From the IMG/VR virus record IMGVR_UViG_3300025917_000032, positions 1 to 45,623 of that record: a stretch of DNA of 45,623 nucleotides. One strand, given 5' to 3'. This document shows, piece by piece, positions 1 through 45,623 of this stretch. Numbering within the stretch: position 1 is the stretch's first letter; the number at the start of each line of letters is the position of its first letter. A program made the position numbers and the translations under genes. The notes under the pieces were generated by a model. It was not told the origin of the DNA and did not search any database. It saw nothing but the letters and a program-made list of their open reading frames with translations. The stretch is from a virus.

Positions 1-143
1 ACCGCTCATCTGCACAGTGCCGCGCCAACACGGCGTCCACGTCGCAGTCGTGGTTTACGTCCTTGTCGAGCAGCACGTAGCAGCCGATGCCCGGCGCACC
101 ATGCACAGCCGTCCACTGGTCCGGCATGTACGTGAACGTCGGC
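1..143. repeat. terminal overlap, left copy (circular contig end)
   Basis: These bases recur at 45481-45623. The copies differ at 16 versus 45496 (A/C) and 135 versus 45615 (A/C). The gene reading through the join stays in frame, so the simplest reading is a circular or circularly permuted molecule of 45480 bp whose contig ends overlap. Both differences change a residue: Cys/Gly at the first, Phe/Cys at the second. Population variants or end-of-contig errors are both possible. Confidence 0.9.
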
Positions 144-325
144 GACTCGCCGTCTCGGAGTTCCGTCGCGTTGCGCATGGGCACGATGCCGTGGCCGGTG
201 TCGAAGCCGATCCAGGTGCCGGGGAGCACGCCCCACAGCCCCTTCTCGACCACGATCTCCGTTGGGCGGTGAAAGAGCCGCCCGCGCGGGTCGCGCGTCT
301 CGACCCAGAGCGTGCGCGTTGGCAT
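1..325 (-). CDS. cysteine-rich zinc-binding protein, N-terminal part (continues at 45480)
   Basis: This is the first half of a protein of 212 codons that continues through the circular join to a stop at 45167. It starts at ATG 323-325, overlapping the TAA of the preceding gene (TAATG). The first 66 residues are an unrecognised region with aromatic and acidic character. After the Met encoded at 125-127 comes the shared part that leads into several Cys-x2-Cys pairs encoded near the right end of the window. The protein probably binds zinc. No specific family is recognised. Confidence 0.8.
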   Translation of the reverse strand, partial: MPTRTLWVETRDPRGRLFHRPTEIVVEKGLWGVLPGTWIGFDTGHGIVPMRNATELRDGESPTFTYMPDQWTAVHGAPGIGCYVLLDKDVNHDCDVDAVLARHCADER

Positions 326-1149
326 TACGCTCCTGCCTCCGCGAGCCGACGCTTCCGCTTCTCGGAGATTTCGCGCGCCTCATGCAAGAGCGTCGCGGCT
401 TCGTCCGCGGTGAGCGAATCACGCTCGGCGGCCGATGCCAAGGCGTCCTGCGAGTCCTTCTTGAAGGCGGGGTCTTTGGCGAACGCCGCGAGCTCAGCGC
501 GCTGCGCGTCGCTCGCCGCCTGCGCCACCGGACGCACCTCGCGCCGCGGTTCGCGACTCTCTGGCGCACTGCCGTTCCGCCCCTTGGCCTTCCACGACTT
601 GAGCATCTGGCGCACCATCGCCTCGGGCACCAAGTCGAGGATCGCGTTGCGCTTCGCGACGGACAGCGCCTTCCTGTCGGCGAAGCGGTCATCGACCGAC
701 GAGCCGTCGCGCTTGCGGAGTGCGTAAGGATAGAACGCGAGCCCGACACCCTCGGCGCCCGTCCGATGGTCCCGCGCGATCGCGACGCACTCGACGCCGC
801 GCTCGCCGTTCCGCTCGACCTCGCGCGCCTCGATGTTGTGAATCGGGAAGCGGATCGGGAAGCCCTGCTCGGCGCGGAGCCGTGCGAACTCCATCGCACC
901 AACGATCGACACGCCCTCGACGAGCGTGCCCTGAATCTTGAAGCTGTAGAACCACTCGTCGCTCGCTTCGCCGGTCAGTTGCTTCATGAGCTGCGTGTCG
1001 TCGCGCTCGCGCATGTACGCGGCGACCTGCGACGGTGTCAGATCGATGATTTCGGCCATCGCCGCGCGGCCACGGGCGAGCTCAGTGTCGTGCGGCACCT
1101 CGTCCGTGATCTCGAAGCCTTGCGAGCCGACTAACTGTGGTGCCCTCAT
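325..1149 (-). CDS. early protein, possible single-strand annealing/recombination protein
   Basis: The 274-residue protein has a conserved-looking core (about residues 60-190) and a charged C-terminal tail rich in Ala, Glu and Arg. The segment near 165-185 has a run of the type F-A-D-R-K-A-x5-A-K-R-N-A-I-L, followed by an acidic-proline turn. Similar A-K-R-N-A-[IL] segments occur in phage recombination and annealing proteins, and the position among early genes fits. The assignment is inference only; another early DNA-binding role is equally possible. The start ATG overlaps the TGA of the upstream gene. Confidence 0.55.
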   Translation of the reverse strand: MRAPQLVGSQGFEITDEVPHDTELARGRAAMAEIIDLTPSQVAAYMRERDDTQLMKQLTGEASDEWFYSFKIQGTLVEGVSIVGAMEFARLRAEQGFPIRFPIHNIEAREVERNGERGVECVAIARDHRTGAEGVGLAFYPYALRKRDGSSVDDRFADRKALSVAKRNAILDLVPEAMVRQMLKSWKAKGRNGSAPESREPRREVRPVAQAASDAQRAELAAFAKDPAFKKDSQDALASAAERDSLTADEAATLLHEAREISEKRKRRLAEAGA

Positions 1150-1349
1150 CTATTTCTCCTGCGCGCTCTGATGGCGCGCTTGGACAGCGTGGGGTTTTCG
1201 GCGATGCAGCGCCGCACAAACTGGCGCTCTGTTTCGTCGGGCCGTTTGACCAGCCCTTTGCCATAGGCCATCTGCGCGTGACGCAGGCACGGCTGATCTT
1301 CGCGGCACCCGCACTCGTCCACGGCGGCGTTGGCGTTAGGCGCGGTCAT
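1146..1349 (-). CDS. small early protein with Cys-x-Cys motif
   Basis: A 67-residue protein starting at ATG 1347-1349, which overlaps the upstream TGA as ATGA; its own stop overlaps the next start in the same way. The N-terminal half has a cluster of cysteines (C-G-C and a third Cys about six residues later) and the C-terminal half is strongly basic. A nucleic-acid or zinc-binding role is possible but not shown. The longer reading from 1532 is rejected because it overlaps the upstream gene. Confidence 0.7.
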   Translation of the reverse strand: MTAPNANAAVDECGCREDQPCLRHAQMAYGKGLVKRPDETERQFVRRCIAENPTLSKRAIRARRRNR

Positions 1350-2068
1350 ACGACGACGACCTGTGCCGCGACCTGCTCGGCCATGCGCTCGGTTTCCGTT
1401 CGGACCTCGCCTACCGTCCAATAGTGATCGTCTGAGTGGTAGGCGCGCTCGCAGCCGCGCTCCCTCGCGTCGCGCGCGCGGCGTTCTGGCGACGGCGCGT
1501 CGCCGTAGTGCGCGCAGTCGAAGCCGATCCACCAGCCGTCATCGTACATCGCGCCCGCGAACGTGACGCCGCCGTGCACGTCGACGATATGCTCAATCCG
1601 GTGGTCGCAGTACGATTCGTCGCACGGCTCTGCCTTCGTGCACTGACCGTAGTCCTTCCCGTGCCACGGATGGTACTTCGGCACCGCGACGTACCCGCAC
1701 AGGTAGCCGATGCCGTTCTCGCGGACACGGCACGTTAGGCCGTGCGCGGTCCACTCGGCGACGGGCGGATCGGGCTTCCACTCCGGATCGGGCATGAGCT
1801 TGCCGTCGCGGAAGAAGTTTCGCTTCGTGACATTCTGCCCGCGTCCCCAATCGAGATGGCCGCCATGTTCGCCTGCGCGCTCCCAGAGTCCGTCGTACTC
1901 GCCACGCACGAAGACCGCGAGGCAGTAGAGGAAGCCACGTTCGCGCGCGCGGTCGATGTCGGCGATCGCCTTCTCGACCTCCGCCTGCGGGAACCCCTGC
2001 GGCACGAGCGTCGCGACCGACAACTCGTCGCCAGCGAAGCACGTTGTGGTGAGAGAGAGGATCTTCAT
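1346..2068 (-). CDS. early protein of unknown function
   Basis: A 240-residue soluble protein. The first third is mixed alpha/beta; the middle has many Trp, His and Cys residues (around 110-170, with C-x5-C and C-D-H-R segments) and a G-W-W-I-G-F-D-C run near 185. No family is recognised. Similar Trp/Cys-rich proteins are common among small phage accessory genes. ATGA-type overlaps with both neighbours place it firmly in the leftward early operon. Confidence 0.75.
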   Translation of the reverse strand: MKILSLTTTCFAGDELSVATLVPQGFPQAEVEKAIADIDRARERGFLYCLAVFVRGEYDGLWERAGEHGGHLDWGRGQNVTKRNFFRDGKLMPDPEWKPDPPVAEWTAHGLTCRVRENGIGYLCGYVAVPKYHPWHGKDYGQCTKAEPCDESYCDHRIEHIVDVHGGVTFAGAMYDDGWWIGFDCAHYGDAPSPERRARDARERGCERAYHSDDHYWTVGEVRTETERMAEQVAAQVVVV

Positions 2069-2406
2069 CGCGCTTCCCTCGCGCTCAACGCTTCGCCTAA
2101 CTCCACCGTGAGCCGCGCGCCGAGCACGGCCGAGTCGTACGCCGCGCGGGCCATGATGCGGCCTCGCACGGCGTCGTATTGCTTGGCCCGGTGCGCCATG
2201 TATTGCTCGTCCTTCTCGATGTACTTCTCGGCGGCCGTAACGCTCCGCTCCCGGCCCGTCTCGATGAGCCGGACGATGCCCGCGTCCTTGACTAACGCGC
2301 GCTCATCTTCGAGCTGCATTTCGAGAATCGTCGCGTCGGCCAGCTTCTTCGCGGCGACGGTGATCTCTAAGAGGCAGTCGCCGACAGGAGTGCCGTAGGT
2401 GGTCAT
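2065..2406 (-). CDS. helical early protein, unknown function
   Basis: A 113-residue protein starting at ATG 2404-2406, which overlaps the upstream TGA. The sequence is largely helical and charged (Glu, Lys, Arg and Ala rich), with no membrane segment and no recognised motif. The ORF could be extended to 2565, but that extension lies entirely over the upstream gene and has a shadow-like composition, so the internal ATG is preferred. Confidence 0.7.
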   Translation of the reverse strand: MTTYGTPVGDCLLEITVAAKKLADATILEMQLEDERALVKDAGIVRLIETGRERSVTAAEKYIEKDEQYMAHRAKQYDAVRGRIMARAAYDSAVLGARLTVELGEALSAREAR

Positions 2407-2954
2407 AGCGCCACCTCCCCGCGTTCGCCGAGAATGGCGTGGTACTCGTCCTCGAGCATCGCCCAGATCCGCTCGCTGCCTTCGGCAACGAGAATATTCG
2501 CCCACTCGTCGGCACGGAGGGCGGAGCCGCTCCCGTAGCACCGGCCAGCGGGCAACAAATCGCACTCGCCCGATTGCTGGCCATCGTACTGTGGATGTGC
2601 GGCGTGGTAGCCGACATCGATGCCTAGCAATGGGAGCGAGAGAGGAAGGCCGCTCGCCTCGCGGAAGGCTAGTTCACTTTCGAGAACGGACGTCATGTTC
2701 TGCGGCAGATACCAGCCAGTCTGTGCCGTGAAATGGGTAGCGCCCAACGGGCCGATGAGCACCATGCGAAGCCTGCAGGAGCCGATGCCGTAATTCTTCG
2801 ACGGATCCTTGTCCCGCTTGTCGAACGCGGGCGTGATAGTCATGCGCCGCTCGAACGCGTTAGGCTGCTCCGGCGGCTCGTCGGGCGTCATGCCCGGATG
2901 CTGGATCACGCCGTCCTCGTCCTCGTAGGGCATGTCGTTTGGCTCGAAGCTCAT
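2403..2954 (-). CDS. early protein of unknown function
   Basis: A 183-residue protein beginning at ATG 2952-2954, coupled to the upstream gene by ATGA. The N-terminal 35 residues are acidic and proline-rich (a flexible lead), followed by an alpha/beta core with two cysteines near 130-140. No family is recognised. The upstream extension to 3149 overlaps the zinc-ribbon gene and is not used. Confidence 0.7.
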   Translation of the reverse strand: MSFEPNDMPYEDEDGVIQHPGMTPDEPPEQPNAFERRMTITPAFDKRDKDPSKNYGIGSCRLRMVLIGPLGATHFTAQTGWYLPQNMTSVLESELAFREASGLPLSLPLLGIDVGYHAAHPQYDGQQSGECDLLPAGRCYGSGSALRADEWANILVAEGSERIWAMLEDEYHAILGERGEVAL

Positions 2955-3217
2955 GACGCCCTCGCGGGGAAGGTTTGCCACCACACGCGGAGCTTCTCGC
3001 GATCTTCGGCCATGCGCTCTGATTCGACCTGCCGATCCGTCTCGTCCGTCTCTGCGTGCGTCCGCTTCTCCCCGCAGTAGGGGCAGAATCCGGGGACATC
3101 GCAGCGCCGCGCGACGACGCCGGGATAGCCGCAGTGGCGGCACTCCCATTCGATCGGCTTCACGAGCGGCGTCTTGTCGATCTTGGACCAGAACACGCGC
3201 CAGGCTTCGATTCGCAT
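2951..3217 (-). CDS. small zinc-ribbon protein
   Basis: An 88-residue protein with two zinc knuckles: C-R-H-C-G near residues 26-30 and C-P-Y-C-G near 45-49, preceded by a further Cys. This is the standard treble-clef or zinc-ribbon arrangement for one zinc ion. The C-terminal 30 residues form a charged helix. The role is probably nucleic-acid or protein binding in the early phase; nothing more specific can be said. Confidence 0.75.
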   Translation of the reverse strand: MRIEAWRVFWSKIDKTPLVKPIEWECRHCGYPGVVARRCDVPGFCPYCGEKRTHAETDETDRQVESERMAEDREKLRVWWQTFPARAS

Positions 3218-3220
3218 GGT

Positions 3221-3460
3221 CTAGTATCCCTCTGCCGGATCTTCGCCGTTGACGACACCGGTTTGGCGCCGTAAGGCGAGCGAGCGTCGCCGGTTAGGCC
3301 GGAGCACGCGCGGGTCCTGGAGTCCGTCGTATTTGTGCCGGCGGATCGTGAGGGCCGAGAGGATGCGGTCGGCCAAGAAGATCACGGCGACCATGCCGAG
3401 CACGAACAGGAGAAAGAGCGGCGCGGCCAGCGCGTCGAGGCGATTGAATACCATGCTCAT
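3221..3460 (-). CDS. small membrane protein
   Basis: A 79-residue protein starting at ATG 3458-3460, overlapping the upstream stop. Residues 10-36 form one strongly hydrophobic membrane segment, followed by a basic cytoplasmic-type tail with many Arg residues. With the next gene it forms a pair of tiny membrane proteins in the early region, a pattern often linked to host takeover or superinfection control. That link is inference. Confidence 0.65.
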   Translation of the reverse strand: MSMVFNRLDALAAPLFLLFVLGMVAVIFLADRILSALTIRRHKYDGLQDPRVLRPNRRRSLALRRQTGVVNGEDPAEGY

Positions 3461-3645
3461 CGTGCGTCCTCCCTCGCTGTTGCCACCATGACCCAGCAGA
3501 CGAACGCCTCGGTGAACGCGAGCACGGAAACGAGCTTGGCTAGGCCAGGCGCTTCGATTATGCAGGCCACGCCAAATCCGAAGAAATAGATGCCGAGCAC
3601 CACGAACATGGCAGCGAGGCAACGGCCGAAACCGCGATCTGTCAT
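3457..3645 (-). CDS. small two-segment membrane protein
   Basis: A 62-residue protein starting at ATG 3643-3645. Two hydrophobic segments (about residues 9-29 and 37-56) are separated by a short polar turn. There is no lipobox or known motif. The short size and the position between early regulators suggest a membrane-active early protein of unknown role. ATGA overlaps join it to both neighbours. Confidence 0.65.
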   Translation of the reverse strand: MTDRGFGRCLAAMFVVLGIYFFGFGVACIIEAPGLAKLVSVLAFTEAFVCWVMVATAREDAR

Positions 3646-3872
3646 CGTGCGTCCCTCCCAATGCGGTACATGATCTCCGCTTCGCGCCCGGCGCTGTCCG
3701 CCTCGGCATCCTTCCCCATTGCGTCGTACACGGCCCACGGCGGCAGCTCGGTCGTCTCCTGCATCCGGAGATCGCCCCACATGGCGACGCCTAACCGGGA
3801 GGCTTCGGGATAGTCGGGCGCCTGGATCGTGCCGACGCACCTGCCGTTGAGCCACGCTGCATAGGTGCGCAT
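3642..3872 (-). CDS. small early protein, unknown
   Basis: A 76-residue soluble protein. The N-terminal pattern (R-T-Y-A-A-W-L-N-G-R) and the alternating hydrophobic residues suggest a small alpha/beta fold. No family is recognised. It follows the regulator gene directly, its ATG overlapping that gene's TAA (TAATG), so the two are probably translationally coupled. Confidence 0.65.
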   Translation of the reverse strand: MRTYAAWLNGRCVGTIQAPDYPEASRLGVAMWGDLRMQETTELPPWAVYDAMGKDAEADSAGREAEIMYRIGRDAR

Positions 3873-4102
3873 TAGGCCGCGCTCTCGTAGGCCGCGATAT
3901 AGGCGGCGATCGCCTGGCTGATGCGGGGACTGTGGCGGGCGCCCTTCAACACGTAGTAGAGATGCGGCTTGCTCACGCCGAGCATCGCTGCGTATTGACC
4001 CATCGTCAGGCCCGCCTGCGCGAGCGCGGCGCGCAACTGCTTGCGTTGCGCGGTCAAATCGCCCATCGTTACCCGCGCGTTGTTACGGTGTCCGTTTTGC
4101 AT
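3872..4102 (-). CDS. Cro-like helix-turn-helix regulator
   Basis: First gene of the leftward operon. The helix-turn-helix lies at about residues 28-60 counted from ATG 4102 (A-A-M-L-G-V-S-K-P-H-L-Y-Y-V-L-K-G), a clear lambda-Cro/XRE pattern. It faces the repressor gene, so a Cro-like early repressor is the natural role. The start is uncertain: the ORF reaches a TTG at 4117, which lies inside the -10 box and is unlikely; ATG 4102 would give an almost leaderless message; ATG 4066 would leave a leader of about 36 nt. Confidence 0.75.
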   Translation of the reverse strand: MQNGHRNNARVTMGDLTAQRKQLRAALAQAGLTMGQYAAMLGVSKPHLYYVLKGARHSPRISQAIAAYIAAYESAA

Positions 4103-4135
4103 GGGCTGATAATACAAGCCGTCAGTTACGGCGTC
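4082..4135. promoter_or_regulatory. candidate operator pair GTTACGGYGTC
   Basis: The 11-mer GTTACGGTGTC (4082-4092) and GTTACGGCGTC (4125-4135) are direct repeats 43 bp apart, about four helical turns. One sits between the -35 and -10 boxes and the other just after the expected transcription start. This is where a repressor or Cro would bind to shut off the leftward promoter. The repeats are seen in the sequence; their use as operators is inferred. Confidence 0.5.
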
Positions 4136-4137
4136 AA
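4109..4137 (-). promoter_or_regulatory. early leftward promoter (TTGACG-17-TATTAT)
   Basis: On the minus strand, TTGACG (4137-4132) and TATTAT (4114-4109) are separated by exactly 17 bases, a near-consensus sigma-70 promoter and one of the best in the window. Transcription would start near 4102 and run into the Cro-like gene and the whole leftward operon. Confidence 0.75.
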
Positions 4138-4188
4138 GCCCCCAGTTTCAGGGCTCTAACTCTTTCCCGCGGGGATGGGCGGTGTCTC

Positions 4189-4518
4189 ATGGTTCCAACA
4201 CCTGATGTCGATGTCAGCACGCAAGGGAAGCGGCTCGGCTTCTTGCGAAGGCGCCTCAGCGTGCGCCTCGGGCGGGATCTGGGAAGAAAGGAAGCGGGTG
4301 CCGCGCTCGGCGTGTCCGGCCAGACGGTGGGGGAATGGGAGTCCGATAAGAAGCGGCCGGACGTGGACCGTCTGGATGCGATCGCGGCGTACTACGGGGC
4401 TACGAAAGAATGGATCTTGTGGGGGAAGGGCGAGCCGCCGCGAGACGTGTATTTCTCTCGCCCTCCATCTCCCGGCGTCGACCTCCGTAGCAAGCGACGC
4501 CGGAGAAAGCAGGGTTAG
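4189..4518 (+). CDS. XRE-family repressor, probable lysogeny repressor
   Basis: A 109-residue protein with an XRE helix-turn-helix at about 15-77 (recognition part A-A-L-G-V-S-G-Q-T-V-G-E-W-E). The fold ends with the A-A-Y-Y-G-A-T-K-E-W-I-L-W-G segment typical of CI-type and SinR-like proteins, then a short basic tail. There is no peptidase domain, so it is not a self-cleaving LexA-like repressor. It is divergent from the Cro-like gene across a 70-bp control region. Its TAG stop overlaps the TAA of the convergent gene within one GTTAGGC word. Confidence 0.8.
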   Translation: MVPTPDVDVSTQGKRLGFLRRRLSVRLGRDLGRKEAGAALGVSGQTVGEWESDKKRPDVDRLDAIAAYYGATKEWILWGKGEPPRDVYFSRPPSPGVDLRSKRRRRKQG

Positions 4519-4754
4519 GCGAGGCGGAGCGCGGGGTCGAGTGCTCGCTGTCGGTCAGCAAACGCCTCGAGCGAATGCATGAGTTCTTCGTCGGCTGCCT
4601 CGGCGCTGACGGTGCAGGAGAGGATGGGCTTCGGGCCTGGCCCAAAGACGCGGATCGTGACGGAGTCGCCGACGCCGACTTCCGCATACACGCCAGCGTG
4701 GTAGGTGGCGAGATGGTCGAACAGTTCGTTCATGACTTCAGGAGGGAGCGGCAT
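4515..4754 (-). CDS. small acidic protein, unknown
   Basis: A 79-residue protein, convergent with the repressor gene and sharing three bases at the stops. A beta-like core (G-D-S-V-T-I-R-V-F-G-P-G) lies between two helical parts, the second rich in Glu and Asp. No family is recognised. Being alone on the minus strand between plus-strand genes, it must have its own promoter or use read-through; no good promoter is visible in 4755-4860. Confidence 0.55.
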   Translation of the reverse strand: MPLPPEVMNELFDHLATYHAGVYAEVGVGDSVTIRVFGPGPKPILSCTVSAEAADEELMHSLEAFADRQRALDPALRLA

Positions 4755-4922
4755 TGCAGGGGTTGCTCAGATGGCGGGGCGGCAAACATTTCCCCGGTAA
4801 ACGGAATGCGCAAGTGTCATGTGGCGAACATAGCGCCGGGCCGCGCCGCCGAAATGCCGAACCTTAAGCGTGTCCCAGAAGTGTATATCGATGTCCCCAA
4901 TCTGCACTTGCACGGAGCGACA
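4755..4922. other. 168-bp gap upstream of lipoprotein gene
   Basis: There is no ORF of interest here. It must hold the promoter for the plus-strand lipoprotein and perhaps for the minus-strand gene. On the plus strand a weak extended -10 (TGTATATC, about 4892) is visible without a well-spaced -35. A ribosome site (GGAG) lies at about 4914-4917, just before ATG 4923. Confidence 0.4.
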
Positions 4923-5198
4923 ATGCTATACCGATGGCTCGCGGTGATCATGATCGGAACGCTACTTGGCGCGTGCGGCAGCTCGACGGCGCCCGATAAT
5001 CCGTGTGGCTCGGCGATGGCCCAGGTCCGGCAGACGTACGGACCGCCGGCCAACGTCACCACACCGAGCGCCACGCGCGAGGACTGGTACTACCCGCCCG
5101 GCACGGTGGCGCCGATTCCGCCCAACGATAACGGCTCCTTCGACATGATTTTCGATTGGTCCACTGGACGCTGTACTACCTTCTCCGAACAGGGGTAA
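4923..5198 (+). CDS. small lipoprotein, BamE/SmpA-like, probable lysogenic conversion gene
   Basis: A 91-residue protein with a type II signal peptide: hydrophobic residues 5-15 and the lipobox L-L-G-A-C ending at Cys18. The mature part has a pattern of the kind V-x3-Y-G-P-P followed by a W-Y-Y strand and a final strand, which resembles the small BamE/SmpA lipoprotein fold. It lies in the same direction as the repressor with a good GGAG ribosome site, so it is probably expressed in the lysogen. Phage lipoproteins of this kind often block superinfection; that role is inference. Confidence 0.7.
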   Translation: MLYRWLAVIMIGTLLGACGSSTAPDNPCGSAMAQVRQTYGPPANVTTPSATREDWYYPPGTVAPIPPNDNGSFDMIFDWSTGRCTTFSEQG

Positions 5199-5200
5199 GC

Positions 5201-5398
5201 ATGCTGATCACGTTGAACACTGAGCCCGAAACCAAGCGCGCGCTGCGGCGCGCGGCGTGCGCACGGCTCGACGCGCTCTGGGACTCCGGCACGCAGGCGG
5301 ACCCGGAGGAAGCTGCCGAAGTCCTCATCGCCGAGGCGCGCGCGATCGCGGCAGCGTGGGTGAGGGCGCGGGGCGCTACGGCCGGAGCAAGAACGTAG
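5201..5398 (+). CDS. small helical protein, unknown
   Basis: A 65-residue protein starting at ATG 5201, two bases after the lipoprotein stop and preceded by AGGGG, so the two form one plus-strand unit. It is helical, Ala/Arg/Glu-rich and soluble, with one Cys. Its 3' end overlaps the end of the convergent lysis gene by 23 bp. No family is recognised. Confidence 0.65.
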   Translation: MLITLNTEPETKRALRRAACARLDALWDSGTQADPEEAAEVLIAEARAIAAAWVRARGATAGART

Positions 5399-5513
5399 CG
5401 ACCCAGCAGGCCAGCCCGGCCGCCACGAGATTCACGCGGCTCGAGACGCCGAACGTGGCGAGTAGAAAGAGCAGGAGCGCGAGGACAAGCAGGATGAGCC
5501 GGAGCGTGATCAT
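5376..5513 (-). CDS. 45-residue single-span membrane protein, last gene of lysis cassette
   Basis: Starts at ATG 5511-5513 behind a strong GGAGG site. Residues 3-21 are a Leu-rich membrane helix and residues 28-43 form a second, weaker hydrophobic stretch. It could be a small holin or antiholin by position and size, but no family is recognised. It is the terminal gene of the leftward late transcript and runs 23 bp into the convergent plus-strand gene. Confidence 0.6.
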   Translation of the reverse strand: MITLRLILLVLALLLFLLATFGVSSRVNLVAAGLACWVATFLLRP

Positions 5514-5923
5514 GGTGCCTCCGAGGATTGAAATGCGTCGATGATCGGCGCGAGGAACGCGGCCTCGGCCTCTGCGCGGCCTTCGTCGCCGGTCGCTGCG
5601 CCGGGTCCGTGGTTCTTCTGGATGCCGTATAACACTCGGGTCAACGCTTTCGAGAACAGCCGGCCGTGTGGCCTGAGCGACCATCGCCAGCATCGCGTCG
5701 AAATCGTCTCGCACTCGCGGCCTAGCGTGAGGACGTTCAGGAACACGTCGAACGCGCGGACCACGCGGTAGGGGTAGCTCCCGCGCGTCGCGGTCGATTC
5801 TGATTTGGCCGTGTCGGCCGGCGTCCACGAGGGTTGCGCGTGGCTGCCGCGAATGAAGAACACGACGGCCGCGACGAGGAGTGCCGCGATTGCGGCCCAC
5901 CACCACGGGCTCACGGCGTCCAT
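5510..5923 (-). CDS. membrane-anchored protein of lysis region
   Basis: A 137-residue protein from ATG 5921-5923 (a start at 5947 is also possible). Residues 6-24 are a Trp/Ala-rich membrane anchor followed by Arg and a soluble domain of about 110 residues. No lipobox or enzymatic motif is seen. The position next to the spanin-like gene suggests a role in lysis, but this is not demonstrated. Confidence 0.65.
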   Translation of the reverse strand: MDAVSPWWWAAIAALLVAAVVFFIRGSHAQPSWTPADTAKSESTATRGSYPYRVVRAFDVFLNVLTLGRECETISTRCWRWSLRPHGRLFSKALTRVLYGIQKNHGPGAATGDEGRAEAEAAFLAPIIDAFQSSEAP

Positions 5924-6423
5924 CCAATCGAGATGCCCGGACCCCAATGGAGCCGCCGATCATCAACCGCCGCGATCGCGCTCACTCCGAGCGTGAGGTG
6001 CACGTGCGAGAGAAAGGACGGCGGCTTCTGGCTGACCAAGCCCAAGAGGTGCGTCACGCTGTCGCCGCGCGCGTTCGCGAGCGCCCAGCCCGCGCGGCAG
6101 TCGGCCAGCGTGATCGTGCAGGCGCGGATCGTCGAATCGGCTACGGCGCGCGCGACGTAGACCGTGTCGTTCCGGGTGAGCGTGTCGTGCACCCGTGCGG
6201 TGTCATATCGGGTGAGTAGCTTGGTGAGTCGCACGGTATCTGCGACGTAAAGCGTCTCGGCGCGCGCCTCCTTGGCGGCGAGTACCGCAATCTGCGCTTT
6301 GTCCGCCGCGATCACCGCCTTGAGCGCACCGACCTGCCGTTCATGCGATGACCACGCGGCCACGCCCCCGAGTGCGAGGACGATGGCCGCGCCGATCGCG
6401 ATCAGCTTGTTCTCGAGCGTCAC
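5911..6423 (-). CDS. Rz-like inner-membrane spanin candidate
   Basis: A 170-residue protein starting at GTG 6421-6423, which overlaps the upstream TGA (GTGA). Residues 8-24 are an N-terminal membrane anchor, 28-60 a heptad-like coiled coil, then a Thr/Asp-rich part with a Cys pair (about 115-125). This is the i-spanin layout, joining inner and outer membrane during lysis of Gram-negative hosts. The end is unusual: a beta-rich G-P-G-I-S-I-G-W segment instead of the Pro-rich tail usual in Rz. No separate Rz1 lipoprotein was found inside or near it. Confidence 0.6.
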   Translation of the reverse strand: MTLENKLIAIGAAIVLALGGVAAWSSHERQVGALKAVIAADKAQIAVLAAKEARAETLYVADTVRLTKLLTRYDTARVHDTLTRNDTVYVARAVADSTIRACTITLADCRAGWALANARGDSVTHLLGLVSQKPPSFLSHVHLTLGVSAIAAVDDRRLHWGPGISIGWTP

Positions 6424-6593
6424 TTCCCCGACGCCTGGTTGAGTGCTGCAGCCTTGACGGCGGCGGCCGCCGCCGCGAGGTCGATCCGGAGGAACTTCGG
6501 ATTTCTCCGCAGGATGAACCACGCGCCGATCATCCCGGCGATACCGGTCCCGATGTGCGTGCTGATCGGATTGAACAAGAGAGTGGTGAGCAT
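6420..6593 (-). CDS. 57-residue membrane protein, holin-like
   Basis: Starts at ATG 6591-6593 with the same GGAGGCACC leader seen before the 45-residue gene at 5513. One hydrophobic segment (about residues 13-28) with Gly-rich composition is followed by a basic turn and an Ala-rich amphipathic helix. By size and place it could be a class III type holin; no family match is claimed. Confidence 0.6.
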   Translation of the reverse strand: MLTTLLFNPISTHIGTGIAGMIGAWFILRRNPKFLRIDLAAAAAAVKAAALNQASGK

Positions 6594-6603
6594 GGTGCCT
6601 CCG

Positions 6604-6897
6604 TTAGGCCGCGGGCGCCGTCGGTGCCGCGGGCGTGAGGGCGGCCGTCGCGGCTTGCACGGCAGCGGTGGACTGCGCGAGCGCCGCGATGGGCGCGTCG
6701 AGTGTCGCGGGATCGATCGACGCCGCAGCGTGCGCGGCAACAGCCGCGGTCAGGTCGGTCGTCGCTTGCGCGTTCGCTTGAACCGCAGCGGTGAGGTCGG
6801 CGATGGAAGCCATGAGAATCGTCTCCAGGTGCGTGAGGTGGGCGTGGACGTGCTCGAACGGATCGTTAGGCTCTCGTTTCACGTGGAACAAGTTCAC
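6604..6897 (-). CDS. Ala-rich coiled-coil protein
   Basis: The ORF begins at GTG 6895-6897, overlapping the endolysin TGA; an internal ATG would give a 68-residue product. The C-terminal two thirds are an Ala/Thr/Val heptad repeat (L-T-A-A-V recurring at about 35-60) ending in an Ala/Pro tail. Such short coiled-coil proteins often follow endolysins in phage genomes; their function is unknown. The TAA stop falls within a GCCTAAC word. Confidence 0.65.
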   Translation of the reverse strand: MNLFHVKREPNDPFEHVHAHLTHLETILMASIADLTAAVQANAQATTDLTAAVAAHAAASIDPATLDAPIAALAQSTAAVQAATAALTPAAPTAPAA

Positions 6898-7424
6898 GGC
6901 GCGACCCCAATAGGCTCAGGGATGATGTAGCTGATCACGCGCGCGGTGAGCACCATACCGATCGTGCACCCCACGCCCTCGCGCTCATTTCCGGCCTGGC
7001 GCTTCATGATCGTGTTCGCTTCGACCGTCAGGATGAGCGGATCGGTCCGGACGACGACGCCCATGTGATCGGCGTAGCCATCGCCCGCCAAGTCGTAGAG
7101 CACGGCGTAGCCCGGCTGGGGCGTGAGCGTAAGGCGGCCGCGCACTTTCCCCATCGAGTGCCACGACTCGCACGATCCGGCGGCCGCGGCCGGGATGACG
7201 GCACCGCAATCGCGGAACCACGCGCTGACCGCCGCCGCGCACCACGGCGAGCCTAACGGCGTGCCGACCGCATTCAGGTAGCTGTCGATTGTGGGCGAGC
7301 GATTGGAGCCGGGCGGTTCTTCCACGAGGCCGATGTCCACGCAGGCGCGCGCCGCGATCGAGCGGTTGATGAGCGGCGTCGAGGTCGGGAGCCAGCGGAC
7401 GAGGCCCGGAATGAGGGCGCTCAT
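6894..7424 (-). CDS. endolysin, CHAP/NlpC-P60-type cysteine peptidase
   Basis: A 176-residue protein starting at ATG 7422-7424 (ATGA). The catalytic pattern is clear: Cys62 in S-P-W-C-A-A-A-V, His120 in A-D-H-M-G-V-V, and the third polar position in V-E-A-N-T (135-138). A G-D-G-Y-A turn precedes the His, as in CHAP amidases that cut peptidoglycan peptides. There is no signal peptide, so export would depend on a holin. It sits among small membrane genes, as expected for a lysis cassette. Confidence 0.85.
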   Translation of the reverse strand: MSALIPGLVRWLPTSTPLINRSIAARACVDIGLVEEPPGSNRSPTIDSYLNAVGTPLGSPWCAAAVSAWFRDCGAVIPAAAAGSCESWHSMGKVRGRLTLTPQPGYAVLYDLAGDGYADHMGVVVRTDPLILTVEANTIMKRQAGNEREGVGCTIGMVLTARVISYIIPEPIGVAP

Positions 7425-7669
7425 TCGTGATCCCCGTGGCCACGCCACGCTTTGATTGCGTCGGTGATCCCCGCCACGAAACTCACGATTGGCGTGCGAT
7501 CGATACAGTAGCCGCCCAGGAGGACGAGGCCAAAACCCGCGCCTAACGTGAGGAGTGACGGCGCGGCGCGTTCAACGTAGATGTACGCCCCGCCGCCGGC
7601 GGCGCAGAGCCAGCCGAAGAGGGAGAAGCGCGCGAAGAAGGATGCCGGCCTGTCAGGGGTCGCGATCAT
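7421..7669 (-). CDS. two-span membrane protein, holin candidate
   Basis: An 82-residue protein starting at ATG 7667-7669. Two hydrophobic segments (about residues 10-28 and 39-56, Gly/Leu-rich) and a short charged C-terminus (H-G-D-H-E) give a class II holin layout. It lies directly upstream of the endolysin with ATGA overlaps on both sides. It is the best holin candidate in the window, although 7666-7992 is an alternative. Confidence 0.65.
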   Translation of the reverse strand: MIATPDRPASFFARFSLFGWLCAAGGGAYIYVERAAPSLLTLGAGFGLVLLGGYCIDRTPIVSFVAGITDAIKAWRGHGDHE

Positions 7670-7992
7670 TCGTCGACACTCCACCGCGGCCGCGGCAGGT
7701 TCCGACGCTCGGCCATTTTGTCAATCACTTCGCGGATTTCGATGAGCTCATCGTGCCGCTCGCGACGAAGCGCCGCGACATCATCTTTGCGTTCCTTGTT
7801 CGCGGCAGCGATCAGGTTCCGGAGGTCGGTGAACTTGGGCTCGAGCATTTCGCCGATCGCCGCCTTGATGCCGGACGACAGAAAGGATCGGACGATCCAC
7901 ACGCCGATGCCGGTGATCACGGCCATGAGGATCGCCGTCGTCTTGGAGACCGTGTCCGTTTGCGGGGCTTGCAGCATCGCAGTTGCGCCCAT
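7666..7992 (-). CDS. membrane-anchored coiled-coil protein, first gene of lysis cassette
   Basis: A 108-residue protein with one membrane segment (about residues 18-38) followed by a long charged helix (50-95, Arg/Glu/Lys/Asp). The layout resembles small phage proteins called holin or hemolysin-XhlA-like. It is the first gene after the tail tip gene, preceded by a hairpin and repeated leader at 8021-8075. Confidence 0.65.
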   Translation of the reverse strand: MGATAMLQAPQTDTVSKTTAILMAVITGIGVWIVRSFLSSGIKAAIGEMLEPKFTDLRNLIAAANKERKDDVAALRRERHDELIEIREVIDKMAERRNLPRPRWSVDE

Positions 7993-8020
7993 TAAGAAAG
8001 GACCCTCGACAGATGCGAAA

Positions 8021-8062
8021 CGGGCGGCGCGGACTCCCGTGCAAGGAGCCCAACGCCGCCCG
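8021..8062 (-). terminator. strong hairpin upstream of lysis cassette
   Basis: CGGGCGGCG (8021-8029) pairs with CGCCGCCCG (8054-8062), and an inner CTCC/GGAG pair can extend it. On the minus strand it is followed by TTTCG, a short U-run, so it is at best a weak intrinsic terminator or an attenuator. It lies about 28 nt before the lysis start codon and shares its 3' arm with the element at 32446-32470. Confidence 0.55.
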
Positions 8063-8075
8063 TAAGACGGCCTGC
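8051..8075. repeat. leader element, copy 1
   Basis: This 25-mer recurs at 32446-32470 with two mismatches, both T/C. In each case it includes the arm of a strong hairpin placed about 25-30 nt before a start codon. Similarity continues upstream in a GCGGAA..CTAACG block (about 8120-8140 and 32498-32515). Outside the genes, 7993-8137 holds nothing else obvious. Confidence 0.6.
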
Positions 8076-8137
8076 CCGATTGTCTGCGCGCCTGCGTCGG
8101 CGCGCCCGTCTAATGTACCGCCGTTAGGCGGTTTCCG

Positions 8138-11100
8138 CTATAACGCGCCGCCCGTTGGCGGACAGAACGCGTTCGCGATCGCGCTGTTAGCGCTCGGCGA
8201 CCACCCGGTGAGCGTCCCCCATACGAGGAAGAACACCTGTACCGTCGATGAGCTCTGGAGAAACCGAAAGGTCATCGTGGTCGACGTCGTGGCCGAGCCC
8301 GTGATCTCCGTTGTGGGCGGCGTCGAGGTGCCGGCCTTCAAGTGCCATGTGACGCCGCTCGGCGTTCCTGCGGCCGGGGCGATCGTGATGCTAAAGCTCT
8401 GCGACGGCGCATCATAGTCGACGCTGCTGATCGTGGGCGTCGGGATGGTGGCTGCCGTGGTCGCCGTCAAGAACGCGGTCGTCTTGGCCGATTCGCCGCC
8501 CGAGGTCGAGACGCCGGAATACTGCCAACTGTCGTGCTCGGCTGGCGACAAGCCCGAGTGCGTAAGCGTTTGTGTTCCGCTCGCGAGGGCGGTGCGGGCG
8601 GTGTCGGGCGGCAGGACGACGCCGTTCTTGTAGGTCCGGATGAAGTCGAAGTTGCTGATCGAGCTCGGCATGACGACATGGTTGGTCACGCTCGAGGAGG
8701 TGACGGACGTGTTGGCCGCGCTCGCCGGCGCACTGGGCGCGACCGGCGTCGCCCGCACCGTCCGGAAGTTGATGAAGCCCGAGGTTTCGCTGTGCGCGTC
8801 GTATGCCACAAAGGTCGCGATCTCCACCAGGTTGGTGGCGTCAATCGCTTGGCCCTGGACCACCGCTTCGGGGCCTGAGGTCAGGGTGAAGTTGTCGATC
8901 TGCGGCATCTCCGTGCCCACGTTGTAGACGGAGATCGGGCTTCCGGGGTCGGTGGCCGACGTGTACACCTTGCTCCACCAGCGGACGTAGCGCGTCGTGA
9001 AATCCCATTCGACCGTGTACGTGTTCGCGCTCGCGCCGGCCATGACCGTGATGGTGGGCGCGGGCGGCGAGAAGATGGGGACGCTGATGACGAAGGTCCG
9101 GCCCGCGAACCGGTGGCCCGTCGTGCTCACGGTGATGGGCGTGACTGCGACGTCGGTGGACGGGCTCGCGACGATGCGGTCCGCCCCAGACGCCGTGCCG
9201 ACCACCGTGGTCGAGGCGCCGAACGCGAGATCGCCGGTTCGCCGCGACTGGACCGAATACTCCATGTGATCGAAGAAGGGCGTGTTGGGCGCGGTCCAGA
9301 GGGCGGTCACCCACGCCACCACCGCCGCCGGATCGCCCTGCACGTTGGCCGTCAGGTGAAAATCGTCGGGAACCGCGATGTCATCGAAGGGACCGCCTAG
9401 CCCGCCCAACGCCGCGAAGCTCGATTGAATGGCACTCACGCCCGGCACCATCACCAAAAACTCCTGTCCCCAGAGATCCTTGCCCACGATGGCACCGGTG
9501 GCAAGCGTACGCCCGGCGATCGGCGAGCCCGTGTCGTTCCCGGCCGCGTCCATGATGACGCGGCGATCCGTATACTGCCGGGTCGCAATGCCCACGCGGT
9601 CGCCGATCGTGAGCCAGGGATAGGCGAGCACCGTCTTGACCTTCCAGAGCCGAACGCCGCTCGAGAAGGCGCCCAGCATCATGAGTGCTAAGTTCTGCGC
9701 CTCGGGCCCGTCGTTCCATTGGCAGAGAAGATCCGGCAGCACCATGACATCGAACAGGTTGGCGAGTCCGTATCCCAAGAACGCGTTGAAGTCCACGAAC
9801 TGCGCCTGATTGGCGAAGCCGCCCGCCGTGGTGCTCGTCCCCGCGAAGTCGAAGTTGTAGCCGGCCTGCACGATCGGCATGCGCCGGTCCATGCCGGTTG
9901 GCGTGTCGAGCGAGACGTAGTGCCGCTCATCCCATGTGATCGAGGGGGCTTGATCGCCAAAGATGTCGGCGAACTGAATCTTTCCCTGATCGGCGAACAC
10001 GACGCCGCCACAGTGGAGGGCGAGTGCCGCCAGCACATCAGCCGCCGCGGTGCCGTTGTTCTTCCCGATCAAAGAGGCCGTCGTGAAGCGGCCCGTCGCG
10101 GGCGGCAGCGTGCCGCGGTAACGCGCGGGGACCTGTGCCTGATTGTCGCGCACATCGCGGAACACGTCGGCAAAATCCTCGGCGGCGTACTGCACGTCCG
10201 AGCGCTGGAACACGTCCGAGTGTACTTCGAACGTATCGCCGATCGACGGCACGTCGGCGGTCGTCGGCACGAGAATGAGGAAGGCGTTGCTCGTGTTCGC
10301 GGCGAAGGAGGGCGGCGCCAAGATCGTAATCGATTGCCCGTTCAAGGTGCCCGAGGTCCAGTAGGTGCGCCATGGCCCAGCGCCTTGGAGGAGCCCGTTG
10401 GGTTGCATGAGTCCTGCGGCGAAAGGCGTCCCGGTGACCTGCACGGTCACGATGACGGGGCCAGCGCCCGAGGTCGACACCGCCTGCACGGCGTAGGAGC
10501 CGACGCCTTGGCCCTGCTCGCTATTGAGCGGCACGGACGCCTTGAGCCGGTCGGTGACGCCCAAGAAGGTGAACGCTTCTTGATCGTCCGAAGGGTCGCG
10601 CTGCTCCAACCGGAAGCTGTCCTTGTACCAGCGCATCTTGCTCACGCGATTGACCGCGTAGATGCGCGCTTCAACATTCTGCGGCGCGTACTGCGAGGCG
10701 AGCTGCGTCGCCAGATCGCGCGCGTCCTGTGTGAGCCGGTAGATGGGCAGCTTGAGCTCGGCGATCTCGGACTGGCCCGTGGTCGGATCGATCGTGCACG
10801 AGGACTGCATGTCCCCGATGTAGCGGAAGGTCGAGAAGGTTTGCCGGGCCTCGAGCGTGATCGCCTGGATATAGGGTGTCGCGTAGTGCGTCGCACCCGT
10901 CGAGGACGTGAGCGTGGCCGTCACCTTGTAATACCGCTGCAAGAACGTCGTGCCGGCGATGATGAGCGTATCGATGGCGCCGACCGTCCGGTGCACGCCA
11001 TCCGTCGACACCACGTCCCCATCCTGCACGGTGCCCACGGTGATGTCCGAGGAGCCGAAGTTGTCGCTCGAGGCGTGGAGGTTGTACGTCACGGACTCCG

Positions 11101-12184
11101 AGCCTAACGCAATGTCATCGAACCGGCACTCGACATCTTCCGTGGGAACCACCTCGAGGTCGAGCGGCACGGCGACGGTGCCGTTGGCCGGATACGTCTG
11201 GATCGCGAGCACATGGTAGGGCACCGCCCAGAGCTGCGCGTCGAGCACGCGCGCTGTCCCGATGCGCGATATGCCGAAGGATCCGCTCGCCACGGTCATG
11301 GCCCCAAAGCCGGGGACAGCGCCGGTCGTCTCCTGCGGATCGGGGCTGTGGTTGATGTCGAGCGGCGAGAAGCCGGAGAGGATGTTCGGCGGGTACGGTC
11401 CGATCGAATGATCACCGCCCGTGCCGCCCGTGGCGACGCGCCAGAACGTCGTGTTGTTCAAGTTCGCGACCAATGCGTTATCGGCGCAGCCGATCCAGAG
11501 GCTATTCCCATTGACGCCGCTCGGAATGGTGATCACCACCGAGAAGCCTTTGGCGACAAAGAGCGTGCTCACGCCTGCGATCTTGACGGTCGACTGCCGG
11601 AGATTGCCCGAGTTGTCGCGGCCATCGCCGGTGTTCGACAGCACCCAGCCGGGCGAGAAGCGAATCACCTGCTTCGACAAGTCAAGCGTAAAGAGCGCGC
11701 CCGTGGGCGTGAGCTGATCCGAGACGATGTCGATCGGCGACGCGATCGGCTGGCGCTTCCAATTCTGATCGAACGCCGTCACCTGAAAGCGCACCGTTCC
11801 CTTGAAGGCGCCGGGCGTGCCGCCGCCCCACGAGCCGAGATAGAGTTGGAGCGACGCCAGCACGATCTCGGTTTGCGAGGCGAAGATCGTCGGATCGGGG
11901 AAAAAGTCGAGTGCGCATCCGCTGCCGACGCCAATCTGCTCGACGTGGTTATGCACCGAGTGGTCGGTCACCTGCGAGAAGATGGTCGATGTGCCGCTCG
12001 GTGCGAGCGACACCTGCCCTTCGCTCGACACCGCGATGTCGCTCGACTTGACGACGGTCGCTTGATTCCAGTCGGCGGCACTCGCCACGCCGGCCGACGC
12101 TTCGACCGTGACGATGTCCGCCTCCAAGTCCATGCACGGATTCAAGCGCTGGCTCGCTTGGATGATGCTATCGATGGGCAGCAT
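8138..12184 (-). CDS. tail tip / host-recognition protein (lambda J-like position)
   Basis: The largest gene, 1348 residues, starting at ATG 12182-12184 (TGATG overlap). The N-terminal half is beta-rich tail-hub-like sequence; the C-terminal third (about 1000-1348) has repeated fibronectin-III-like modules with Trp and Ser/Thr-rich strands. Location after the distal tail gene and before lysis, and this size, match the central tip protein that recognises the host in lambda-like siphoviruses. No J-specific motif is claimed. The C-terminus is the likely receptor-binding part. Confidence 0.75.
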   Translation of the reverse strand: MLPIDSIIQASQRLNPCMDLEADIVTVEASAGVASAADWNQATVVKSSDIAVSSEGQVSLAPSGTSTIFSQVTDHSVHNHVEQIGVGSGCALDFFPDPTIFASQTEIVLASLQLYLGSWGGGTPGAFKGTVRFQVTAFDQNWKRQPIASPIDIVSDQLTPTGALFTLDLSKQVIRFSPGWVLSNTGDGRDNSGNLRQSTVKIAGVSTLFVAKGFSVVITIPSGVNGNSLWIGCADNALVANLNNTTFWRVATGGTGGDHSIGPYPPNILSGFSPLDINHSPDPQETTGAVPGFGAMTVASGSFGISRIGTARVLDAQLWAVPYHVLAIQTYPANGTVAVPLDLEVVPTEDVECRFDDIALGSESVTYNLHASSDNFGSSDITVGTVQDGDVVSTDGVHRTVGAIDTLIIAGTTFLQRYYKVTATLTSSTGATHYATPYIQAITLEARQTFSTFRYIGDMQSSCTIDPTTGQSEIAELKLPIYRLTQDARDLATQLASQYAPQNVEARIYAVNRVSKMRWYKDSFRLEQRDPSDDQEAFTFLGVTDRLKASVPLNSEQGQGVGSYAVQAVSTSGAGPVIVTVQVTGTPFAAGLMQPNGLLQGAGPWRTYWTSGTLNGQSITILAPPSFAANTSNAFLILVPTTADVPSIGDTFEVHSDVFQRSDVQYAAEDFADVFRDVRDNQAQVPARYRGTLPPATGRFTTASLIGKNNGTAAADVLAALALHCGGVVFADQGKIQFADIFGDQAPSITWDERHYVSLDTPTGMDRRMPIVQAGYNFDFAGTSTTAGGFANQAQFVDFNAFLGYGLANLFDVMVLPDLLCQWNDGPEAQNLALMMLGAFSSGVRLWKVKTVLAYPWLTIGDRVGIATRQYTDRRVIMDAAGNDTGSPIAGRTLATGAIVGKDLWGQEFLVMVPGVSAIQSSFAALGGLGGPFDDIAVPDDFHLTANVQGDPAAVVAWVTALWTAPNTPFFDHMEYSVQSRRTGDLAFGASTTVVGTASGADRIVASPSTDVAVTPITVSTTGHRFAGRTFVISVPIFSPPAPTITVMAGASANTYTVEWDFTTRYVRWWSKVYTSATDPGSPISVYNVGTEMPQIDNFTLTSGPEAVVQGQAIDATNLVEIATFVAYDAHSETSGFINFRTVRATPVAPSAPASAANTSVTSSSVTNHVVMPSSISNFDFIRTYKNGVVLPPDTARTALASGTQTLTHSGLSPAEHDSWQYSGVSTSGGESAKTTAFLTATTAATIPTPTISSVDYDAPSQSFSITIAPAAGTPSGVTWHLKAGTSTPPTTEITGSATTSTTMTFRFLQSSSTVQVFFLVWGTLTGWSPSANSAIANAFCPPTGGAL

Positions 12185-13047
12185 CAGACGTAGAGCACGG
12201 GCGCCACGGCCTCGAGATCGAGCGAGACGGTTCGGTGGATCGGGTCGACGACGGGCTTGTACTCGGTGTCGCCGGTCGTGCGGAAGAGCCGCATGAGTCC
12301 CGCGGCGGTCGCATCGGAATCGTCGTGGCAGATCCACCACGGCTGCTGCTGGCGAAGCAGGCGGTTCACCTGCGTTTGAAGCGCCGGATAGGACGCGCCG
12401 TCCAACGATTGAATCCGGATCTGGTAGAGGTCCCAGAGCACCGGCCGCGAGGTCACGCGCACGCCTCCCTGACTCACCTCGTTTTTGAGGTACTTGAGCG
12501 ACTGATGAAAGTCGAAGGCGCCCGGCGCGTCCATGAACTCCGGGAAGCGATACAGGTCACCCAGATAGAGCCCCGTCACGATCGGTGCGAAGCCGCTCGA
12601 GGCCGGGATGTCGAACGAGAACGCGCGGTGCGTCACCGGCGTAAACGTCTTCCACCAGACGCCCTCCGAGGTGAGGCAGCCATTGGTGTCCGTTGGGAGG
12701 CCGCCCGGCGTCGAGGGCGGCGTCGCCGTCAGGATCGTGGTGCCATAGGTGACGCCGTCATCGCTCGCGATGAGCGAGATCGATTTGCCCGACAGGTTGT
12801 GCCCGCGGTCCAACACCAGAATGCTCACTTCGGCCGTCTGGCCGCTCCCCAAGTCCGTCCGAAGTTGCGTCAGGATGTTGCTCGCCGATGGCGAGCACCA
12901 GGTGAGGTCGCGGAGATTATCCGCCACGCGCCAGACTTCATGCCCTGTCGCCTCCGTCGCCGGCGCGTTCATGAACACCGTGGCGGCGGGATGCAGCACC
13001 ACGTTGTCGTAGAGATTGTCGGACAGGACAAGCGGTTGGTTGGGCAT
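12184..13047 (-). CDS. tail protein, distal-tail-like
   Basis: A 287-residue protein. The first half is a beta-sandwich-like region (W-W-K-T-F near 130 and an F-S-F-D-I strand); the second half (about 150-287) looks like a tail-ring domain with many aromatic residues. It sits between the lectin-like protein and the tip protein, as Dit-type proteins do. The specific family is not certain. Confidence 0.65.
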   Translation of the reverse strand: MPNQPLVLSDNLYDNVVLHPAATVFMNAPATEATGHEVWRVADNLRDLTWCSPSASNILTQLRTDLGSGQTAEVSILVLDRGHNLSGKSISLIASDDGVTYGTTILTATPPSTPGGLPTDTNGCLTSEGVWWKTFTPVTHRAFSFDIPASSGFAPIVTGLYLGDLYRFPEFMDAPGAFDFHQSLKYLKNEVSQGGVRVTSRPVLWDLYQIRIQSLDGASYPALQTQVNRLLRQQQPWWICHDDSDATAAGLMRLFRTTGDTEYKPVVDPIHRTVSLDLEAVAPVLYV

Positions 13048-13050
13048 CGC

Positions 13051-14181
13051 TCAGACTCCGTAGGTGGTGTCAAGGCGCGATTCTTCGCTCGAGTTCCCGC
13101 CCGCTGTCGCGATGAATACGATCTCGCTGATCGGGCCTTGGCACTCGTGCGAGAGCCCGGAGTCCGTTCCGATGAACGCTGTCCCGGCGTCCGAGAGCCG
13201 GGTGCCGGTCTGCGAGCCGCCCGAGAGCGTCATGGTGACGGCGGCGCCATCGACGTGGAGCGTCGGGTTGTTCGTGAGCACCGAGGCGTCGTACGAGATC
13301 ATGTACTCGTGCGGTGTGCCGAACACGACCACGCCCGCCGCCGTATCCCACTCGATGATCGTGCCGCCCACCTTGTTGATCTGGAAGCGGAGCCGGCCGT
13401 CCGTCTTGACCCAGAGCCACGCCATCGGCGTCGCGAAGAGGTAGGCATCCACGGTCGGCGTGACGACGCTCCCCACGTTGGCGACGATGAACCGCGTGAA
13501 GGCGGCCGCATCGACCATCGTGAAGTGCAGGGAGTCGCCCGTCTGGAACTCGACGCCGGGCTGGCCGCCGATCGCTGTCGCGCGATAGACCGGTTTGGCC
13601 GCGGTGCTCGTCTGGCTCGCGGAGACGCCGCCCACCTGATCCAGCCAGCTTCCGACGAGGGCACCATCGGTCAAGGCGAGCGTATTCGCGGCCCACCAGA
13701 ACTGCCGCGTCACCCCGGCGGCTGCGACCGTGATGCCGACCGTCGCGGTCACGCTGCCCACGGTCGCGGTAATCGTGCAGGATCCGGCGGCGACCCCTGT
13801 GACGAGTCCGTTGGTGTCCACCGTGGCGATCGTGGCGTCGCTCGTCGTCCATGTGACGGTCGCGGTCACCGGATTGCCGCTCGCATCTTCCGGCGTCGCC
13901 GTGATGGACAGCGTGCCGCCGATCGCGATGGTGGACGTGGTGGGCGTCACGGCAATGCTCACGACCGAGCCCGCGGCCACGACGGTCACGGCGCACGTCG
14001 CCGTTTTCGTTTCGCACGTCGCGGTGATCGTGCAGCTCCCGACCGACACCGCCGAGATGAGGCCCGCGCCGCTCACCGTCGCGATCGTCGGATCGCTCGT
14101 GCTCCATGCCACCACGCGACCCGTGAGCGGATTGTTGGACACATCCTCCGGGGTCGCTGTCTCTTGTAGCGTCTGCGCCAT
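13051..14181 (-). CDS. tail fibre-like protein with Big2 and lectin-like domains
   Basis: A 376-residue protein. Residues 1-70 and 71-155 are two bacterial Ig-like (Big2) domains, each with the W-[ST]-[ST]-S-D-x-[TI]-I-A-T-V signature. Residues 158-376 form a LamG/concanavalin-like domain (W-W-A-A-N near 160; G-x-P-G-V-E-F near 205). The first Big2 domain lacks its usual opening strand, so the start may be misplaced or the gene trimmed. It probably displays a glycan-binding head on the tail. Confidence 0.75.
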   Translation of the reverse strand: MAQTLQETATPEDVSNNPLTGRVVAWSTSDPTIATVSGAGLISAVSVGSCTITATCETKTATCAVTVVAAGSVVSIAVTPTTSTIAIGGTLSITATPEDASGNPVTATVTWTTSDATIATVDTNGLVTGVAAGSCTITATVGSVTATVGITVAAAGVTRQFWWAANTLALTDGALVGSWLDQVGGVSASQTSTAAKPVYRATAIGGQPGVEFQTGDSLHFTMVDAAAFTRFIVANVGSVVTPTVDAYLFATPMAWLWVKTDGRLRFQINKVGGTIIEWDTAAGVVVFGTPHEYMISYDASVLTNNPTLHVDGAAVTMTLSGGSQTGTRLSDAGTAFIGTDSGLSHECQGPISEIVFIATAGGNSSEESRLDTTYGV

Positions 14182-14187
14182 GTGCCG

Positions 14188-16008
14188 TTACCGAGGGATG
14201 AAGATGGCGGAATCCACGTTCCAGAGCCCGATCGTGCTGCCCAACGTGTAGGAGCCGGTGAGCGTGGCCTGATCGTCCATGAGCGCCCACGTCTTCCCCG
14301 GGGGCGGCGCCTGGTTGATCGTGACGAGGAAGTTGGTCGTCGCATCAAAGACGGTGCTCGACGACTCGACCCGCATGAGCACGAGCGCCGTGAACGGCGT
14401 GTTGGTCGTCCCGTCCTCGGAGAACACGCGGCCTAACACGCTGACCGCCACGCCCGAGGGCTGTGAGGCGCCGGTCGCCGAGGCGTACACAAACTTTTGC
14501 GGGGTCAGGCTGTCGACCGGCTCGCCTAACGGCACGTCAAACGCGGCCTCCCATCGCGCCTGAATCGGCGAGACATTCCAGAACTGGTTCGCGGGATCGG
14601 AGAAACACTTCTTGGGCTGGCCCCGATCAACCAGGCAGAGCGACGCCGCGTAGTTGGTCATCATCGACCGATCGTCGGGCGTCGTATAGTTGTGCTGCCC
14701 GGCGGTGCGAAACGCGGCGGACAGTCCCGAGACGCCCGCGTGCGGCTCGGCGTTGTTGAAGGCCGGCGTATAGCCGAGCTCCACGATGGCACCGGCCGCC
14801 AAGCGCGTCACCGCGGATGTGCCGATCGTGTCGTTGGGGCGGTTCGATTGGAAGATGTTGAGCGCCCCTTCCATCTGGCAGCCGCCGGCAGCGATCGCAA
14901 ACTGATCATCCTGGCTCGTCGTGAAGTTGGCGAGATTCGGGAAGTAGATCGTCCCTGGATACGTCTGGCGGTAGAGCGTAAAGAGCGCCGCGATGTCGTT
15001 CACGTACTGCGTGCTGCTCGAGGTGCCGTATTCGACGGACTGGAAGTGCATGTTGCTCGCCGAATGCGAGTCGAAGAACACGCCGTCGTTCTGCGAGCCC
15101 AAGATCTGCCCCATCCGGAAGACCTGAAAATCCTTGCCGTCCTGGCTCCCCGGATTGGTCGCCCACGCCCAGTCGGATTCCGACTCGAAGAAGATGCGGT
15201 TAGCGAGCGTGATCGTGCCGTCGCCTAACGTGAAGATGGCGCCCCCGGTCCCGCTCTGCGCGGTGCCCGTGTAGTTGGTCTGAATCGTCGTCTGCGAGGG
15301 GATGCCGGTGACGGTCACCGTCTGGCTAAACGCCGGGCTCGTGAAGCTCACCGTATAGCTGCTGCCAATCTGGAAAGCATTGGACGCCGCGACGCCCAAC
15401 CGCGCCTGCGAGAGCTGCTGCTTCAAGTTGGATGACTGCTTGCCGAGCGTGATCAGCCCCGTCGCCGAAAGCGACGTGACGACGGCTTTGTTGTTCTGCT
15501 GGCCCGAGGCGGCATGGAGGTAGATGTTCTCGAGCGTCCGACCGTTCGCCGTGGCCCAATCGGAGGCGACCGTGCCCCACGAGACGGTCGCGTTATCGGA
15601 TGGTTCTTGCCCCGTCGCCTCCGTGAAGTGGTGGAGCGCGTAAGGCGTACAGATGCAGTCCGGGAAGAGCGCCTTAAGCGTGGCCGTGGGCGGCGACATC
15701 GCGTAGCGCATGCGGTTGAGCGGGCCAGCTTCCGCGAAGTTGTAATCGCTTTGCGGGAGACTGCCGCTCGAAAACCACGTGCGCCCCCATCCCATGTGCG
15801 TCAAAGCGCCCGTCACCACGGGAGCGGGCGCGTCGAGCGTCACCGAGGTCGTACTCAGGACGACGTGATCGACCGGCGTCTGCGTGCCGCCGACATCGAT
15901 CGTGAGTGTCACCGCCGAGGGCGAGAGCACCAGATGGTCGACCGCTGGCCCTAAGACGACGTAGGTCGAGCGGTCGCGGACGGCGATGCGCGGGCGCCGG
16001 ATCGTCAT
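14188..16008 (-). CDS. tail-associated glycoside-hydrolase-like protein
   Basis: A 606-residue protein. After short beta-rich repeats (about 20-65) the main part resembles a TIM-barrel glycosidase of the putative GHL15/GH114-like kind: D-G-V-F-F-D-S-H-S near 310 and G-C-Q-M-E-G-A near 375 supply the carboxylates expected at strand ends. The C-terminal 120 residues are beta-rich. It lies between tape measure and lectin-like genes, so it probably degrades a cell-surface polysaccharide. The family name is inference. Confidence 0.65.
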   Translation of the reverse strand: MTIRRPRIAVRDRSTYVVLGPAVDHLVLSPSAVTLTIDVGGTQTPVDHVVLSTTSVTLDAPAPVVTGALTHMGWGRTWFSSGSLPQSDYNFAEAGPLNRMRYAMSPPTATLKALFPDCICTPYALHHFTEATGQEPSDNATVSWGTVASDWATANGRTLENIYLHAASGQQNNKAVVTSLSATGLITLGKQSSNLKQQLSQARLGVAASNAFQIGSSYTVSFTSPAFSQTVTVTGIPSQTTIQTNYTGTAQSGTGGAIFTLGDGTITLANRIFFESESDWAWATNPGSQDGKDFQVFRMGQILGSQNDGVFFDSHSASNMHFQSVEYGTSSSTQYVNDIAALFTLYRQTYPGTIYFPNLANFTTSQDDQFAIAAGGCQMEGALNIFQSNRPNDTIGTSAVTRLAAGAIVELGYTPAFNNAEPHAGVSGLSAAFRTAGQHNYTTPDDRSMMTNYAASLCLVDRGQPKKCFSDPANQFWNVSPIQARWEAAFDVPLGEPVDSLTPQKFVYASATGASQPSGVAVSVLGRVFSEDGTTNTPFTALVLMRVESSSTVFDATTNFLVTINQAPPPGKTWALMDDQATLTGSYTLGSTIGLWNVDSAIFIPR

Positions 16009-17603
16009 AAGACGGACCGGGCGGGCACGTTGCGGTCCGCAATGCGCGTGAGCTTGCTATTCAGGTTGGCGACCGTCCGGCCATCGAGCTTGAGGTCACC
16101 GCTCACCACGATGTCGATCGTCTGCTGCTGATACGTGGCACCCGAGTTGGCGCCTAACTGCGCGGACGCCGCGCCTGCGCCGCCCGAGGAGCCGCGGCCG
16201 CCGCCCGAGGACGAGCCGCCCATGTCCAAGATGCGGGAGATCGCGGCCGCGCCTGCGATGTCGAGCGCGGCGGATCCCAGATACTTGGCGGCAATGGGCG
16301 GATTCATCCAGTTGGAGGCCGCCATCGCGAAGTCGTATTCGGCGCGCGCTTCCAAGGATTTGACCCACGGCTCGGCTAACGCCTGCTCGACTTGCTTCAA
16401 GTTGCCCTTGCCCGAGACGATCGCATCGACCGCGGAGTGAAAGCCTTCGCTCAATGCTTGCGTCGCGACGCCCGCCCACTTGCCGGTCCGCTCGAAGGCA
16501 TCCTGCGCCTGATTCGCCATGAGCACGAAGGACGCACCGACGCGGCCGTTCGCTTTGATGAGTTGTTCCATCGCGTCGATGTTAGGCGCGCGGAAGCTCA
16601 TGGGCCGCGTCTTCGAGCCGGGCGCTGCTTCGGCCGCGCCTAACGGGTCTTGTCCCGTGGCGCTCACCTCGTTGGCGTAGCGCATGTCGAGCACGAGGTC
16701 ATTCGCGAACTTGGCGATTTTCTTATCGTTCTCGGCCGTCTCGCGCGCGAGCTCCGCTTCCACCCGGCGAAGCGCCACCATGCGCTTGTGCGCCGCTTCC
16801 TCATCATCGAGGACCTTCTGGTGCGCCTTCTCGCGCGTGTCCTCCTCGGCGGCCTGCTTGTCGACGAGCGCATCGATCTGCGTGAGTTCGGCCGAGATCC
16901 GATCCAGCGCCTTTTGCGCGCGACTCACGGGGTCCTGTCCGATCGCTTTCGCGATGCCGCGGCCCAGCAACGACAGCGGATCGCCGCCCATTGTCTGCGC
17001 GACGACTGCCGCCTTGATCCGCGCCTCCGTCAGCTTCCGGATGTCCTCGATCTGCGTTAGCTGCAGTTCATGTTGCTTGGACAAGGACTCCGAGAGGTTG
17101 TCATCGAAGGCGAGCTTGTCCATCTCCATGCGGAGCTTTTCGGCTGCGTCGGCCGCTTCGGTGAAGATCCGGACGATGCCGAAGATCGCGATCCCCAGCG
17201 CGCCCGCATAGGCCGCGGTCCCGCCCATGCCCAACGTCATGTTCGCGAGGGCGCCGATTAACTGGTCCACGTTCCGCGCGCTCACGCCAGCCGACGACGC
17301 CATGATCGCGAACCCGCGCGCGCCGGACTCCGTGGCGCGGCCCATCGTCCGGCTTGAAGTATCGACGCTATTCGCAAAGTCGCGCGTGATCGAGTCGATC
17401 CTTCGCAACTGGTCCCCGGTCGCGTTTAACTCGACCGCATACTTCCTGACATCCTCGGCTTCCGCGCGGAACGCGCGCTGCGCTATGGCGGAGCCCGAGT
17501 TTGCGGCCTCCGCCATGCCCTTCAATTGCGCTATCATCTCTTGAACCTGATAGAGCGCTTCCTGGGTATCGGCAACGACCTTGATGTTGATTGGCTGGGC
17601 CAT
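16005..17603 (-). CDS. tape measure protein
   Basis: A 532-residue protein, mostly helical. There is a Gly/Ala-rich hydrophobic segment (about 125-150), long charged coiled coils (170-310), and a Gly/Ser-rich linker (470-490) before a beta-strand C-terminus. Position just after the chaperone genes and composition are typical of the protein that sets tail length. At about 1.5 angstrom per residue it would give a tail of about 80 nm. Confidence 0.85.
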   Translation of the reverse strand: MAQPINIKVVADTQEALYQVQEMIAQLKGMAEAANSGSAIAQRAFRAEAEDVRKYAVELNATGDQLRRIDSITRDFANSVDTSSRTMGRATESGARGFAIMASSAGVSARNVDQLIGALANMTLGMGGTAAYAGALGIAIFGIVRIFTEAADAAEKLRMEMDKLAFDDNLSESLSKQHELQLTQIEDIRKLTEARIKAAVVAQTMGGDPLSLLGRGIAKAIGQDPVSRAQKALDRISAELTQIDALVDKQAAEEDTREKAHQKVLDDEEAAHKRMVALRRVEAELARETAENDKKIAKFANDLVLDMRYANEVSATGQDPLGAAEAAPGSKTRPMSFRAPNIDAMEQLIKANGRVGASFVLMANQAQDAFERTGKWAGVATQALSEGFHSAVDAIVSGKGNLKQVEQALAEPWVKSLEARAEYDFAMAASNWMNPPIAAKYLGSAALDIAGAAAISRILDMGGSSSGGGRGSSGGAGAASAQLGANSGATYQQQTIDIVVSGDLKLDGRTVANLNSKLTRIADRNVPARSVL

Positions 17604-17605
17604 AA

Positions 17606-18235
17606 TCAGTCTTTCGCAGTGGCGATCGCGTTAGTCATCTCGTGTGCGAACACAGCCTGCAAGCGTGTCTGCACGACGCGCTCTGCGATGGCGTAAAAGT
17701 CGAAGACCGGCGTTGGCGCCGAGCGCGCGAAATGAAAGAGGAGCCGAATGTCTCGCTTGCCTTTGCCTGTACGCTGGTAGATGCCGGGCGTGGCACCGGA
17801 GTCAATCACGAAGGTGCGGTCCGCGCCCTTGCCATCGTCGCCTAACGCAAGGTCACGCGGACGCTGGCCGCGTGGCGCCACTCTCTGCGGGAACGCAGCG
17901 GATGACGTGATGGCGAGGTTTAGGCCGCCATGCGGCCTCTTGGTCTCGCCGGTTTGGAACTTCCACCAGTGATCGAACTCAGGCGGGATGACAACTTCCG
18001 CCTGGATCGGGTCATCTTCCTTTTTCGCGAATCGCGGAATCTTGATGCCGTATCGCACTTGGTAGTCCTGCCGGACGGTGAACCGCTCGCGGAGCCCCGT
18101 CCGAATCGCGTCCTGAATGAGAAGTGCGAGACCGTTTACCGTGCGCGATGTCGCGAACGGAATCTGTGTCCGCTCGAGATCGTTCATGCTCTCGGTGAAC
18201 GCGCCGATTTCCACGTCGATCGTTATACCTGGCAC
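17606..18235 (-). CDS. minor tail protein, unknown
   Basis: A 209-residue protein between the chaperone frameshift product and the tape measure. It has mixed alpha/beta composition, with a basic central part (P-R-F-A-K-K-E-D-D near 70) and no membrane segments. It could be a tail completion or assembly protein; no family is recognised. Confidence 0.7.
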   Translation of the reverse strand: MPGITIDVEIGAFTESMNDLERTQIPFATSRTVNGLALLIQDAIRTGLRERFTVRQDYQVRYGIKIPRFAKKEDDPIQAEVVIPPEFDHWWKFQTGETKRPHGGLNLAITSSAAFPQRVAPRGQRPRDLALGDDGKGADRTFVIDSGATPGIYQRTGKGKRDIRLLFHFARSAPTPVFDFYAIAERVVQTRLQAVFAHEMTNAIATAKD

Positions 18236-18236
18236 G

Positions 18237-18605
18237 CTACTCCTTCTTCATGGCTTCCTCGTGGATCTTGCCCTGCTCGCTGTCGATCGCCGCGAACGCC
18301 GACAAAAGTTGCGGGTCGCGCCATGACGCAGCGGGCACCGCACTCGGATACTCCTTGGCGATGTAGTGCGTCCGAAGCCACGACTTGACTTCGGTCGTGA
18401 GCACGATGCCCCACGGACACCGCGTGAATCGTTCATATCGCCCTGGCCCCAGTTTGATCTCGCCGCCCGGCACGTTTGGGAAGCATGGCTCGCGCTTCTC
18501 TCCCGGCAGTGAGCACCGAAACCGCGCTCGGACCGATTCGACGCAGAGGCCGCATGTTAGGCTGCCGAAGACGTCGGACCGTCCGAGCCGGACGGCGAGT
18601 CGGAG
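18237..18605 (-). CDS. tail assembly chaperone, frameshifted T part of G-T
   Basis: Open in the -1 frame relative to the upstream chaperone, with no stop from the slippery site to TAG 18237-18239 (122 residues). A separate GTG start at 18473 is possible but has no clear ribosome site. Fused to the first 118 residues of G it would make a 240-residue G-T protein, as in lambda and most siphoviruses. Unusually, the junction part contains four or five cysteines in a C-x2-C pattern. Confidence 0.75.
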   Translation of the reverse strand, partial: LRLAVRLGRSDVFGSLTCGLCVESVRARFRCSLPGEKREPCFPNVPGGEIKLGPGRYERFTRCPWGIVLTTEVKSWLRTHYIAKEYPSAVPAASWRDPQLLSAFAAIDSEQGKIHEEAMKKE

Positions 18606-18958
18606 TTTTTTTCCTGCTCCTCCGAGAGCCCGCTCCGATCGGACAACCGGCTATAGATGAGCAGCACCAAGAGCGGCGGCAGCGACCGGAAGTGTTTCGC
18701 GTGGTCGTAGGGGCCGCCGTGTTCCGCATCGATGCCGTCGATTGTCACGAGCTGCTGCTTGACGAGGACCGTCGCGGCCGCGCGCCGTGTTTCCTCGGTC
18801 GGCCACGCGTCGCACCACGTGGCCCACGTCTCCACGTCGAGCGGCTTGCACACGGCCGTGAGCCCGGCATAGGGATGCACGTCTGGCGTCTCGTCCTCCG
18901 CATAGCTACTCAGGTCGAACCGAACCGTCTCGGGCAATATCGTTAGGCGAAAGGTCAT
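18557..18958 (-). CDS. tail assembly chaperone G
   Basis: A 133-residue protein between the tail tube and tape measure genes. It has an acidic helical body and a Ser/Asp-rich end. Residues 116-118 are encoded by GAA AAA AAC, giving a slippery heptamer 16 codons before the TAA stop. The G product guides tape-measure folding and is not in the virion in known systems. The stop lies in a GCCTAAC word. Confidence 0.85.
   Translation of the reverse strand: MTFRLTILPETVRFDLSSYAEDETPDVHPYAGLTAVCKPLDVETWATWCDAWPTEETRRAAATVLVKQQLVTIDGIDAEHGGPYDHAKHFRSLPPLLVLLIYSRLSDRSGLSEEQEKNSDSPSGSDGPTSSAA
18605..18611 (-). other. slippery heptamer A-AAA-AAC for -1 frameshift
   Basis: Read on the minus strand in the G frame this is GA[A AAA AAC], the X-XXY-YYZ form used for efficient -1 frameshifting. 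Moving back one base continues without a stop for 122 codons, while the zero frame stops after 16. The sequence downstream is GC-rich and could form a stimulating structure. Confidence 0.85.
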
Positions 18959-18962
18959 CGGC

Positions 18963-19943
18963 TTACTGCCACACGAGAGAGAAGTTGTCGGTCGTGGTGT
19001 CCGTCGAGGGCGCGAGCACGCCGCCGATGGTCGCCACCGGAATGCCGTTGTCGTTGGCCGCGTCGTACGTCTCGATGATCGCGGCAGGCGCCGAGAAGTG
19101 AGCCGTGTCGTACTGGACCGCGCCGATGGTCCACGAGAGCGCGTTCGCGGCCACCGTCTTTTGCAGGTTTTCCAGGTCGAGCGTCGCGCCCAGCGGATCT
19201 TCGATCACCATCTTGAACGTCGGCTTGGCGTAGGTCGCGCGCGGGTACGCCATGCCGCCCGCGATGTTGGCCTGGCTCCGCTCGACGATCGTGTTGGTCG
19301 TCATGAACTCGAACTCGCGGACGATGAGCGTCGAGACGCCGGCGAAGCTCACCGTGGCGCCATCGGCGATCGGGCCGACGCTCGTGCCGAACACCGCGCC
19401 GCTCGGGGTGGCGGCATCGCTCGGCGCCTGATAGAGCCCCTGAATGCCGAACGAGTAGTCGATCGGACCGCCCGCTTTCCACGAGAGCGAGAGGTTGGCG
19501 ACCGAGCCTAACGCCTTCCGGAGGCGCCCGCCGACGTAGGAATAGCAGGACGCCGTCTTGAGCCCCGAGGAGAGGAGCCCATAGGTCACCGTCTCCGCGC
19601 CCGGCGTTACCACCACCGTTTGCGAGAGCCCGCACGCCTGCAAGAGCGCGTCGGCTTCGGGCAGGTTGGACGACGAGAACGCCGTCGTTGTCTGCGAGCC
19701 GCGTCCGTACACCTTGACCGTCCACGAGCCCATGCGGCCAGACGGCGTGAGCGGCGCCAAGGCCGAGCGATTGGTGCCGCGCAGTACGTGATCGCGCGCC
19801 GTTTTGTACTTGAAATCGCCTTTGGGGTCGAACACATCGTAAACGCGGATCGCGTTCGCGGCCGCGGTGGGCGTCGCGTCGGTTCCCGAGGCGGATTCGA
19901 CTTTCGCCAAGAAGAGGGCGTCCATCGTCAGGCGGTCAGTCAT
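18963..19943 (-). CDS. major tail tube protein
   Basis: A 326-residue protein, Gly/Ser/Thr-rich with beta-strands throughout. It has a typical opening (residues 1-20) and a late Trp and Ile/Val strand region. It lies directly upstream of the chaperone genes, the standard place of the tube protein in siphoviruses. The size is larger than lambda V and suggests an added Ig-like domain. Confidence 0.8.
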   Translation of the reverse strand: MTDRLTMDALFLAKVESASGTDATPTAAANAIRVYDVFDPKGDFKYKTARDHVLRGTNRSALAPLTPSGRMGSWTVKVYGRGSQTTTAFSSSNLPEADALLQACGLSQTVVVTPGAETVTYGLLSSGLKTASCYSYVGGRLRKALGSVANLSLSWKAGGPIDYSFGIQGLYQAPSDAATPSGAVFGTSVGPIADGATVSFAGVSTLIVREFEFMTTNTIVERSQANIAGGMAYPRATYAKPTFKMVIEDPLGATLDLENLQKTVAANALSWTIGAVQYDTAHFSAPAAIIETYDAANDNGIPVATIGGVLAPSTDTTTDNFSLVWQ

Positions 19944-19979
19944 GGCTCACGCCTCCGTTAGGCGAGTGAAAGAGAGGAT

Positions 19980-20498
19980 TCATGACAGCGGCTCGCGGGT
20001 GCGAACTTGGAACTTGGCGCAGATGCCGTATTCGTAGGTGATCGTGCCGTCCGCGCCTTTCCGCGCGTTCGGGTTGGCCTCGAGGTCGATCGCGACCGTC
20101 TGTCCATCGGGCGGCGCGATCTGGTGGATCGTCTTGCCGCTCGAACGCGACGAGATCGGAAACGTGTCGAGCCAGAGGAGGAGCGCTTCGGGGATGCACT
20201 CCAGGTGCGTGTCCATCGCCGCAGCGTCCGTCGTCTTATGGAGCCACGCGATTTCCACCTTGTGCATCGCCTGCCGAATGCCGGCCGCAATGATCTCGGT
20301 GCCCGTCTTGGGCGTTCCCAGCCACCGCACCGAGACGACCGGGTAGCTGGTCCGGTTGGTTTCCCGCTCCCACGACCACCACGGTTCCACGGTGAACGTG
20401 CTGACGAGCGACACCGCGTGCGCCGTCCCCACGGTCGTAATCGCGGCGCCCAACGTCGAGGTTGCGGCCACGAGCTCATCCAAGAGGGATTTGATCAT
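19980..20498 (-). CDS. tail terminator / completion protein
   Basis: A 172-residue alpha/beta protein directly before the tube protein, with a 36-bp gap to it. It shows an S-W-E-R-E motif near 43-47 and hydrophobic strands near 105. Position and size match the tail terminator (lambda U-like). The family is inferred from gene order. Confidence 0.65.
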   Translation of the reverse strand: MIKSLLDELVAATSTLGAAITTVGTAHAVSLVSTFTVEPWWSWERETNRTSYPVVSVRWLGTPKTGTEIIAAGIRQAMHKVEIAWLHKTTDAAAMDTHLECIPEALLLWLDTFPISSRSSGKTIHQIAPPDGQTVAIDLEANPNARKGADGTITYEYGICAKFQVRTREPLS

Positions 20499-20794
20499 GC
20501 GACGTAGAGCCGGGTAAAGGCCCCGTCTCCCACCTGCACCGAGTTCCGGATCTGATACGGCTTCCCGTCGAGCGTTACGACGGCATCGAGCGCTTGGCCG
20601 GTGAGCCCGGCCGTCAGCACCAGCACTTCGATCGTGTGGCCTAACGTTGCGTCGTCGCCGTAGTTGGGATCGCCCAATGCACCGTCCAGATCACGGCGCC
20701 AACAGTTGAGCGTCACACTGCCGATCGCGATGCGGGACGGCGCGTCCACGAAAAAGGACGCGAGGTCGCTCGAGGCGTAGTAGGGGCTCGTCAT
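20495..20794 (-). CDS. head-tail joining protein candidate
   Basis: A 99-residue protein from ATG 20792-20794, coupled by ATGA. It has a beta-rich C-terminal part (about 55-99) and a Trp-Arg-Arg turn near 32. Size and place, just before the tail terminator, suit a head-tail connector stopper. The upstream extension to 20902 overlaps the neighbouring gene and is rejected. Confidence 0.6.
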   Translation of the reverse strand: MTSPYYASSDLASFFVDAPSRIAIGSVTLNCWRRDLDGALGDPNYGDDATLGHTIEVLVLTAGLTGQALDAVVTLDGKPYQIRNSVQVGDGAFTRLYVA

Positions 20795-21150
20795 CGCGTC
20801 ACCGCCGGCAGGATGGTCACGTTGCCCGCCAAGAGTCGCGTGACCTTGGCGGGCGTCGAGGTGTCGAGCAGTTCCAGGTCGTAGACGGCGGGCTGCGGCC
20901 AAAGGAGCGCCGACTGCGCCGCCGTAATCGTGAGGGTGAGCTGGCCGGGGCTCGCCTGCACGGTGATGCCGGCCGCCGGATTCGACGTGAGCGCAAGGAT
21001 GGTCACATTCGAGCCCGCAAAGGGTCGGATCGTCATCGCGGCGTTATAGCCGGTGATCGTCACCGGATTGCCGTTGGCATCTACGACGGGCACGATCTTG
21101 GACCAGTCGTCGCCCTGCTGGATCGTGAGACCGAGCGCGGTCGCGGTCAT
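20791..21150 (-). CDS. BppU-like N-terminal domain protein
   Basis: A 119-residue protein that begins with Q-Q-G-D-D-W (11-16) and then D-A-N-G-N-P-V-x-I-T-G-Y, a pattern familiar from small phage structural proteins of the BppU-N/Ig-like kind. It is beta-rich with no Cys. It probably attaches a spike or fibre to the virion, which fits the carbohydrate-related genes upstream. Confidence 0.6.
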   Translation of the reverse strand: MTATALGLTIQQGDDWSKIVPVVDANGNPVTITGYNAAMTIRPFAGSNVTILALTSNPAAGITVQASPGQLTLTITAAQSALLWPQPAVYDLELLDTSTPAKVTRLLAGNVTILPAVTR

Positions 21151-21509
21151 GATCCCGCCTTGAGCGAATCGTCGACGAGCGCGCCAGCGATCTTGGCCGC
21201 CGTCGCATCGCTCACGCCTAACGCCTGCACAATGGCGGCGTCCAACGCTTGCATCGCCGTCCGAGCGGCCCGCGCATCCGTCACGATCCCCGGAAAGAGC
21301 GGGGTCGATGGCGTCGCCGGAGTCGGCAGGATCGCGAACGCTGTGGCCGGATTGCCCAACGCGGCCGGATCGAACGTCAGGGATGCCGCCGTGCCGTCAT
21401 ACGTGAGCGTGACGAACGAGCCCGCGACGGGCGGGTTGGTCGCCGCGATGATGAGCGACGCGCCCACGGCCAAGGTGAGCGGCAGCGGGCCCGCGTAGGT
21501 GATCGTCAT
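21147..21509 (-). CDS. small structural protein, unknown
   Basis: A 120-residue protein, Ala/Thr/Pro-rich, with a beta-rich first half and a helical end (85-118). No family is recognised. ATGA overlaps join it to the beta-helix gene upstream and the BppU-like gene downstream, so it is probably a virion accessory of the same spike. Confidence 0.6.
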   Translation of the reverse strand: MTITYAGPLPLTLAVGASLIIAATNPPVAGSFVTLTYDGTAASLTFDPAALGNPATAFAILPTPATPSTPLFPGIVTDARAARTAMQALDAAIVQALGVSDATAAKIAGALVDDSLKAGS

Positions 21510-23026
21510 GAGCGCACCCAGAACATGCCGGCGTAGGGCCGCGAGTCGATCGGCGTCACACTCCGGAGCGATCCGCCTAACATCGCGGGCGGCGGCAACG
21601 CCGGATTCATGGGGAAGGCGAGCGTCCCACCCGGATACGTGCCCGTGAGCACCGGGCTCGCAGTGAGCGAATGGTGATGATAGATCGAATAGTTGGCGCC
21701 GACCGGCAGGATCGATGACACGTCCACGGCGACCGTTGAGGCGCCCGAGGGATTTTTGATGTGCACGACGCCCTGGCCCGGATCGAGCGGGTTAGCCCAC
21801 GGCAGCACGAGCGCGCCGATGTTGGCGTTCGCGGTCAGGGTCGAGTGTGTATCGATGCCCGAGCCAGCGAGCGTGCGCCACGCCGCGATCGTGTCCGCCG
21901 TCGAGAGCACCGCGTTCCGCTCGAGCTCGAAGGGCGAGAACGTGTCGGTGTAGTTGTACGTGTTGTTGTCGATCACGGAGCCCGCACCGAAGGTCGCGGA
22001 GGCGCCAGCGAAATCGACGTGCAACCCCTGTCCGATCAGGTTGTTAGTGAAGGTGAGCACCGCCGGCGAGTCCCACCATTCGATGAGGACGCGGCCGCCA
22101 TCTAGGAAGCCGTTCGTGACGGCGCCGCTCTGGTTGATCGTGCCGTCCGAGGTGTAGCCGATCGAGAGGCATGTGCCGGAGGGCGCGGGCGTCGGCGAGA
22201 GCGAGACCGGGTGATCGCAGTTGAAGTTGATGAGCGGCGGTCCGCCGCCGAAGATGAAGTCGTAGCCGTCGCCCGTTCCCTTGCCGTTCCCCATCGCGCC
22301 GCAATACTGGAAGTCGCCGCCCGTTAGGAACGAATTACCGCTCGCGTAGTGGTGGTAGCCGTAGCCGAATCCGTTGAAGGCGATGCCGCCGTAGACGCGC
22401 TTGAAGCCCGTCTGGTTCTCCAAGTAGAAACCGTGACCGAAGGACGAACTCGGATCGCTGCCGGTGAAGCCATTGTTGAAGGATGCGGGCTGCACGAAGA
22501 AGCAGTCCGGCGCTTCGATCCAGCATCCAAAGCCGTTCGCCGAATGGTCATGCGCGATGACGCGAATGAAGCCGTGGCGCGCCGCGTGCACGTCGATGCC
22601 CGTGACGTTACTCGAGCTCACGTTCGTGTTCTGCACAGTGAGATCCCACCACCACACATCCGTCCCCGCCGTCGCATTGATCGTGAGCGTATCAGTGAGC
22701 GTCACCACTTCACCGGGGAAGGCCCGGATGTGCACCTTGCCGCGCGGATCGAAGGCGCCGTGGGGATTCAGGCCGCAGAGCGCAGCCGTCGGCGCCCAGC
22801 CACCACCATAGTCGCCGCCGCGGACGTAGACGGTCGCGCCGTTCGCGGGCTTATTGAGTTCGCCGTGCGGACCACCGCTCATGACCGATGCCAGGTTCCA
22901 CGGGCTCGCCTGCGTGCCGGGGTTAGCCGAGGAGCCCGTCGAGGAGGCGAAGAACTGCGGCACGCTCGGCGCGCTCCGCGCCCGCCATCCTGCCGCTGCG
23001 CCGCGCCGATAGGTGGTCGTGAGCAT
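21506..23026 (-). CDS. right-handed beta-helix protein, probable tail spike or depolymerase
   Basis: A 506-residue protein from ATG 23024-23026. It opens with a short basic tail, then S-P-W-N-L and N-G-A-T-V-Y-V-R-G-G-x-Y, the entry of pectate-lyase-like beta-helices. It continues with Asn/Gly/Ser-rich turns and His residues (about 150-340). Such proteins usually bind or cut capsular polysaccharide. Catalytic residues cannot be assigned here. Confidence 0.7.
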   Translation of the reverse strand: MLTTTYRRGAAAGWRARSAPSVPQFFASSTGSSANPGTQASPWNLASVMSGGPHGELNKPANGATVYVRGGDYGGGWAPTAALCGLNPHGAFDPRGKVHIRAFPGEVVTLTDTLTINATAGTDVWWWDLTVQNTNVSSSNVTGIDVHAARHGFIRVIAHDHSANGFGCWIEAPDCFFVQPASFNNGFTGSDPSSSFGHGFYLENQTGFKRVYGGIAFNGFGYGYHHYASGNSFLTGGDFQYCGAMGNGKGTGDGYDFIFGGGPPLINFNCDHPVSLSPTPAPSGTCLSIGYTSDGTINQSGAVTNGFLDGGRVLIEWWDSPAVLTFTNNLIGQGLHVDFAGASATFGAGSVIDNNTYNYTDTFSPFELERNAVLSTADTIAAWRTLAGSGIDTHSTLTANANIGALVLPWANPLDPGQGVVHIKNPSGASTVAVDVSSILPVGANYSIYHHHSLTASPVLTGTYPGGTLAFPMNPALPPPAMLGGSLRSVTPIDSRPYAGMFWVRS

Positions 23027-23028
23027 CG

Positions 23029-25527
23029 TTAGGCCGCCTGTCCGATCACGTACGCGATCGTATCGGTGCCGTTGAACGCGAACATATACTCGTCGATCTT
23101 GCTCGCCGTCGCGGTCAAGGTCGGCGCCGCGCCGCCCATCCAGCGGAGCGCGCCCATGCCGATGCCCGCCGCGAATGCGCCGGTGAAGCTGCCCGCGCCG
23201 GTATTCACCTGCACGACCATCGAGCCGCCGGCGGGGATGCCTGCGATCGTGGCGGTGAAATTGCCGGTCGCCGTGATCGCGCGCTTCTGTTTGGCGAGCG
23301 TCCACGTGAGCGTGATCGCCGTGCCGGTGTTGCCATCGGCGGTGAACGCGATCGGAGAAATGTCCGACTCGTCTAGCCCTGCCGTCGGGCCATTGAACGT
23401 CGCGAGGCCATCGAACGTCGCCGTGCCGGTTCCGTCAGCGGTTGGCAGCGCGTACGCCGATCCGGTAATCCCCGTATCCTTGACGCCGGGAAAATTCAGT
23501 TGCTCGGCTGCGACCGAGAGATAGATCGAGTGCCACGTCCCGCTGTCGTTCCGGAGCACGTCGTAGTGCGTGGCCAGCGGCGTCTTAGAATGGCCCAACC
23601 ACGCATACAGATTGATGAGATTGTAGTGCGTGGCGTCGAGCGACGCGTTGTTCGCCACCGTCGCGGTCGCGCCAGGCAATGAGGTCACGAACGTGCCGCT
23701 GCCGGTCTGCACCTTGCCGACGACGGCGTAAGTCCACGTTGTGCCGATTCCGCCGCCGAACGCGGAGAGGAGCGGCGCTTCGGGATTGCCTAACGCGCGC
23801 GCCGCGAACTGATGGGCCACAAAGTACGACGCGCCCAACTGGCCGATGTCGTAGGCGCCGAATCGCGCATCTGGCGTCGCGCCTGCGAGCGACCATGATG
23901 TCGCGTGCTGGACGTTGCGGGCTCCTGACTTCCGGATGTAGAGGGGCGCGCCGTAGCCCCACGCCTCGACGACGTTGTCATTGACATCGAGTTGCGCGTA
24001 ACCTTCGATCCGGATGCGCGCCCATGCGGCGGCTGCCGCCGCGTCGAAGATGAACGTCGATGCAAGCGGCGCGTTCTGCACTTCCACGTCATCGAACGTG
24101 ATTGAGTAGTACCCGGAGGCGCTCGCCAACCGGACAGTCGGCACAAGCGATTGGTTGGTGATCGCCGTGATCTTGCCGTGTTGGAAGAGCCACGAGCCCG
24201 GCAATGCGAGCCGTCCCCAATCGGGCGTGCCGTCCGTTGGATCGTTGGCGAGCGCGTTCAGGTGAACGAGGAAGTTCCGAATCGTGACCTTGCTGCGGAC
24301 GGTCTGGCCCGATGTCGAGTGAATGAACTTCCGCGCGCCCTCGCTCCGCACCCCGTTCAGCTCGCACGAGCCGTTGGTCGTGGTATTGAGCCAGAGATCG
24401 ACATCGTTCGACGAGCAGTCGTAATCGGCCACCACGACATTGGTGTTGTTGACCAAGAGCCCGAAGCCGCAGCCGATCGTTTCAATGCCTAACGCCCGGT
24501 GATTCAAGTTGTTGCCAGCGGTGCCCGTGCCCCACGCGAAGCCGTTGACGCAATAGCCGTCCGCCGCGTAGCCGGCGTTGCGCTTGGCCGAGCACTTTAC
24601 CAAGAGCGTATTGTCTTCCTGATTCGTGAAGCTGGTCGAGCCCACGGCCGAGCCCAACTGCCAGCCGGACGTGATCCACGGCGCGAGGACTTCCACGTCC
24701 TCGGCGTGGAGTTGCGACGACCCTAAGGCAGAGGTCGTCGTCTCGCGATGGTAATAGATCGTGTAACGGAAGTTGCCTTGGCCCGAGACGGCGCCGACCG
24801 AGAAGCCGATGAGACGCGGATAAAAGCATCCGTTGAGATCGAGCGCCGCAGTCGCAGGCGTGGCGAATGCCACGCCCGGACCGTCGGCGATTTCGATCAT
24901 TGTCTGCTCGGCCCCGGCGCCCGACCAGTTGAAGCCCCAGCACCCGGCGGCGCTGACCGCAGAGCCGTTCGGCCCCGATGTCGTGATCCGGTAGACGCCC
25001 TGGCCCCACTCGACGGCGAAATCGCACCAGCGAGGCGTGCCGGTCGCGACCGCCGGATACCCCATCTGCGACGCCACCATCGCGTTGACCTGTGCGGTGA
25101 CATCGACCGGCGATCCCTTCTGGTAGGGATACGCGCCCCACCATTCGGGATAGGCGACGCGCATCAGCGCGGACGTTTCGAGCCCTGTATCTGTGCTCGT
25201 CGAGAATCGGACCGCGAGCGAGCCGCGCCAGATTTGATAGCGACCGGCTTCGACCGTCCCGCGATGCGTCAGGACCGAGCCGTTCGTGCTGGTGAATCCG
25301 CCGCCGCGCAGGACGCGGAGATGCACGTTGGACGGAAACGTGAGGGCGCTCGACAGCTCATGCACCTTCCAGACGTGGAGCGTGCGTTCCGCGCCAGCGA
25401 GCGACGTGACCCACGCCGCAAATGCGGCCGAGTCGTCGGTCGTGCCGTCGCCGACGGCCTTGGCGTCGAGCAGCGCGTCGGCGGCCCCGTCGTGCGCTCC
25501 GGTATTGATGAGGACGGTCGCGGTCAC
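23029..25527 (-). CDS. pectate-lyase-superfamily tail spike protein
   Basis: An 832-residue protein from GTG 25525-25527 (GTGA). The opening A-V-G-D-G-T-T-D-D-S-A-A-F (residues 25-37) is the classic start of pectate-lyase-3-like phage spikes. A large beta-helix body (about 40-620) is followed by smaller beta domains and a C-terminal beta tail that probably trimerises. The product is likely a capsule-degrading spike. Its stop codon TAA is in a GCCTAAC word. Confidence 0.75.
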   Translation of the reverse strand: MTATVLINTGAHDGAADALLDAKAVGDGTTDDSAAFAAWVTSLAGAERTLHVWKVHELSSALTFPSNVHLRVLRGGGFTSTNGSVLTHRGTVEAGRYQIWRGSLAVRFSTSTDTGLETSALMRVAYPEWWGAYPYQKGSPVDVTAQVNAMVASQMGYPAVATGTPRWCDFAVEWGQGVYRITTSGPNGSAVSAAGCWGFNWSGAGAEQTMIEIADGPGVAFATPATAALDLNGCFYPRLIGFSVGAVSGQGNFRYTIYYHRETTTSALGSSQLHAEDVEVLAPWITSGWQLGSAVGSTSFTNQEDNTLLVKCSAKRNAGYAADGYCVNGFAWGTGTAGNNLNHRALGIETIGCGFGLLVNNTNVVVADYDCSSNDVDLWLNTTTNGSCELNGVRSEGARKFIHSTSGQTVRSKVTIRNFLVHLNALANDPTDGTPDWGRLALPGSWLFQHGKITAITNQSLVPTVRLASASGYYSITFDDVEVQNAPLASTFIFDAAAAAAWARIRIEGYAQLDVNDNVVEAWGYGAPLYIRKSGARNVQHATSWSLAGATPDARFGAYDIGQLGASYFVAHQFAARALGNPEAPLLSAFGGGIGTTWTYAVVGKVQTGSGTFVTSLPGATATVANNASLDATHYNLINLYAWLGHSKTPLATHYDVLRNDSGTWHSIYLSVAAEQLNFPGVKDTGITGSAYALPTADGTGTATFDGLATFNGPTAGLDESDISPIAFTADGNTGTAITLTWTLAKQKRAITATGNFTATIAGIPAGGSMVVQVNTGAGSFTGAFAAGIGMGALRWMGGAAPTLTATASKIDEYMFAFNGTDTIAYVIGQAA

Positions 25528-26303
25528 GCGTCGGCCGACGTGTGGTGGGTCTTGGCCCACGTGTCGATAGCCGTCATGGCCGGCGACATCACAGTCCCGC
25601 CAGCCGTGATGTCGCCGGGGATCGCGAGCACGGCGCGGCATTGCGCGCCAGTATTGATCGAACCGGCGTCCAGCCCGAACACGCTCAATAGGTTGTTGCC
25701 GACTGTCGGCGCGCCGCCCGTGCCGGCCGAACTGAGCGCGGTATTCGGCACCATCATGCCGGCGAAGCTGGTCGTCCGCTGAAATAGGAACACGCAGCGG
25801 ATCACGGCGCCGGAAGCGACGGAACCACCAGCCGACATTATGACGTTGCCCTGCCCCTTGCCGGTAATCACACCCGCGACGTTCTCGAGCATCAGAAAAC
25901 GTGTCGTGGCACCGCTGGCCGAAAGCCCGAACACGTAGTTGGTCGCGGTCGCGGGCACCGACCCGACGTAGACCAGGCTGATCCCGCCCGAGTAGTCGAG
26001 CGCGGCGGTCGCCGCCGTCACCAGGTATTGCGACGACGTGGCATTCGAGATGATGAGGTTGGTCGCATCCCACGCGGGCGCGTGGCCGGTGCCGACGAAG
26101 GTCGGGCCGAAACCGGATGAGCCACGCACGTCATCCCACGCCGTGACTGTTGCGCCGGAGACGGTAACGTTCTTCCGCACATCCCAGAAGCCGATGACCT
26201 GGCTGCTCCCGCCTAACGCCGAGACGAGCGCGGTATTGCCCGCGCCTAACGGATCTACGCTCGCACCTTGGCGGCGGCGGCGGCGAACGCAGGCGGCGCC
26301 CAT
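25524..26303 (-). CDS. lectin-like (LamG/ConA-fold) protein
   Basis: A 259-residue protein from ATG 26301-26303, directly after the previous stop (TAAGATG). An Arg-rich lead is followed by a LamG-type domain: F-W-D-V (about 40), T-A-W-D-D-V-R-G-S (about 56), then strand pairs ending with G-D-I-T-A-G-G. The same kind of domain ends the 13051-14181 protein. It probably binds a surface glycan. Confidence 0.65.
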   Translation of the reverse strand: MGAACVRRRRRQGASVDPLGAGNTALVSALGGSSQVIGFWDVRKNVTVSGATVTAWDDVRGSSGFGPTFVGTGHAPAWDATNLIISNATSSQYLVTAATAALDYSGGISLVYVGSVPATATNYVFGLSASGATTRFLMLENVAGVITGKGQGNVIMSAGGSVASGAVIRCVFLFQRTTSFAGMMVPNTALSSAGTGGAPTVGNNLLSVFGLDAGSINTGAQCRAVLAIPGDITAGGTVMSPAMTAIDTWAKTHHTSADA

Positions 26304-26304
26304 C

Positions 26305-26724
26305 TTATAGCGCCGAAAACTCGCCGATCGTCGGCGTGAACGTCGCGGTCGCGGGGACCACGAGGGCCAGCACCACGTACCGTTCGCCGCGCAGGGTCGT
26401 GATCGACGCCACCCAATCCGTGCTGTCGCCCGGATAGGTCGGGAGTGCCACGGCCGTGCCTTTCTGCGTCTGGCCGTCGTTGTAGGTGGCGTAGATCGAC
26501 GCGGTGGGCACGACGGTCGTGTGCGTCCCCTGGAGCCGGATGTCGAGCGCCACCGCGCCCTGTGCGGGCAACTGAAAGACATACGTGCCCGGACCGAGCG
26601 CGCCTAACGCGGAAAAGAGCGTCGCCGCATCGGCGAGCGCGAACGTGCCGCCGCCCGTGATGGTCGTCTGCGCGCCGAGATCGGCGCGGAGCGCCCGTTC
26701 GATGAGACTGCCTTGTCCGGGCAT
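26305..26724 (-). CDS. small beta-rich structural protein
   Basis: A 139-residue protein of Ala/Thr/Leu-rich beta strands with no Cys. It lies between the lectin-like gene and a tiny proline-rich gene. It is probably a virion accessory or adaptor. No family is recognised. Confidence 0.6.
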   Translation of the reverse strand: MPGQGSLIERALRADLGAQTTITGGGTFALADAATLFSALGALGPGTYVFQLPAQGAVALDIRLQGTHTTVVPTASIYATYNDGQTQKGTAVALPTYPGDSTDWVASITTLRGERYVVLALVVPATATFTPTIGEFSAL

Positions 26725-26727
26725 GGG

Positions 26728-26901
26728 TCAGCCCCGTCGCCGTTTCGGCGGAATGGGAGTGGGAGGAGGAGGCGGCGGCGCGGCCTCGTGCGTCGAGTCG
26801 GCCCACACCGCGCGCCCGGTGGCCACCAAGTCGCGCGCGACCGGCACGGTCACTTCCTGCACCGTGCCGGCGCGACGACCGATCAGCATGCGAACCAGCA
26901 C
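26728..26901 (-). CDS. 57-residue protein with proline-rich tail
   Basis: Starts at GTG 26899-26901, two bases after the upstream stop, and ends at TGA 26728-26730, three bases before the next ATG. A basic N-terminal half is followed by a run of prolines and a basic end. Tight fit between neighbours supports it as a real gene; composition is unlike its neighbours. The function is unknown. Confidence 0.5.
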   Translation of the reverse strand: MLVRMLIGRRAGTVQEVTVPVARDLVATGRAVWADSTHEAAPPPPPPTPIPPKRRRG

Positions 26902-26903
26902 GG

Positions 26904-27392
26904 TTAGTCCACCACCGCCGAGGGCGGCGTGGCCTGCTGGTACCGCTCACCCGACAGATAGACCGAGCAGGCGGTGATGTTCGCGACGTTGGAGGCGCCG
27001 GTGGAGACGCCCACGCAGTCGAAGCCGTTCGCGATGTCCAACTGGATGGCGTCCACCTGGATCACGACGCGCTTGTTCTTGACGCCCGCATCGGTGGTGA
27101 AGGACGTGCCATCCGTCTGCGCCACCAGCGCATCGCTCACGGACGTGTCGGCGCAGGCCCAGATTTTGGCCGTGGGGCCGGCCTTGGAGCCCGTTCCAGC
27201 GACGGCCGTCGCCTGCAAGAGCGACAGGAGAATCGTCGCGGCGTTCCCTTGGGTGATCTCGAACACGAACGTCGCGCGCATCGCGTTCTTGAGCGACACA
27301 TACGCGCTCGTCCGGCCCGCCGCATCGGCGGCGGGGTTCAACACCTGCACGGAGGGAACTTGCACCGGCAGGCTCAGGGCATTCCATGACAT
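26904..27392 (-). CDS. virion protein, decoration or neck candidate
   Basis: A 162-residue protein downstream of the capsid gene and its hairpin. The mixed beta composition includes a motif C-A-D-T-S-V-S near 80 and two further cysteines. Position directly after the major capsid fits a head decoration protein. The family is not recognised. Confidence 0.6.
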   Translation of the reverse strand: MSWNALSLPVQVPSVQVLNPAADAAGRTSAYVSLKNAMRATFVFEITQGNAATILLSLLQATAVAGTGSKAGPTAKIWACADTSVSDALVAQTDGTSFTTDAGVKNKRVVIQVDAIQLDIANGFDCVGVSTGASNVANITACSVYLSGERYQQATPPSAVVD

Positions 27393-27424
27393 CGCTCAAG
27401 TCCTCAGGAGAAAGTCGGAGGGTT

Positions 27425-27450
27425 GCGGGCCGACCGTGAGGCCGGCCCGC
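27425..27450 (-). terminator. hairpin after capsid gene
   Basis: GCGGGCCG (27425-27432) pairs with CGGCCCGC (27443-27450), seven bases after the capsid stop. There is no U-run after it on the minus strand, so it may slow polymerase or protect the capsid mRNA 3' end rather than end transcription. Confidence 0.45.
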
Positions 27451-27456
27451 GACGGA

Positions 27457-29970
27457 TTACCGCGCCTGCAACGTCACCCACGGTGCGAGGGTGTTGGTGC
27501 CGTTCTTGGGCGTGAGCGTCGAGTTCCAGAGCGGCTGCCCGCCGACCCGGTGCTCGAACCGGAAGGCCTGCTCCGCCGTCAGGAACTTGACGTGGATCGA
27601 CTGCGCCATCTGGACGCCGCCCTTCTCGACGACGAGGTACTCTTCCATCGCCGCGTAGACGATGTCGCCCACGGTGCCCACGGTCGCCGAGTACTCGATC
27701 GGGATCACCGGGTTGCCGAAGAGCGTCGCGTAGGGAGCGCCCGAGAGTCCGCCCGGAGGCGTGTAGATCGGGATCGTGGTGTTGGGGATGAACATCTGCA
27801 GCAGTTGCGGCTCGACGTCCTGGTTGATGAACCAGACGGCGTTCTTCCGGAGCGGCGCCCACATGCGCGAGCGCATCTTGATGACGTTGGCCGCGACGAC
27901 GGTGCCGGCCGACTGCCCGGATTCCTTGGACACCTGCACGACCGCGGGGCCGTTCAGGATGCCTAACAGCGTCCCGGCGCCGCCGCCGTTCAGGATATTG
28001 TCCTCGAGCACGAACGTCATTTCGTCCTGGAACGCCATGAGGGCGTACGTCTCGAGCGCCGCGGCGTCGGACAGGAGCTCATCGGTCGCGAAGAACACGG
28101 CGAGGAGCTTTTCCGGCTTGACTTCGATCCGGCGGAACTTCGGGTTGGAGCCCGTCGTGGCGTCGGCTTCGTTCGCCCAGAATACCTGGACACCGCCCCA
28201 CCGCTGGCCGTTCGCGCGGCTCGTTTCGTTGACGGCGGGGATGACGAGCGAGCCTGCGGGGCCGCTCATCGGAATCCGACGGACGCGCTTCAGGACCTCG
28301 CCCGCCTGATACGTGCGGAAGATCAACTGCTGCGAGAACTCGGGGTAGACGAGGAATCCGCCATCGGCCTGAACCCCTTCGCTCGCGCCGGCGGGACCGG
28401 CCAGCGGCAGAAGCCGCGGGTCCATCGCGCCACCGGGCACCGTCGCGCGGCGCACGGCCATGAGGAAGTCGCCGCCGCCATGGAACGGCGCCTTGGTTTC
28501 GCGCTGCTCGCCGACCGTGATGACGGGCTTGGCCGTCGCGCGGTAGCCGTCCAACAGCTCCGCCTTGACGGTGTCGAGCGACTTGCCCGCGGCGACCCAA
28601 TCGGTCACGTCTTTCACGGACTTGCCGTGCGCGTTGGCGAGCGCCAAGAACGCATCGACGTTGCTTTGTAGTGCGGCCCCGGCGGGGGCCGCCGTGTCGT
28701 TAGGCACGGGAATCTCCTTGGCCTTAGGGGCCGGTTCACTCGGGGAAGGGGGAATCGACCCGATCACGGCCCCGTCCGTGGTCGCGCGAGACTGCTCGTC
28801 GTCCGGCGGCGTGTCGTCCTGGTCGGTATCGGCCGGCGCCGGTTTCTTTTTCTTCTTCTTGCCGTTAGGCGGCGCGTCGTCCTCGTCCTTGTCGCCGTCG
28901 TTAGGCGGAGGATCGGCTGCGAGGACGGTTAGGCCGGGAGTGCCGCGCACATCGGCGACGGTGATCGAGCCGTTGTAGATGTGGCCGAGATCCATGACCG
29001 AAGCTGCGGCCGGCGCGATCACGTAGGTCTGCGCGGCGATGAGGCTGGGCAGTGCCGGACGCCCATCATCGCCGATCGCAGCGGGCGTCTCGAGCGCGGC
29101 GACCTTCCGCCGCGCCGATCGGCTACCGCCGGTGAGCTGCGCGAGCACATCGTCGAGCGTGTCGATACGATCCGCCATCCCAACGGCAATGGCGTCCTTG
29201 GCGGTGAGCACGCGACCTTGGCCGTAGTCGCTTCGCACAGTGGCAACGCTTACGTCGCGGCCTTTCGCGACCGCGCGGAGGAAATCGCTGTAAATCGCTT
29301 CGATCCGGCCTTGGATGTATTCGGCGGCTTCATCGCCGAGCGGCCCGTACGGGTTGCCCTCGACTTTGTACTTGCCGGCCGAGATGATCGTGGCCTTGAC
29401 GCCTTCCTGTTCGAGCGCGCCCGACTCATCGAAGTGCACAGTATAGACACCGATCGACCCGGCCTGCGCGCTCGGACTCATCGCGATTTCCGAGCACTGC
29501 GACGCGAGCCAGTAGCCGGCGCTCGCGGCCAGGTAATTGACAGCGGCGATGATCGGCTTTTTTTCGCGGCCCGCGAGAATCTTGGATGCCAGTTCCGGCA
29601 CGCCATCTACCGCGCCGCCCGGCGTGTCGAAGTCGAGCACAATCGCGCCAATCGCCGGATCGTCGAGCGCCGCGTCCAACTGCGCGCCTAACAATTGCGC
29701 GGATGTGCCGCCCGACATCTCGGTCATCATGTTCATGCGCGGCGCGATGACGCCGTAGACGGGGAGCACGGCGACCACGCCCTTGGTCTTCATCGTCGGC
29801 TGGCGGTTCGCGGCCGCGGCGGTGCGGACATCTTCCTCGGCCACGCGACCGCCCGACGCCCGAAGCGCGAGCAGGTCCATGATCGCACGGCCTTTCGCCG
29901 GGTCGATCGCCCACGGTGTCGCGGACACGGCGCGCAAGATTGCGTCGTATTTCACGGCCTTGACGTTCAT
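27457..29970 (-). CDS. S49 protease-scaffold-HK97 major capsid fusion
   Basis: A single 837-residue open frame. Residues about 60-280 are an S49 (SppA-type) protease: Ser150 in A-A-S-A-G-Y and Lys202, 52 residues later, the same spacing as the Ser/Lys pair of B. subtilis SppA. Residues 355-425 are an acidic/Lys/Pro-rich linker; 430-500 is a helical scaffold-like part. From about 535 the HK97-fold capsid begins (G-G-F-L-V-Y-P, then E-K-L-L-A-V-F-F-A-T-D-E-L). The protease usually cuts scaffold out of a separate capsid protein; here it would have to cut itself free. Confidence 0.8.
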   Translation of the reverse strand: MNVKAVKYDAILRAVSATPWAIDPAKGRAIMDLLALRASGGRVAEEDVRTAAAANRQPTMKTKGVVAVLPVYGVIAPRMNMMTEMSGGTSAQLLGAQLDAALDDPAIGAIVLDFDTPGGAVDGVPELASKILAGREKKPIIAAVNYLAASAGYWLASQCSEIAMSPSAQAGSIGVYTVHFDESGALEQEGVKATIISAGKYKVEGNPYGPLGDEAAEYIQGRIEAIYSDFLRAVAKGRDVSVATVRSDYGQGRVLTAKDAIAVGMADRIDTLDDVLAQLTGGSRSARRKVAALETPAAIGDDGRPALPSLIAAQTYVIAPAAASVMDLGHIYNGSITVADVRGTPGLTVLAADPPPNDGDKDEDDAPPNGKKKKKKPAPADTDQDDTPPDDEQSRATTDGAVIGSIPPSPSEPAPKAKEIPVPNDTAAPAGAALQSNVDAFLALANAHGKSVKDVTDWVAAGKSLDTVKAELLDGYRATAKPVITVGEQRETKAPFHGGGDFLMAVRRATVPGGAMDPRLLPLAGPAGASEGVQADGGFLVYPEFSQQLIFRTYQAGEVLKRVRRIPMSGPAGSLVIPAVNETSRANGQRWGGVQVFWANEADATTGSNPKFRRIEVKPEKLLAVFFATDELLSDAAALETYALMAFQDEMTFVLEDNILNGGGAGTLLGILNGPAVVQVSKESGQSAGTVVAANVIKMRSRMWAPLRKNAVWFINQDVEPQLLQMFIPNTTIPIYTPPGGLSGAPYATLFGNPVIPIEYSATVGTVGDIVYAAMEEYLVVEKGGVQMAQSIHVKFLTAEQAFRFEHRVGGQPLWNSTLTPKNGTNTLAPWVTLQAR

Positions 29971-31529
29971 CGCATGCCTCCGGTTAGGCGGTGCATGACG
30001 AGCGCCTTGGGCTTGCCGTTCTTTTTGGGCGGCTCCTCGTCGGACTCATCCTCGCTGCCGTCCTCGGGCGGCTTGCCTTCGTCCGCTTCCGATTCGGCGG
30101 TCGTGTCGACATTGACGGCGCGCGAGGACTGGCCTTCGGCGATGATGAGGGGCACGCCGTACTGTTCGGCCAGCTCGATTTCGGCCTTGCGCTCTTTCAT
30201 GATCTGCTCGAAGTCGACGCCCGTCTCCTTGCAGATGCGCGTGATGCTCGAGGCGCCCATGCCGACGAGATGTTCTTTCTCGCTGATGTCTTTCACGGGA
30301 TCGATCCACGGGAAGGCGCGCGGATGCCACGTCACATTCCAGTATTTCCGCTCGTCTAACGACGAGAGCGAGAGCGCGCCCGAGAGGAGCGACATGCGGA
30401 GCGCCCGCCGATAGATCGGCGTCAGCACCTTCCGCACAATGCGCTGCTGCATGGCCTGATAGACGGCGCGCTCGGCGAGCATGCCGACGCGGCCCGACGA
30501 GAACGACGTGTTATTGAGATCGCCCGAGAGCGAGATGTAGGAGACGCGGAGCGCGCTCGCGATCGACCGGAGGATCGCCTTATCGAAATGGTCGAAGGCG
30601 CTCGTCGGGTGCTTGGGATCCCAATCCTTGAACGTCTCGCCGGGGCCTAACCGCTCGATCGTGCCGGGGTTGGCTTCCCATTTGACGTTGCGCGCGCCCT
30701 CGCGCGGCTTGGCGGGGGGCGCCACATCCTGCGAGGTTTCGACGAATCCCATCTTGGCCGCCGACGCGCGCGACGCGACCAACTCGGATTCGCGATAGCC
30801 GCCTAACATCTTGAGGTCGACCACCACCGGCGCCATCCACGTCACGCCGCGCGACTGCATGGGGCGGCGTTGGATGAAGAGGTGGATGATGTCCTTGGCC
30901 GGGACGGGGAGGCGCTCTTTCCCCTGCGGGTCGGTCGGGTGCGCGGTCCAGAGGTGATAAAAGAGCGGGCGTCCCCATGCGTCCTGCTCGACACCCATCT
31001 TGATCGCGTTCTGGCCGGGGCCGGGCGTGACGTTGTAGTAAATGTCTAACTGATCCGCGTCGAACACCTGCACGGCGAACCCGAACGGATTGTCGAATCC
31101 GTCGACCATGCGGATCAGCACTTCGCCGTCCGTCGCCTCCGTCTCCACGGTCATGCGCTGGAAGTCGACCATCGTCGCGCGGCCGTCCACCGTGGGCGCT
31201 TCGCTGAAATCCTGCCACCATTGATCGAGGACGGGGTTGTCTGTCTTGTGCGGCGTGCCGCGCGAGGACTCGGCCTGCGGCTGCATCAGAATGCCGTCTT
31301 TGCCGACCACGTTCTCGCTGAAAATGGCCGGCACGGCTGCGGCGCTCGAATTGTTGATGACGAGCTCGCGGGCGCGATTCCGGAGCGTCTGCAAGTCGAA
31401 GCGGATGGTCATGTCGGCCGAGAGCCGCTGCATGACCCAGTCGTAATTCAGCCGATCGAAGGCGGCGCCCCGATAGAGCGACGCCTGCGGCTGCATCTCG
31501 CGGACAAGAGCGGCGAACGGGTTAGGCAT
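29967..31529 (-). CDS. portal protein (lambda B-like)
   Basis: A 520-residue protein. It has the portal family opening (residues 1-60 with R-G-A-A-F-D-R), the central S-I-A-S-A-L-R-V-S-Y-I-S-L-S-G-D segment near 330, and the long C-terminal acidic/Lys tail. It lies directly upstream of the protease-capsid gene (ATGA). It forms the dodecameric ring through which DNA enters the head. A lambda-type portal goes with the GpA terminase. Confidence 0.85.
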   Translation of the reverse strand: MPNPFAALVREMQPQASLYRGAAFDRLNYDWVMQRLSADMTIRFDLQTLRNRARELVINNSSAAAVPAIFSENVVGKDGILMQPQAESSRGTPHKTDNPVLDQWWQDFSEAPTVDGRATMVDFQRMTVETEATDGEVLIRMVDGFDNPFGFAVQVFDADQLDIYYNVTPGPGQNAIKMGVEQDAWGRPLFYHLWTAHPTDPQGKERLPVPAKDIIHLFIQRRPMQSRGVTWMAPVVVDLKMLGGYRESELVASRASAAKMGFVETSQDVAPPAKPREGARNVKWEANPGTIERLGPGETFKDWDPKHPTSAFDHFDKAILRSIASALRVSYISLSGDLNNTSFSSGRVGMLAERAVYQAMQQRIVRKVLTPIYRRALRMSLLSGALSLSSLDERKYWNVTWHPRAFPWIDPVKDISEKEHLVGMGASSITRICKETGVDFEQIMKERKAEIELAEQYGVPLIIAEGQSSRAVNVDTTAESEADEGKPPEDGSEDESDEEPPKKNGKPKALVMHRLTGGMR

Positions 31530-31803
31530 CGCCGTCCTTCCGGTGCGTCAGGAAGTACAATCCCTTCCACGCCATGCGGCCTAACGCTTCGAACCCGAAG
31601 CACGCGAGGTAAAAGAGGCCGCCCGAGGCGTACCACACGCGCGGGCCGATCGCGTGGAACGTCGCGAGGAACGCGGTCACGAGCGTCCAGCCGGCCAGGA
31701 GCGCAGCCACGGCGCCTAACTCGCCGCGCGCGGACCACACGGCGCGCGAGATGCGAGACAGCGACGCGCCCGTTAGGCGGGCGACGCGGGCTACTGATTC
31801 CAT
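31522..31803 (-). CDS. membrane protein in head module
   Basis: A 93-residue protein from ATG 31801-31803 with two hydrophobic segments (about 28-50 and 58-75). A membrane protein between connector and portal is unusual for a lambda-like head cluster; it overlaps both neighbours (13 and 8 bp). It could be an accessory gene acquired into the operon. No family is recognised. Confidence 0.6.
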   Translation of the reverse strand: MESVARVARLTGASLSRISRAVWSARGELGAVAALLAGWTLVTAFLATFHAIGPRVWYASGGLFYLACFGFEALGRMAWKGLYFLTHRKDGDA

Positions 31804-32387
31804 TGCCAATTCGCGCTGCCGGGGATGGCGGCGCCGGGCATCGGGCCGAACTGGATTTCGACGGGCGGGTTCGAGCCGCCGCCAAAGAGTGCCTGCACTT
31901 CCCACGCGAAGCGGTTCCGCTCGGTGCGAAGCTCGGCCAGGGTCAGCATGTTGAACGAGCGCCCGTCAACCGCGTAGGAATTGACGGCGCGGACGTTCCC
32001 GTTGACGCGCGACTGGATCTCCTGCTCGAGCAAGCCCAGCATGATCTCGGCGAACGAGCGCTGGTCGGTGCCGTTGGCGACGAGCGGGTTGGGCTCCATC
32101 GTCACGGTGCCGAAGACGGCCGGGTACGTGTTGCCGGAGAGCGAGACGAGGCCGGTCAGGCGGTAGGGACCGGCGGCGACCGGCGCGCTCACGCTCGGCG
32201 CAACCGTCACCATCCAGAACGTGTTGGTGGGATCGGCCGCGGCCGAGAAATTGAGCGACGACTTGCCGGTGAGCTGGTACTGAAACGCCCAGCCTTCGCT
32301 CGGCGGGTAGTCGGCGAGCGTCTTGGTCCAACTCCAGGTCGTGCCTGGAATCAGCGTTGTCGGTTCCGTCGTCGGAACTTGGAACAC
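31791..32387 (-). CDS. head-tail connector candidate (gpW-like C-terminus)
   Basis: A 198-residue protein starting at GTG 32385-32387, just after the duplicated leader and hairpin. Residues 1-120 are beta-rich; residues about 145-175 contain T-L-A-E-L-R-T-E-R-N-R, a helix like the lambda gpW family of head completion proteins. A gpW-like protein next to portal is the usual order. The N-terminal beta domain is extra. Confidence 0.55.
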   Translation of the reverse strand: MFQVPTTEPTTLIPGTTWSWTKTLADYPPSEGWAFQYQLTGKSSLNFSAAADPTNTFWMVTVAPSVSAPVAAGPYRLTGLVSLSGNTYPAVFGTVTMEPNPLVANGTDQRSFAEIMLGLLEQEIQSRVNGNVRAVNSYAVDGRSFNMLTLAELRTERNRFAWEVQALFGGGSNPPVEIQFGPMPGAAIPGSANWQWNQ

Positions 32388-32418
32388 CGCGCGCGATGTC
32401 TCCGGGATGCACAGAAAA

Positions 32419-32455
32419 GGCGGCGCCGCATCTCGTGGTGAGATGCAACGCCGCC
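32419..32455 (-). terminator. intrinsic terminator or attenuator before head genes
   Basis: A two-part hairpin: GGCGGCG (32419-32425) with CGCCGCC (32449-32455), and inside it a perfect GCATCTC/GAGATGC stem with a 5-base loop. On the minus strand it is followed by TTTT (32418-32415). It lies 28 nt before the connector start codon, so it either ends the terminase/tRNA transcript or controls entry into the head operon. Confidence 0.65.
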
Positions 32456-32470
32456 CGCAAGACGGCCCGC
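32446..32470. repeat. leader element, copy 2
   Basis: Matches 8051-8075 at 23 of 25 positions, and like it combines a hairpin arm with a following conserved run. The two copies stand before the lysis and head genes, the two late blocks. Confidence 0.6.
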
Positions 32471-32489
32471 TAGATTTTTCCGCCGCCGA

Positions 32490-32518
32490 ATACTACGTCG
32501 TTAGACCGTTCCGCGCAA
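32490..32518 (-). promoter_or_regulatory. candidate promoter TTGCGC-17-TAGTAT
   Basis: On the minus strand, TTGCGC (32518-32513) and TAGTAT (32495-32490) are 17 bases apart. Transcription would start near 32483 and meet the hairpin at 32455 within about 30 bases. The spacer holds a CTAACG that is also present in the copy near 8125. Confidence 0.5.
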
Positions 32519-32533
32519 TAGAGTTAGGAACAT

Positions 32534-32635
32534 GACCGGCGTTGCCCTGTGCCCGCGCCGCTTACCAAGGGCCCAGCTTGACCGCCCCAAGGACGGTGAG
32601 CAACGGGTGCTAGGGCCACTACAGGGTCGCCGGTC
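32534..32635. ncRNA. candidate structured RNA (nested palindrome)
   Basis: GACCGGCG (32534-32541) pairs with CGCCGGTC (32628-32635). Inside, CCCTGT (32545-32550) pairs with ACAGGG (32621-32626), then GGCCCAGC pairs with GCTAGGGCC with one bulge, then ACCG with CGGT. About half of the bases can pair. The strand is not decided, because the palindrome works on both. It does not fit a tRNA, hammerhead or HDV layout. Its place beside a tRNA recalls phage tRNA-linked RNAs, but it is much shorter than GOLLD or ROOL. Confidence 0.4.
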
Positions 32636-32643
32636 GAGTTAGG

Positions 32644-32717
32644 TCAGGGGGACAGGACTCGAACCTGTTCTCAGGGGTTCACAGCCCCTAGTGCCGATCC
32701 ACTTACACCACCCCCTG
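32644..32717 (-). tRNA. tRNA-His (GTG)
   Basis: 74 nt, 5' end at 32717. All arms fold: acceptor CAGGGGG/CCCCCTG, D arm GTGT/GCAC with GG in the loop, anticodon stem AGGGG/CCCCT with loop CTGTGAA (anticodon GTG, 32-33 C-T and 37 A), T arm ACAGG-TTCGAGT-CCTGT. The discriminator base is A, not the C usual for bacterial tRNA-His, and CCA is not encoded (CCT). It starts 6 nt after the preceding gene's stop. Confidence 0.85.
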
Positions 32718-32723
32718 CTATAG

Positions 32724-32975
32724 TCACCTGAAGATCACGGCGCCGTCGCGCGTCAACTCATCCGTGAGTGCGTAGACAACGCGACTAACCCGCGGCGTGG
32801 GGAAGCCGTCAGCGTCGCGGGGACCATCCCAGCTTTCGATGAACGCCATGAAATCGTCATGGCTCCTCGCACGGAAGGGCGAGAAGTCGGGCACAGGGAA
32901 GGCGATCTTCTGCGCCCCGTCCGGCATTTCCACGCGCACGCCATCGAAGCGACCGCCGACAATTTCGCAGATCAT
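32724..32975 (-). CDS. small protein downstream of terminase
   Basis: An 83-residue alpha/beta protein (C-E-I-V-G-G-R-F-D-G at the start) with an ATG at 32973-32975 and a 17-bp gap from the terminase stop. Its TGA lies directly before the tRNA. No family is recognised; proteins with a G-G-R-F-D-G start are common in phages. Confidence 0.65.
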   Translation of the reverse strand: MICEIVGGRFDGVRVEMPDGAQKIAFPVPDFSPFRARSHDDFMAFIESWDGPRDADGFPTPRVSRVVYALTDELTRDGAVIFR

Positions 32976-32992
32976 CCACGACCCCCCTTAAA

Positions 32993-34894
32993 TTACCGCC
33001 GCCAGTCCATCCAGCCACCCGACTCCGGTTCCGGTTCGCTGGCCGGCGACGCCTTTGCCTTCTCGGCGAGGGACTTTCCGAACTCGCACAGCTCCTCGGC
33101 CAGCTCGCCTAACGCCTGCACTGTGCCCAAACCGTGCCAGTGGAGTGCGGCGAGCGCGTAGGCGAACAAGTCGAGGAACTCATTACGCCCTTTCTTGACC
33201 CACTCGCGCTTCGGCCGGCCGCCGACGTAGCGCGTTTTGAGGGTTTCGTTCGTCAATTGGCGAATCTGTTCGGTATCGAGCCAATCCGGAATATGGACAT
33301 ATCCCGGGCCGGGCTCTTTGACCGACACGAGCCGCGACAGGATCGACTCTTTTGCGGTGAACGATCCGACGCCGTAGAGGATTGCTCGCTGCGCGTTGTG
33401 GCGCGTCGGCTTCGCAAGGAGCGGGGAGCCCTCCGGCGAGAGGCCTTTGATGGCAAAGACGCGATCCGCGACGTGCGAGCGCGTGAACTCGTAGACCTCC
33501 TTTGAGTGGTGGCCGCCGGAATCGACGAACGTTACCGACGGCACCATCGGCGCGCCGCCCTCGTGTCGGTATGGTTTCTTCAGGATCGCCGCCAGTTTGC
33601 GCCACGGCTCGATCGTGCCCGGATCGCCGACCAGCATTTCATAGTCGATCGGCCACGCCTCCTGTCCATCGCCAAATCCCCACACGGCCGTCTCGAGCCG
33701 GTCGCCTTGTGTGTCGACCGTCCGCACGAGAAGCGCAACCCCCTTTGGAACGAGCACCTCGCCCGTTTCCTTGTCGACAGGATACTTCTCGACGCGACCG
33801 ATCAACGCGTGGGGGTCTGCGTCCTGGCCCTCCTCCTCCCACGTTTCGGCCCATACCGTGTTGACGAACACGCGGAGTCGGACCGGATCGGCCTTGACCT
33901 CGAGGTATTCGGCCACGAGCCGCGCCCAGCGCGCGCCCTCGAACGGTGAGACGAGCGCGTTGATCCAGAATCCAGCGGTGCCGCGGATCTCCGGCTTGTC
34001 CGCTAGCCAATCGCCGCGTCCGACAGCGGGCATCTTGTCGACTTCCTCGATGAGCTGGTGGCACTGCTCGCAGAGGTAGGCGGCGGTCTCCGGTTGGTTC
34101 GGCTTCCATTTGAGCCCGTAGTCGCACTCCGTGCCGCCCCAGCGGAGAATCTGACCGTGATCGCAGTGCGGACAGGGGACCAGGTAGCGCCGCTGGTCGC
34201 TGTCCATGTACGCCTTCTCAATCCGGCTGCGGCCGCGCAGCGTAGGCGTCGACAGGAGAAATACCTTGCGATTCCAGAACGTCGTCGCTCGCTTGGTCGC
34301 GAGTCCAATTGGGTCGCCCTCGGTTCCGGCCGATTCGGGGTAACCGTCGATCTCGTCCATCAGCACGACGCGGCGCGCGCGCGCGCGCAGTCCTGACGGT
34401 GCGTTCGCGCCGACAATACCCAAATGGCCGCCGGGGAACGCCTTTGCTAGGATGGTGTTATCCGAATCCCTCGAGCGCGGATCGCGGACCTTACCGCGGA
34501 GCCGCGGCGTATCGCGGAGCATCGGCGCGAGCTTTTCCTTGCTCCACTTCTGCGCTTCCTGATCGGTGATCTGTACGACCATGATCGGGCAGGGATCTTG
34601 GTCGATGAAGTAGGCGAGCACGTTGTTGAGCGCTTCGGTGCCGCCCACCTGCGCGGGCTTCATGAACACGATGCGCTCGATGAGGTGGTCGTTCACGGCG
34701 TCCATGATGCCGCGCAGATACGGGGCGCGATCGGTCGACCACTTGCCCGGTTCCGCACTATTCTCCCGCGAGAGCATCCGATAGCGGTCTGCCCATTCGC
34801 TCACCGTCAGCTTTGGCGGCGGCGAGAGAATCGAGCGGAAGAGCGCGGCGCGGCGCGAGCGCCATGCGGTCATTGCGGCCGGCGCGGTCTCCAC
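32993..34894 (-). CDS. terminase large subunit, GpA-like
   Basis: A 633-residue protein. The ATPase has a Walker A-like loop (K-P-A-Q-V-G-G-T-E, about 79-87) and Walker B (V-V-L-M-D-E-I-D, 176-183). Two Cys-x2-Cys pairs (C-P-H-C and C-E-Q-C, about 235-275) make a zinc insert typical of the lambda GpA family. The C-terminal nuclease has acidic positions near V-D-T-Q-G-D and V-D-S-G-G-H and the final N-E-F-L-D-L-F. It packages DNA through the portal with the small subunit. GpA proteins usually cut at cos. Confidence 0.92.
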   Translation of the reverse strand: METAPAAMTAWRSRRAALFRSILSPPPKLTVSEWADRYRMLSRENSAEPGKWSTDRAPYLRGIMDAVNDHLIERIVFMKPAQVGGTEALNNVLAYFIDQDPCPIMVVQITDQEAQKWSKEKLAPMLRDTPRLRGKVRDPRSRDSDNTILAKAFPGGHLGIVGANAPSGLRARARRVVLMDEIDGYPESAGTEGDPIGLATKRATTFWNRKVFLLSTPTLRGRSRIEKAYMDSDQRRYLVPCPHCDHGQILRWGGTECDYGLKWKPNQPETAAYLCEQCHQLIEEVDKMPAVGRGDWLADKPEIRGTAGFWINALVSPFEGARWARLVAEYLEVKADPVRLRVFVNTVWAETWEEEGQDADPHALIGRVEKYPVDKETGEVLVPKGVALLVRTVDTQGDRLETAVWGFGDGQEAWPIDYEMLVGDPGTIEPWRKLAAILKKPYRHEGGAPMVPSVTFVDSGGHHSKEVYEFTRSHVADRVFAIKGLSPEGSPLLAKPTRHNAQRAILYGVGSFTAKESILSRLVSVKEPGPGYVHIPDWLDTEQIRQLTNETLKTRYVGGRPKREWVKKGRNEFLDLFAYALAALHWHGLGTVQALGELAEELCEFGKSLAEKAKASPASEPEPESGGWMDWRR

Positions 34895-35412
34895 TATGCG
34901 GCCTCGCTCGCCGGTGGATCGGCGTCAGCATCCAGTTCTTCGTCTTCGCCGGTCTCGGACAGCGAGATCATCACTTCCTGTGAAAGCGTCTCGAGCCGCT
35001 GTTGCGCCTCCGCGAGCGACCTCAAGCCGACGATTTGCGGTGCATATCTGCCGGGAATCGCCAGAATCTTGGCGCGCAAGCGCTGTAGTGCGCCGGAAAG
35101 CTGCTGGTCCATGTAGTCCAGCGTCACGACGTTCGATCGCTCGCGCTCGAGCGCGATCTCCTTGAGCGCCAAGTCGATTTCTTGCTCACGATTCGAGAGC
35201 TCTTCGCGGCGCTGCTTGCCTGTGCTCTTTGTCTTGAATGCCTCTTCGCGAAAGCGGAGGTACCACTGAACGCATTCGTCGAGAGGGTAATCGATCTTGC
35301 CAGCGCGCACGCGTTTCGGGAGTCCCTTCTGCCGGAGGTTGTATACCTCCCGAGGCGTGACCCCAAGTGCGCTGGCAAGCCGGCGCTGGCTGACGTGTCC
35401 GTCGTCATTCAT
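34894..35412 (-). CDS. terminase small subunit, Nu1-like
   Basis: A 172-residue protein with an N-terminal winged helix (about 8-45: S-Q-R-R-L-A-S-A-L-G-V-T-P-R-E-V) and a long charged coiled coil (65-160), ending acidic. Nu1 proteins bind cosB and recruit the large subunit. It overlaps the large subunit gene by one base. Confidence 0.85.
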   Translation of the reverse strand: MNDDGHVSQRRLASALGVTPREVYNLRQKGLPKRVRAGKIDYPLDECVQWYLRFREEAFKTKSTGKQRREELSNREQEIDLALKEIALERERSNVVTLDYMDQQLSGALQRLRAKILAIPGRYAPQIVGLRSLAEAQQRLETLSQEVMISLSETGEDEELDADADPPASEAA

Positions 35413-35551
35413 GCGGAAACGGAACTCTCATTCGGTAATTCTGTCCCTACCCCCGTGTCGCCCTGGCGCGTCCCCCGCGTTAGACCCTCGCGGAAGTACC
35501 TAACGCGTTGAGTGCGCGTAGCGCGGCCTAACTCGAGATTCAGTCGTCTCG
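35413..35551. other. 139-bp gap upstream of terminase, possible cos/packaging region
   Basis: Holds a perfect inverted repeat CGCGTTAG (35476-35483) and CTAACGCG (35500-35507), 16 bases apart, and a G-run rich in GGGGG on the minus strand. The place just before the small terminase gene is where cos lies in lambda. No cos sequence can be recognised directly, and no strong promoter is seen. Confidence 0.35.
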
Positions 35552-35857
35552 TCATGCCGCACACACCGCCTGCACCCACCCCACACAGCCGAGGTAGCGC
35601 AACGCGTCCTCGGCATTGGGCCGATTGCTATTGAGCCAGCGGTGTTGGTCCGGCGTGATCGTGATGCACAGGTGGAGGTTCGACCGCATGGTGTAGACGT
35701 AGACGTGTTCGTTGCAGCGCGTGCGGGTATGTGCGTCGTAGTGATCGCAGATATGTGCAGCAGACGGACAGCCAGCATGCGCCGCAGTGATCGTATGAGC
35801 GCGATGCCCAACACTGTTGCGGCACATGATCCGGTGGCCGAGCTGCACGCAGATCAC
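35552..35857 (-). CDS. Cys/His-rich protein, zinc-binding candidate
   Basis: A 101-residue protein starting at GTG 35855-35857 (GTGA). About seven Cys and nine His residues are spread over residues 3-50 (H-R-I-M-C, H-I-C-D-H, R-C-N-E-H), followed by an aromatic beta-rich end. It probably binds metal. A longer upstream reading overlaps the membrane gene and is rejected. Confidence 0.55.
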   Translation of the reverse strand: MICVQLGHRIMCRNSVGHRAHTITAAHAGCPSAAHICDHYDAHTRTRCNEHVYVYTMRSNLHLCITITPDQHRWLNSNRPNAEDALRYLGCVGWVQAVCAA

Positions 35858-36069
35858 CTTTGCGCCTCGCGACGACGGCGACGGTTGGCGAAATATTCCC
35901 CAACCGAGTGTGCCCAGCCGGCTACAGACACTAGAGGCCAAAGCGCGCCCATGATTACGCATTCGGCCGGCCGAGCGACTATCTCGGCGCGCCCAACTAA
36001 GAATCCCCAGTACGCGGTTCGCCAAATGGCGGCGCCGACGTAAAAGCCGATCGCGAACCTCGCGCTCAT
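35854..36069 (-). CDS. small membrane protein
   Basis: A 71-residue protein from ATG 36067-36069 with two hydrophobic segments (about 4-22 and 36-52) and a basic C-terminus (R-R-R-R-R-E). Both neighbours overlap it with ATGA or GTGA. The function is unknown. Confidence 0.6.
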   Translation of the reverse strand: MSARFAIGFYVGAAIWRTAYWGFLVGRAEIVARPAECVIMGALWPLVSVAGWAHSVGEYFANRRRRREAQR

Positions 36070-36290
36070 TTCGCCTCCGCCTTCGGCCCGCAACTCGAGC
36101 AGTGATCCCGCATGTGCACAAACCAGGTATGACCGTTCGAGCAGTGCATTTCCGCCGTGCCTGTTTCCAGGTTGTGCGCGTGATGCTGGCCTTGCGCGTC
36201 ATAGTGATTTTCGCCCCAGATGCGTCGTGGCGTTTCGCCTAACGCCGCGCATTCGGGGCAGCCGTTTGGGACCTGCGCTTGGGTTGCCAT
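36066..36290 (-). CDS. zinc-ribbon protein
   Basis: A 74-residue protein with C-P-E-C (near 11-14) and C-S-S-C-G near the C-terminus, plus several His residues between, including H-C-S-N-G-H. The pattern fits a compact zinc-binding fold. It starts at ATG 36288-36290. The role is unknown; the neighbours suggest nucleic-acid metabolism. Confidence 0.65.
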   Translation of the reverse strand: MATQAQVPNGCPECAALGETPRRIWGENHYDAQGQHHAHNLETGTAEMHCSNGHTWFVHMRDHCSSCGPKAEAK

Positions 36291-36294
36291 ATTG

Positions 36295-36639
36295 CTATTC
36301 CTCCGGCGGCAGCAGCGCCGCGATGCGGTTGGCGAGGTCACGCGTCCGCGTGCGCGCGGTGTCATCGAGCGCGTTCACGGCAAGCAGGGCGCGCAGATGC
36401 CAGACGTCCTCGCGCGTGAAGCCGAACGGCTGGCCGTGCAAACAGAACGCAGCCAGCGGATGGAGGGCGTTTTCATTGACGCCGACCCACGCGTCGATGC
36501 CATCGCCGTATTCTAAGCTGAGGCCGCGCTCGTCTAGGAAATACGCACGCGCCGCCTCGCCGATCTCACCGACGCGAGAGAACTCGCGCTTCTTCCACTC
36601 CTGCGCCGTCAGCGCTGGCCTAACCGTCTCGGCGCTCAT
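36295..36639 (-). CDS. small helical protein, unknown
   Basis: A 114-residue protein from ATG 36637-36639 (ATGA). It is helical and acidic in its middle, with one Cys and an Ala/Arg-rich end. No family is recognised. Confidence 0.6.
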   Translation of the reverse strand: MSAETVRPALTAQEWKKREFSRVGEIGEAARAYFLDERGLSLEYGDGIDAWVGVNENALHPLAAFCLHGQPFGFTREDVWHLRALLAVNALDDTARTRTRDLANRIAALLPPEE

Positions 36640-36791
36640 CGGATGCCTTTGGCAAGAATGAAGATCCAACCGGCGACGCCAGCGCAAAACGTCGCGAGAA
36701 AAAGCCAGAGCACCCATCGCGGCGTAGGCGGCGTCAGCGGGCGCTCCTGCTGCGGCGGCGGCAGTGGTGGCATCGGCGGCCTCTCGCTCAT
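36636..36791 (-). CDS. 51-residue proline-rich membrane protein
   Basis: Starts at ATG 36789-36791 and overlaps both neighbours (ATGA). The first 24 residues are proline-rich and the rest is one membrane helix (about 26-45, W-V-L-W-L-F-L). It fills what would otherwise be a 150-base gap. The function is unknown. Confidence 0.6.
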   Translation of the reverse strand: MSERPPMPPLPPPQQERPLTPPTPRWVLWLFLATFCAGVAGWIFILAKGIR

Positions 36792-37324
36792 GGTGCGATT
36801 TCCTCCACGGTGATGGTGACGTGCGGCCGGTCAATATCCGGGGCCAGCCGATCGACCGCCAGCCGGTAAATCTGCACATCGTCGGCATAGCACACACCGA
36901 CTAACGCGTCGAGCAGGCACTTCAAGAGGTTGACCGGATCGGGCCTGCCTAACCGCGGCGGCGTGAACGCCAACCCCACGCTCACACGGCCCGTGAACAC
37001 CGACGCATCGCCCCACTGCGCGCGGGCCAAGTCGCGGGCTTTCTCTCGGGCGGCTTTGTACGCTTTGCCATGCGACGCGATGCGCGAATGCCGGTGGTTG
37101 TCGCTCACAAGGCACGACCACGGGAGTTCGAACGTCTGCGAGTTGCGGCCGTCGACTGTCGAGCAGGCTCGGAGCGTGGCGCGTACGCGCACCGGGCCGT
37201 CCGGCACGGTCACGAACTCCGAACCGCTGGCGCGGCGGTACAGCGCGATCGCGGGCTCGCCAACGCCGGCGGCGCGGAGCTGGGCTTCGGTCGCCCGGCT
37301 GTCACGATTTGTCAGCCGAGTCAC
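36788..37324 (-). CDS. RusA-like Holliday-junction resolvase
   Basis: A 178-residue protein from GTG 37322-37324 behind a GGAGGGG site. The RusA block runs R-P-D-P-V-N-L-L-K (127-135) then D-A-L (139-141) and D-D-V-Q-I (148-152). In RusA the two nearby Asp of D-x-D-N and a later Asp bind metal; here the second is Val131, so one metal ligand is missing or moved. It resolves recombination intermediates in known relatives. It lies with replication genes. Confidence 0.7.
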   Translation of the reverse strand: MTRLTNRDSRATEAQLRAAGVGEPAIALYRRASGSEFVTVPDGPVRVRATLRACSTVDGRNSQTFELPWSCLVSDNHRHSRIASHGKAYKAAREKARDLARAQWGDASVFTGRVSVGLAFTPPRLGRPDPVNLLKCLLDALVGVCYADDVQIYRLAVDRLAPDIDRPHVTITVEEIAP

Positions 37325-37566
37325 AACCCCTCCGGTGAAGGCTGGTGAACATCGGGTTGCCGCCACGCGAGGGTCAGCCGCTCCCACACGAGCGGCCACA
37401 GGTCCGACTGCGCGAGCAGTGGGTTGGCCTGTTGGATCTCGACGACGACCTGCACGACGAACAGCGCGTCCCGGCGGGTCAGCGGCACGTTGAGCTCGTC
37501 GGGGAGTTTGGGCGGCGTGTAGTTCGCCAGCTTCGCAGCATGGGCCGCGGGAAGGTTGAAGCTCAC
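37321..37566 (-). CDS. small protein, unknown
   Basis: An 81-residue protein starting at GTG 37564-37566 (GTGA). It is mostly helical with Trp residues near the C-terminus (D-L-W-P-L-V-W). No family is recognised; it sits between the replication protein and RusA-like genes. Confidence 0.55.
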   Translation of the reverse strand: MSFNLPAAHAAKLANYTPPKLPDELNVPLTRRDALFVVQVVVEIQQANPLLAQSDLWPLVWERLTLAWRQPDVHQPSPEGL

Positions 37567-37937
37567 GGCGCACCTTCCACGCGCTGGATAATCGCACCGA
37601 TCAATTCGGGCGCGTGTTCGCTTTTGTCGCGGTAGAGCACTGGCCCGGACGGTAATGCCGCGGCGCGCTGGGGCACCGGCAGCCCCTCGAGGCGCGCCGC
37701 GGCGTCGAGTTCTGCGGTGCCGAGCCGCTCTTGGGGCGGCGGTAGGAAGTCGCCGGGCAGCGGCCAGAACGCCTTCGCCGACATCTCGAGCCGCCGGCAC
37801 ATCTGCACAAACTGCGCGGTGGTCATGCGGCCCGTGAGCAGGTCGTAATACCGGTCGATCACGGGCACCGACAACTCGTGCCGGTGCATTTCGGCGAGCA
37901 CCGCAATTTCGGTGTTGAACACGTTACGGTCTATCAC
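37563..37937 (-). CDS. small helical protein beside the replication organiser
   Basis: A 124-residue protein from GTG 37935-37937, coupled to the upstream gene. It has a helical first half (about 1-55, Y-Y-D-L-L-T-G) and a looser proline-rich second half. Its position just after the replication organiser-like gene could suit a partner such as a helicase loader, but no motif shows it. Confidence 0.5.
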   Translation of the reverse strand: MIDRNVFNTEIAVLAEMHRHELSVPVIDRYYDLLTGRMTTAQFVQMCRRLEMSAKAFWPLPGDFLPPPQERLGTAELDAAARLEGLPVPQRAAALPSGPVLYRDKSEHAPELIGAIIQRVEGAP

Positions 37938-38701
37938 GTTAGCCTCCCTGACGCCTTGGCAAACACCTTCTCGCCGATCGTGAGTTTCCGGTCGCGGCCT
38001 AGTGGTGCACCGTTGGGGTCTGCGGTGAGCTGCTCGCGAGCGCCCTGGACGTAGCGCCTGAGTTGCCGCGCGTTGAACTGCAGGTGCTTGCCGTTCGCCA
38101 CGAGGTCGTGCACGCCGAGGCCGATTTCCTCCCACGAGAAGGCCGGCGGCGTGATCGCGCCGCTGTTGAGCGCATCGAGCGTCGCGTACAGCGTCTCGGG
38201 GACGTTCACGTATTTCAGCATGCGGTCGAGGTCGGCATGATAGCGCTCTGGTATTTCTGACCGAATGCGCCCGACCGACCACAGAGGTCGTGGTGTAGTT
38301 TCTTCTCTCATCTCCTCTCCCTCTCCGCGAGCGCGTGGTGCCGTAGCATCCTGATAGCTTTCTGCTAGCACGGTGCTAGCATTTTGCTCCACATCTTCGG
38401 CAATGGGCGGAGCGGGAAGCAGGAAGCCGGCGCGCTTGAGTTCGGCGAGCTTGACCGGTCCAGAGGCGTGGATCGCATGGCTGATCCAGCGCGCGTCGTC
38501 CGGGATGCGATTATGCGTCCGGCTCGCCACAAGCCAGATCAACATGAGCTGTGAACGCGCGGCGTCGGACAACGCGAGGAAGTCGTAGTCCTCGAGCAGC
38601 CGTGTATACAGCTTGATCCATACGGGGCCGCGGTCCTTGTAATGCTGGAATGCGGCGAAGTTCTTGACGGCGAGAAAGCCGCGGTCAGCTCCCTGCTGCA
38701 T
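37934..38701 (-). CDS. replication organiser-like protein with winged helix
   Basis: A 255-residue protein. The N-terminal domain V-K-N-F-x-x-F-Q-H-Y-K-D-R-G-P-x-W-I-K-L-Y (12-32) is the known start of phage replication proteins with a winged helix, ending near residue 95. An Asp/Glu-rich middle and a C-terminal helical part follow. Relatives bind the phage origin and recruit host helicase. No helicase or primase gene is found in the window, which agrees with dependence on the host. Confidence 0.7.
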   Translation of the reverse strand: MQQGADRGFLAVKNFAAFQHYKDRGPVWIKLYTRLLEDYDFLALSDAARSQLMLIWLVASRTHNRIPDDARWISHAIHASGPVKLAELKRAGFLLPAPPIAEDVEQNASTVLAESYQDATAPRARGEGEEMREETTPRPLWSVGRIRSEIPERYHADLDRMLKYVNVPETLYATLDALNSGAITPPAFSWEEIGLGVHDLVANGKHLQFNARQLRRYVQGAREQLTADPNGAPLGRDRKLTIGEKVFAKASGRLT

Positions 38702-39026
38702 GCATCTTGGCCTCCGTGGCCACGACTAGAACCTCTCGTGATTCCCGCCGCCGCTCCGTCGCGACGGCCTGTTTCCGTTCCAGGAGCTCCGCCACTCTGC
38801 CACATACCGACTGCAGCCGCATCCCTAGCGCGTCCGCGATCTCTTGCCGGGTCGCCCCGTACTCGCCGCGCGAGACGAGGAAAAGCCGGACGTGTTCGCG
38901 CATGGTCGGCGCTCGTCGTGTGATCTTGACCGCCGCGGCTTCGCTGGTCCGACTGCCCAGCGCCGCCGGCGGCACGCGGTAGCGTTTCGCGGGCTCGGCA
39001 AAGAGCGGGAGATCCGCGACGGTCAT
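38685..39026 (-). CDS. winged-helix DNA-binding protein
   Basis: A 113-residue protein from ATG 39024-39026. Residues about 42-85 form a winged helix (T-R-Q-E-I-A-D-A-L-G-M-R-L-Q-S-V) in the style of MarR/GntR-type regulators, with a basic tail. It may regulate or help the replication genes downstream. It overlaps the replication gene by 17 bp. Confidence 0.65.
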   Translation of the reverse strand: MTVADLPLFAEPAKRYRVPPAALGSRTSEAAAVKITRRAPTMREHVRLFLVSRGEYGATRQEIADALGMRLQSVCGRVAELLERKQAVATERRRESREVLVVATEAKMHAAGS

Positions 39027-39400
39027 CGGCCCGTCCCCTCGTATTTCCGGTAGTCCGGGCTGTAGTCTTTGAGCGGGCCGTTGGGCTGCCGCTCGCGCGC
39101 CCACTGGACGAGCGTGAGCGTCACCAGGCGGTGCTCGGCCGGCCCGAATTGATTCCGCGGCTTCCCCGTCTCGGCCGACACCTTAGCCTCGGCCCGGCTT
39201 ACGTAGTCGGGGTGCGGCTCGGTGTGCGCGCGGTGGGAGACCGTGGCGCGGCAGCGGCGACACCACTGCGTGCGCGTCTTCCCGCGGCAGGCACCGCAGA
39301 GCCAATCGGGCACGGGATGCGTGGCCCGCCACTGCGCGCGCTTCCGCTCGAGCACGGCGTTGCGCCGTTTGGCGTACTGCTCGCGGTCGCGGGCGCTCAC
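39023..39400 (-). CDS. zinc-finger-like protein
   Basis: A 125-residue protein from GTG 39398-39400 (GTGA). The middle carries C-G-A-C and C-R-R-C (about 32-50), an 11- to 12-residue loop between Cys pairs as in zinc ribbons. Basic ends flank it. It resembles small phage HNH-type or recombination accessory proteins, but no HNH motif is present. Confidence 0.6.
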   Translation of the reverse strand: MSARDREQYAKRRNAVLERKRAQWRATHPVPDWLCGACRGKTRTQWCRRCRATVSHRAHTEPHPDYVSRAEAKVSAETGKPRNQFGPAEHRLVTLTLVQWARERQPNGPLKDYSPDYRKYEGTGR

Positions 39401-39735
39401 TTCGGGGCCTCGGCTCGCGCCTTGTCGATCGCCTCGCGGAAGCTCGCGCCGCTGAAACAGTCCTCGCTTTCCGTGAGCGAAATCTCGGTGCAGCCGTCCT
39501 CCCAAGTGACCCAATGCGCGTCGTCTGTCGCAATAATCCAATCCAGCCGCTCCTTGTCCTTCCTGAGCTCGGCGATCTCGGCGTCCTTGGCGGCCAGTTC
39601 CTGCTCGACGGCGGCGAGGGCGTCATAGGTGCGACCCTGCGCCTCCTGATAGAACTCGTAGGGCTGCATGCCAATGCACTTCGTGCGCTCGTTGCCTAAC
39701 GCCTCGCGCAGCCGCTGGATCACGGTCGGGGTCAT
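39397..39735 (-). CDS. coiled-coil protein, unknown
   Basis: A 112-residue protein from ATG 39733-39735. A central coiled coil (about 35-65: A-A-V-E-Q-E-L-A-A-K-D-A-E-I) is flanked by less ordered parts. No family is recognised. ATGA and GTGA overlaps are on both sides. Confidence 0.6.
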   Translation of the reverse strand: MTPTVIQRLREALGNERTKCIGMQPYEFYQEAQGRTYDALAAVEQELAAKDAEIAELRKDKERLDWIIATDDAHWVTWEDGCTEISLTESEDCFSGASFREAIDKARAEAPK

Positions 39736-40004
39736 CGCCATTCGCGGCCCCGCGTCGTGCAGAGCATTTGGTATAGCCCCTCGACCACGACGTCCCACGT
39801 ATCACCCCCCGGCACGCAGATGACCCACGTGCGGCCACCGCTTCCACCGTTGGAGTATCCCTCCTTCTTGCTGTATTCGCCGTCGTTCGGAACGCTCACG
39901 ATCGCGACGCCGCCTGGCGTGGTATCCGTCAGCGCCATGAGACTCGCTAGCACTGCCTCGGCCTTCGCTTCGATGGTTGGCTCGGTCTTCGTTGCTTCGC
40001 TCAC
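39732..40004 (-). CDS. small protein, unknown
   Basis: A 90-residue protein with an acidic helical start and a Gly/Ser-rich, beta-like middle with a G-G-S-G-G-R turn. Two cysteines lie near the C-terminus. No family is recognised. ATGA overlaps link it to both neighbours. Confidence 0.6.
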   Translation of the reverse strand: MSEATKTEPTIEAKAEAVLASLMALTDTTPGGVAIVSVPNDGEYSKKEGYSNGGSGGRTWVICVPGGDTWDVVVEGLYQMLCTTRGREWR

Positions 40005-40336
40005 GCTCCCTCCGCTGGTTGTGGTGGTTCGGTGCCGGTCTGGCGCAACGCCTCGCCTAACGCGTTGCTTGCCGCCTCGAAGCCGCAGCTACATGGCGAC
40101 GGAGGATTGGTGCATCCGACCCTGTGCTTACCGTACCGCTTGAACGCGGCACGAAGCCGCGCGATCTCGGCGTCCCGCTCGCGCACGGCGGCGATGAGGC
40201 GCATGACTGGGGACTCCGCCAGCAACTCTGGGCTGATCGCAGACACTCCTGACGTATACAGGGAGTCCATGTAGCTTCGTTGCCATTGGACCAGCTCAAC
40301 ATCCGTGACCTGTCCGGGCGTCTCATTCGCGCTCAT
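40001..40336 (-). CDS. small protein with Cys motif
   Basis: A 111-residue protein from ATG 40334-40336. It has a helical body and near the C-terminus C-x9-C-S-C (about 74-86), a possible metal site. The M-S-A-N-E start is shared in form with neighbours (M-S-A-P-E, M-S-E). No family is recognised. Confidence 0.6.
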   Translation of the reverse strand: MSANETPGQVTDVELVQWQRSYMDSLYTSGVSAISPELLAESPVMRLIAAVRERDAEIARLRAAFKRYGKHRVGCTNPPSPCSCGFEAASNALGEALRQTGTEPPQPAEGA

Positions 40337-40614
40337 GGCGCGTCCGAAAGGTCGACGTAGTACTCCTTGCCGATCTCGAACAGCTTGGCCGTCTCCTCGT
40401 TGATCATGCCGAGTTCGAGATTGCCGTTGGGCGTCGCCTCCCAAAACTTGGTGTTCTCGTGGTTCGGATCGCCGTTCCCGTACACGGGACTGGCGTGGAT
40501 CGTATAGAGCCGCCCGTCGACGTATTGCCGGACGCCCTTCTCGTCCTTCCCGGCTGGAACGTTCTGAGCGACGATGGACAGCTTCTGCACCTTGAACTTC
40601 GCGCGCACTTTCAT
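40333..40614 (-). CDS. conserved small phage protein, unknown
   Basis: A 93-residue protein from ATG 40612-40614 behind an AGGAG site. The end N-L-E-L-G-M-I-N-E-E-x-A-K-x-F-x-x-G-K-E-Y-Y-V-D is a pattern I recognise from small proteins near phage recombination genes, without a known function. A 44-bp gap separates it from the upstream gene. Confidence 0.65.
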   Translation of the reverse strand: MKVRAKFKVQKLSIVAQNVPAGKDEKGVRQYVDGRLYTIHASPVYGNGDPNHENTKFWEATPNGNLELGMINEETAKLFEIGKEYYVDLSDAP

Positions 40615-40658
40615 CGTGGTTCTCCTGTTGGGTGATGGTTGACTACTCTCGTTGGCGC

Positions 40659-41204
40659 TCACGCGTAGAACTCCGGCAAGGTGTCGGCGCGCACGTAGAG
40701 CGGGTGTCGCGGGTCGCCGTCCTTTGTTCTGCCGAGACAGTAGAGCCGAACGCCTTCGTCGAGCAGCATCCGCGTTACCCGCTGGTCGCGTTCTTGATAC
40801 GTGCCGTTGAAGCCCCACGCCGCCACGACCACCTGCGCGCCCTTCGCGGTCCGGAGGATCCACTCGTCGTTGTCAGGACCGACCGGCTCGGCCTCGGCCT
40901 GCATCTCGCGCGGATCGGTTGCTCGGAAGGCGAAGAGGTTGAGCATGCACATATCGCCGAGCCCCCAGTCGCGCGCGAACCGAACGCACCGGCGCACTGT
41001 GTTGTCGTCGGTTGCCTCGTCCGCCGTGCTCGGGTTGAGGCCGATGAACGCGACGTATCCTGCCCCACCTGTTGCGATCCCGTCGCGCTGCCACTGCGCG
41101 CGCCGCCACAGCGTGTAGCGATACCGTCGGTCGTGCGAGAACTCGGCGACGTTGCGCCTCAGCGGGTGCGGATAGAACGGCAGCGCGAATTGGCTAGCGC
41201 TCAC
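40659..41204 (-). CDS. DUF1643-family protein
   Basis: A 181-residue protein from GTG 41202-41204 (GTGA). The block F-I-G-L-N-P-S-T-A-D-E-A-T-D-D-N-T (about 47-63) followed by R-C-V-R-F-A and the N-L-F-A-F-R-A-T-D-P segment is the DUF1643 signature. The biochemical function is unknown. The longer ORF to 41411 overlaps the neighbour. Confidence 0.75.
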   Translation of the reverse strand: MSASQFALPFYPHPLRRNVAEFSHDRRYRYTLWRRAQWQRDGIATGGAGYVAFIGLNPSTADEATDDNTVRRCVRFARDWGLGDMCMLNLFAFRATDPREMQAEAEPVGPDNDEWILRTAKGAQVVVAAWGFNGTYQERDQRVTRMLLDEGVRLYCLGRTKDGDPRHPLYVRADTLPEFYA

Positions 41205-41650
41205 GGCGCACCCCCGTCGGTGTGCTCGGCGGCGCCGAGGTCGGCCTCCGAGGCAGCGGGGTCGTGCCAAGCCGCGACGGCCGCCGCAACACTGTCGATT
41301 GCAGAAGTCGCCATCGCCAAAGCAACGCTTTGTGGTGTGTCTTGGTAGCAGCCGTTCAGGTGAATCTCCACGCACCACGCGTAGTCGTCGGCGCGTATTT
41401 CCTTCTGCCACATGGAGAAGTACGGCCTGAAGTCGCCGGCCTCGGTCGCCATGACGAACCGCGCCATCGCTTCTGTCCGCTGGTCGCTGCTATGCTCGAA
41501 CCAGACGTGAGGCCACCCAGTACCGTGGCCACAGCACGACGACGTGGTAACGAAACCCGCCGCGTTGAGCGCATCGCAAAGCGGGATGATCTCCGGATCG
41601 AGCGGTTCGATGTACGTGGGGTCGTATCGAACAGTTTGCCAGTCAGCCAT
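41201..41650 (-). CDS. protein with Cys-Cys-His site, unknown
   Basis: A 149-residue protein from ATG 41648-41650. Near residue 38-50 it has S-S-C-C-G-H-G-T-G, a possible metal-binding knot, and further on a W-x-W strand region. No family is recognised. It overlaps both neighbours. Confidence 0.6.
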   Translation of the reverse strand: MADWQTVRYDPTYIEPLDPEIIPLCDALNAAGFVTTSSCCGHGTGWPHVWFEHSSDQRTEAMARFVMATEAGDFRPYFSMWQKEIRADDYAWCVEIHLNGCYQDTPQSVALAMATSAIDSVAAAVAAWHDPAASEADLGAAEHTDGGAP

Positions 41651-41834
41651 CCCGCGCCTCCTCATGTGGCGGGCACGGCCAGCCCGGTGTGTGCGGCGCG
41701 ACAGGGCGCGGTGGACGCGGGCCTACGCTGCCGCGCTGCCGCCACCGATCCATCGCGAGCAGGTAGTCGCTCCACTCGCGTTGGAAGCGCTCCTCCTGCT
41801 CGGCGGCCGTCGGCAGGTTCTCAGGCGCGCTCAT
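41643..41834 (-). CDS. small protein, first gene beyond attP
   Basis: A 63-residue protein from ATG 41832-41834 behind a strong GGAGG site. It has an acidic helical start and a proline-rich end. It is the first gene downstream of the attachment site in the direction of transcription, and its own good ribosome site is unlike the coupled starts elsewhere. Confidence 0.6.
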   Translation of the reverse strand: MSAPENLPTAAEQEERFQREWSDYLLAMDRWRQRGSVGPRPPRPVAPHTPGWPCPPHEEARDG

Positions 41835-41884
41835 CCCCGCCTCCCGCGTCCTGTCGAGGCGTACAGGAAGCGGATTACGCTTGC

Positions 41885-42112
41885 GTTACGGTCAGGTGGT
41901 AGCTTTTCGGTGTTTGATGGGCTAGTTTGGCATCGTTTCGATGCCTCGGATTGCCGTTGGAGCGCGTAATTCGCTCCTACAGCACTTTCCCCATATTCTG
42001 GGTCGGAGGTTCGAGTCCTCCCTGGCGCGTTTGCTAAGTCGTTGCTATTCCACATCGTCCGGAGTACCCCCGTCTGCTATAGTCGCTCCGATTACCATTC
42101 CGTTGCCATTCG
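41885..42112. other. attP region with 3' half of a tRNA and arm repeats
   Basis: On the plus strand 42005-42029 is a T arm (GGAGG, loop TTCGAGT, CCTCC), an acceptor 3' half CTGGCGC and discriminator G: the 3' end of a tRNA with no matching 5' part nearby (no GCGCCAG). This is the usual sign of integration into a host tRNA gene. Three similar words TTGCTATTCC (42042), TTACCATTCC (42092) and TTGCCATTCG (42103) lie to the right; two perfect hairpins (41929-41945 and 41959-41977) to the left. Integrase is encoded close by. Confidence 0.7.
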
Positions 42113-42232
42113 ATGCTGTGACTTCGGGGCCGCTTCGGTCCGGCTCTCGCGCAGCAGAAGGTCTTCGGTCGCACGAAGCAACCTAAGGTCCGCCGCCGCC
42201 GCAGCCCACGCCGCCTGAATCGAAGCGGTCAC
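42092..42232 (-). CDS. small protein ending in attP arm
   Basis: A 46-residue helical protein starting at GTG 42230-42232, which overlaps the methyltransferase TGA. It is Ala/Arg/Leu-rich. The stop lies in the attP arm repeats. The coupled start supports it, but its short length and position leave doubt. Confidence 0.45.
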   Translation of the reverse strand: MTASIQAAWAAAAADLRLLRATEDLLLRESRTEAAPKSQHRMATEW

Positions 42233-42885
42233 GCCGCGCCCCCGAAGTCGAGCACGCCCTGGGAAAGACGTAGCGCCGCCGACTCGCAATGCGCCTCGTC
42301 AATCTCAATACCGATAGCCGGGCGCCGCCGCTCCATGGCGGCGATGAGCGTCGAGCCGGAACCAGCGTAAGGATCAATCACGCGCCCACCGGGCACGAAG
42401 CCGAGGCACCAGTCCATGAGCGCGACCGGCTTCTGGTTCACGTGCCAGCGCCCCTCCGACTGCTCGCGGCCACCGCGCGTCGCCCCCGACCAGCGGCGCG
42501 TCCACTTCCGTACGGTCGCCACGACGTTCGTCCACACCAGTTCGGCGTCGCTCTGGTCCATCTCCGGCCCGTCGTCTCGCTTGTCCCAGACGAGCCAGCC
42601 ACGCGAGGACGGCAACCGATCTGCGAAATGGTTCCCGCCCCAGAGCACGAGCCGGGGCGCGGCCGAAAGCAGATGTGTAGGGTCGAACGGCAAATCGTCA
42701 CCAACTATTGTCTTGCCGTCCATCCCGAGAGAGATTCCGCCAGCCCGCGCGCCGTGGCGGTAGGAGATCCCGTAAGGCGGGTCCGTCACTATCGCGTCCG
42801 ACGGCGCCGATACTATGCGAGGCAGCACCTCCATGCAGTCGCCGTGGTAGATCGTGATCCCGTCCGCCTCGTAGTAGGGCCTCAT
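42229..42885 (-). CDS. DNA methyltransferase, beta-class
   Basis: A 218-residue protein. D-P-P-Y at 35-38 (motif IV) and D-P-Y-A-G-S-G-S at 171-178 (motif I) in the IV-then-I order of beta-class N4-cytosine or N6-adenine enzymes. I-G-I-E (191-194) is the SAM-binding acidic strand. The short target-recognition part suggests a minimal enzyme. No restriction partner gene is nearby, so it is probably an orphan used to protect or regulate phage DNA. Coupled by ATGA to integrase. Confidence 0.85.
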   Translation of the reverse strand: MRPYYEADGITIYHGDCMEVLPRIVSAPSDAIVTDPPYGISYRHGARAGGISLGMDGKTIVGDDLPFDPTHLLSAAPRLVLWGGNHFADRLPSSRGWLVWDKRDDGPEMDQSDAELVWTNVVATVRKWTRRWSGATRGGREQSEGRWHVNQKPVALMDWCLGFVPGGRVIDPYAGSGSTLIAAMERRRPAIGIEIDEAHCESAALRLSQGVLDFGGAA

Positions 42886-44006
42886 TCGCCCACCTTCCCG
42901 TCCAGCTTCCCGAACGCTTCCGCCACCCGGTCCTCCCGACGCTGGACATAGCGCGTCAATTGGCGGGCGTCCGTGTCGCCGATCGCGTGGAGTCCCAGCA
43001 TCGCGTCGCCCGTGATCGCCGCCACATCGCCCGACAACATCCGCCGTAGTCCGTGCCCCGCTCGGTTCCGCGCGTGCGCGATCCCCGCCCGCCGCTCGGC
43101 CGCCCGCAGGGCCGACCACACGGCGCCGATCGTGTAGACCTCATGTCGGCTCACGTTGTGGCCTTTGGTCCGCGCCGCCGGGAAGACCCACGGCGAGTCG
43201 GTCCGGTGCGCCTCCGCGACCTCGAGCGCGGCGATCGTCCGCTCGCGCAACGGCTGCCACCAGTCCTTGCCCATCTTGTCCCACTCGGGCTGCCAGTGGA
43301 CGCGGCGCGCTTCCAAGTCGATGTCCGCCCACTGGAGGTGGAGCACAGCCTGCTGCCTGACGCCCTGATAGCCGCAGATCGAAAGCACACACCACGCGCG
43401 CCAGTGCGCCTTGTACGTGGTCGGGTCCAGCGCCTTGAGGAGGGCCGCGAAATCGTCGGCGCGGTACTCCGCCGGCGGAACGGGGCGCTTCTCCTTGGCC
43501 ACGCGGTAGCGGTAGGCGTGGAGCCGGTTGCGGGCCAGGTGCTCGTGCGCCAAGCCCCACTGGTGCACGCTCTTGATCGTGGTGATCGCGCGGCCGATCG
43601 TCGTCACGGCCAAGCCCCTGGCCTCGAGCGCCGCGCGCAGCTTGACCAGCATGCCGAGCGTCGCGTCCTCGGCGGTAAAGGCCGTCCCCCACATGACGGT
43701 CCAGTAGCGCCAGTGTTCCTCATACAGGCGCTGCGTCCGTTGCCGGAGGTGCGAGTATTCCGACTCGGCGAACCGCTCGTAGAGCTCGCGCAGTGTCATG
43801 CGCTCGGCCACCGGCAGCGTCCGCGACTCGCTGAATCCGCGCGCCCACTCTTTCGCTTCGATGATGTTCTCGCGCGAGCGGACCCACGACTTCGTCTTGA
43901 GCGCGCCCCGCTCCCGCCACTGGACGCGCACCAGATCTCCCTCGGTGAACACGCGGACCTGCGCGCCTTTGGGGCCGTAGTGGGCGAGAGATTTGCGGAG
44001 GGTCAC
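42882..44006 (-). CDS. int: tyrosine-family site-specific integrase
   Basis: A 374-residue protein from GTG 44004-44006. It has an N-terminal arm-binding domain (about 1-65), a core-binding domain (70-165) and a catalytic domain (180-374). The catalytic set is Arg217, Lys244 or 247, His318-x2-Arg321 and Tyr353. At the usual His/Trp position before the Tyr there is Gly343-Asp344 in place of Gly-His, a change to note. It would catalyse attP x attB recombination next to the attP site at about 42000. No excisionase was identified. Confidence 0.85.
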   Translation of the reverse strand: MTLRKSLAHYGPKGAQVRVFTEGDLVRVQWRERGALKTKSWVRSRENIIEAKEWARGFSESRTLPVAERMTLRELYERFAESEYSHLRQRTQRLYEEHWRYWTVMWGTAFTAEDATLGMLVKLRAALEARGLAVTTIGRAITTIKSVHQWGLAHEHLARNRLHAYRYRVAKEKRPVPPAEYRADDFAALLKALDPTTYKAHWRAWCVLSICGYQGVRQQAVLHLQWADIDLEARRVHWQPEWDKMGKDWWQPLRERTIAALEVAEAHRTDSPWVFPAARTKGHNVSRHEVYTIGAVWSALRAAERRAGIAHARNRAGHGLRRMLSGDVAAITGDAMLGLHAIGDTDARQLTRYVQRREDRVAEAFGKLDGKVGE

Positions 44007-44344
44007 GCGCTTTTCCTCCCGGCTTCGCGGCCCGCCTCACGAGCGGCGGACGGGTTGGCCCGGCGTGGCACCACCACCTGCAAGTACTCGCGCCGGCCAT
44101 TCCGCATCCGCGCATGGCCCTGCGCCATCCATCCGGCGAACCGCGCCCGCAACCAAGGCCGAGCGTGCGCCGAGCGCAGCATGGCGTCATCCTCGGCGAG
44201 CCAGACCAAGAGATCCTCGGCCGCGCGCGCGATGGGTTCGATCACGTCCTCGAGGACAGCGGCCAAGCGATCCTCTCGCAGCCGCCGGGCCTCACTCGCC
44301 CGCTCCCGCGCGTCGGCGATGGCTTGCTCCAAGCTGGGGGTCAT
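44003..44344 (-). CDS. helical protein upstream of integrase
   Basis: A 113-residue protein from ATG 44342-44344 with a charged helical first half (Arg/Glu/Ala-rich, 5-55) and a basic end. Size and place would suit an excisionase or arm-site partner, but there is no winged-helix signature. GTGA links it to integrase. Confidence 0.55.
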   Translation of the reverse strand: MTPSLEQAIADARERASEARRLREDRLAAVLEDVIEPIARAAEDLLVWLAEDDAMLRSAHARPWLRARFAGWMAQGHARMRNGRREYLQVVVPRRANPSAAREAGREAGRKSA

Positions 44345-45018
44345 TGCACCACCTTGAACGTGAGGCACCACACCCACGGGTTCGCGTTCCAGCCGTAACC
44401 ACGCTTCGCGTTGAGCGCATCCCACGAATCGCTGAATCGCTCACGCGCCGATTTCTCCGGTGCTCGGCTCTTCGGCCACGGCCCGCAGTCGTAGCCCTCG
44501 CGTTCGATGTCAGCGATAGAGATGTCCTGCACGCGCTCGACGCGCACGTCGGTTATTTCGAGCGTTAGGCGCGACGCCCAGCGCGGCATGTGGATCGAGG
44601 GGCGCCAGCGATCAGGCTCGTAGTCGGAGCCGAGCCAGAACATATGTCCGAAGCGGCCCATTCCGCCGAAAGCGAAATCCTGAACGTATTGAGCGGCGCG
44701 GTCGGCGCGATACACGATGCGGTCGTACGGGTCCAACGCGTGCGTCTCCCTCACCCACAGCCTGTCGCCGGGCTTGCCGTATCGACACTTCCCGAGATCA
44801 TCCTCGCCACGCGAAACCACGCCACGCATGAAGTGCCACTCGTCGTTAGTGTCGATGAACGGCGCGCTGGCCAGATACTTCCCGCCAGGCAACGGTCCGT
44901 CGTAAGGCTGCGGCTCGATGACCCGCCGCGTCTGCGTCTTGCGACGGTCGAGGATCGCGCGCACCATCGGGCCGGAAAAAAGAATCGGGCGCTCGCGTAC
45001 TGCCACGGTTGTCGTCAT
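44341..45018 (-). CDS. ASCH-like domain protein
   Basis: A 225-residue protein from ATG 45016-45018. Typical parts: I-L-F-S-G-P-M-V-R-A-I-L (13-24), K-T-Q-T-R-R-V-I (28-36), Y-G-K-P-G-D-R-L-W-V-R-E (about 80-92), and the ending N-P-W-V-W-x-L-T-F-K. This set belongs to phage proteins related to the ASCH fold, thought to bind RNA or modified bases. A role in phage DNA or RNA metabolism is inferred. Confidence 0.7.
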   Translation of the reverse strand: MTTTVAVRERPILFSGPMVRAILDRRKTQTRRVIEPQPYDGPLPGGKYLASAPFIDTNDEWHFMRGVVSRGEDDLGKCRYGKPGDRLWVRETHALDPYDRIVYRADRAAQYVQDFAFGGMGRFGHMFWLGSDYEPDRWRPSIHMPRWASRLTLEITDVRVERVQDISIADIEREGYDCGPWPKSRAPEKSARERFSDSWDALNAKRGYGWNANPWVWCLTFKVVQ

Positions 45019-45170
45019 GCGTGGGCCTTGCGCTTGCTGTCGGCCAGCTTGACCACGTCGTCGCAGAGCCCGGCGTGGAGTGGACACAGGTAGAGCGTGC
45101 GGTCCGGCGTCACGATCTCGCGCTGGATGATCTTCGAGGCGCAGAGGCAGCACTTCCGAGCGGGCTTCAT
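45015..45170 (-). CDS. 51-residue zinc-binding protein
   Basis: A small protein from ATG 45168-45170 with C-C-L-C near the start and C-x3-H and a further Cys near residues 33-39. The spacing suits a single zinc site. It overlaps the genes on both sides (ATGA style) and belongs with the cysteine-rich proteins around the circular join. Confidence 0.6.
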   Translation of the reverse strand: MKPARKCCLCASKIIQREIVTPDRTLYLCPLHAGLCDDVVKLADSKRKAHA

Positions 45171-45607
45171 GCGGCCCTCCGCTTCGTTAGGCAGTCCCGA
45201 CACGTCGTCTCGCCGTCCGGCAGGCAGTCGGCGCATTTGAGCGCCTTGCATGCCGCACAGAGCAGCACGTCGTGCCGCAGGCCGCGCTCGGTTGCCCGCG
45301 GGCGGACCCGGATGTAGCACCAGGTGCCGCACGCGCAGTCCATCTCCTGAAAGCGCGGGCGGCTCGTTATGATCACGCGCTCGAACCACTCCCGGCACTG
45401 ATCGCAGTAGATCGGCTCGCCCACCGTGCGCGCATCCACCGTCCAGTGATGGTCGCCGCGCCGGCCACCGCAGTGCGCACACCGCTCATCTGCACCGTGC
45501 CGCGCCAACACGGCGTCCACGTCGCAGTCGTGGTTTACGTCCTTGTCGAGCAGCACGTAGCAGCCGATGCCCGGCGCACCATGCACAGCCGTCCACTGGT
45601 CCGGCAT
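45167..45607 (-). CDS. cysteine-rich zinc-binding protein, C-terminal part (continues from 1-325)
   Basis: In this contig the frame starts at the internal Met of 45605-45607, but in the circular genome it continues from 325. Residues 100-212 of the full 212-residue protein contain at least four Cys-x2-Cys or C-x-C units (C-A-H-C-G, C-D-Q-C, C-A-C, C-A-A-C, C-A-D-C, C-R-D-C), enough for two or three zinc ions. It may bind nucleic acid or serve as a multi-ribbon scaffold. The copy at 1-143 differs at two residues. Confidence 0.8.
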   Translation of the reverse strand: MPDQWTAVHGAPGIGCYVLLDKDVNHDCDVDAVLARHGADERCAHCGGRRGDHHWTVDARTVGEPIYCDQCREWFERVIITSRPRFQEMDCACGTWCYIRVRPRATERGLRHDVLLCAACKALKCADCLPDGETTCRDCLTKRRAA

Positions 45608-45623
45608 GTACGTGCACGTCGGC
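45481..45623. repeat. terminal overlap, right copy
   Basis: Matches 1-143 with two differences (45496 C, 45615 C). See the left copy for meaning. Confidence 0.9.

Follow-up and report, generated by a model that had tools for sequence, protein, structure and literature searches.

Why would a phage genome carry two related hairpin-bearing sequences, one before its head genes and one before its lysis genes? The question is raised by a virus record of 45,623 nt (66% GC), which we analysed at its full length and refer to as the window. The window is probably a complete, circularly assembled phage genome of ~45.5 kb, because its ends (1-143 and 45481-45623) form a direct repeat with two mismatches in 143 bases, and the presence of an integrase gene suggests a temperate lifestyle. 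The minus strand carries nearly all of the genes, and both copies of the repeated sequence are also read on this strand. In minus-strand order, TerS and the terminase large subunit (TerL; 32993..34894) are followed by a small ORF of 83 aa (32724-32975), a tRNA-His gene (32642-32717), the copy termed B here, the genes for a head-tail joining protein (31791..32387; phrog_5774) and the portal (29967-31529), and that for a fused protease/major head protein (27457-29970). The tail genes come next, and then copy A, a holin-like 108-aa protein with one transmembrane stretch and a coiled coil (7666..7992), a second membrane protein (7421-7669) and an endolysin (6894..7424; the lysis families phrog_21825, 21357 and 9589). 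The head maturation protease and the major head protein form a single ORF of 837 aa. An inverted repeat, CGCGTTAG..CTAACGCG, was found at 35475-35510 in the 139-nt gap upstream of TerS, and is a possible terminase/cos recognition site.

A sequence-only reading of the window had reported that 8051-8075 (copy A) and 32446-32470 (copy B) match at 23 of 25 bases, and that each copy has a strong hairpin near a start codon; the count of 23 was confirmed on recheck, and both hairpins were found. The promoter-like TTGCGC-17-TAGTAT which it noticed at copy B is located at 32518-32490 on the minus strand (-35 at 32513-32518, -10 at 32490-32495), with a predicted RNA start at ~32483. The block common with copy A (32446..32470) ends in the 5' arm of a 17-bp hairpin (32418-32456, dG -33.5 kcal/mol), which is followed directly by a good T-run, TTTTCTG, and the whole (32411..32456) has the GC-rich hairpin and direct T-run of an intrinsic terminator. 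In copy A (block 8051..8075), the hairpin (8020-8063 within 8017..8063, dG -37.3 kcal/mol) has only the short T-run TTTCG. This copy is a marginal intrinsic terminator, weaker than copy B, with three T only and a T-run below the cut-off of our terminator detector. The copy B promoter aligns with a degenerate TAGCGG-17-TACATT in copy A (8112..8140, minus strand), the -35 of which is poor. The distance from the 3' end of the hairpin to the start codon that follows is ~28 nt in copy A and ~31 nt in copy B, and the predicted leader RNAs are ~73 and ~89 nt long with strong 3' hairpins. An extra second stem is clear in copy A only, copy B being a single dominant hairpin with a T-run.

The resemblance between the two copies exceeds what the composition of the genome would yield. 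The two blocks are the sole internal 25-nt pair with two or fewer mismatches on either strand of the window, and any such pair appeared in one of 20 Markov-shuffled genomes. The local alignment of the copies from the promoter region to the tail (~137 nt) scored 37, compared with 15.6 ± 2.8 for dinucleotide shuffles, none of 1000 of which reached 37, and with a maximum of 25 among ~1950 random same-strand pieces of the window. The similarity of the upstream part taken alone is weaker (14 versus 9.6 ± 1.9 in shuffles, with 30 of 1000 reaching 14). An Rfam search of the window returned the tRNA-His only, with no family for copy A or B above the gathering score. We also asked whether the shared core belongs to a mobile or recurrent element, and rejected this idea: none of the 25 exact matches of GCCGTCTTNCGGGCGGCG in IMG/VR had the element layout by inspection, and they look like chance coding matches.

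The CTAACG upstream of copy A, which had been counted as part of the shared leader, is no evidence by itself, being an instance of a genome-wide motif. It belongs to the heptamer GCCTAAC (often extended to GCCTAACG), which occurs 55 times in the window against ~2 expected and is found in either orientation, also within coding DNA (e.g., 8122-8129, 28864-28934 and 31772-31778). The octamer GCCTAACG at 8122-8129 falls within the promoter spacer of copy A, and 30 of the 48 TTA codons of the window lie within GTTAGGC. The octamer was counted 3099 times in a 3.2-Mb metagenome-assembled genome (MAG) of Gemmatimonadaceae (L259/G001) and 5157 times in a 4.3-Mb MAG of Chthoniobacterales (L262/G002), versus 227 and 256, respectively, for the reversed control. 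Its distribution over 59 Gemmatimonadaceae genomes is bimodal, with more than 200 occurrences in ~17 of them (up to 4469) and 2-65 in the rest; G018, G022, G023, G030 and G048 are further genomes that we note for the octamer. In sampled octamer-rich genomes it is the top or a near-top over-represented 7/8-mer, and the same is true of the phage. We presume a resemblance to uptake-sequence or HIP1-type iterated motifs, and our literature search found no paper describing the octamer. From its distribution, it looks like an undescribed genome-wide motif of an on/off nature, uptake-sequence-like or HIP1-like; being common to phage and host, it points to the host of this phage and may be useful for assigning hosts.

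Close relatives of the phage were found neither by portal or endolysin in IMG/VR nor by TerL in species genomes, and a DNA search of the phages in GenBank with window bases 1-20000 gave no match. The best TerL matches in IMG/VR and among GenBank phages have ~50% identity or less. The motif-based (octamer) host search led us to Gemmatimonadaceae genomes, and the closest TerL relatives turned out to be prophages in genomes of Gemmatimonadota, with 57% identity in G008 (Gemmatimonadaceae). G067, G089, G011, G025 and others are further TerL-related prophages of Gemmatimonadaceae, and more were found across Gemmatimonadota (e.g., G327 and G368, which belong to a separate family represented by 21 genomes). 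Since these genomes are mostly MAGs, the links between prophages and hosts rest on binning.

In these prophages, the stretch that separates TerL from the head genes frequently holds a cassette laid out as in copy B, namely TTGCG-17/18-TAnnnT, a leader of 32-54 nt, a strong GC hairpin and a T-run, with the start of the head gene 13-45 nt past the terminator. Listed as promoter-like site, leader, hairpin dG and T-run, this copy 1 reads TTGCGT-18-TAAACT, 47 nt, -23.9 and TTTTTT in G008; TTGCGC-18-TAAGCT, 50 nt, -38.0 and TTTTTT in G067; TTGCGC-18-TATACT, 52 nt, -28.4 and TTTT in G089; TTGACG-17-TAGACT, 54 nt, -27.2 and TTT in G327; and TTGCGG-17-TAGTTT, 35 nt, -39.0 and TTTT in G368. Terminators also stand in the gap in G011 (-33.2 and TTTT, with TTGCGC-17-CATGTT) and G025 (-23.8). 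The cassette is thus present despite TerL identities of ~33-57%. TTGCG-17/18-TAnnnT itself lies at the matching place in G008, G067, G089, G368 and copy B of the window; only six sites were found on both strands of 332 kb of phages and prophage regions, and 0.0012 are expected per 130-nt gap, the cassette detector having been tuned after the first examples were seen. No gap cassette was found in AT-rich IMG/VR relatives or in the Gemmatimonadota prophages G426, G247, G379, G275, G198 and G259. In two related marine phages, the Roseobacter phages CRP-406 and CRP-823, no gap at all separates TerL from the gene that follows, so this gene order can do without the device.

In many of the related prophages, a small ORF of winged-helix-like type overlaps the stop codon of TerL or begins shortly after it, before the cassette or the first head gene, and it follows TerL directly at L344, L345, L295, L336, L338, L340, L349 and L352. 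Two of these ORFs gave weak MarR/IclR/Crp-like HTH matches, and we regard the ORF as a lead, a candidate late regulator that may act as an antitermination factor or a repressor. At the matching place the window has the unrelated 83-aa ORF instead. The tRNA-His of the window lies inside the late cluster, and the Gemmatimonadaceae relatives checked carry no tRNA there. One further candidate regulator, encoded at 17606-18235 in the tail cluster of the window and with a homologue upstream of TerS in G008 (L306 6392-7165), was rejected, as both genes code for a minor tail protein.

A second copy was sought with a detector for a hairpin plus T-run on the late strand that was blind to gene position. 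It located a second strong terminator in G008 (29375), G011 (19293) and G368 (20798), in all three cases directly before the lysis genes, as copy A is in the window. The copies in these three prophages have a hairpin with a direct T-run. In the 39.5 kb of G368, the detector found no strong late-strand terminator besides copies 1 and 2; one additional site was detected in G011 and one in G008, the latter upstream of TerL and close to the tmRNA gene. Directly after copy 2, all three prophages encode a protein with a transmembrane stretch and a coiled coil, equivalent to window 7666..7992. In G008 and G011, this gene is followed by those for one more membrane protein and for an endolysin of the M15 or VanY type (PHROG lysis families), these being the two of the three prophages in which the endolysin was recognised. 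G327 and G025 have copy 1 only; a second copy was looked for in both and rejected, as the best local scores (25.5 and 22.5, respectively) do not stand out from background.

Copies from one phage are alike, and those from different phages are not. Local alignments of copy 1 with copy 2 scored 37 in the window, 35.5 in G008, 34.5 in G011 and 78 in G368, whereas all scores between phages fell in the range 8.5-21. Among the 105 possible pairings of the eight elements from these four phages, the only ones from which the pair is known, the true pairing ranks first (sum 185; next best 149.5). Paired copies have in common mainly the 20-25 nt just before the hairpin together with the lower stem, and in G368 the -35/-10 region and T-run are alike as well. 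Although the upper stems of the two copies are no longer alike in the window, G008 and G011, they can still pair in each copy, so it is the structure of the hairpin that is retained. The hairpin sequence drifts between phages, with both copies of a phage drifting together. The expectation that relatives would show similarity beyond the hairpin arms was therefore borne out for position and architecture, and for sequence within a phage only.

We consider that both copies are probably late-operon attenuators resembling the pR'-tR' of lambda and opened by a shared, putative antitermination factor. RNA polymerase would start at, or arrive through, the promoter just upstream of each copy, make a short leader of ~70-105 nt and stop at the intrinsic terminator, a few nt before the first head gene (B) or the first lysis gene (A). 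A single factor acting late in infection would then make the polymerase terminator-resistant at both copies, and the head and lysis operons would come on together. This factor would probably be a phage antiterminator that reads the shared part, i.e., the promoter, the leader block and the lower stem. What the analysis establishes is the anatomy of the copies, their statistical excess, their recurrence at two homologous places in four phages and the matching of sequence within each phage; from this we infer the starting and stopping of RNA at the copies, the regulated readthrough and the single factor. As the terminator stands 13-45 nt before the gene, there is little room for another promoter, and the operon would have to be reached by reading through. 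A terminator placed shortly before a gene and behind its own promoter-like site is best read as an attenuator, the expression of the gene needing readthrough. Where two attenuators have a phage-specific sequence in common, the action of a single factor on the pair is the best explanation. The recurrence of the pair, each time with private sequence, in three other prophages of the phylum suggests one factor for both gene sets, acting late. The sequence-only reading had named a late-phase attenuator or antitermination target among its options, and this option gains support from the promoter, leader and terminator at the same genomic place in diverged relatives and from the recurrence of the copy before the lysis genes in three of them. 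Against the attenuator reading stand the poor -35 and the three T of copy A, the single copy in G327 and G025, and the lack of either copy in G247 and G198, as well as the gapless gene order of the related marine phages, the failure of the Pfam and PHROGs searches to recognise an antiterminator in the window, and the small number of phages, four, that show the pair.

The copies might instead be ordinary terminators that insulate the modules at whose borders they lie, produced by duplication or kept similar through recombination inside each phage and involving no antitermination, with the late genes expressed via leakage or by processing of longer transcripts. Most copies do have a strong hairpin and T-run, phages recombine at module borders, and the two copies of G368 are nearly identical, as after a recent duplication. 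Nevertheless, an insulator would be expected after the upstream gene and before the promoter, whereas here the hairpin follows a promoter-like site, with much the same spacing in several phages, and lies a few nt ahead of a gene whose transcription has to pass through the hairpin. We therefore regard insulation as unlikely.

Two explanations based on RNA itself appear weaker still. One is that the leader RNAs fold and modify the polymerase with no phage protein, like putL and putR of HK022. HK022 has two ~70-nt putRNAs sharing similarity (PMC9378689), just as each genome here has two related elements of ~70-105 nt just after promoter-like sites and alike within the phage. This is improbable, however, as the hairpins end in a T-run before the gene in the fashion of terminators, a clear second stem is seen in copy A only, and the elements of different phages lack a conserved sequence, whereas the action of put depends on defined residues. 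The other, also put forward in the sequence-only reading, is a pair of related small RNAs acting in trans, and indeed the predicted ~73- and ~89-nt leaders with their strong 3' hairpins would be stable. It is disfavoured by a hairpin sequence that varies between phages and tracks the partner copy only, by placement always directly before an operon and by the lack of an Rfam family, and we judge it very improbable.

We know of nothing on the timing of late genes in phages of Gemmatimonadota, and our literature search found no paper on such phages. A paired attenuator whose copies match within but not between phages would be the signature of one specific factor reading both. With the pair, one would have a direct way, from sequence, to search for that factor and to identify late operons in phages that have not been cultured.

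Among known systems, the attenuators proposed here most resemble pR'-tR' with Q (lambda and phages 21 and 82), in which a late promoter is soon followed by an intrinsic terminator and the late genes need readthrough. By sequence, such a promoter-then-terminator stands before late genes in copy B of the window, G008, G067, G089, G327 and G368. There are two cassettes per phage here, before the head and the lysis genes, whereas the lambda Q type has a single cassette, before lysis. Among the window ORFs searched in Pfam and PHROGs, neither Q nor N nor any other antiterminator was recognised. Q proteins are very diverse, and an unrelated factor is possible. Q-type logic involves a binding site embedded in the promoter, for which 21Q uses 6-bp direct repeats (PMC6606751). 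The aligned cassettes show no evident repeat or conserved motif in the -35 to -10 spacer, and, in an alignment judged by eye, the 20 nt that follow the -10 contain no -10-like motif, as would mark a pause element in the initially transcribed region, that is consistent from one cassette to the next. Given the lack of a recognised Q gene in the window and of identifiable Q-binding or pause elements, we do not claim membership in the Q family.

The pairing itself recalls nutL and nutR of lambda, of which there are two copies per phage, similar within a phage and different between phages, as is the case here. Unlike nut, however, the present copies precede late rather than early operons and have no boxB-like small loop, the hairpin itself being a terminator: instead of a boxA and a small boxB stem-loop there are hairpins of 34-49 nt ending in T-runs. 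A boxA-like CTTAC occurs only in the window (exact in A, CTTGC in B) and in copy 1 of G008, and a boxA/nut reading was rejected because this block is not kept in G011, G368 and G327. HK022 likewise has two related ~70-nt leader elements after promoters, putL and putR (PMC9378689), but those are antiterminators of early operons with two stem-loops, as opposed to a hairpin plus T-run before late operons. The proposed factor would also be comparable to AlpA of Pseudomonas aeruginosa, which is reported to bind in the promoter and let the polymerase pass an intrinsic terminator downstream (PMC9371919). AlpA serves a single chromosomal operon, and no AlpA-like gene was recognised here. More tentatively, as a possibility that we think somewhat unlikely, this may be a late-control system not yet described, in which a phage-encoded factor unrelated to Q or N opens the head and lysis operons together. 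Its site would then be a block, specific to each phage, that extends from just ahead of the terminator hairpin into the hairpin base, and the two copies would evolve in concert with the factor, as nut sites do with N.

Follow-up and report, generated by a model that had tools for sequence, protein, structure and literature searches.

The 837-residue protein encoded on the minus strand of the window (the whole 45,623-nt stretch of viral DNA analysed) joins an S49 head maturation protease, a scaffold-like segment, and a predicted HK97-fold capsid, and its gene is most likely a nested two-product head gene, a reading to which we assign a probability of roughly 0.8. As judged from the sequence, a minor 837-aa form and a major 416-aa form would be made from the same frame, with their ratio set by two ribosome-binding sites. 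Two observations make a nested arrangement, like that of lambda C/Nu3, the most likely one: a start codon recurs at the junction of other S49 fusions, and a GAG codon upstream of the boundary start is fixed in fusions of the ClpP class.

As the initial annotation held, the frame at 27457-29970 (-) is uninterrupted and 837 aa long. Its start, ATG 29970, overlaps the stop of the portal gene (ATGA) and has its own Shine-Dalgarno sequence (Table 1). The earlier division of the protein into an S49 protease, an acidic linker, a scaffold-like helical segment, and an HK97-fold capsid is also borne out, and protease, scaffold, and capsid stand in a single uninterrupted frame, a fusion of the Gifsy-2 kind. 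GC3 stays between 0.77 and 0.98 in every 60-codon block of the ORF, linker included, so the linker looks coded and translated in the fusion frame. Within the head module, a tRNA-His gene (anticodon gtg; 32642-32717, -) lies between the portal and terminase genes, and an integrase-like gene at 42882-44006 (-) indicates that the phage is probably temperate.

Table 1. Features of the fusion gene and its neighbours, in window coordinates
Feature	Position	Strand	Basis
Terminase large subunit, gpA type	32993..34894	-	Pfam, PHROG matches
Portal protein gene, lambda-type, directly upstream of fusion ORF	29967..31529	-	Domain matches
GGAGG Shine-Dalgarno of long product	29977..29981	-	Duplex -9.5, best of 54 in-frame starts
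Protease-scaffold-capsid ORF, long product, 837 aa	27457..29970	-	ORF and domain matches
S49 (SppA-type) protease domain, residues 66-279	29134..29775	-	Domain matches, SppA alignment
Putative catalytic Ser150 codon	29521..29523	-	SppA alignment, invariance
Putative catalytic Lys202 codon	29365..29367	-	SppA alignment, invariance
Acidic/lysine-rich linker, residues 285-421	28708..29118	-	Composition, alignment, GC3
AAGGAG, internal Shine-Dalgarno	28714..28719	-	Start scoring, junction alignment
Internal in-frame start GTG, codon 422	28705..28707	-	Start scoring, junction alignment
Nested frame, predicted 416-aa scaffold-capsid product	27457..28707	-	Prediction
Scaffold-like helices, residues 432-479	28534..28677	-	Model of short product
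Scaffold/capsid border, residues 483-496, around R490, P495, F496; possible maturation-cleavage region	28483..28524	-	Prediction
HK97-fold capsid domain, residues 537-814	27529..28362	-	Pfam, Foldseek

Peptidase_S49 (Pfam) matches residues 135-279 of the protein (E 5.4e-35; 121.1 bits against a cut-off of 24.9), and PHROG_53, head maturation protease, matches residues 7-451 (E 7.1e-87), thus extending beyond the protease to include the beginning of the scaffold-like segment. Ser150 is aligned with the Ser of the AAS-G-G-Y motif in both E. coli SppA and 3rst SppA, while Lys202 pairs, in a weak match of 13.5 bits, with the GTYKSA Lys of the E. coli SppA N-terminal domain; we take these SppA residues to be the catalytic ones. 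The Ser150/Lys202 pair proposed at the outset is supported by this alignment, weakly for the Lys, and by the invariance of both residues across five aligned fusions. By sequence, the window protein thus has an S49 head maturation protease of the lambda C type with a putative Ser-Lys dyad.

The linker that follows, ahead of the internal start, is poorly conserved among the aligned fusions. For the scaffold-like part, a model of the 416-aa product (mean pLDDT 57), used only for fold and for rough placement of the scaffold helices, has three helices at residues 432-479, with block pLDDT about 60-73 over most of them; a full-length AlphaFold model, with a mean pLDDT of 36, was set aside. The corresponding segment of another S49 fusion, L134, matches the middle of NF045541, an NCBIfam family of prohead protease/capsid fusions (E 1.5e-6; 27.1 bits against a cut-off of 525), and the window protein itself gave no match to NF045540 or NF045541 at E <= 0.01. 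At the scaffold/capsid border, R490, P495, and F496 are invariant in five fusions and are not retained in a further one, L387. The near-copies L196 and L154 (98%) differ here by a deletion of about ten residues, possibly the sign of a stretch that is tolerant or cleaved. The capsid domain matches Phage_capsid (PF05065; E 1.7e-36, 126.5 bits against a cut-off of 24.2) and TIGR01554 (162.3 bits against 27.5), and an HK97 fold is supported by the short-product model, for which Foldseek gave 25 PDB matches at E <= 0.001, headed by capsid proteins. Sequence searches of the PDB with three other fusions left two without a match and gave nothing on capsid N-termini; for the third, Pseudomonas phage BR200a, the best 60 of 109 matches were all ClpP.

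To score starts, we computed the pairing of the 16S tail with the 16 bases ending 4 nt upstream of every in-frame start codon. Within the range of about residues 326-520 that the initial annotation proposed to search, codon 422 is a candidate internal start: a GTG lying 6 nt downstream of AAGGAG, at the passage from linker to scaffold, with what scores as a good ribosome-binding site before it. At -8.5, GTG422 is the best of 52 internal in-frame starts, and the true ATG (-9.5) alone scores better. The locus therefore has a candidate in-frame internal start with a Shine-Dalgarno sequence at the protease/scaffold border, as would a nested gene of the C/Nu3 kind. In nine other large ORFs of the window, 4 of 354 internal in-frame starts match GTG422 in strength; taking the first start of each of these ORFs, which need not be the true one, the scores are no better than +0.3 to -8.0. 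When codons are shuffled synonymously, 70 of 400 trials again have a site of equal strength at codon 422, and the same-site counts for ten other fusions, 40 to 343 of 400, are not decisive. Shuffles and within-genome background leave GTG422 non-significant alone, so that the case rests on its position and on conservation across fusions.

Nine distinct S49 fusions were compared: those of the window, L387, L134, L312, L344, L304, L154, L359, and L457. All nine have a GTG or ATG at the boundary, with CAGGAG, AAGGAG, or AGGGAG just upstream. Among the 30-58 internal starts of each ORF, the junction start ranks first in the window, L344, L154, L312, L359, and L457 and third in L387, L134, and L304, in each of which two other internal starts outscore it; the ranks for the window, L134, L154, L359, and L457 are not blind, since there the junction start was chosen by eye from the top-ranked starts, while homology fixed the place of the junction for L344, L304, L312, and L387. 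In the seven junctions that could be aligned, GGAG and the TG of the start are invariant, and the start column across S49 junctions is either Val (GTG) or Met (ATG), both of them start codons. Codon choice is a weak test in this class because the ORFs are GC-rich: 3 of 11 conserved Glu columns are all GAG, and GAG accounts for 69% of Glu codons overall. L359 (2692-5982) and L457 (2168-4960) join S49 to other PF05065 capsids, with the strongest internal start at the junction in each. A related layout was seen in L363, L380, L341, and L374, which encode S49 proteases with a C-terminal tail and have strong in-frame internal starts before the tail, like Nu3; a capsid of the window family is absent from the DNA examined at these four loci.

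The ClpP class offers the sharper test. In Gifsy-2, where ClpP and a Phage_capsid_4 capsid share one ORF (NF045540 match, E 1e-285), the best internal start is ATG221, directly after the ClpP domain. The class set comprised the best 80 of 518 relatives in viral contigs together with L302 and L303; L303 gave no match, which left 68 distinct fusion proteins, and these, with the omission of RcKai (L302), whose junction ATG scores only -5.6, were clustered at 90% identity into 17 representatives. At the boundary all 17 have ATG, and the Glu codon of GAGGA, five positions upstream, is GAG in 17 of 17 (25 of 25 at a 97% identity cut). By comparison, GAG reaches at most 0.59 in the 14 other conserved Glu columns (0.64 at the 97% cut) and 0.43 overall (0.44). 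Pairwise identity in this set is 60-90% (median 67%), long enough a divergence for the Glu codon to have changed, although these lineages are not independent of one another. A Shine-Dalgarno/ATG pair within the Gifsy-2 ClpP domain, taken as a control, is not conserved, with ATG in 8 of 17 and GAG in 7 of 17. This conservation at the synonymous level is our strongest evidence for use of the internal start, and strongly suggests it.

A threshold of -6 at the junction was set beforehand for BR200a and for actinophages of clusters AU1, EE, and AN. Two of the four passed it (BR200a, -6.9; ScienceWizSam of AU1, -10.2), while in Anseraureola (EE) and Sourignavong (AN) the ATG at the junction, which directly follows the S78 domain, narrowly misses it at -5.8. 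The window-family capsid is itself fused to an S78-type prohead protease in L019, L029/L030, and L059/L116 (the Pfam match is weak for L059 and L019), each with an internal Shine-Dalgarno sequence and ATG at the N-terminal part of the capsid. The junction ATG scores -10.0 in L029 and -8.9 in L059; L019, where a better junction candidate (-7.0) lies five codons upstream of Met 269 (-3.7, rank 12 of 34), was left out of the counts. Applied to lambda C as a control, the scoring places the best internal start at codon 309 (-9.7), which would give a 131-residue product, presumably about the size of Nu3. The annotation of J02459 (L221) puts nu3 at codon 239 of C, and the scoring makes codon 309 the likely Nu3 start instead.

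Separate genes are the usual arrangement among the relatives examined, as first supposed. A first scan with the whole protein, which retained 80 viral loci carrying the capsid family of the window, gave no S49 fusion; both genes are visible at 23 of these loci, and there they are always separate. Across 146 distinct S49 loci, 87 have separate genes and 9 are fused, a proportion that is not a natural frequency, since each scan keeps at most the best 80 loci and two scans used fusion profiles. In six of the 146 (L134, L154, L304, L344, L387, and L388) the protease is in one frame with the window capsid family, and 53 show no capsid of that family in the DNA examined, among them L312, a fusion cut by the contig end, L359, and L457. 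The description of the fusion as unusual holds insofar as it is a minority layout; it is less unusual than was implied, since Gifsy-2, MD8-like phages, and several actinophage clusters are also fused. With the protease half alone, a scan of viral contigs gave no confirmed relative and a scan of genome contigs gave one, with the genes separate. By tblastn against cultured phages, a single place covering 80% of the protein was found in none of 1057 records for the window and none of 929 for L154; among plasmids, 1 of 1054 had such a place, and that record has separate genes. On the capsid side, 109 of 155 distinct loci of the window family have no S49 in the DNA examined (at 89 of the 109, the DNA extends at least 2 kb upstream of the capsid core), so this capsid probably travels with several protease types. 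The contig of L082, which carries phage S49 and capsid genes, was assigned to an archaeal genome bin (Candidatus Nitrosotalea), probably by mistake.

In the nested reading, initiation at ATG 29970 would give the minor 837-aa protease-scaffold-capsid protein, and initiation at GTG 28707, behind AAGGAG, would give the 416-aa scaffold-capsid protein that makes up the bulk of the shell, as does HK97 gp5 with its delta domain. The long form would co-assemble through the scaffold and capsid parts common to both, thus bringing a limited number of S49 proteases inside the procapsid. These proteases would cut away scaffold and linker, perhaps near residues 483-496, freeing the capsid core. The two ribosome-binding sites would then determine the protease:capsid ratio, in the manner of lambda C/Nu3.

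Had the gene worked purely as a polyprotein, all capsid would come from an 837-aa protein that cuts itself, and the internal GTG would go unused. In its favour, proteases that process themselves occur in other phages, the window protein has the S49 dyad residues, which do not vary across five fusions, and the R490/P495/F496 border, invariant in those five too, could be a cleavage region. That border is not kept in L387, however, and a polyprotein leaves unexplained both the boundary start with its Shine-Dalgarno sequence in nine of nine S49 fusions and the GAG in 17 of 17 ClpP-class representatives, which makes this account unlikely. The same three objections weigh on a strict one-to-one protein, in which each shell subunit keeps its own protease until cleavage; a single open frame with a strong first start speaks for it, but it would also crowd hundreds of roughly 290-residue proteases into each procapsid, and we give it the least credence of the accounts weighed here. 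The initial annotation had taken the fusion to fix protease and capsid at equal copy number, a premise that probably does not hold, given the internal start at codon 422 and the good ribosome-binding site in front of it. It had also offered self-cleavage or an internal start as the source of free capsid, and of these the internal start is favoured over self-cleavage alone.

A sequencing or assembly error might instead hide a stop between two ordinary adjacent genes, as the initial annotation itself allowed. The window is a single virus record, and L081, L171, and L099 do have both genes in the same frame with one stop between. Against such an artefact, five other distinct contig families share the layout and capsid family of the window, with a sixth (L312) cut by the contig end, and some fusions occur as near-identical pairs from different metagenome records (L387/L388; L154/L196, 98%); this recurrence renders a hidden stop or frameshift improbable, and GC3 is continuous across the ORF. 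Moreover, the separate-gene capsids examined start with another, charged N-terminus (assessed by eye), mostly behind their own Shine-Dalgarno sequence, whereas in the window a protease-type scaffold segment takes its place. We consider an error very improbable, and the nested two-product gene remains the preferred reading.

Together with the match of the L134 scaffold to NF045541, the differing N-terminus of separate-gene capsids makes the fusion look like a protease-scaffold of the C/Nu3 type joined to a capsid core. A single origin of the S49 fusions was not supported: the capsid-part tree (73 rows, 5 fused) and the S49-part tree (74 rows, 5 fused), built without L387/L388, the cut L312, and L359 and L457 with their other capsids, each need at least two label changes. 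Clustering of the fusion label is seen in the S49 tree, where 3 of 500 shuffles gave a count as low, but is not clear in the capsid tree (49 of 500). The fusions may have arisen by several joinings or by domain swaps.

The protease-scaffold-capsid architecture is already known from Gifsy-2, MD8 gp5, actinophages, and NF045540/NF045541. Gifsy-2 reportedly has a tripartite capsid gene of protease, scaffold, and capsid. Gifsy-2 and NF045540 resemble the window in holding three parts in one frame and in having, as our comparison showed, an internal ATG preceded by GAGGA where protease and scaffold meet, but Gifsy-2 differs in its ClpP (S14) protease and Phage_capsid_4 capsid, where the window has S49 and PF05065. 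Pseudomonas phage MD8 gp5 likewise combines protease, scaffold, and capsid in a single gene, as its description proposed from homology; unlike the S49 of the window, its protease was modelled on ClpP, and the main text makes no mention of an internal start codon or Shine-Dalgarno sequence (PMC8508860). Protease-capsid genes are also described for Arthrobacter clusters AM and AU and phage Maggie (PMC5513430, which makes no mention of an internal start), Arthrobacter cluster AN (PMC11953736), and Microbacterium cluster EE (PMC9671004). These actinophage fusions are like the window in being one gene and, in the three inspected, in having an ATG with a purine-rich upstream stretch after the protease domain, but their protease is of the S78 type. 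No such internal start is reported among the matches listed in our literature search, which leaves most subscription papers uncovered, and the Gifsy-2 paper (Effantin et al. 2010, Virology 402:355) may discuss it. Fusions are thus known elsewhere, yet with no cultured-phage record covering 80% of the protein and no internal start reported in the matches listed, an S49-HK97 capsid fusion with a nested start looks new.

With protease and capsid fused, one has to ask how a phage keeps from making a protease for every shell subunit. It seems somewhat more probable than the reverse that phage protease-scaffold-capsid fusions are generally two-product genes, in which an internal ribosome-binding site conserved across S49, ClpP, and probably S78 proteases, and across different capsid families, would yield protease-free scaffold-capsid and let the protease be incorporated in the shell at a proportion governed by the two starts. 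On this basis the curated family NF045540, for which viral contigs yielded 518 relatives, is predicted to have a second product, and how general the nested start is deserves following up. Lambda C shares the S49 protease of the window, and its C-terminal scaffold, Nu3, is also made alone from an in-frame internal start; unlike in the window, the capsid protein E is a separate gene (J02459 annotation). In HK97, by contrast, the protease is encoded by a separate gene and belongs to another family than S49. HK97 gp5 nevertheless resembles the predicted 416-aa product, since it carries an N-terminal scaffold part, the delta domain, on an HK97-fold capsid, as stated in the MD8 paper (PMC8508860). 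A conserved internal start would be a simple, testable answer that links these two strategies, lambda's C/Nu3 and the delta domain of HK97.
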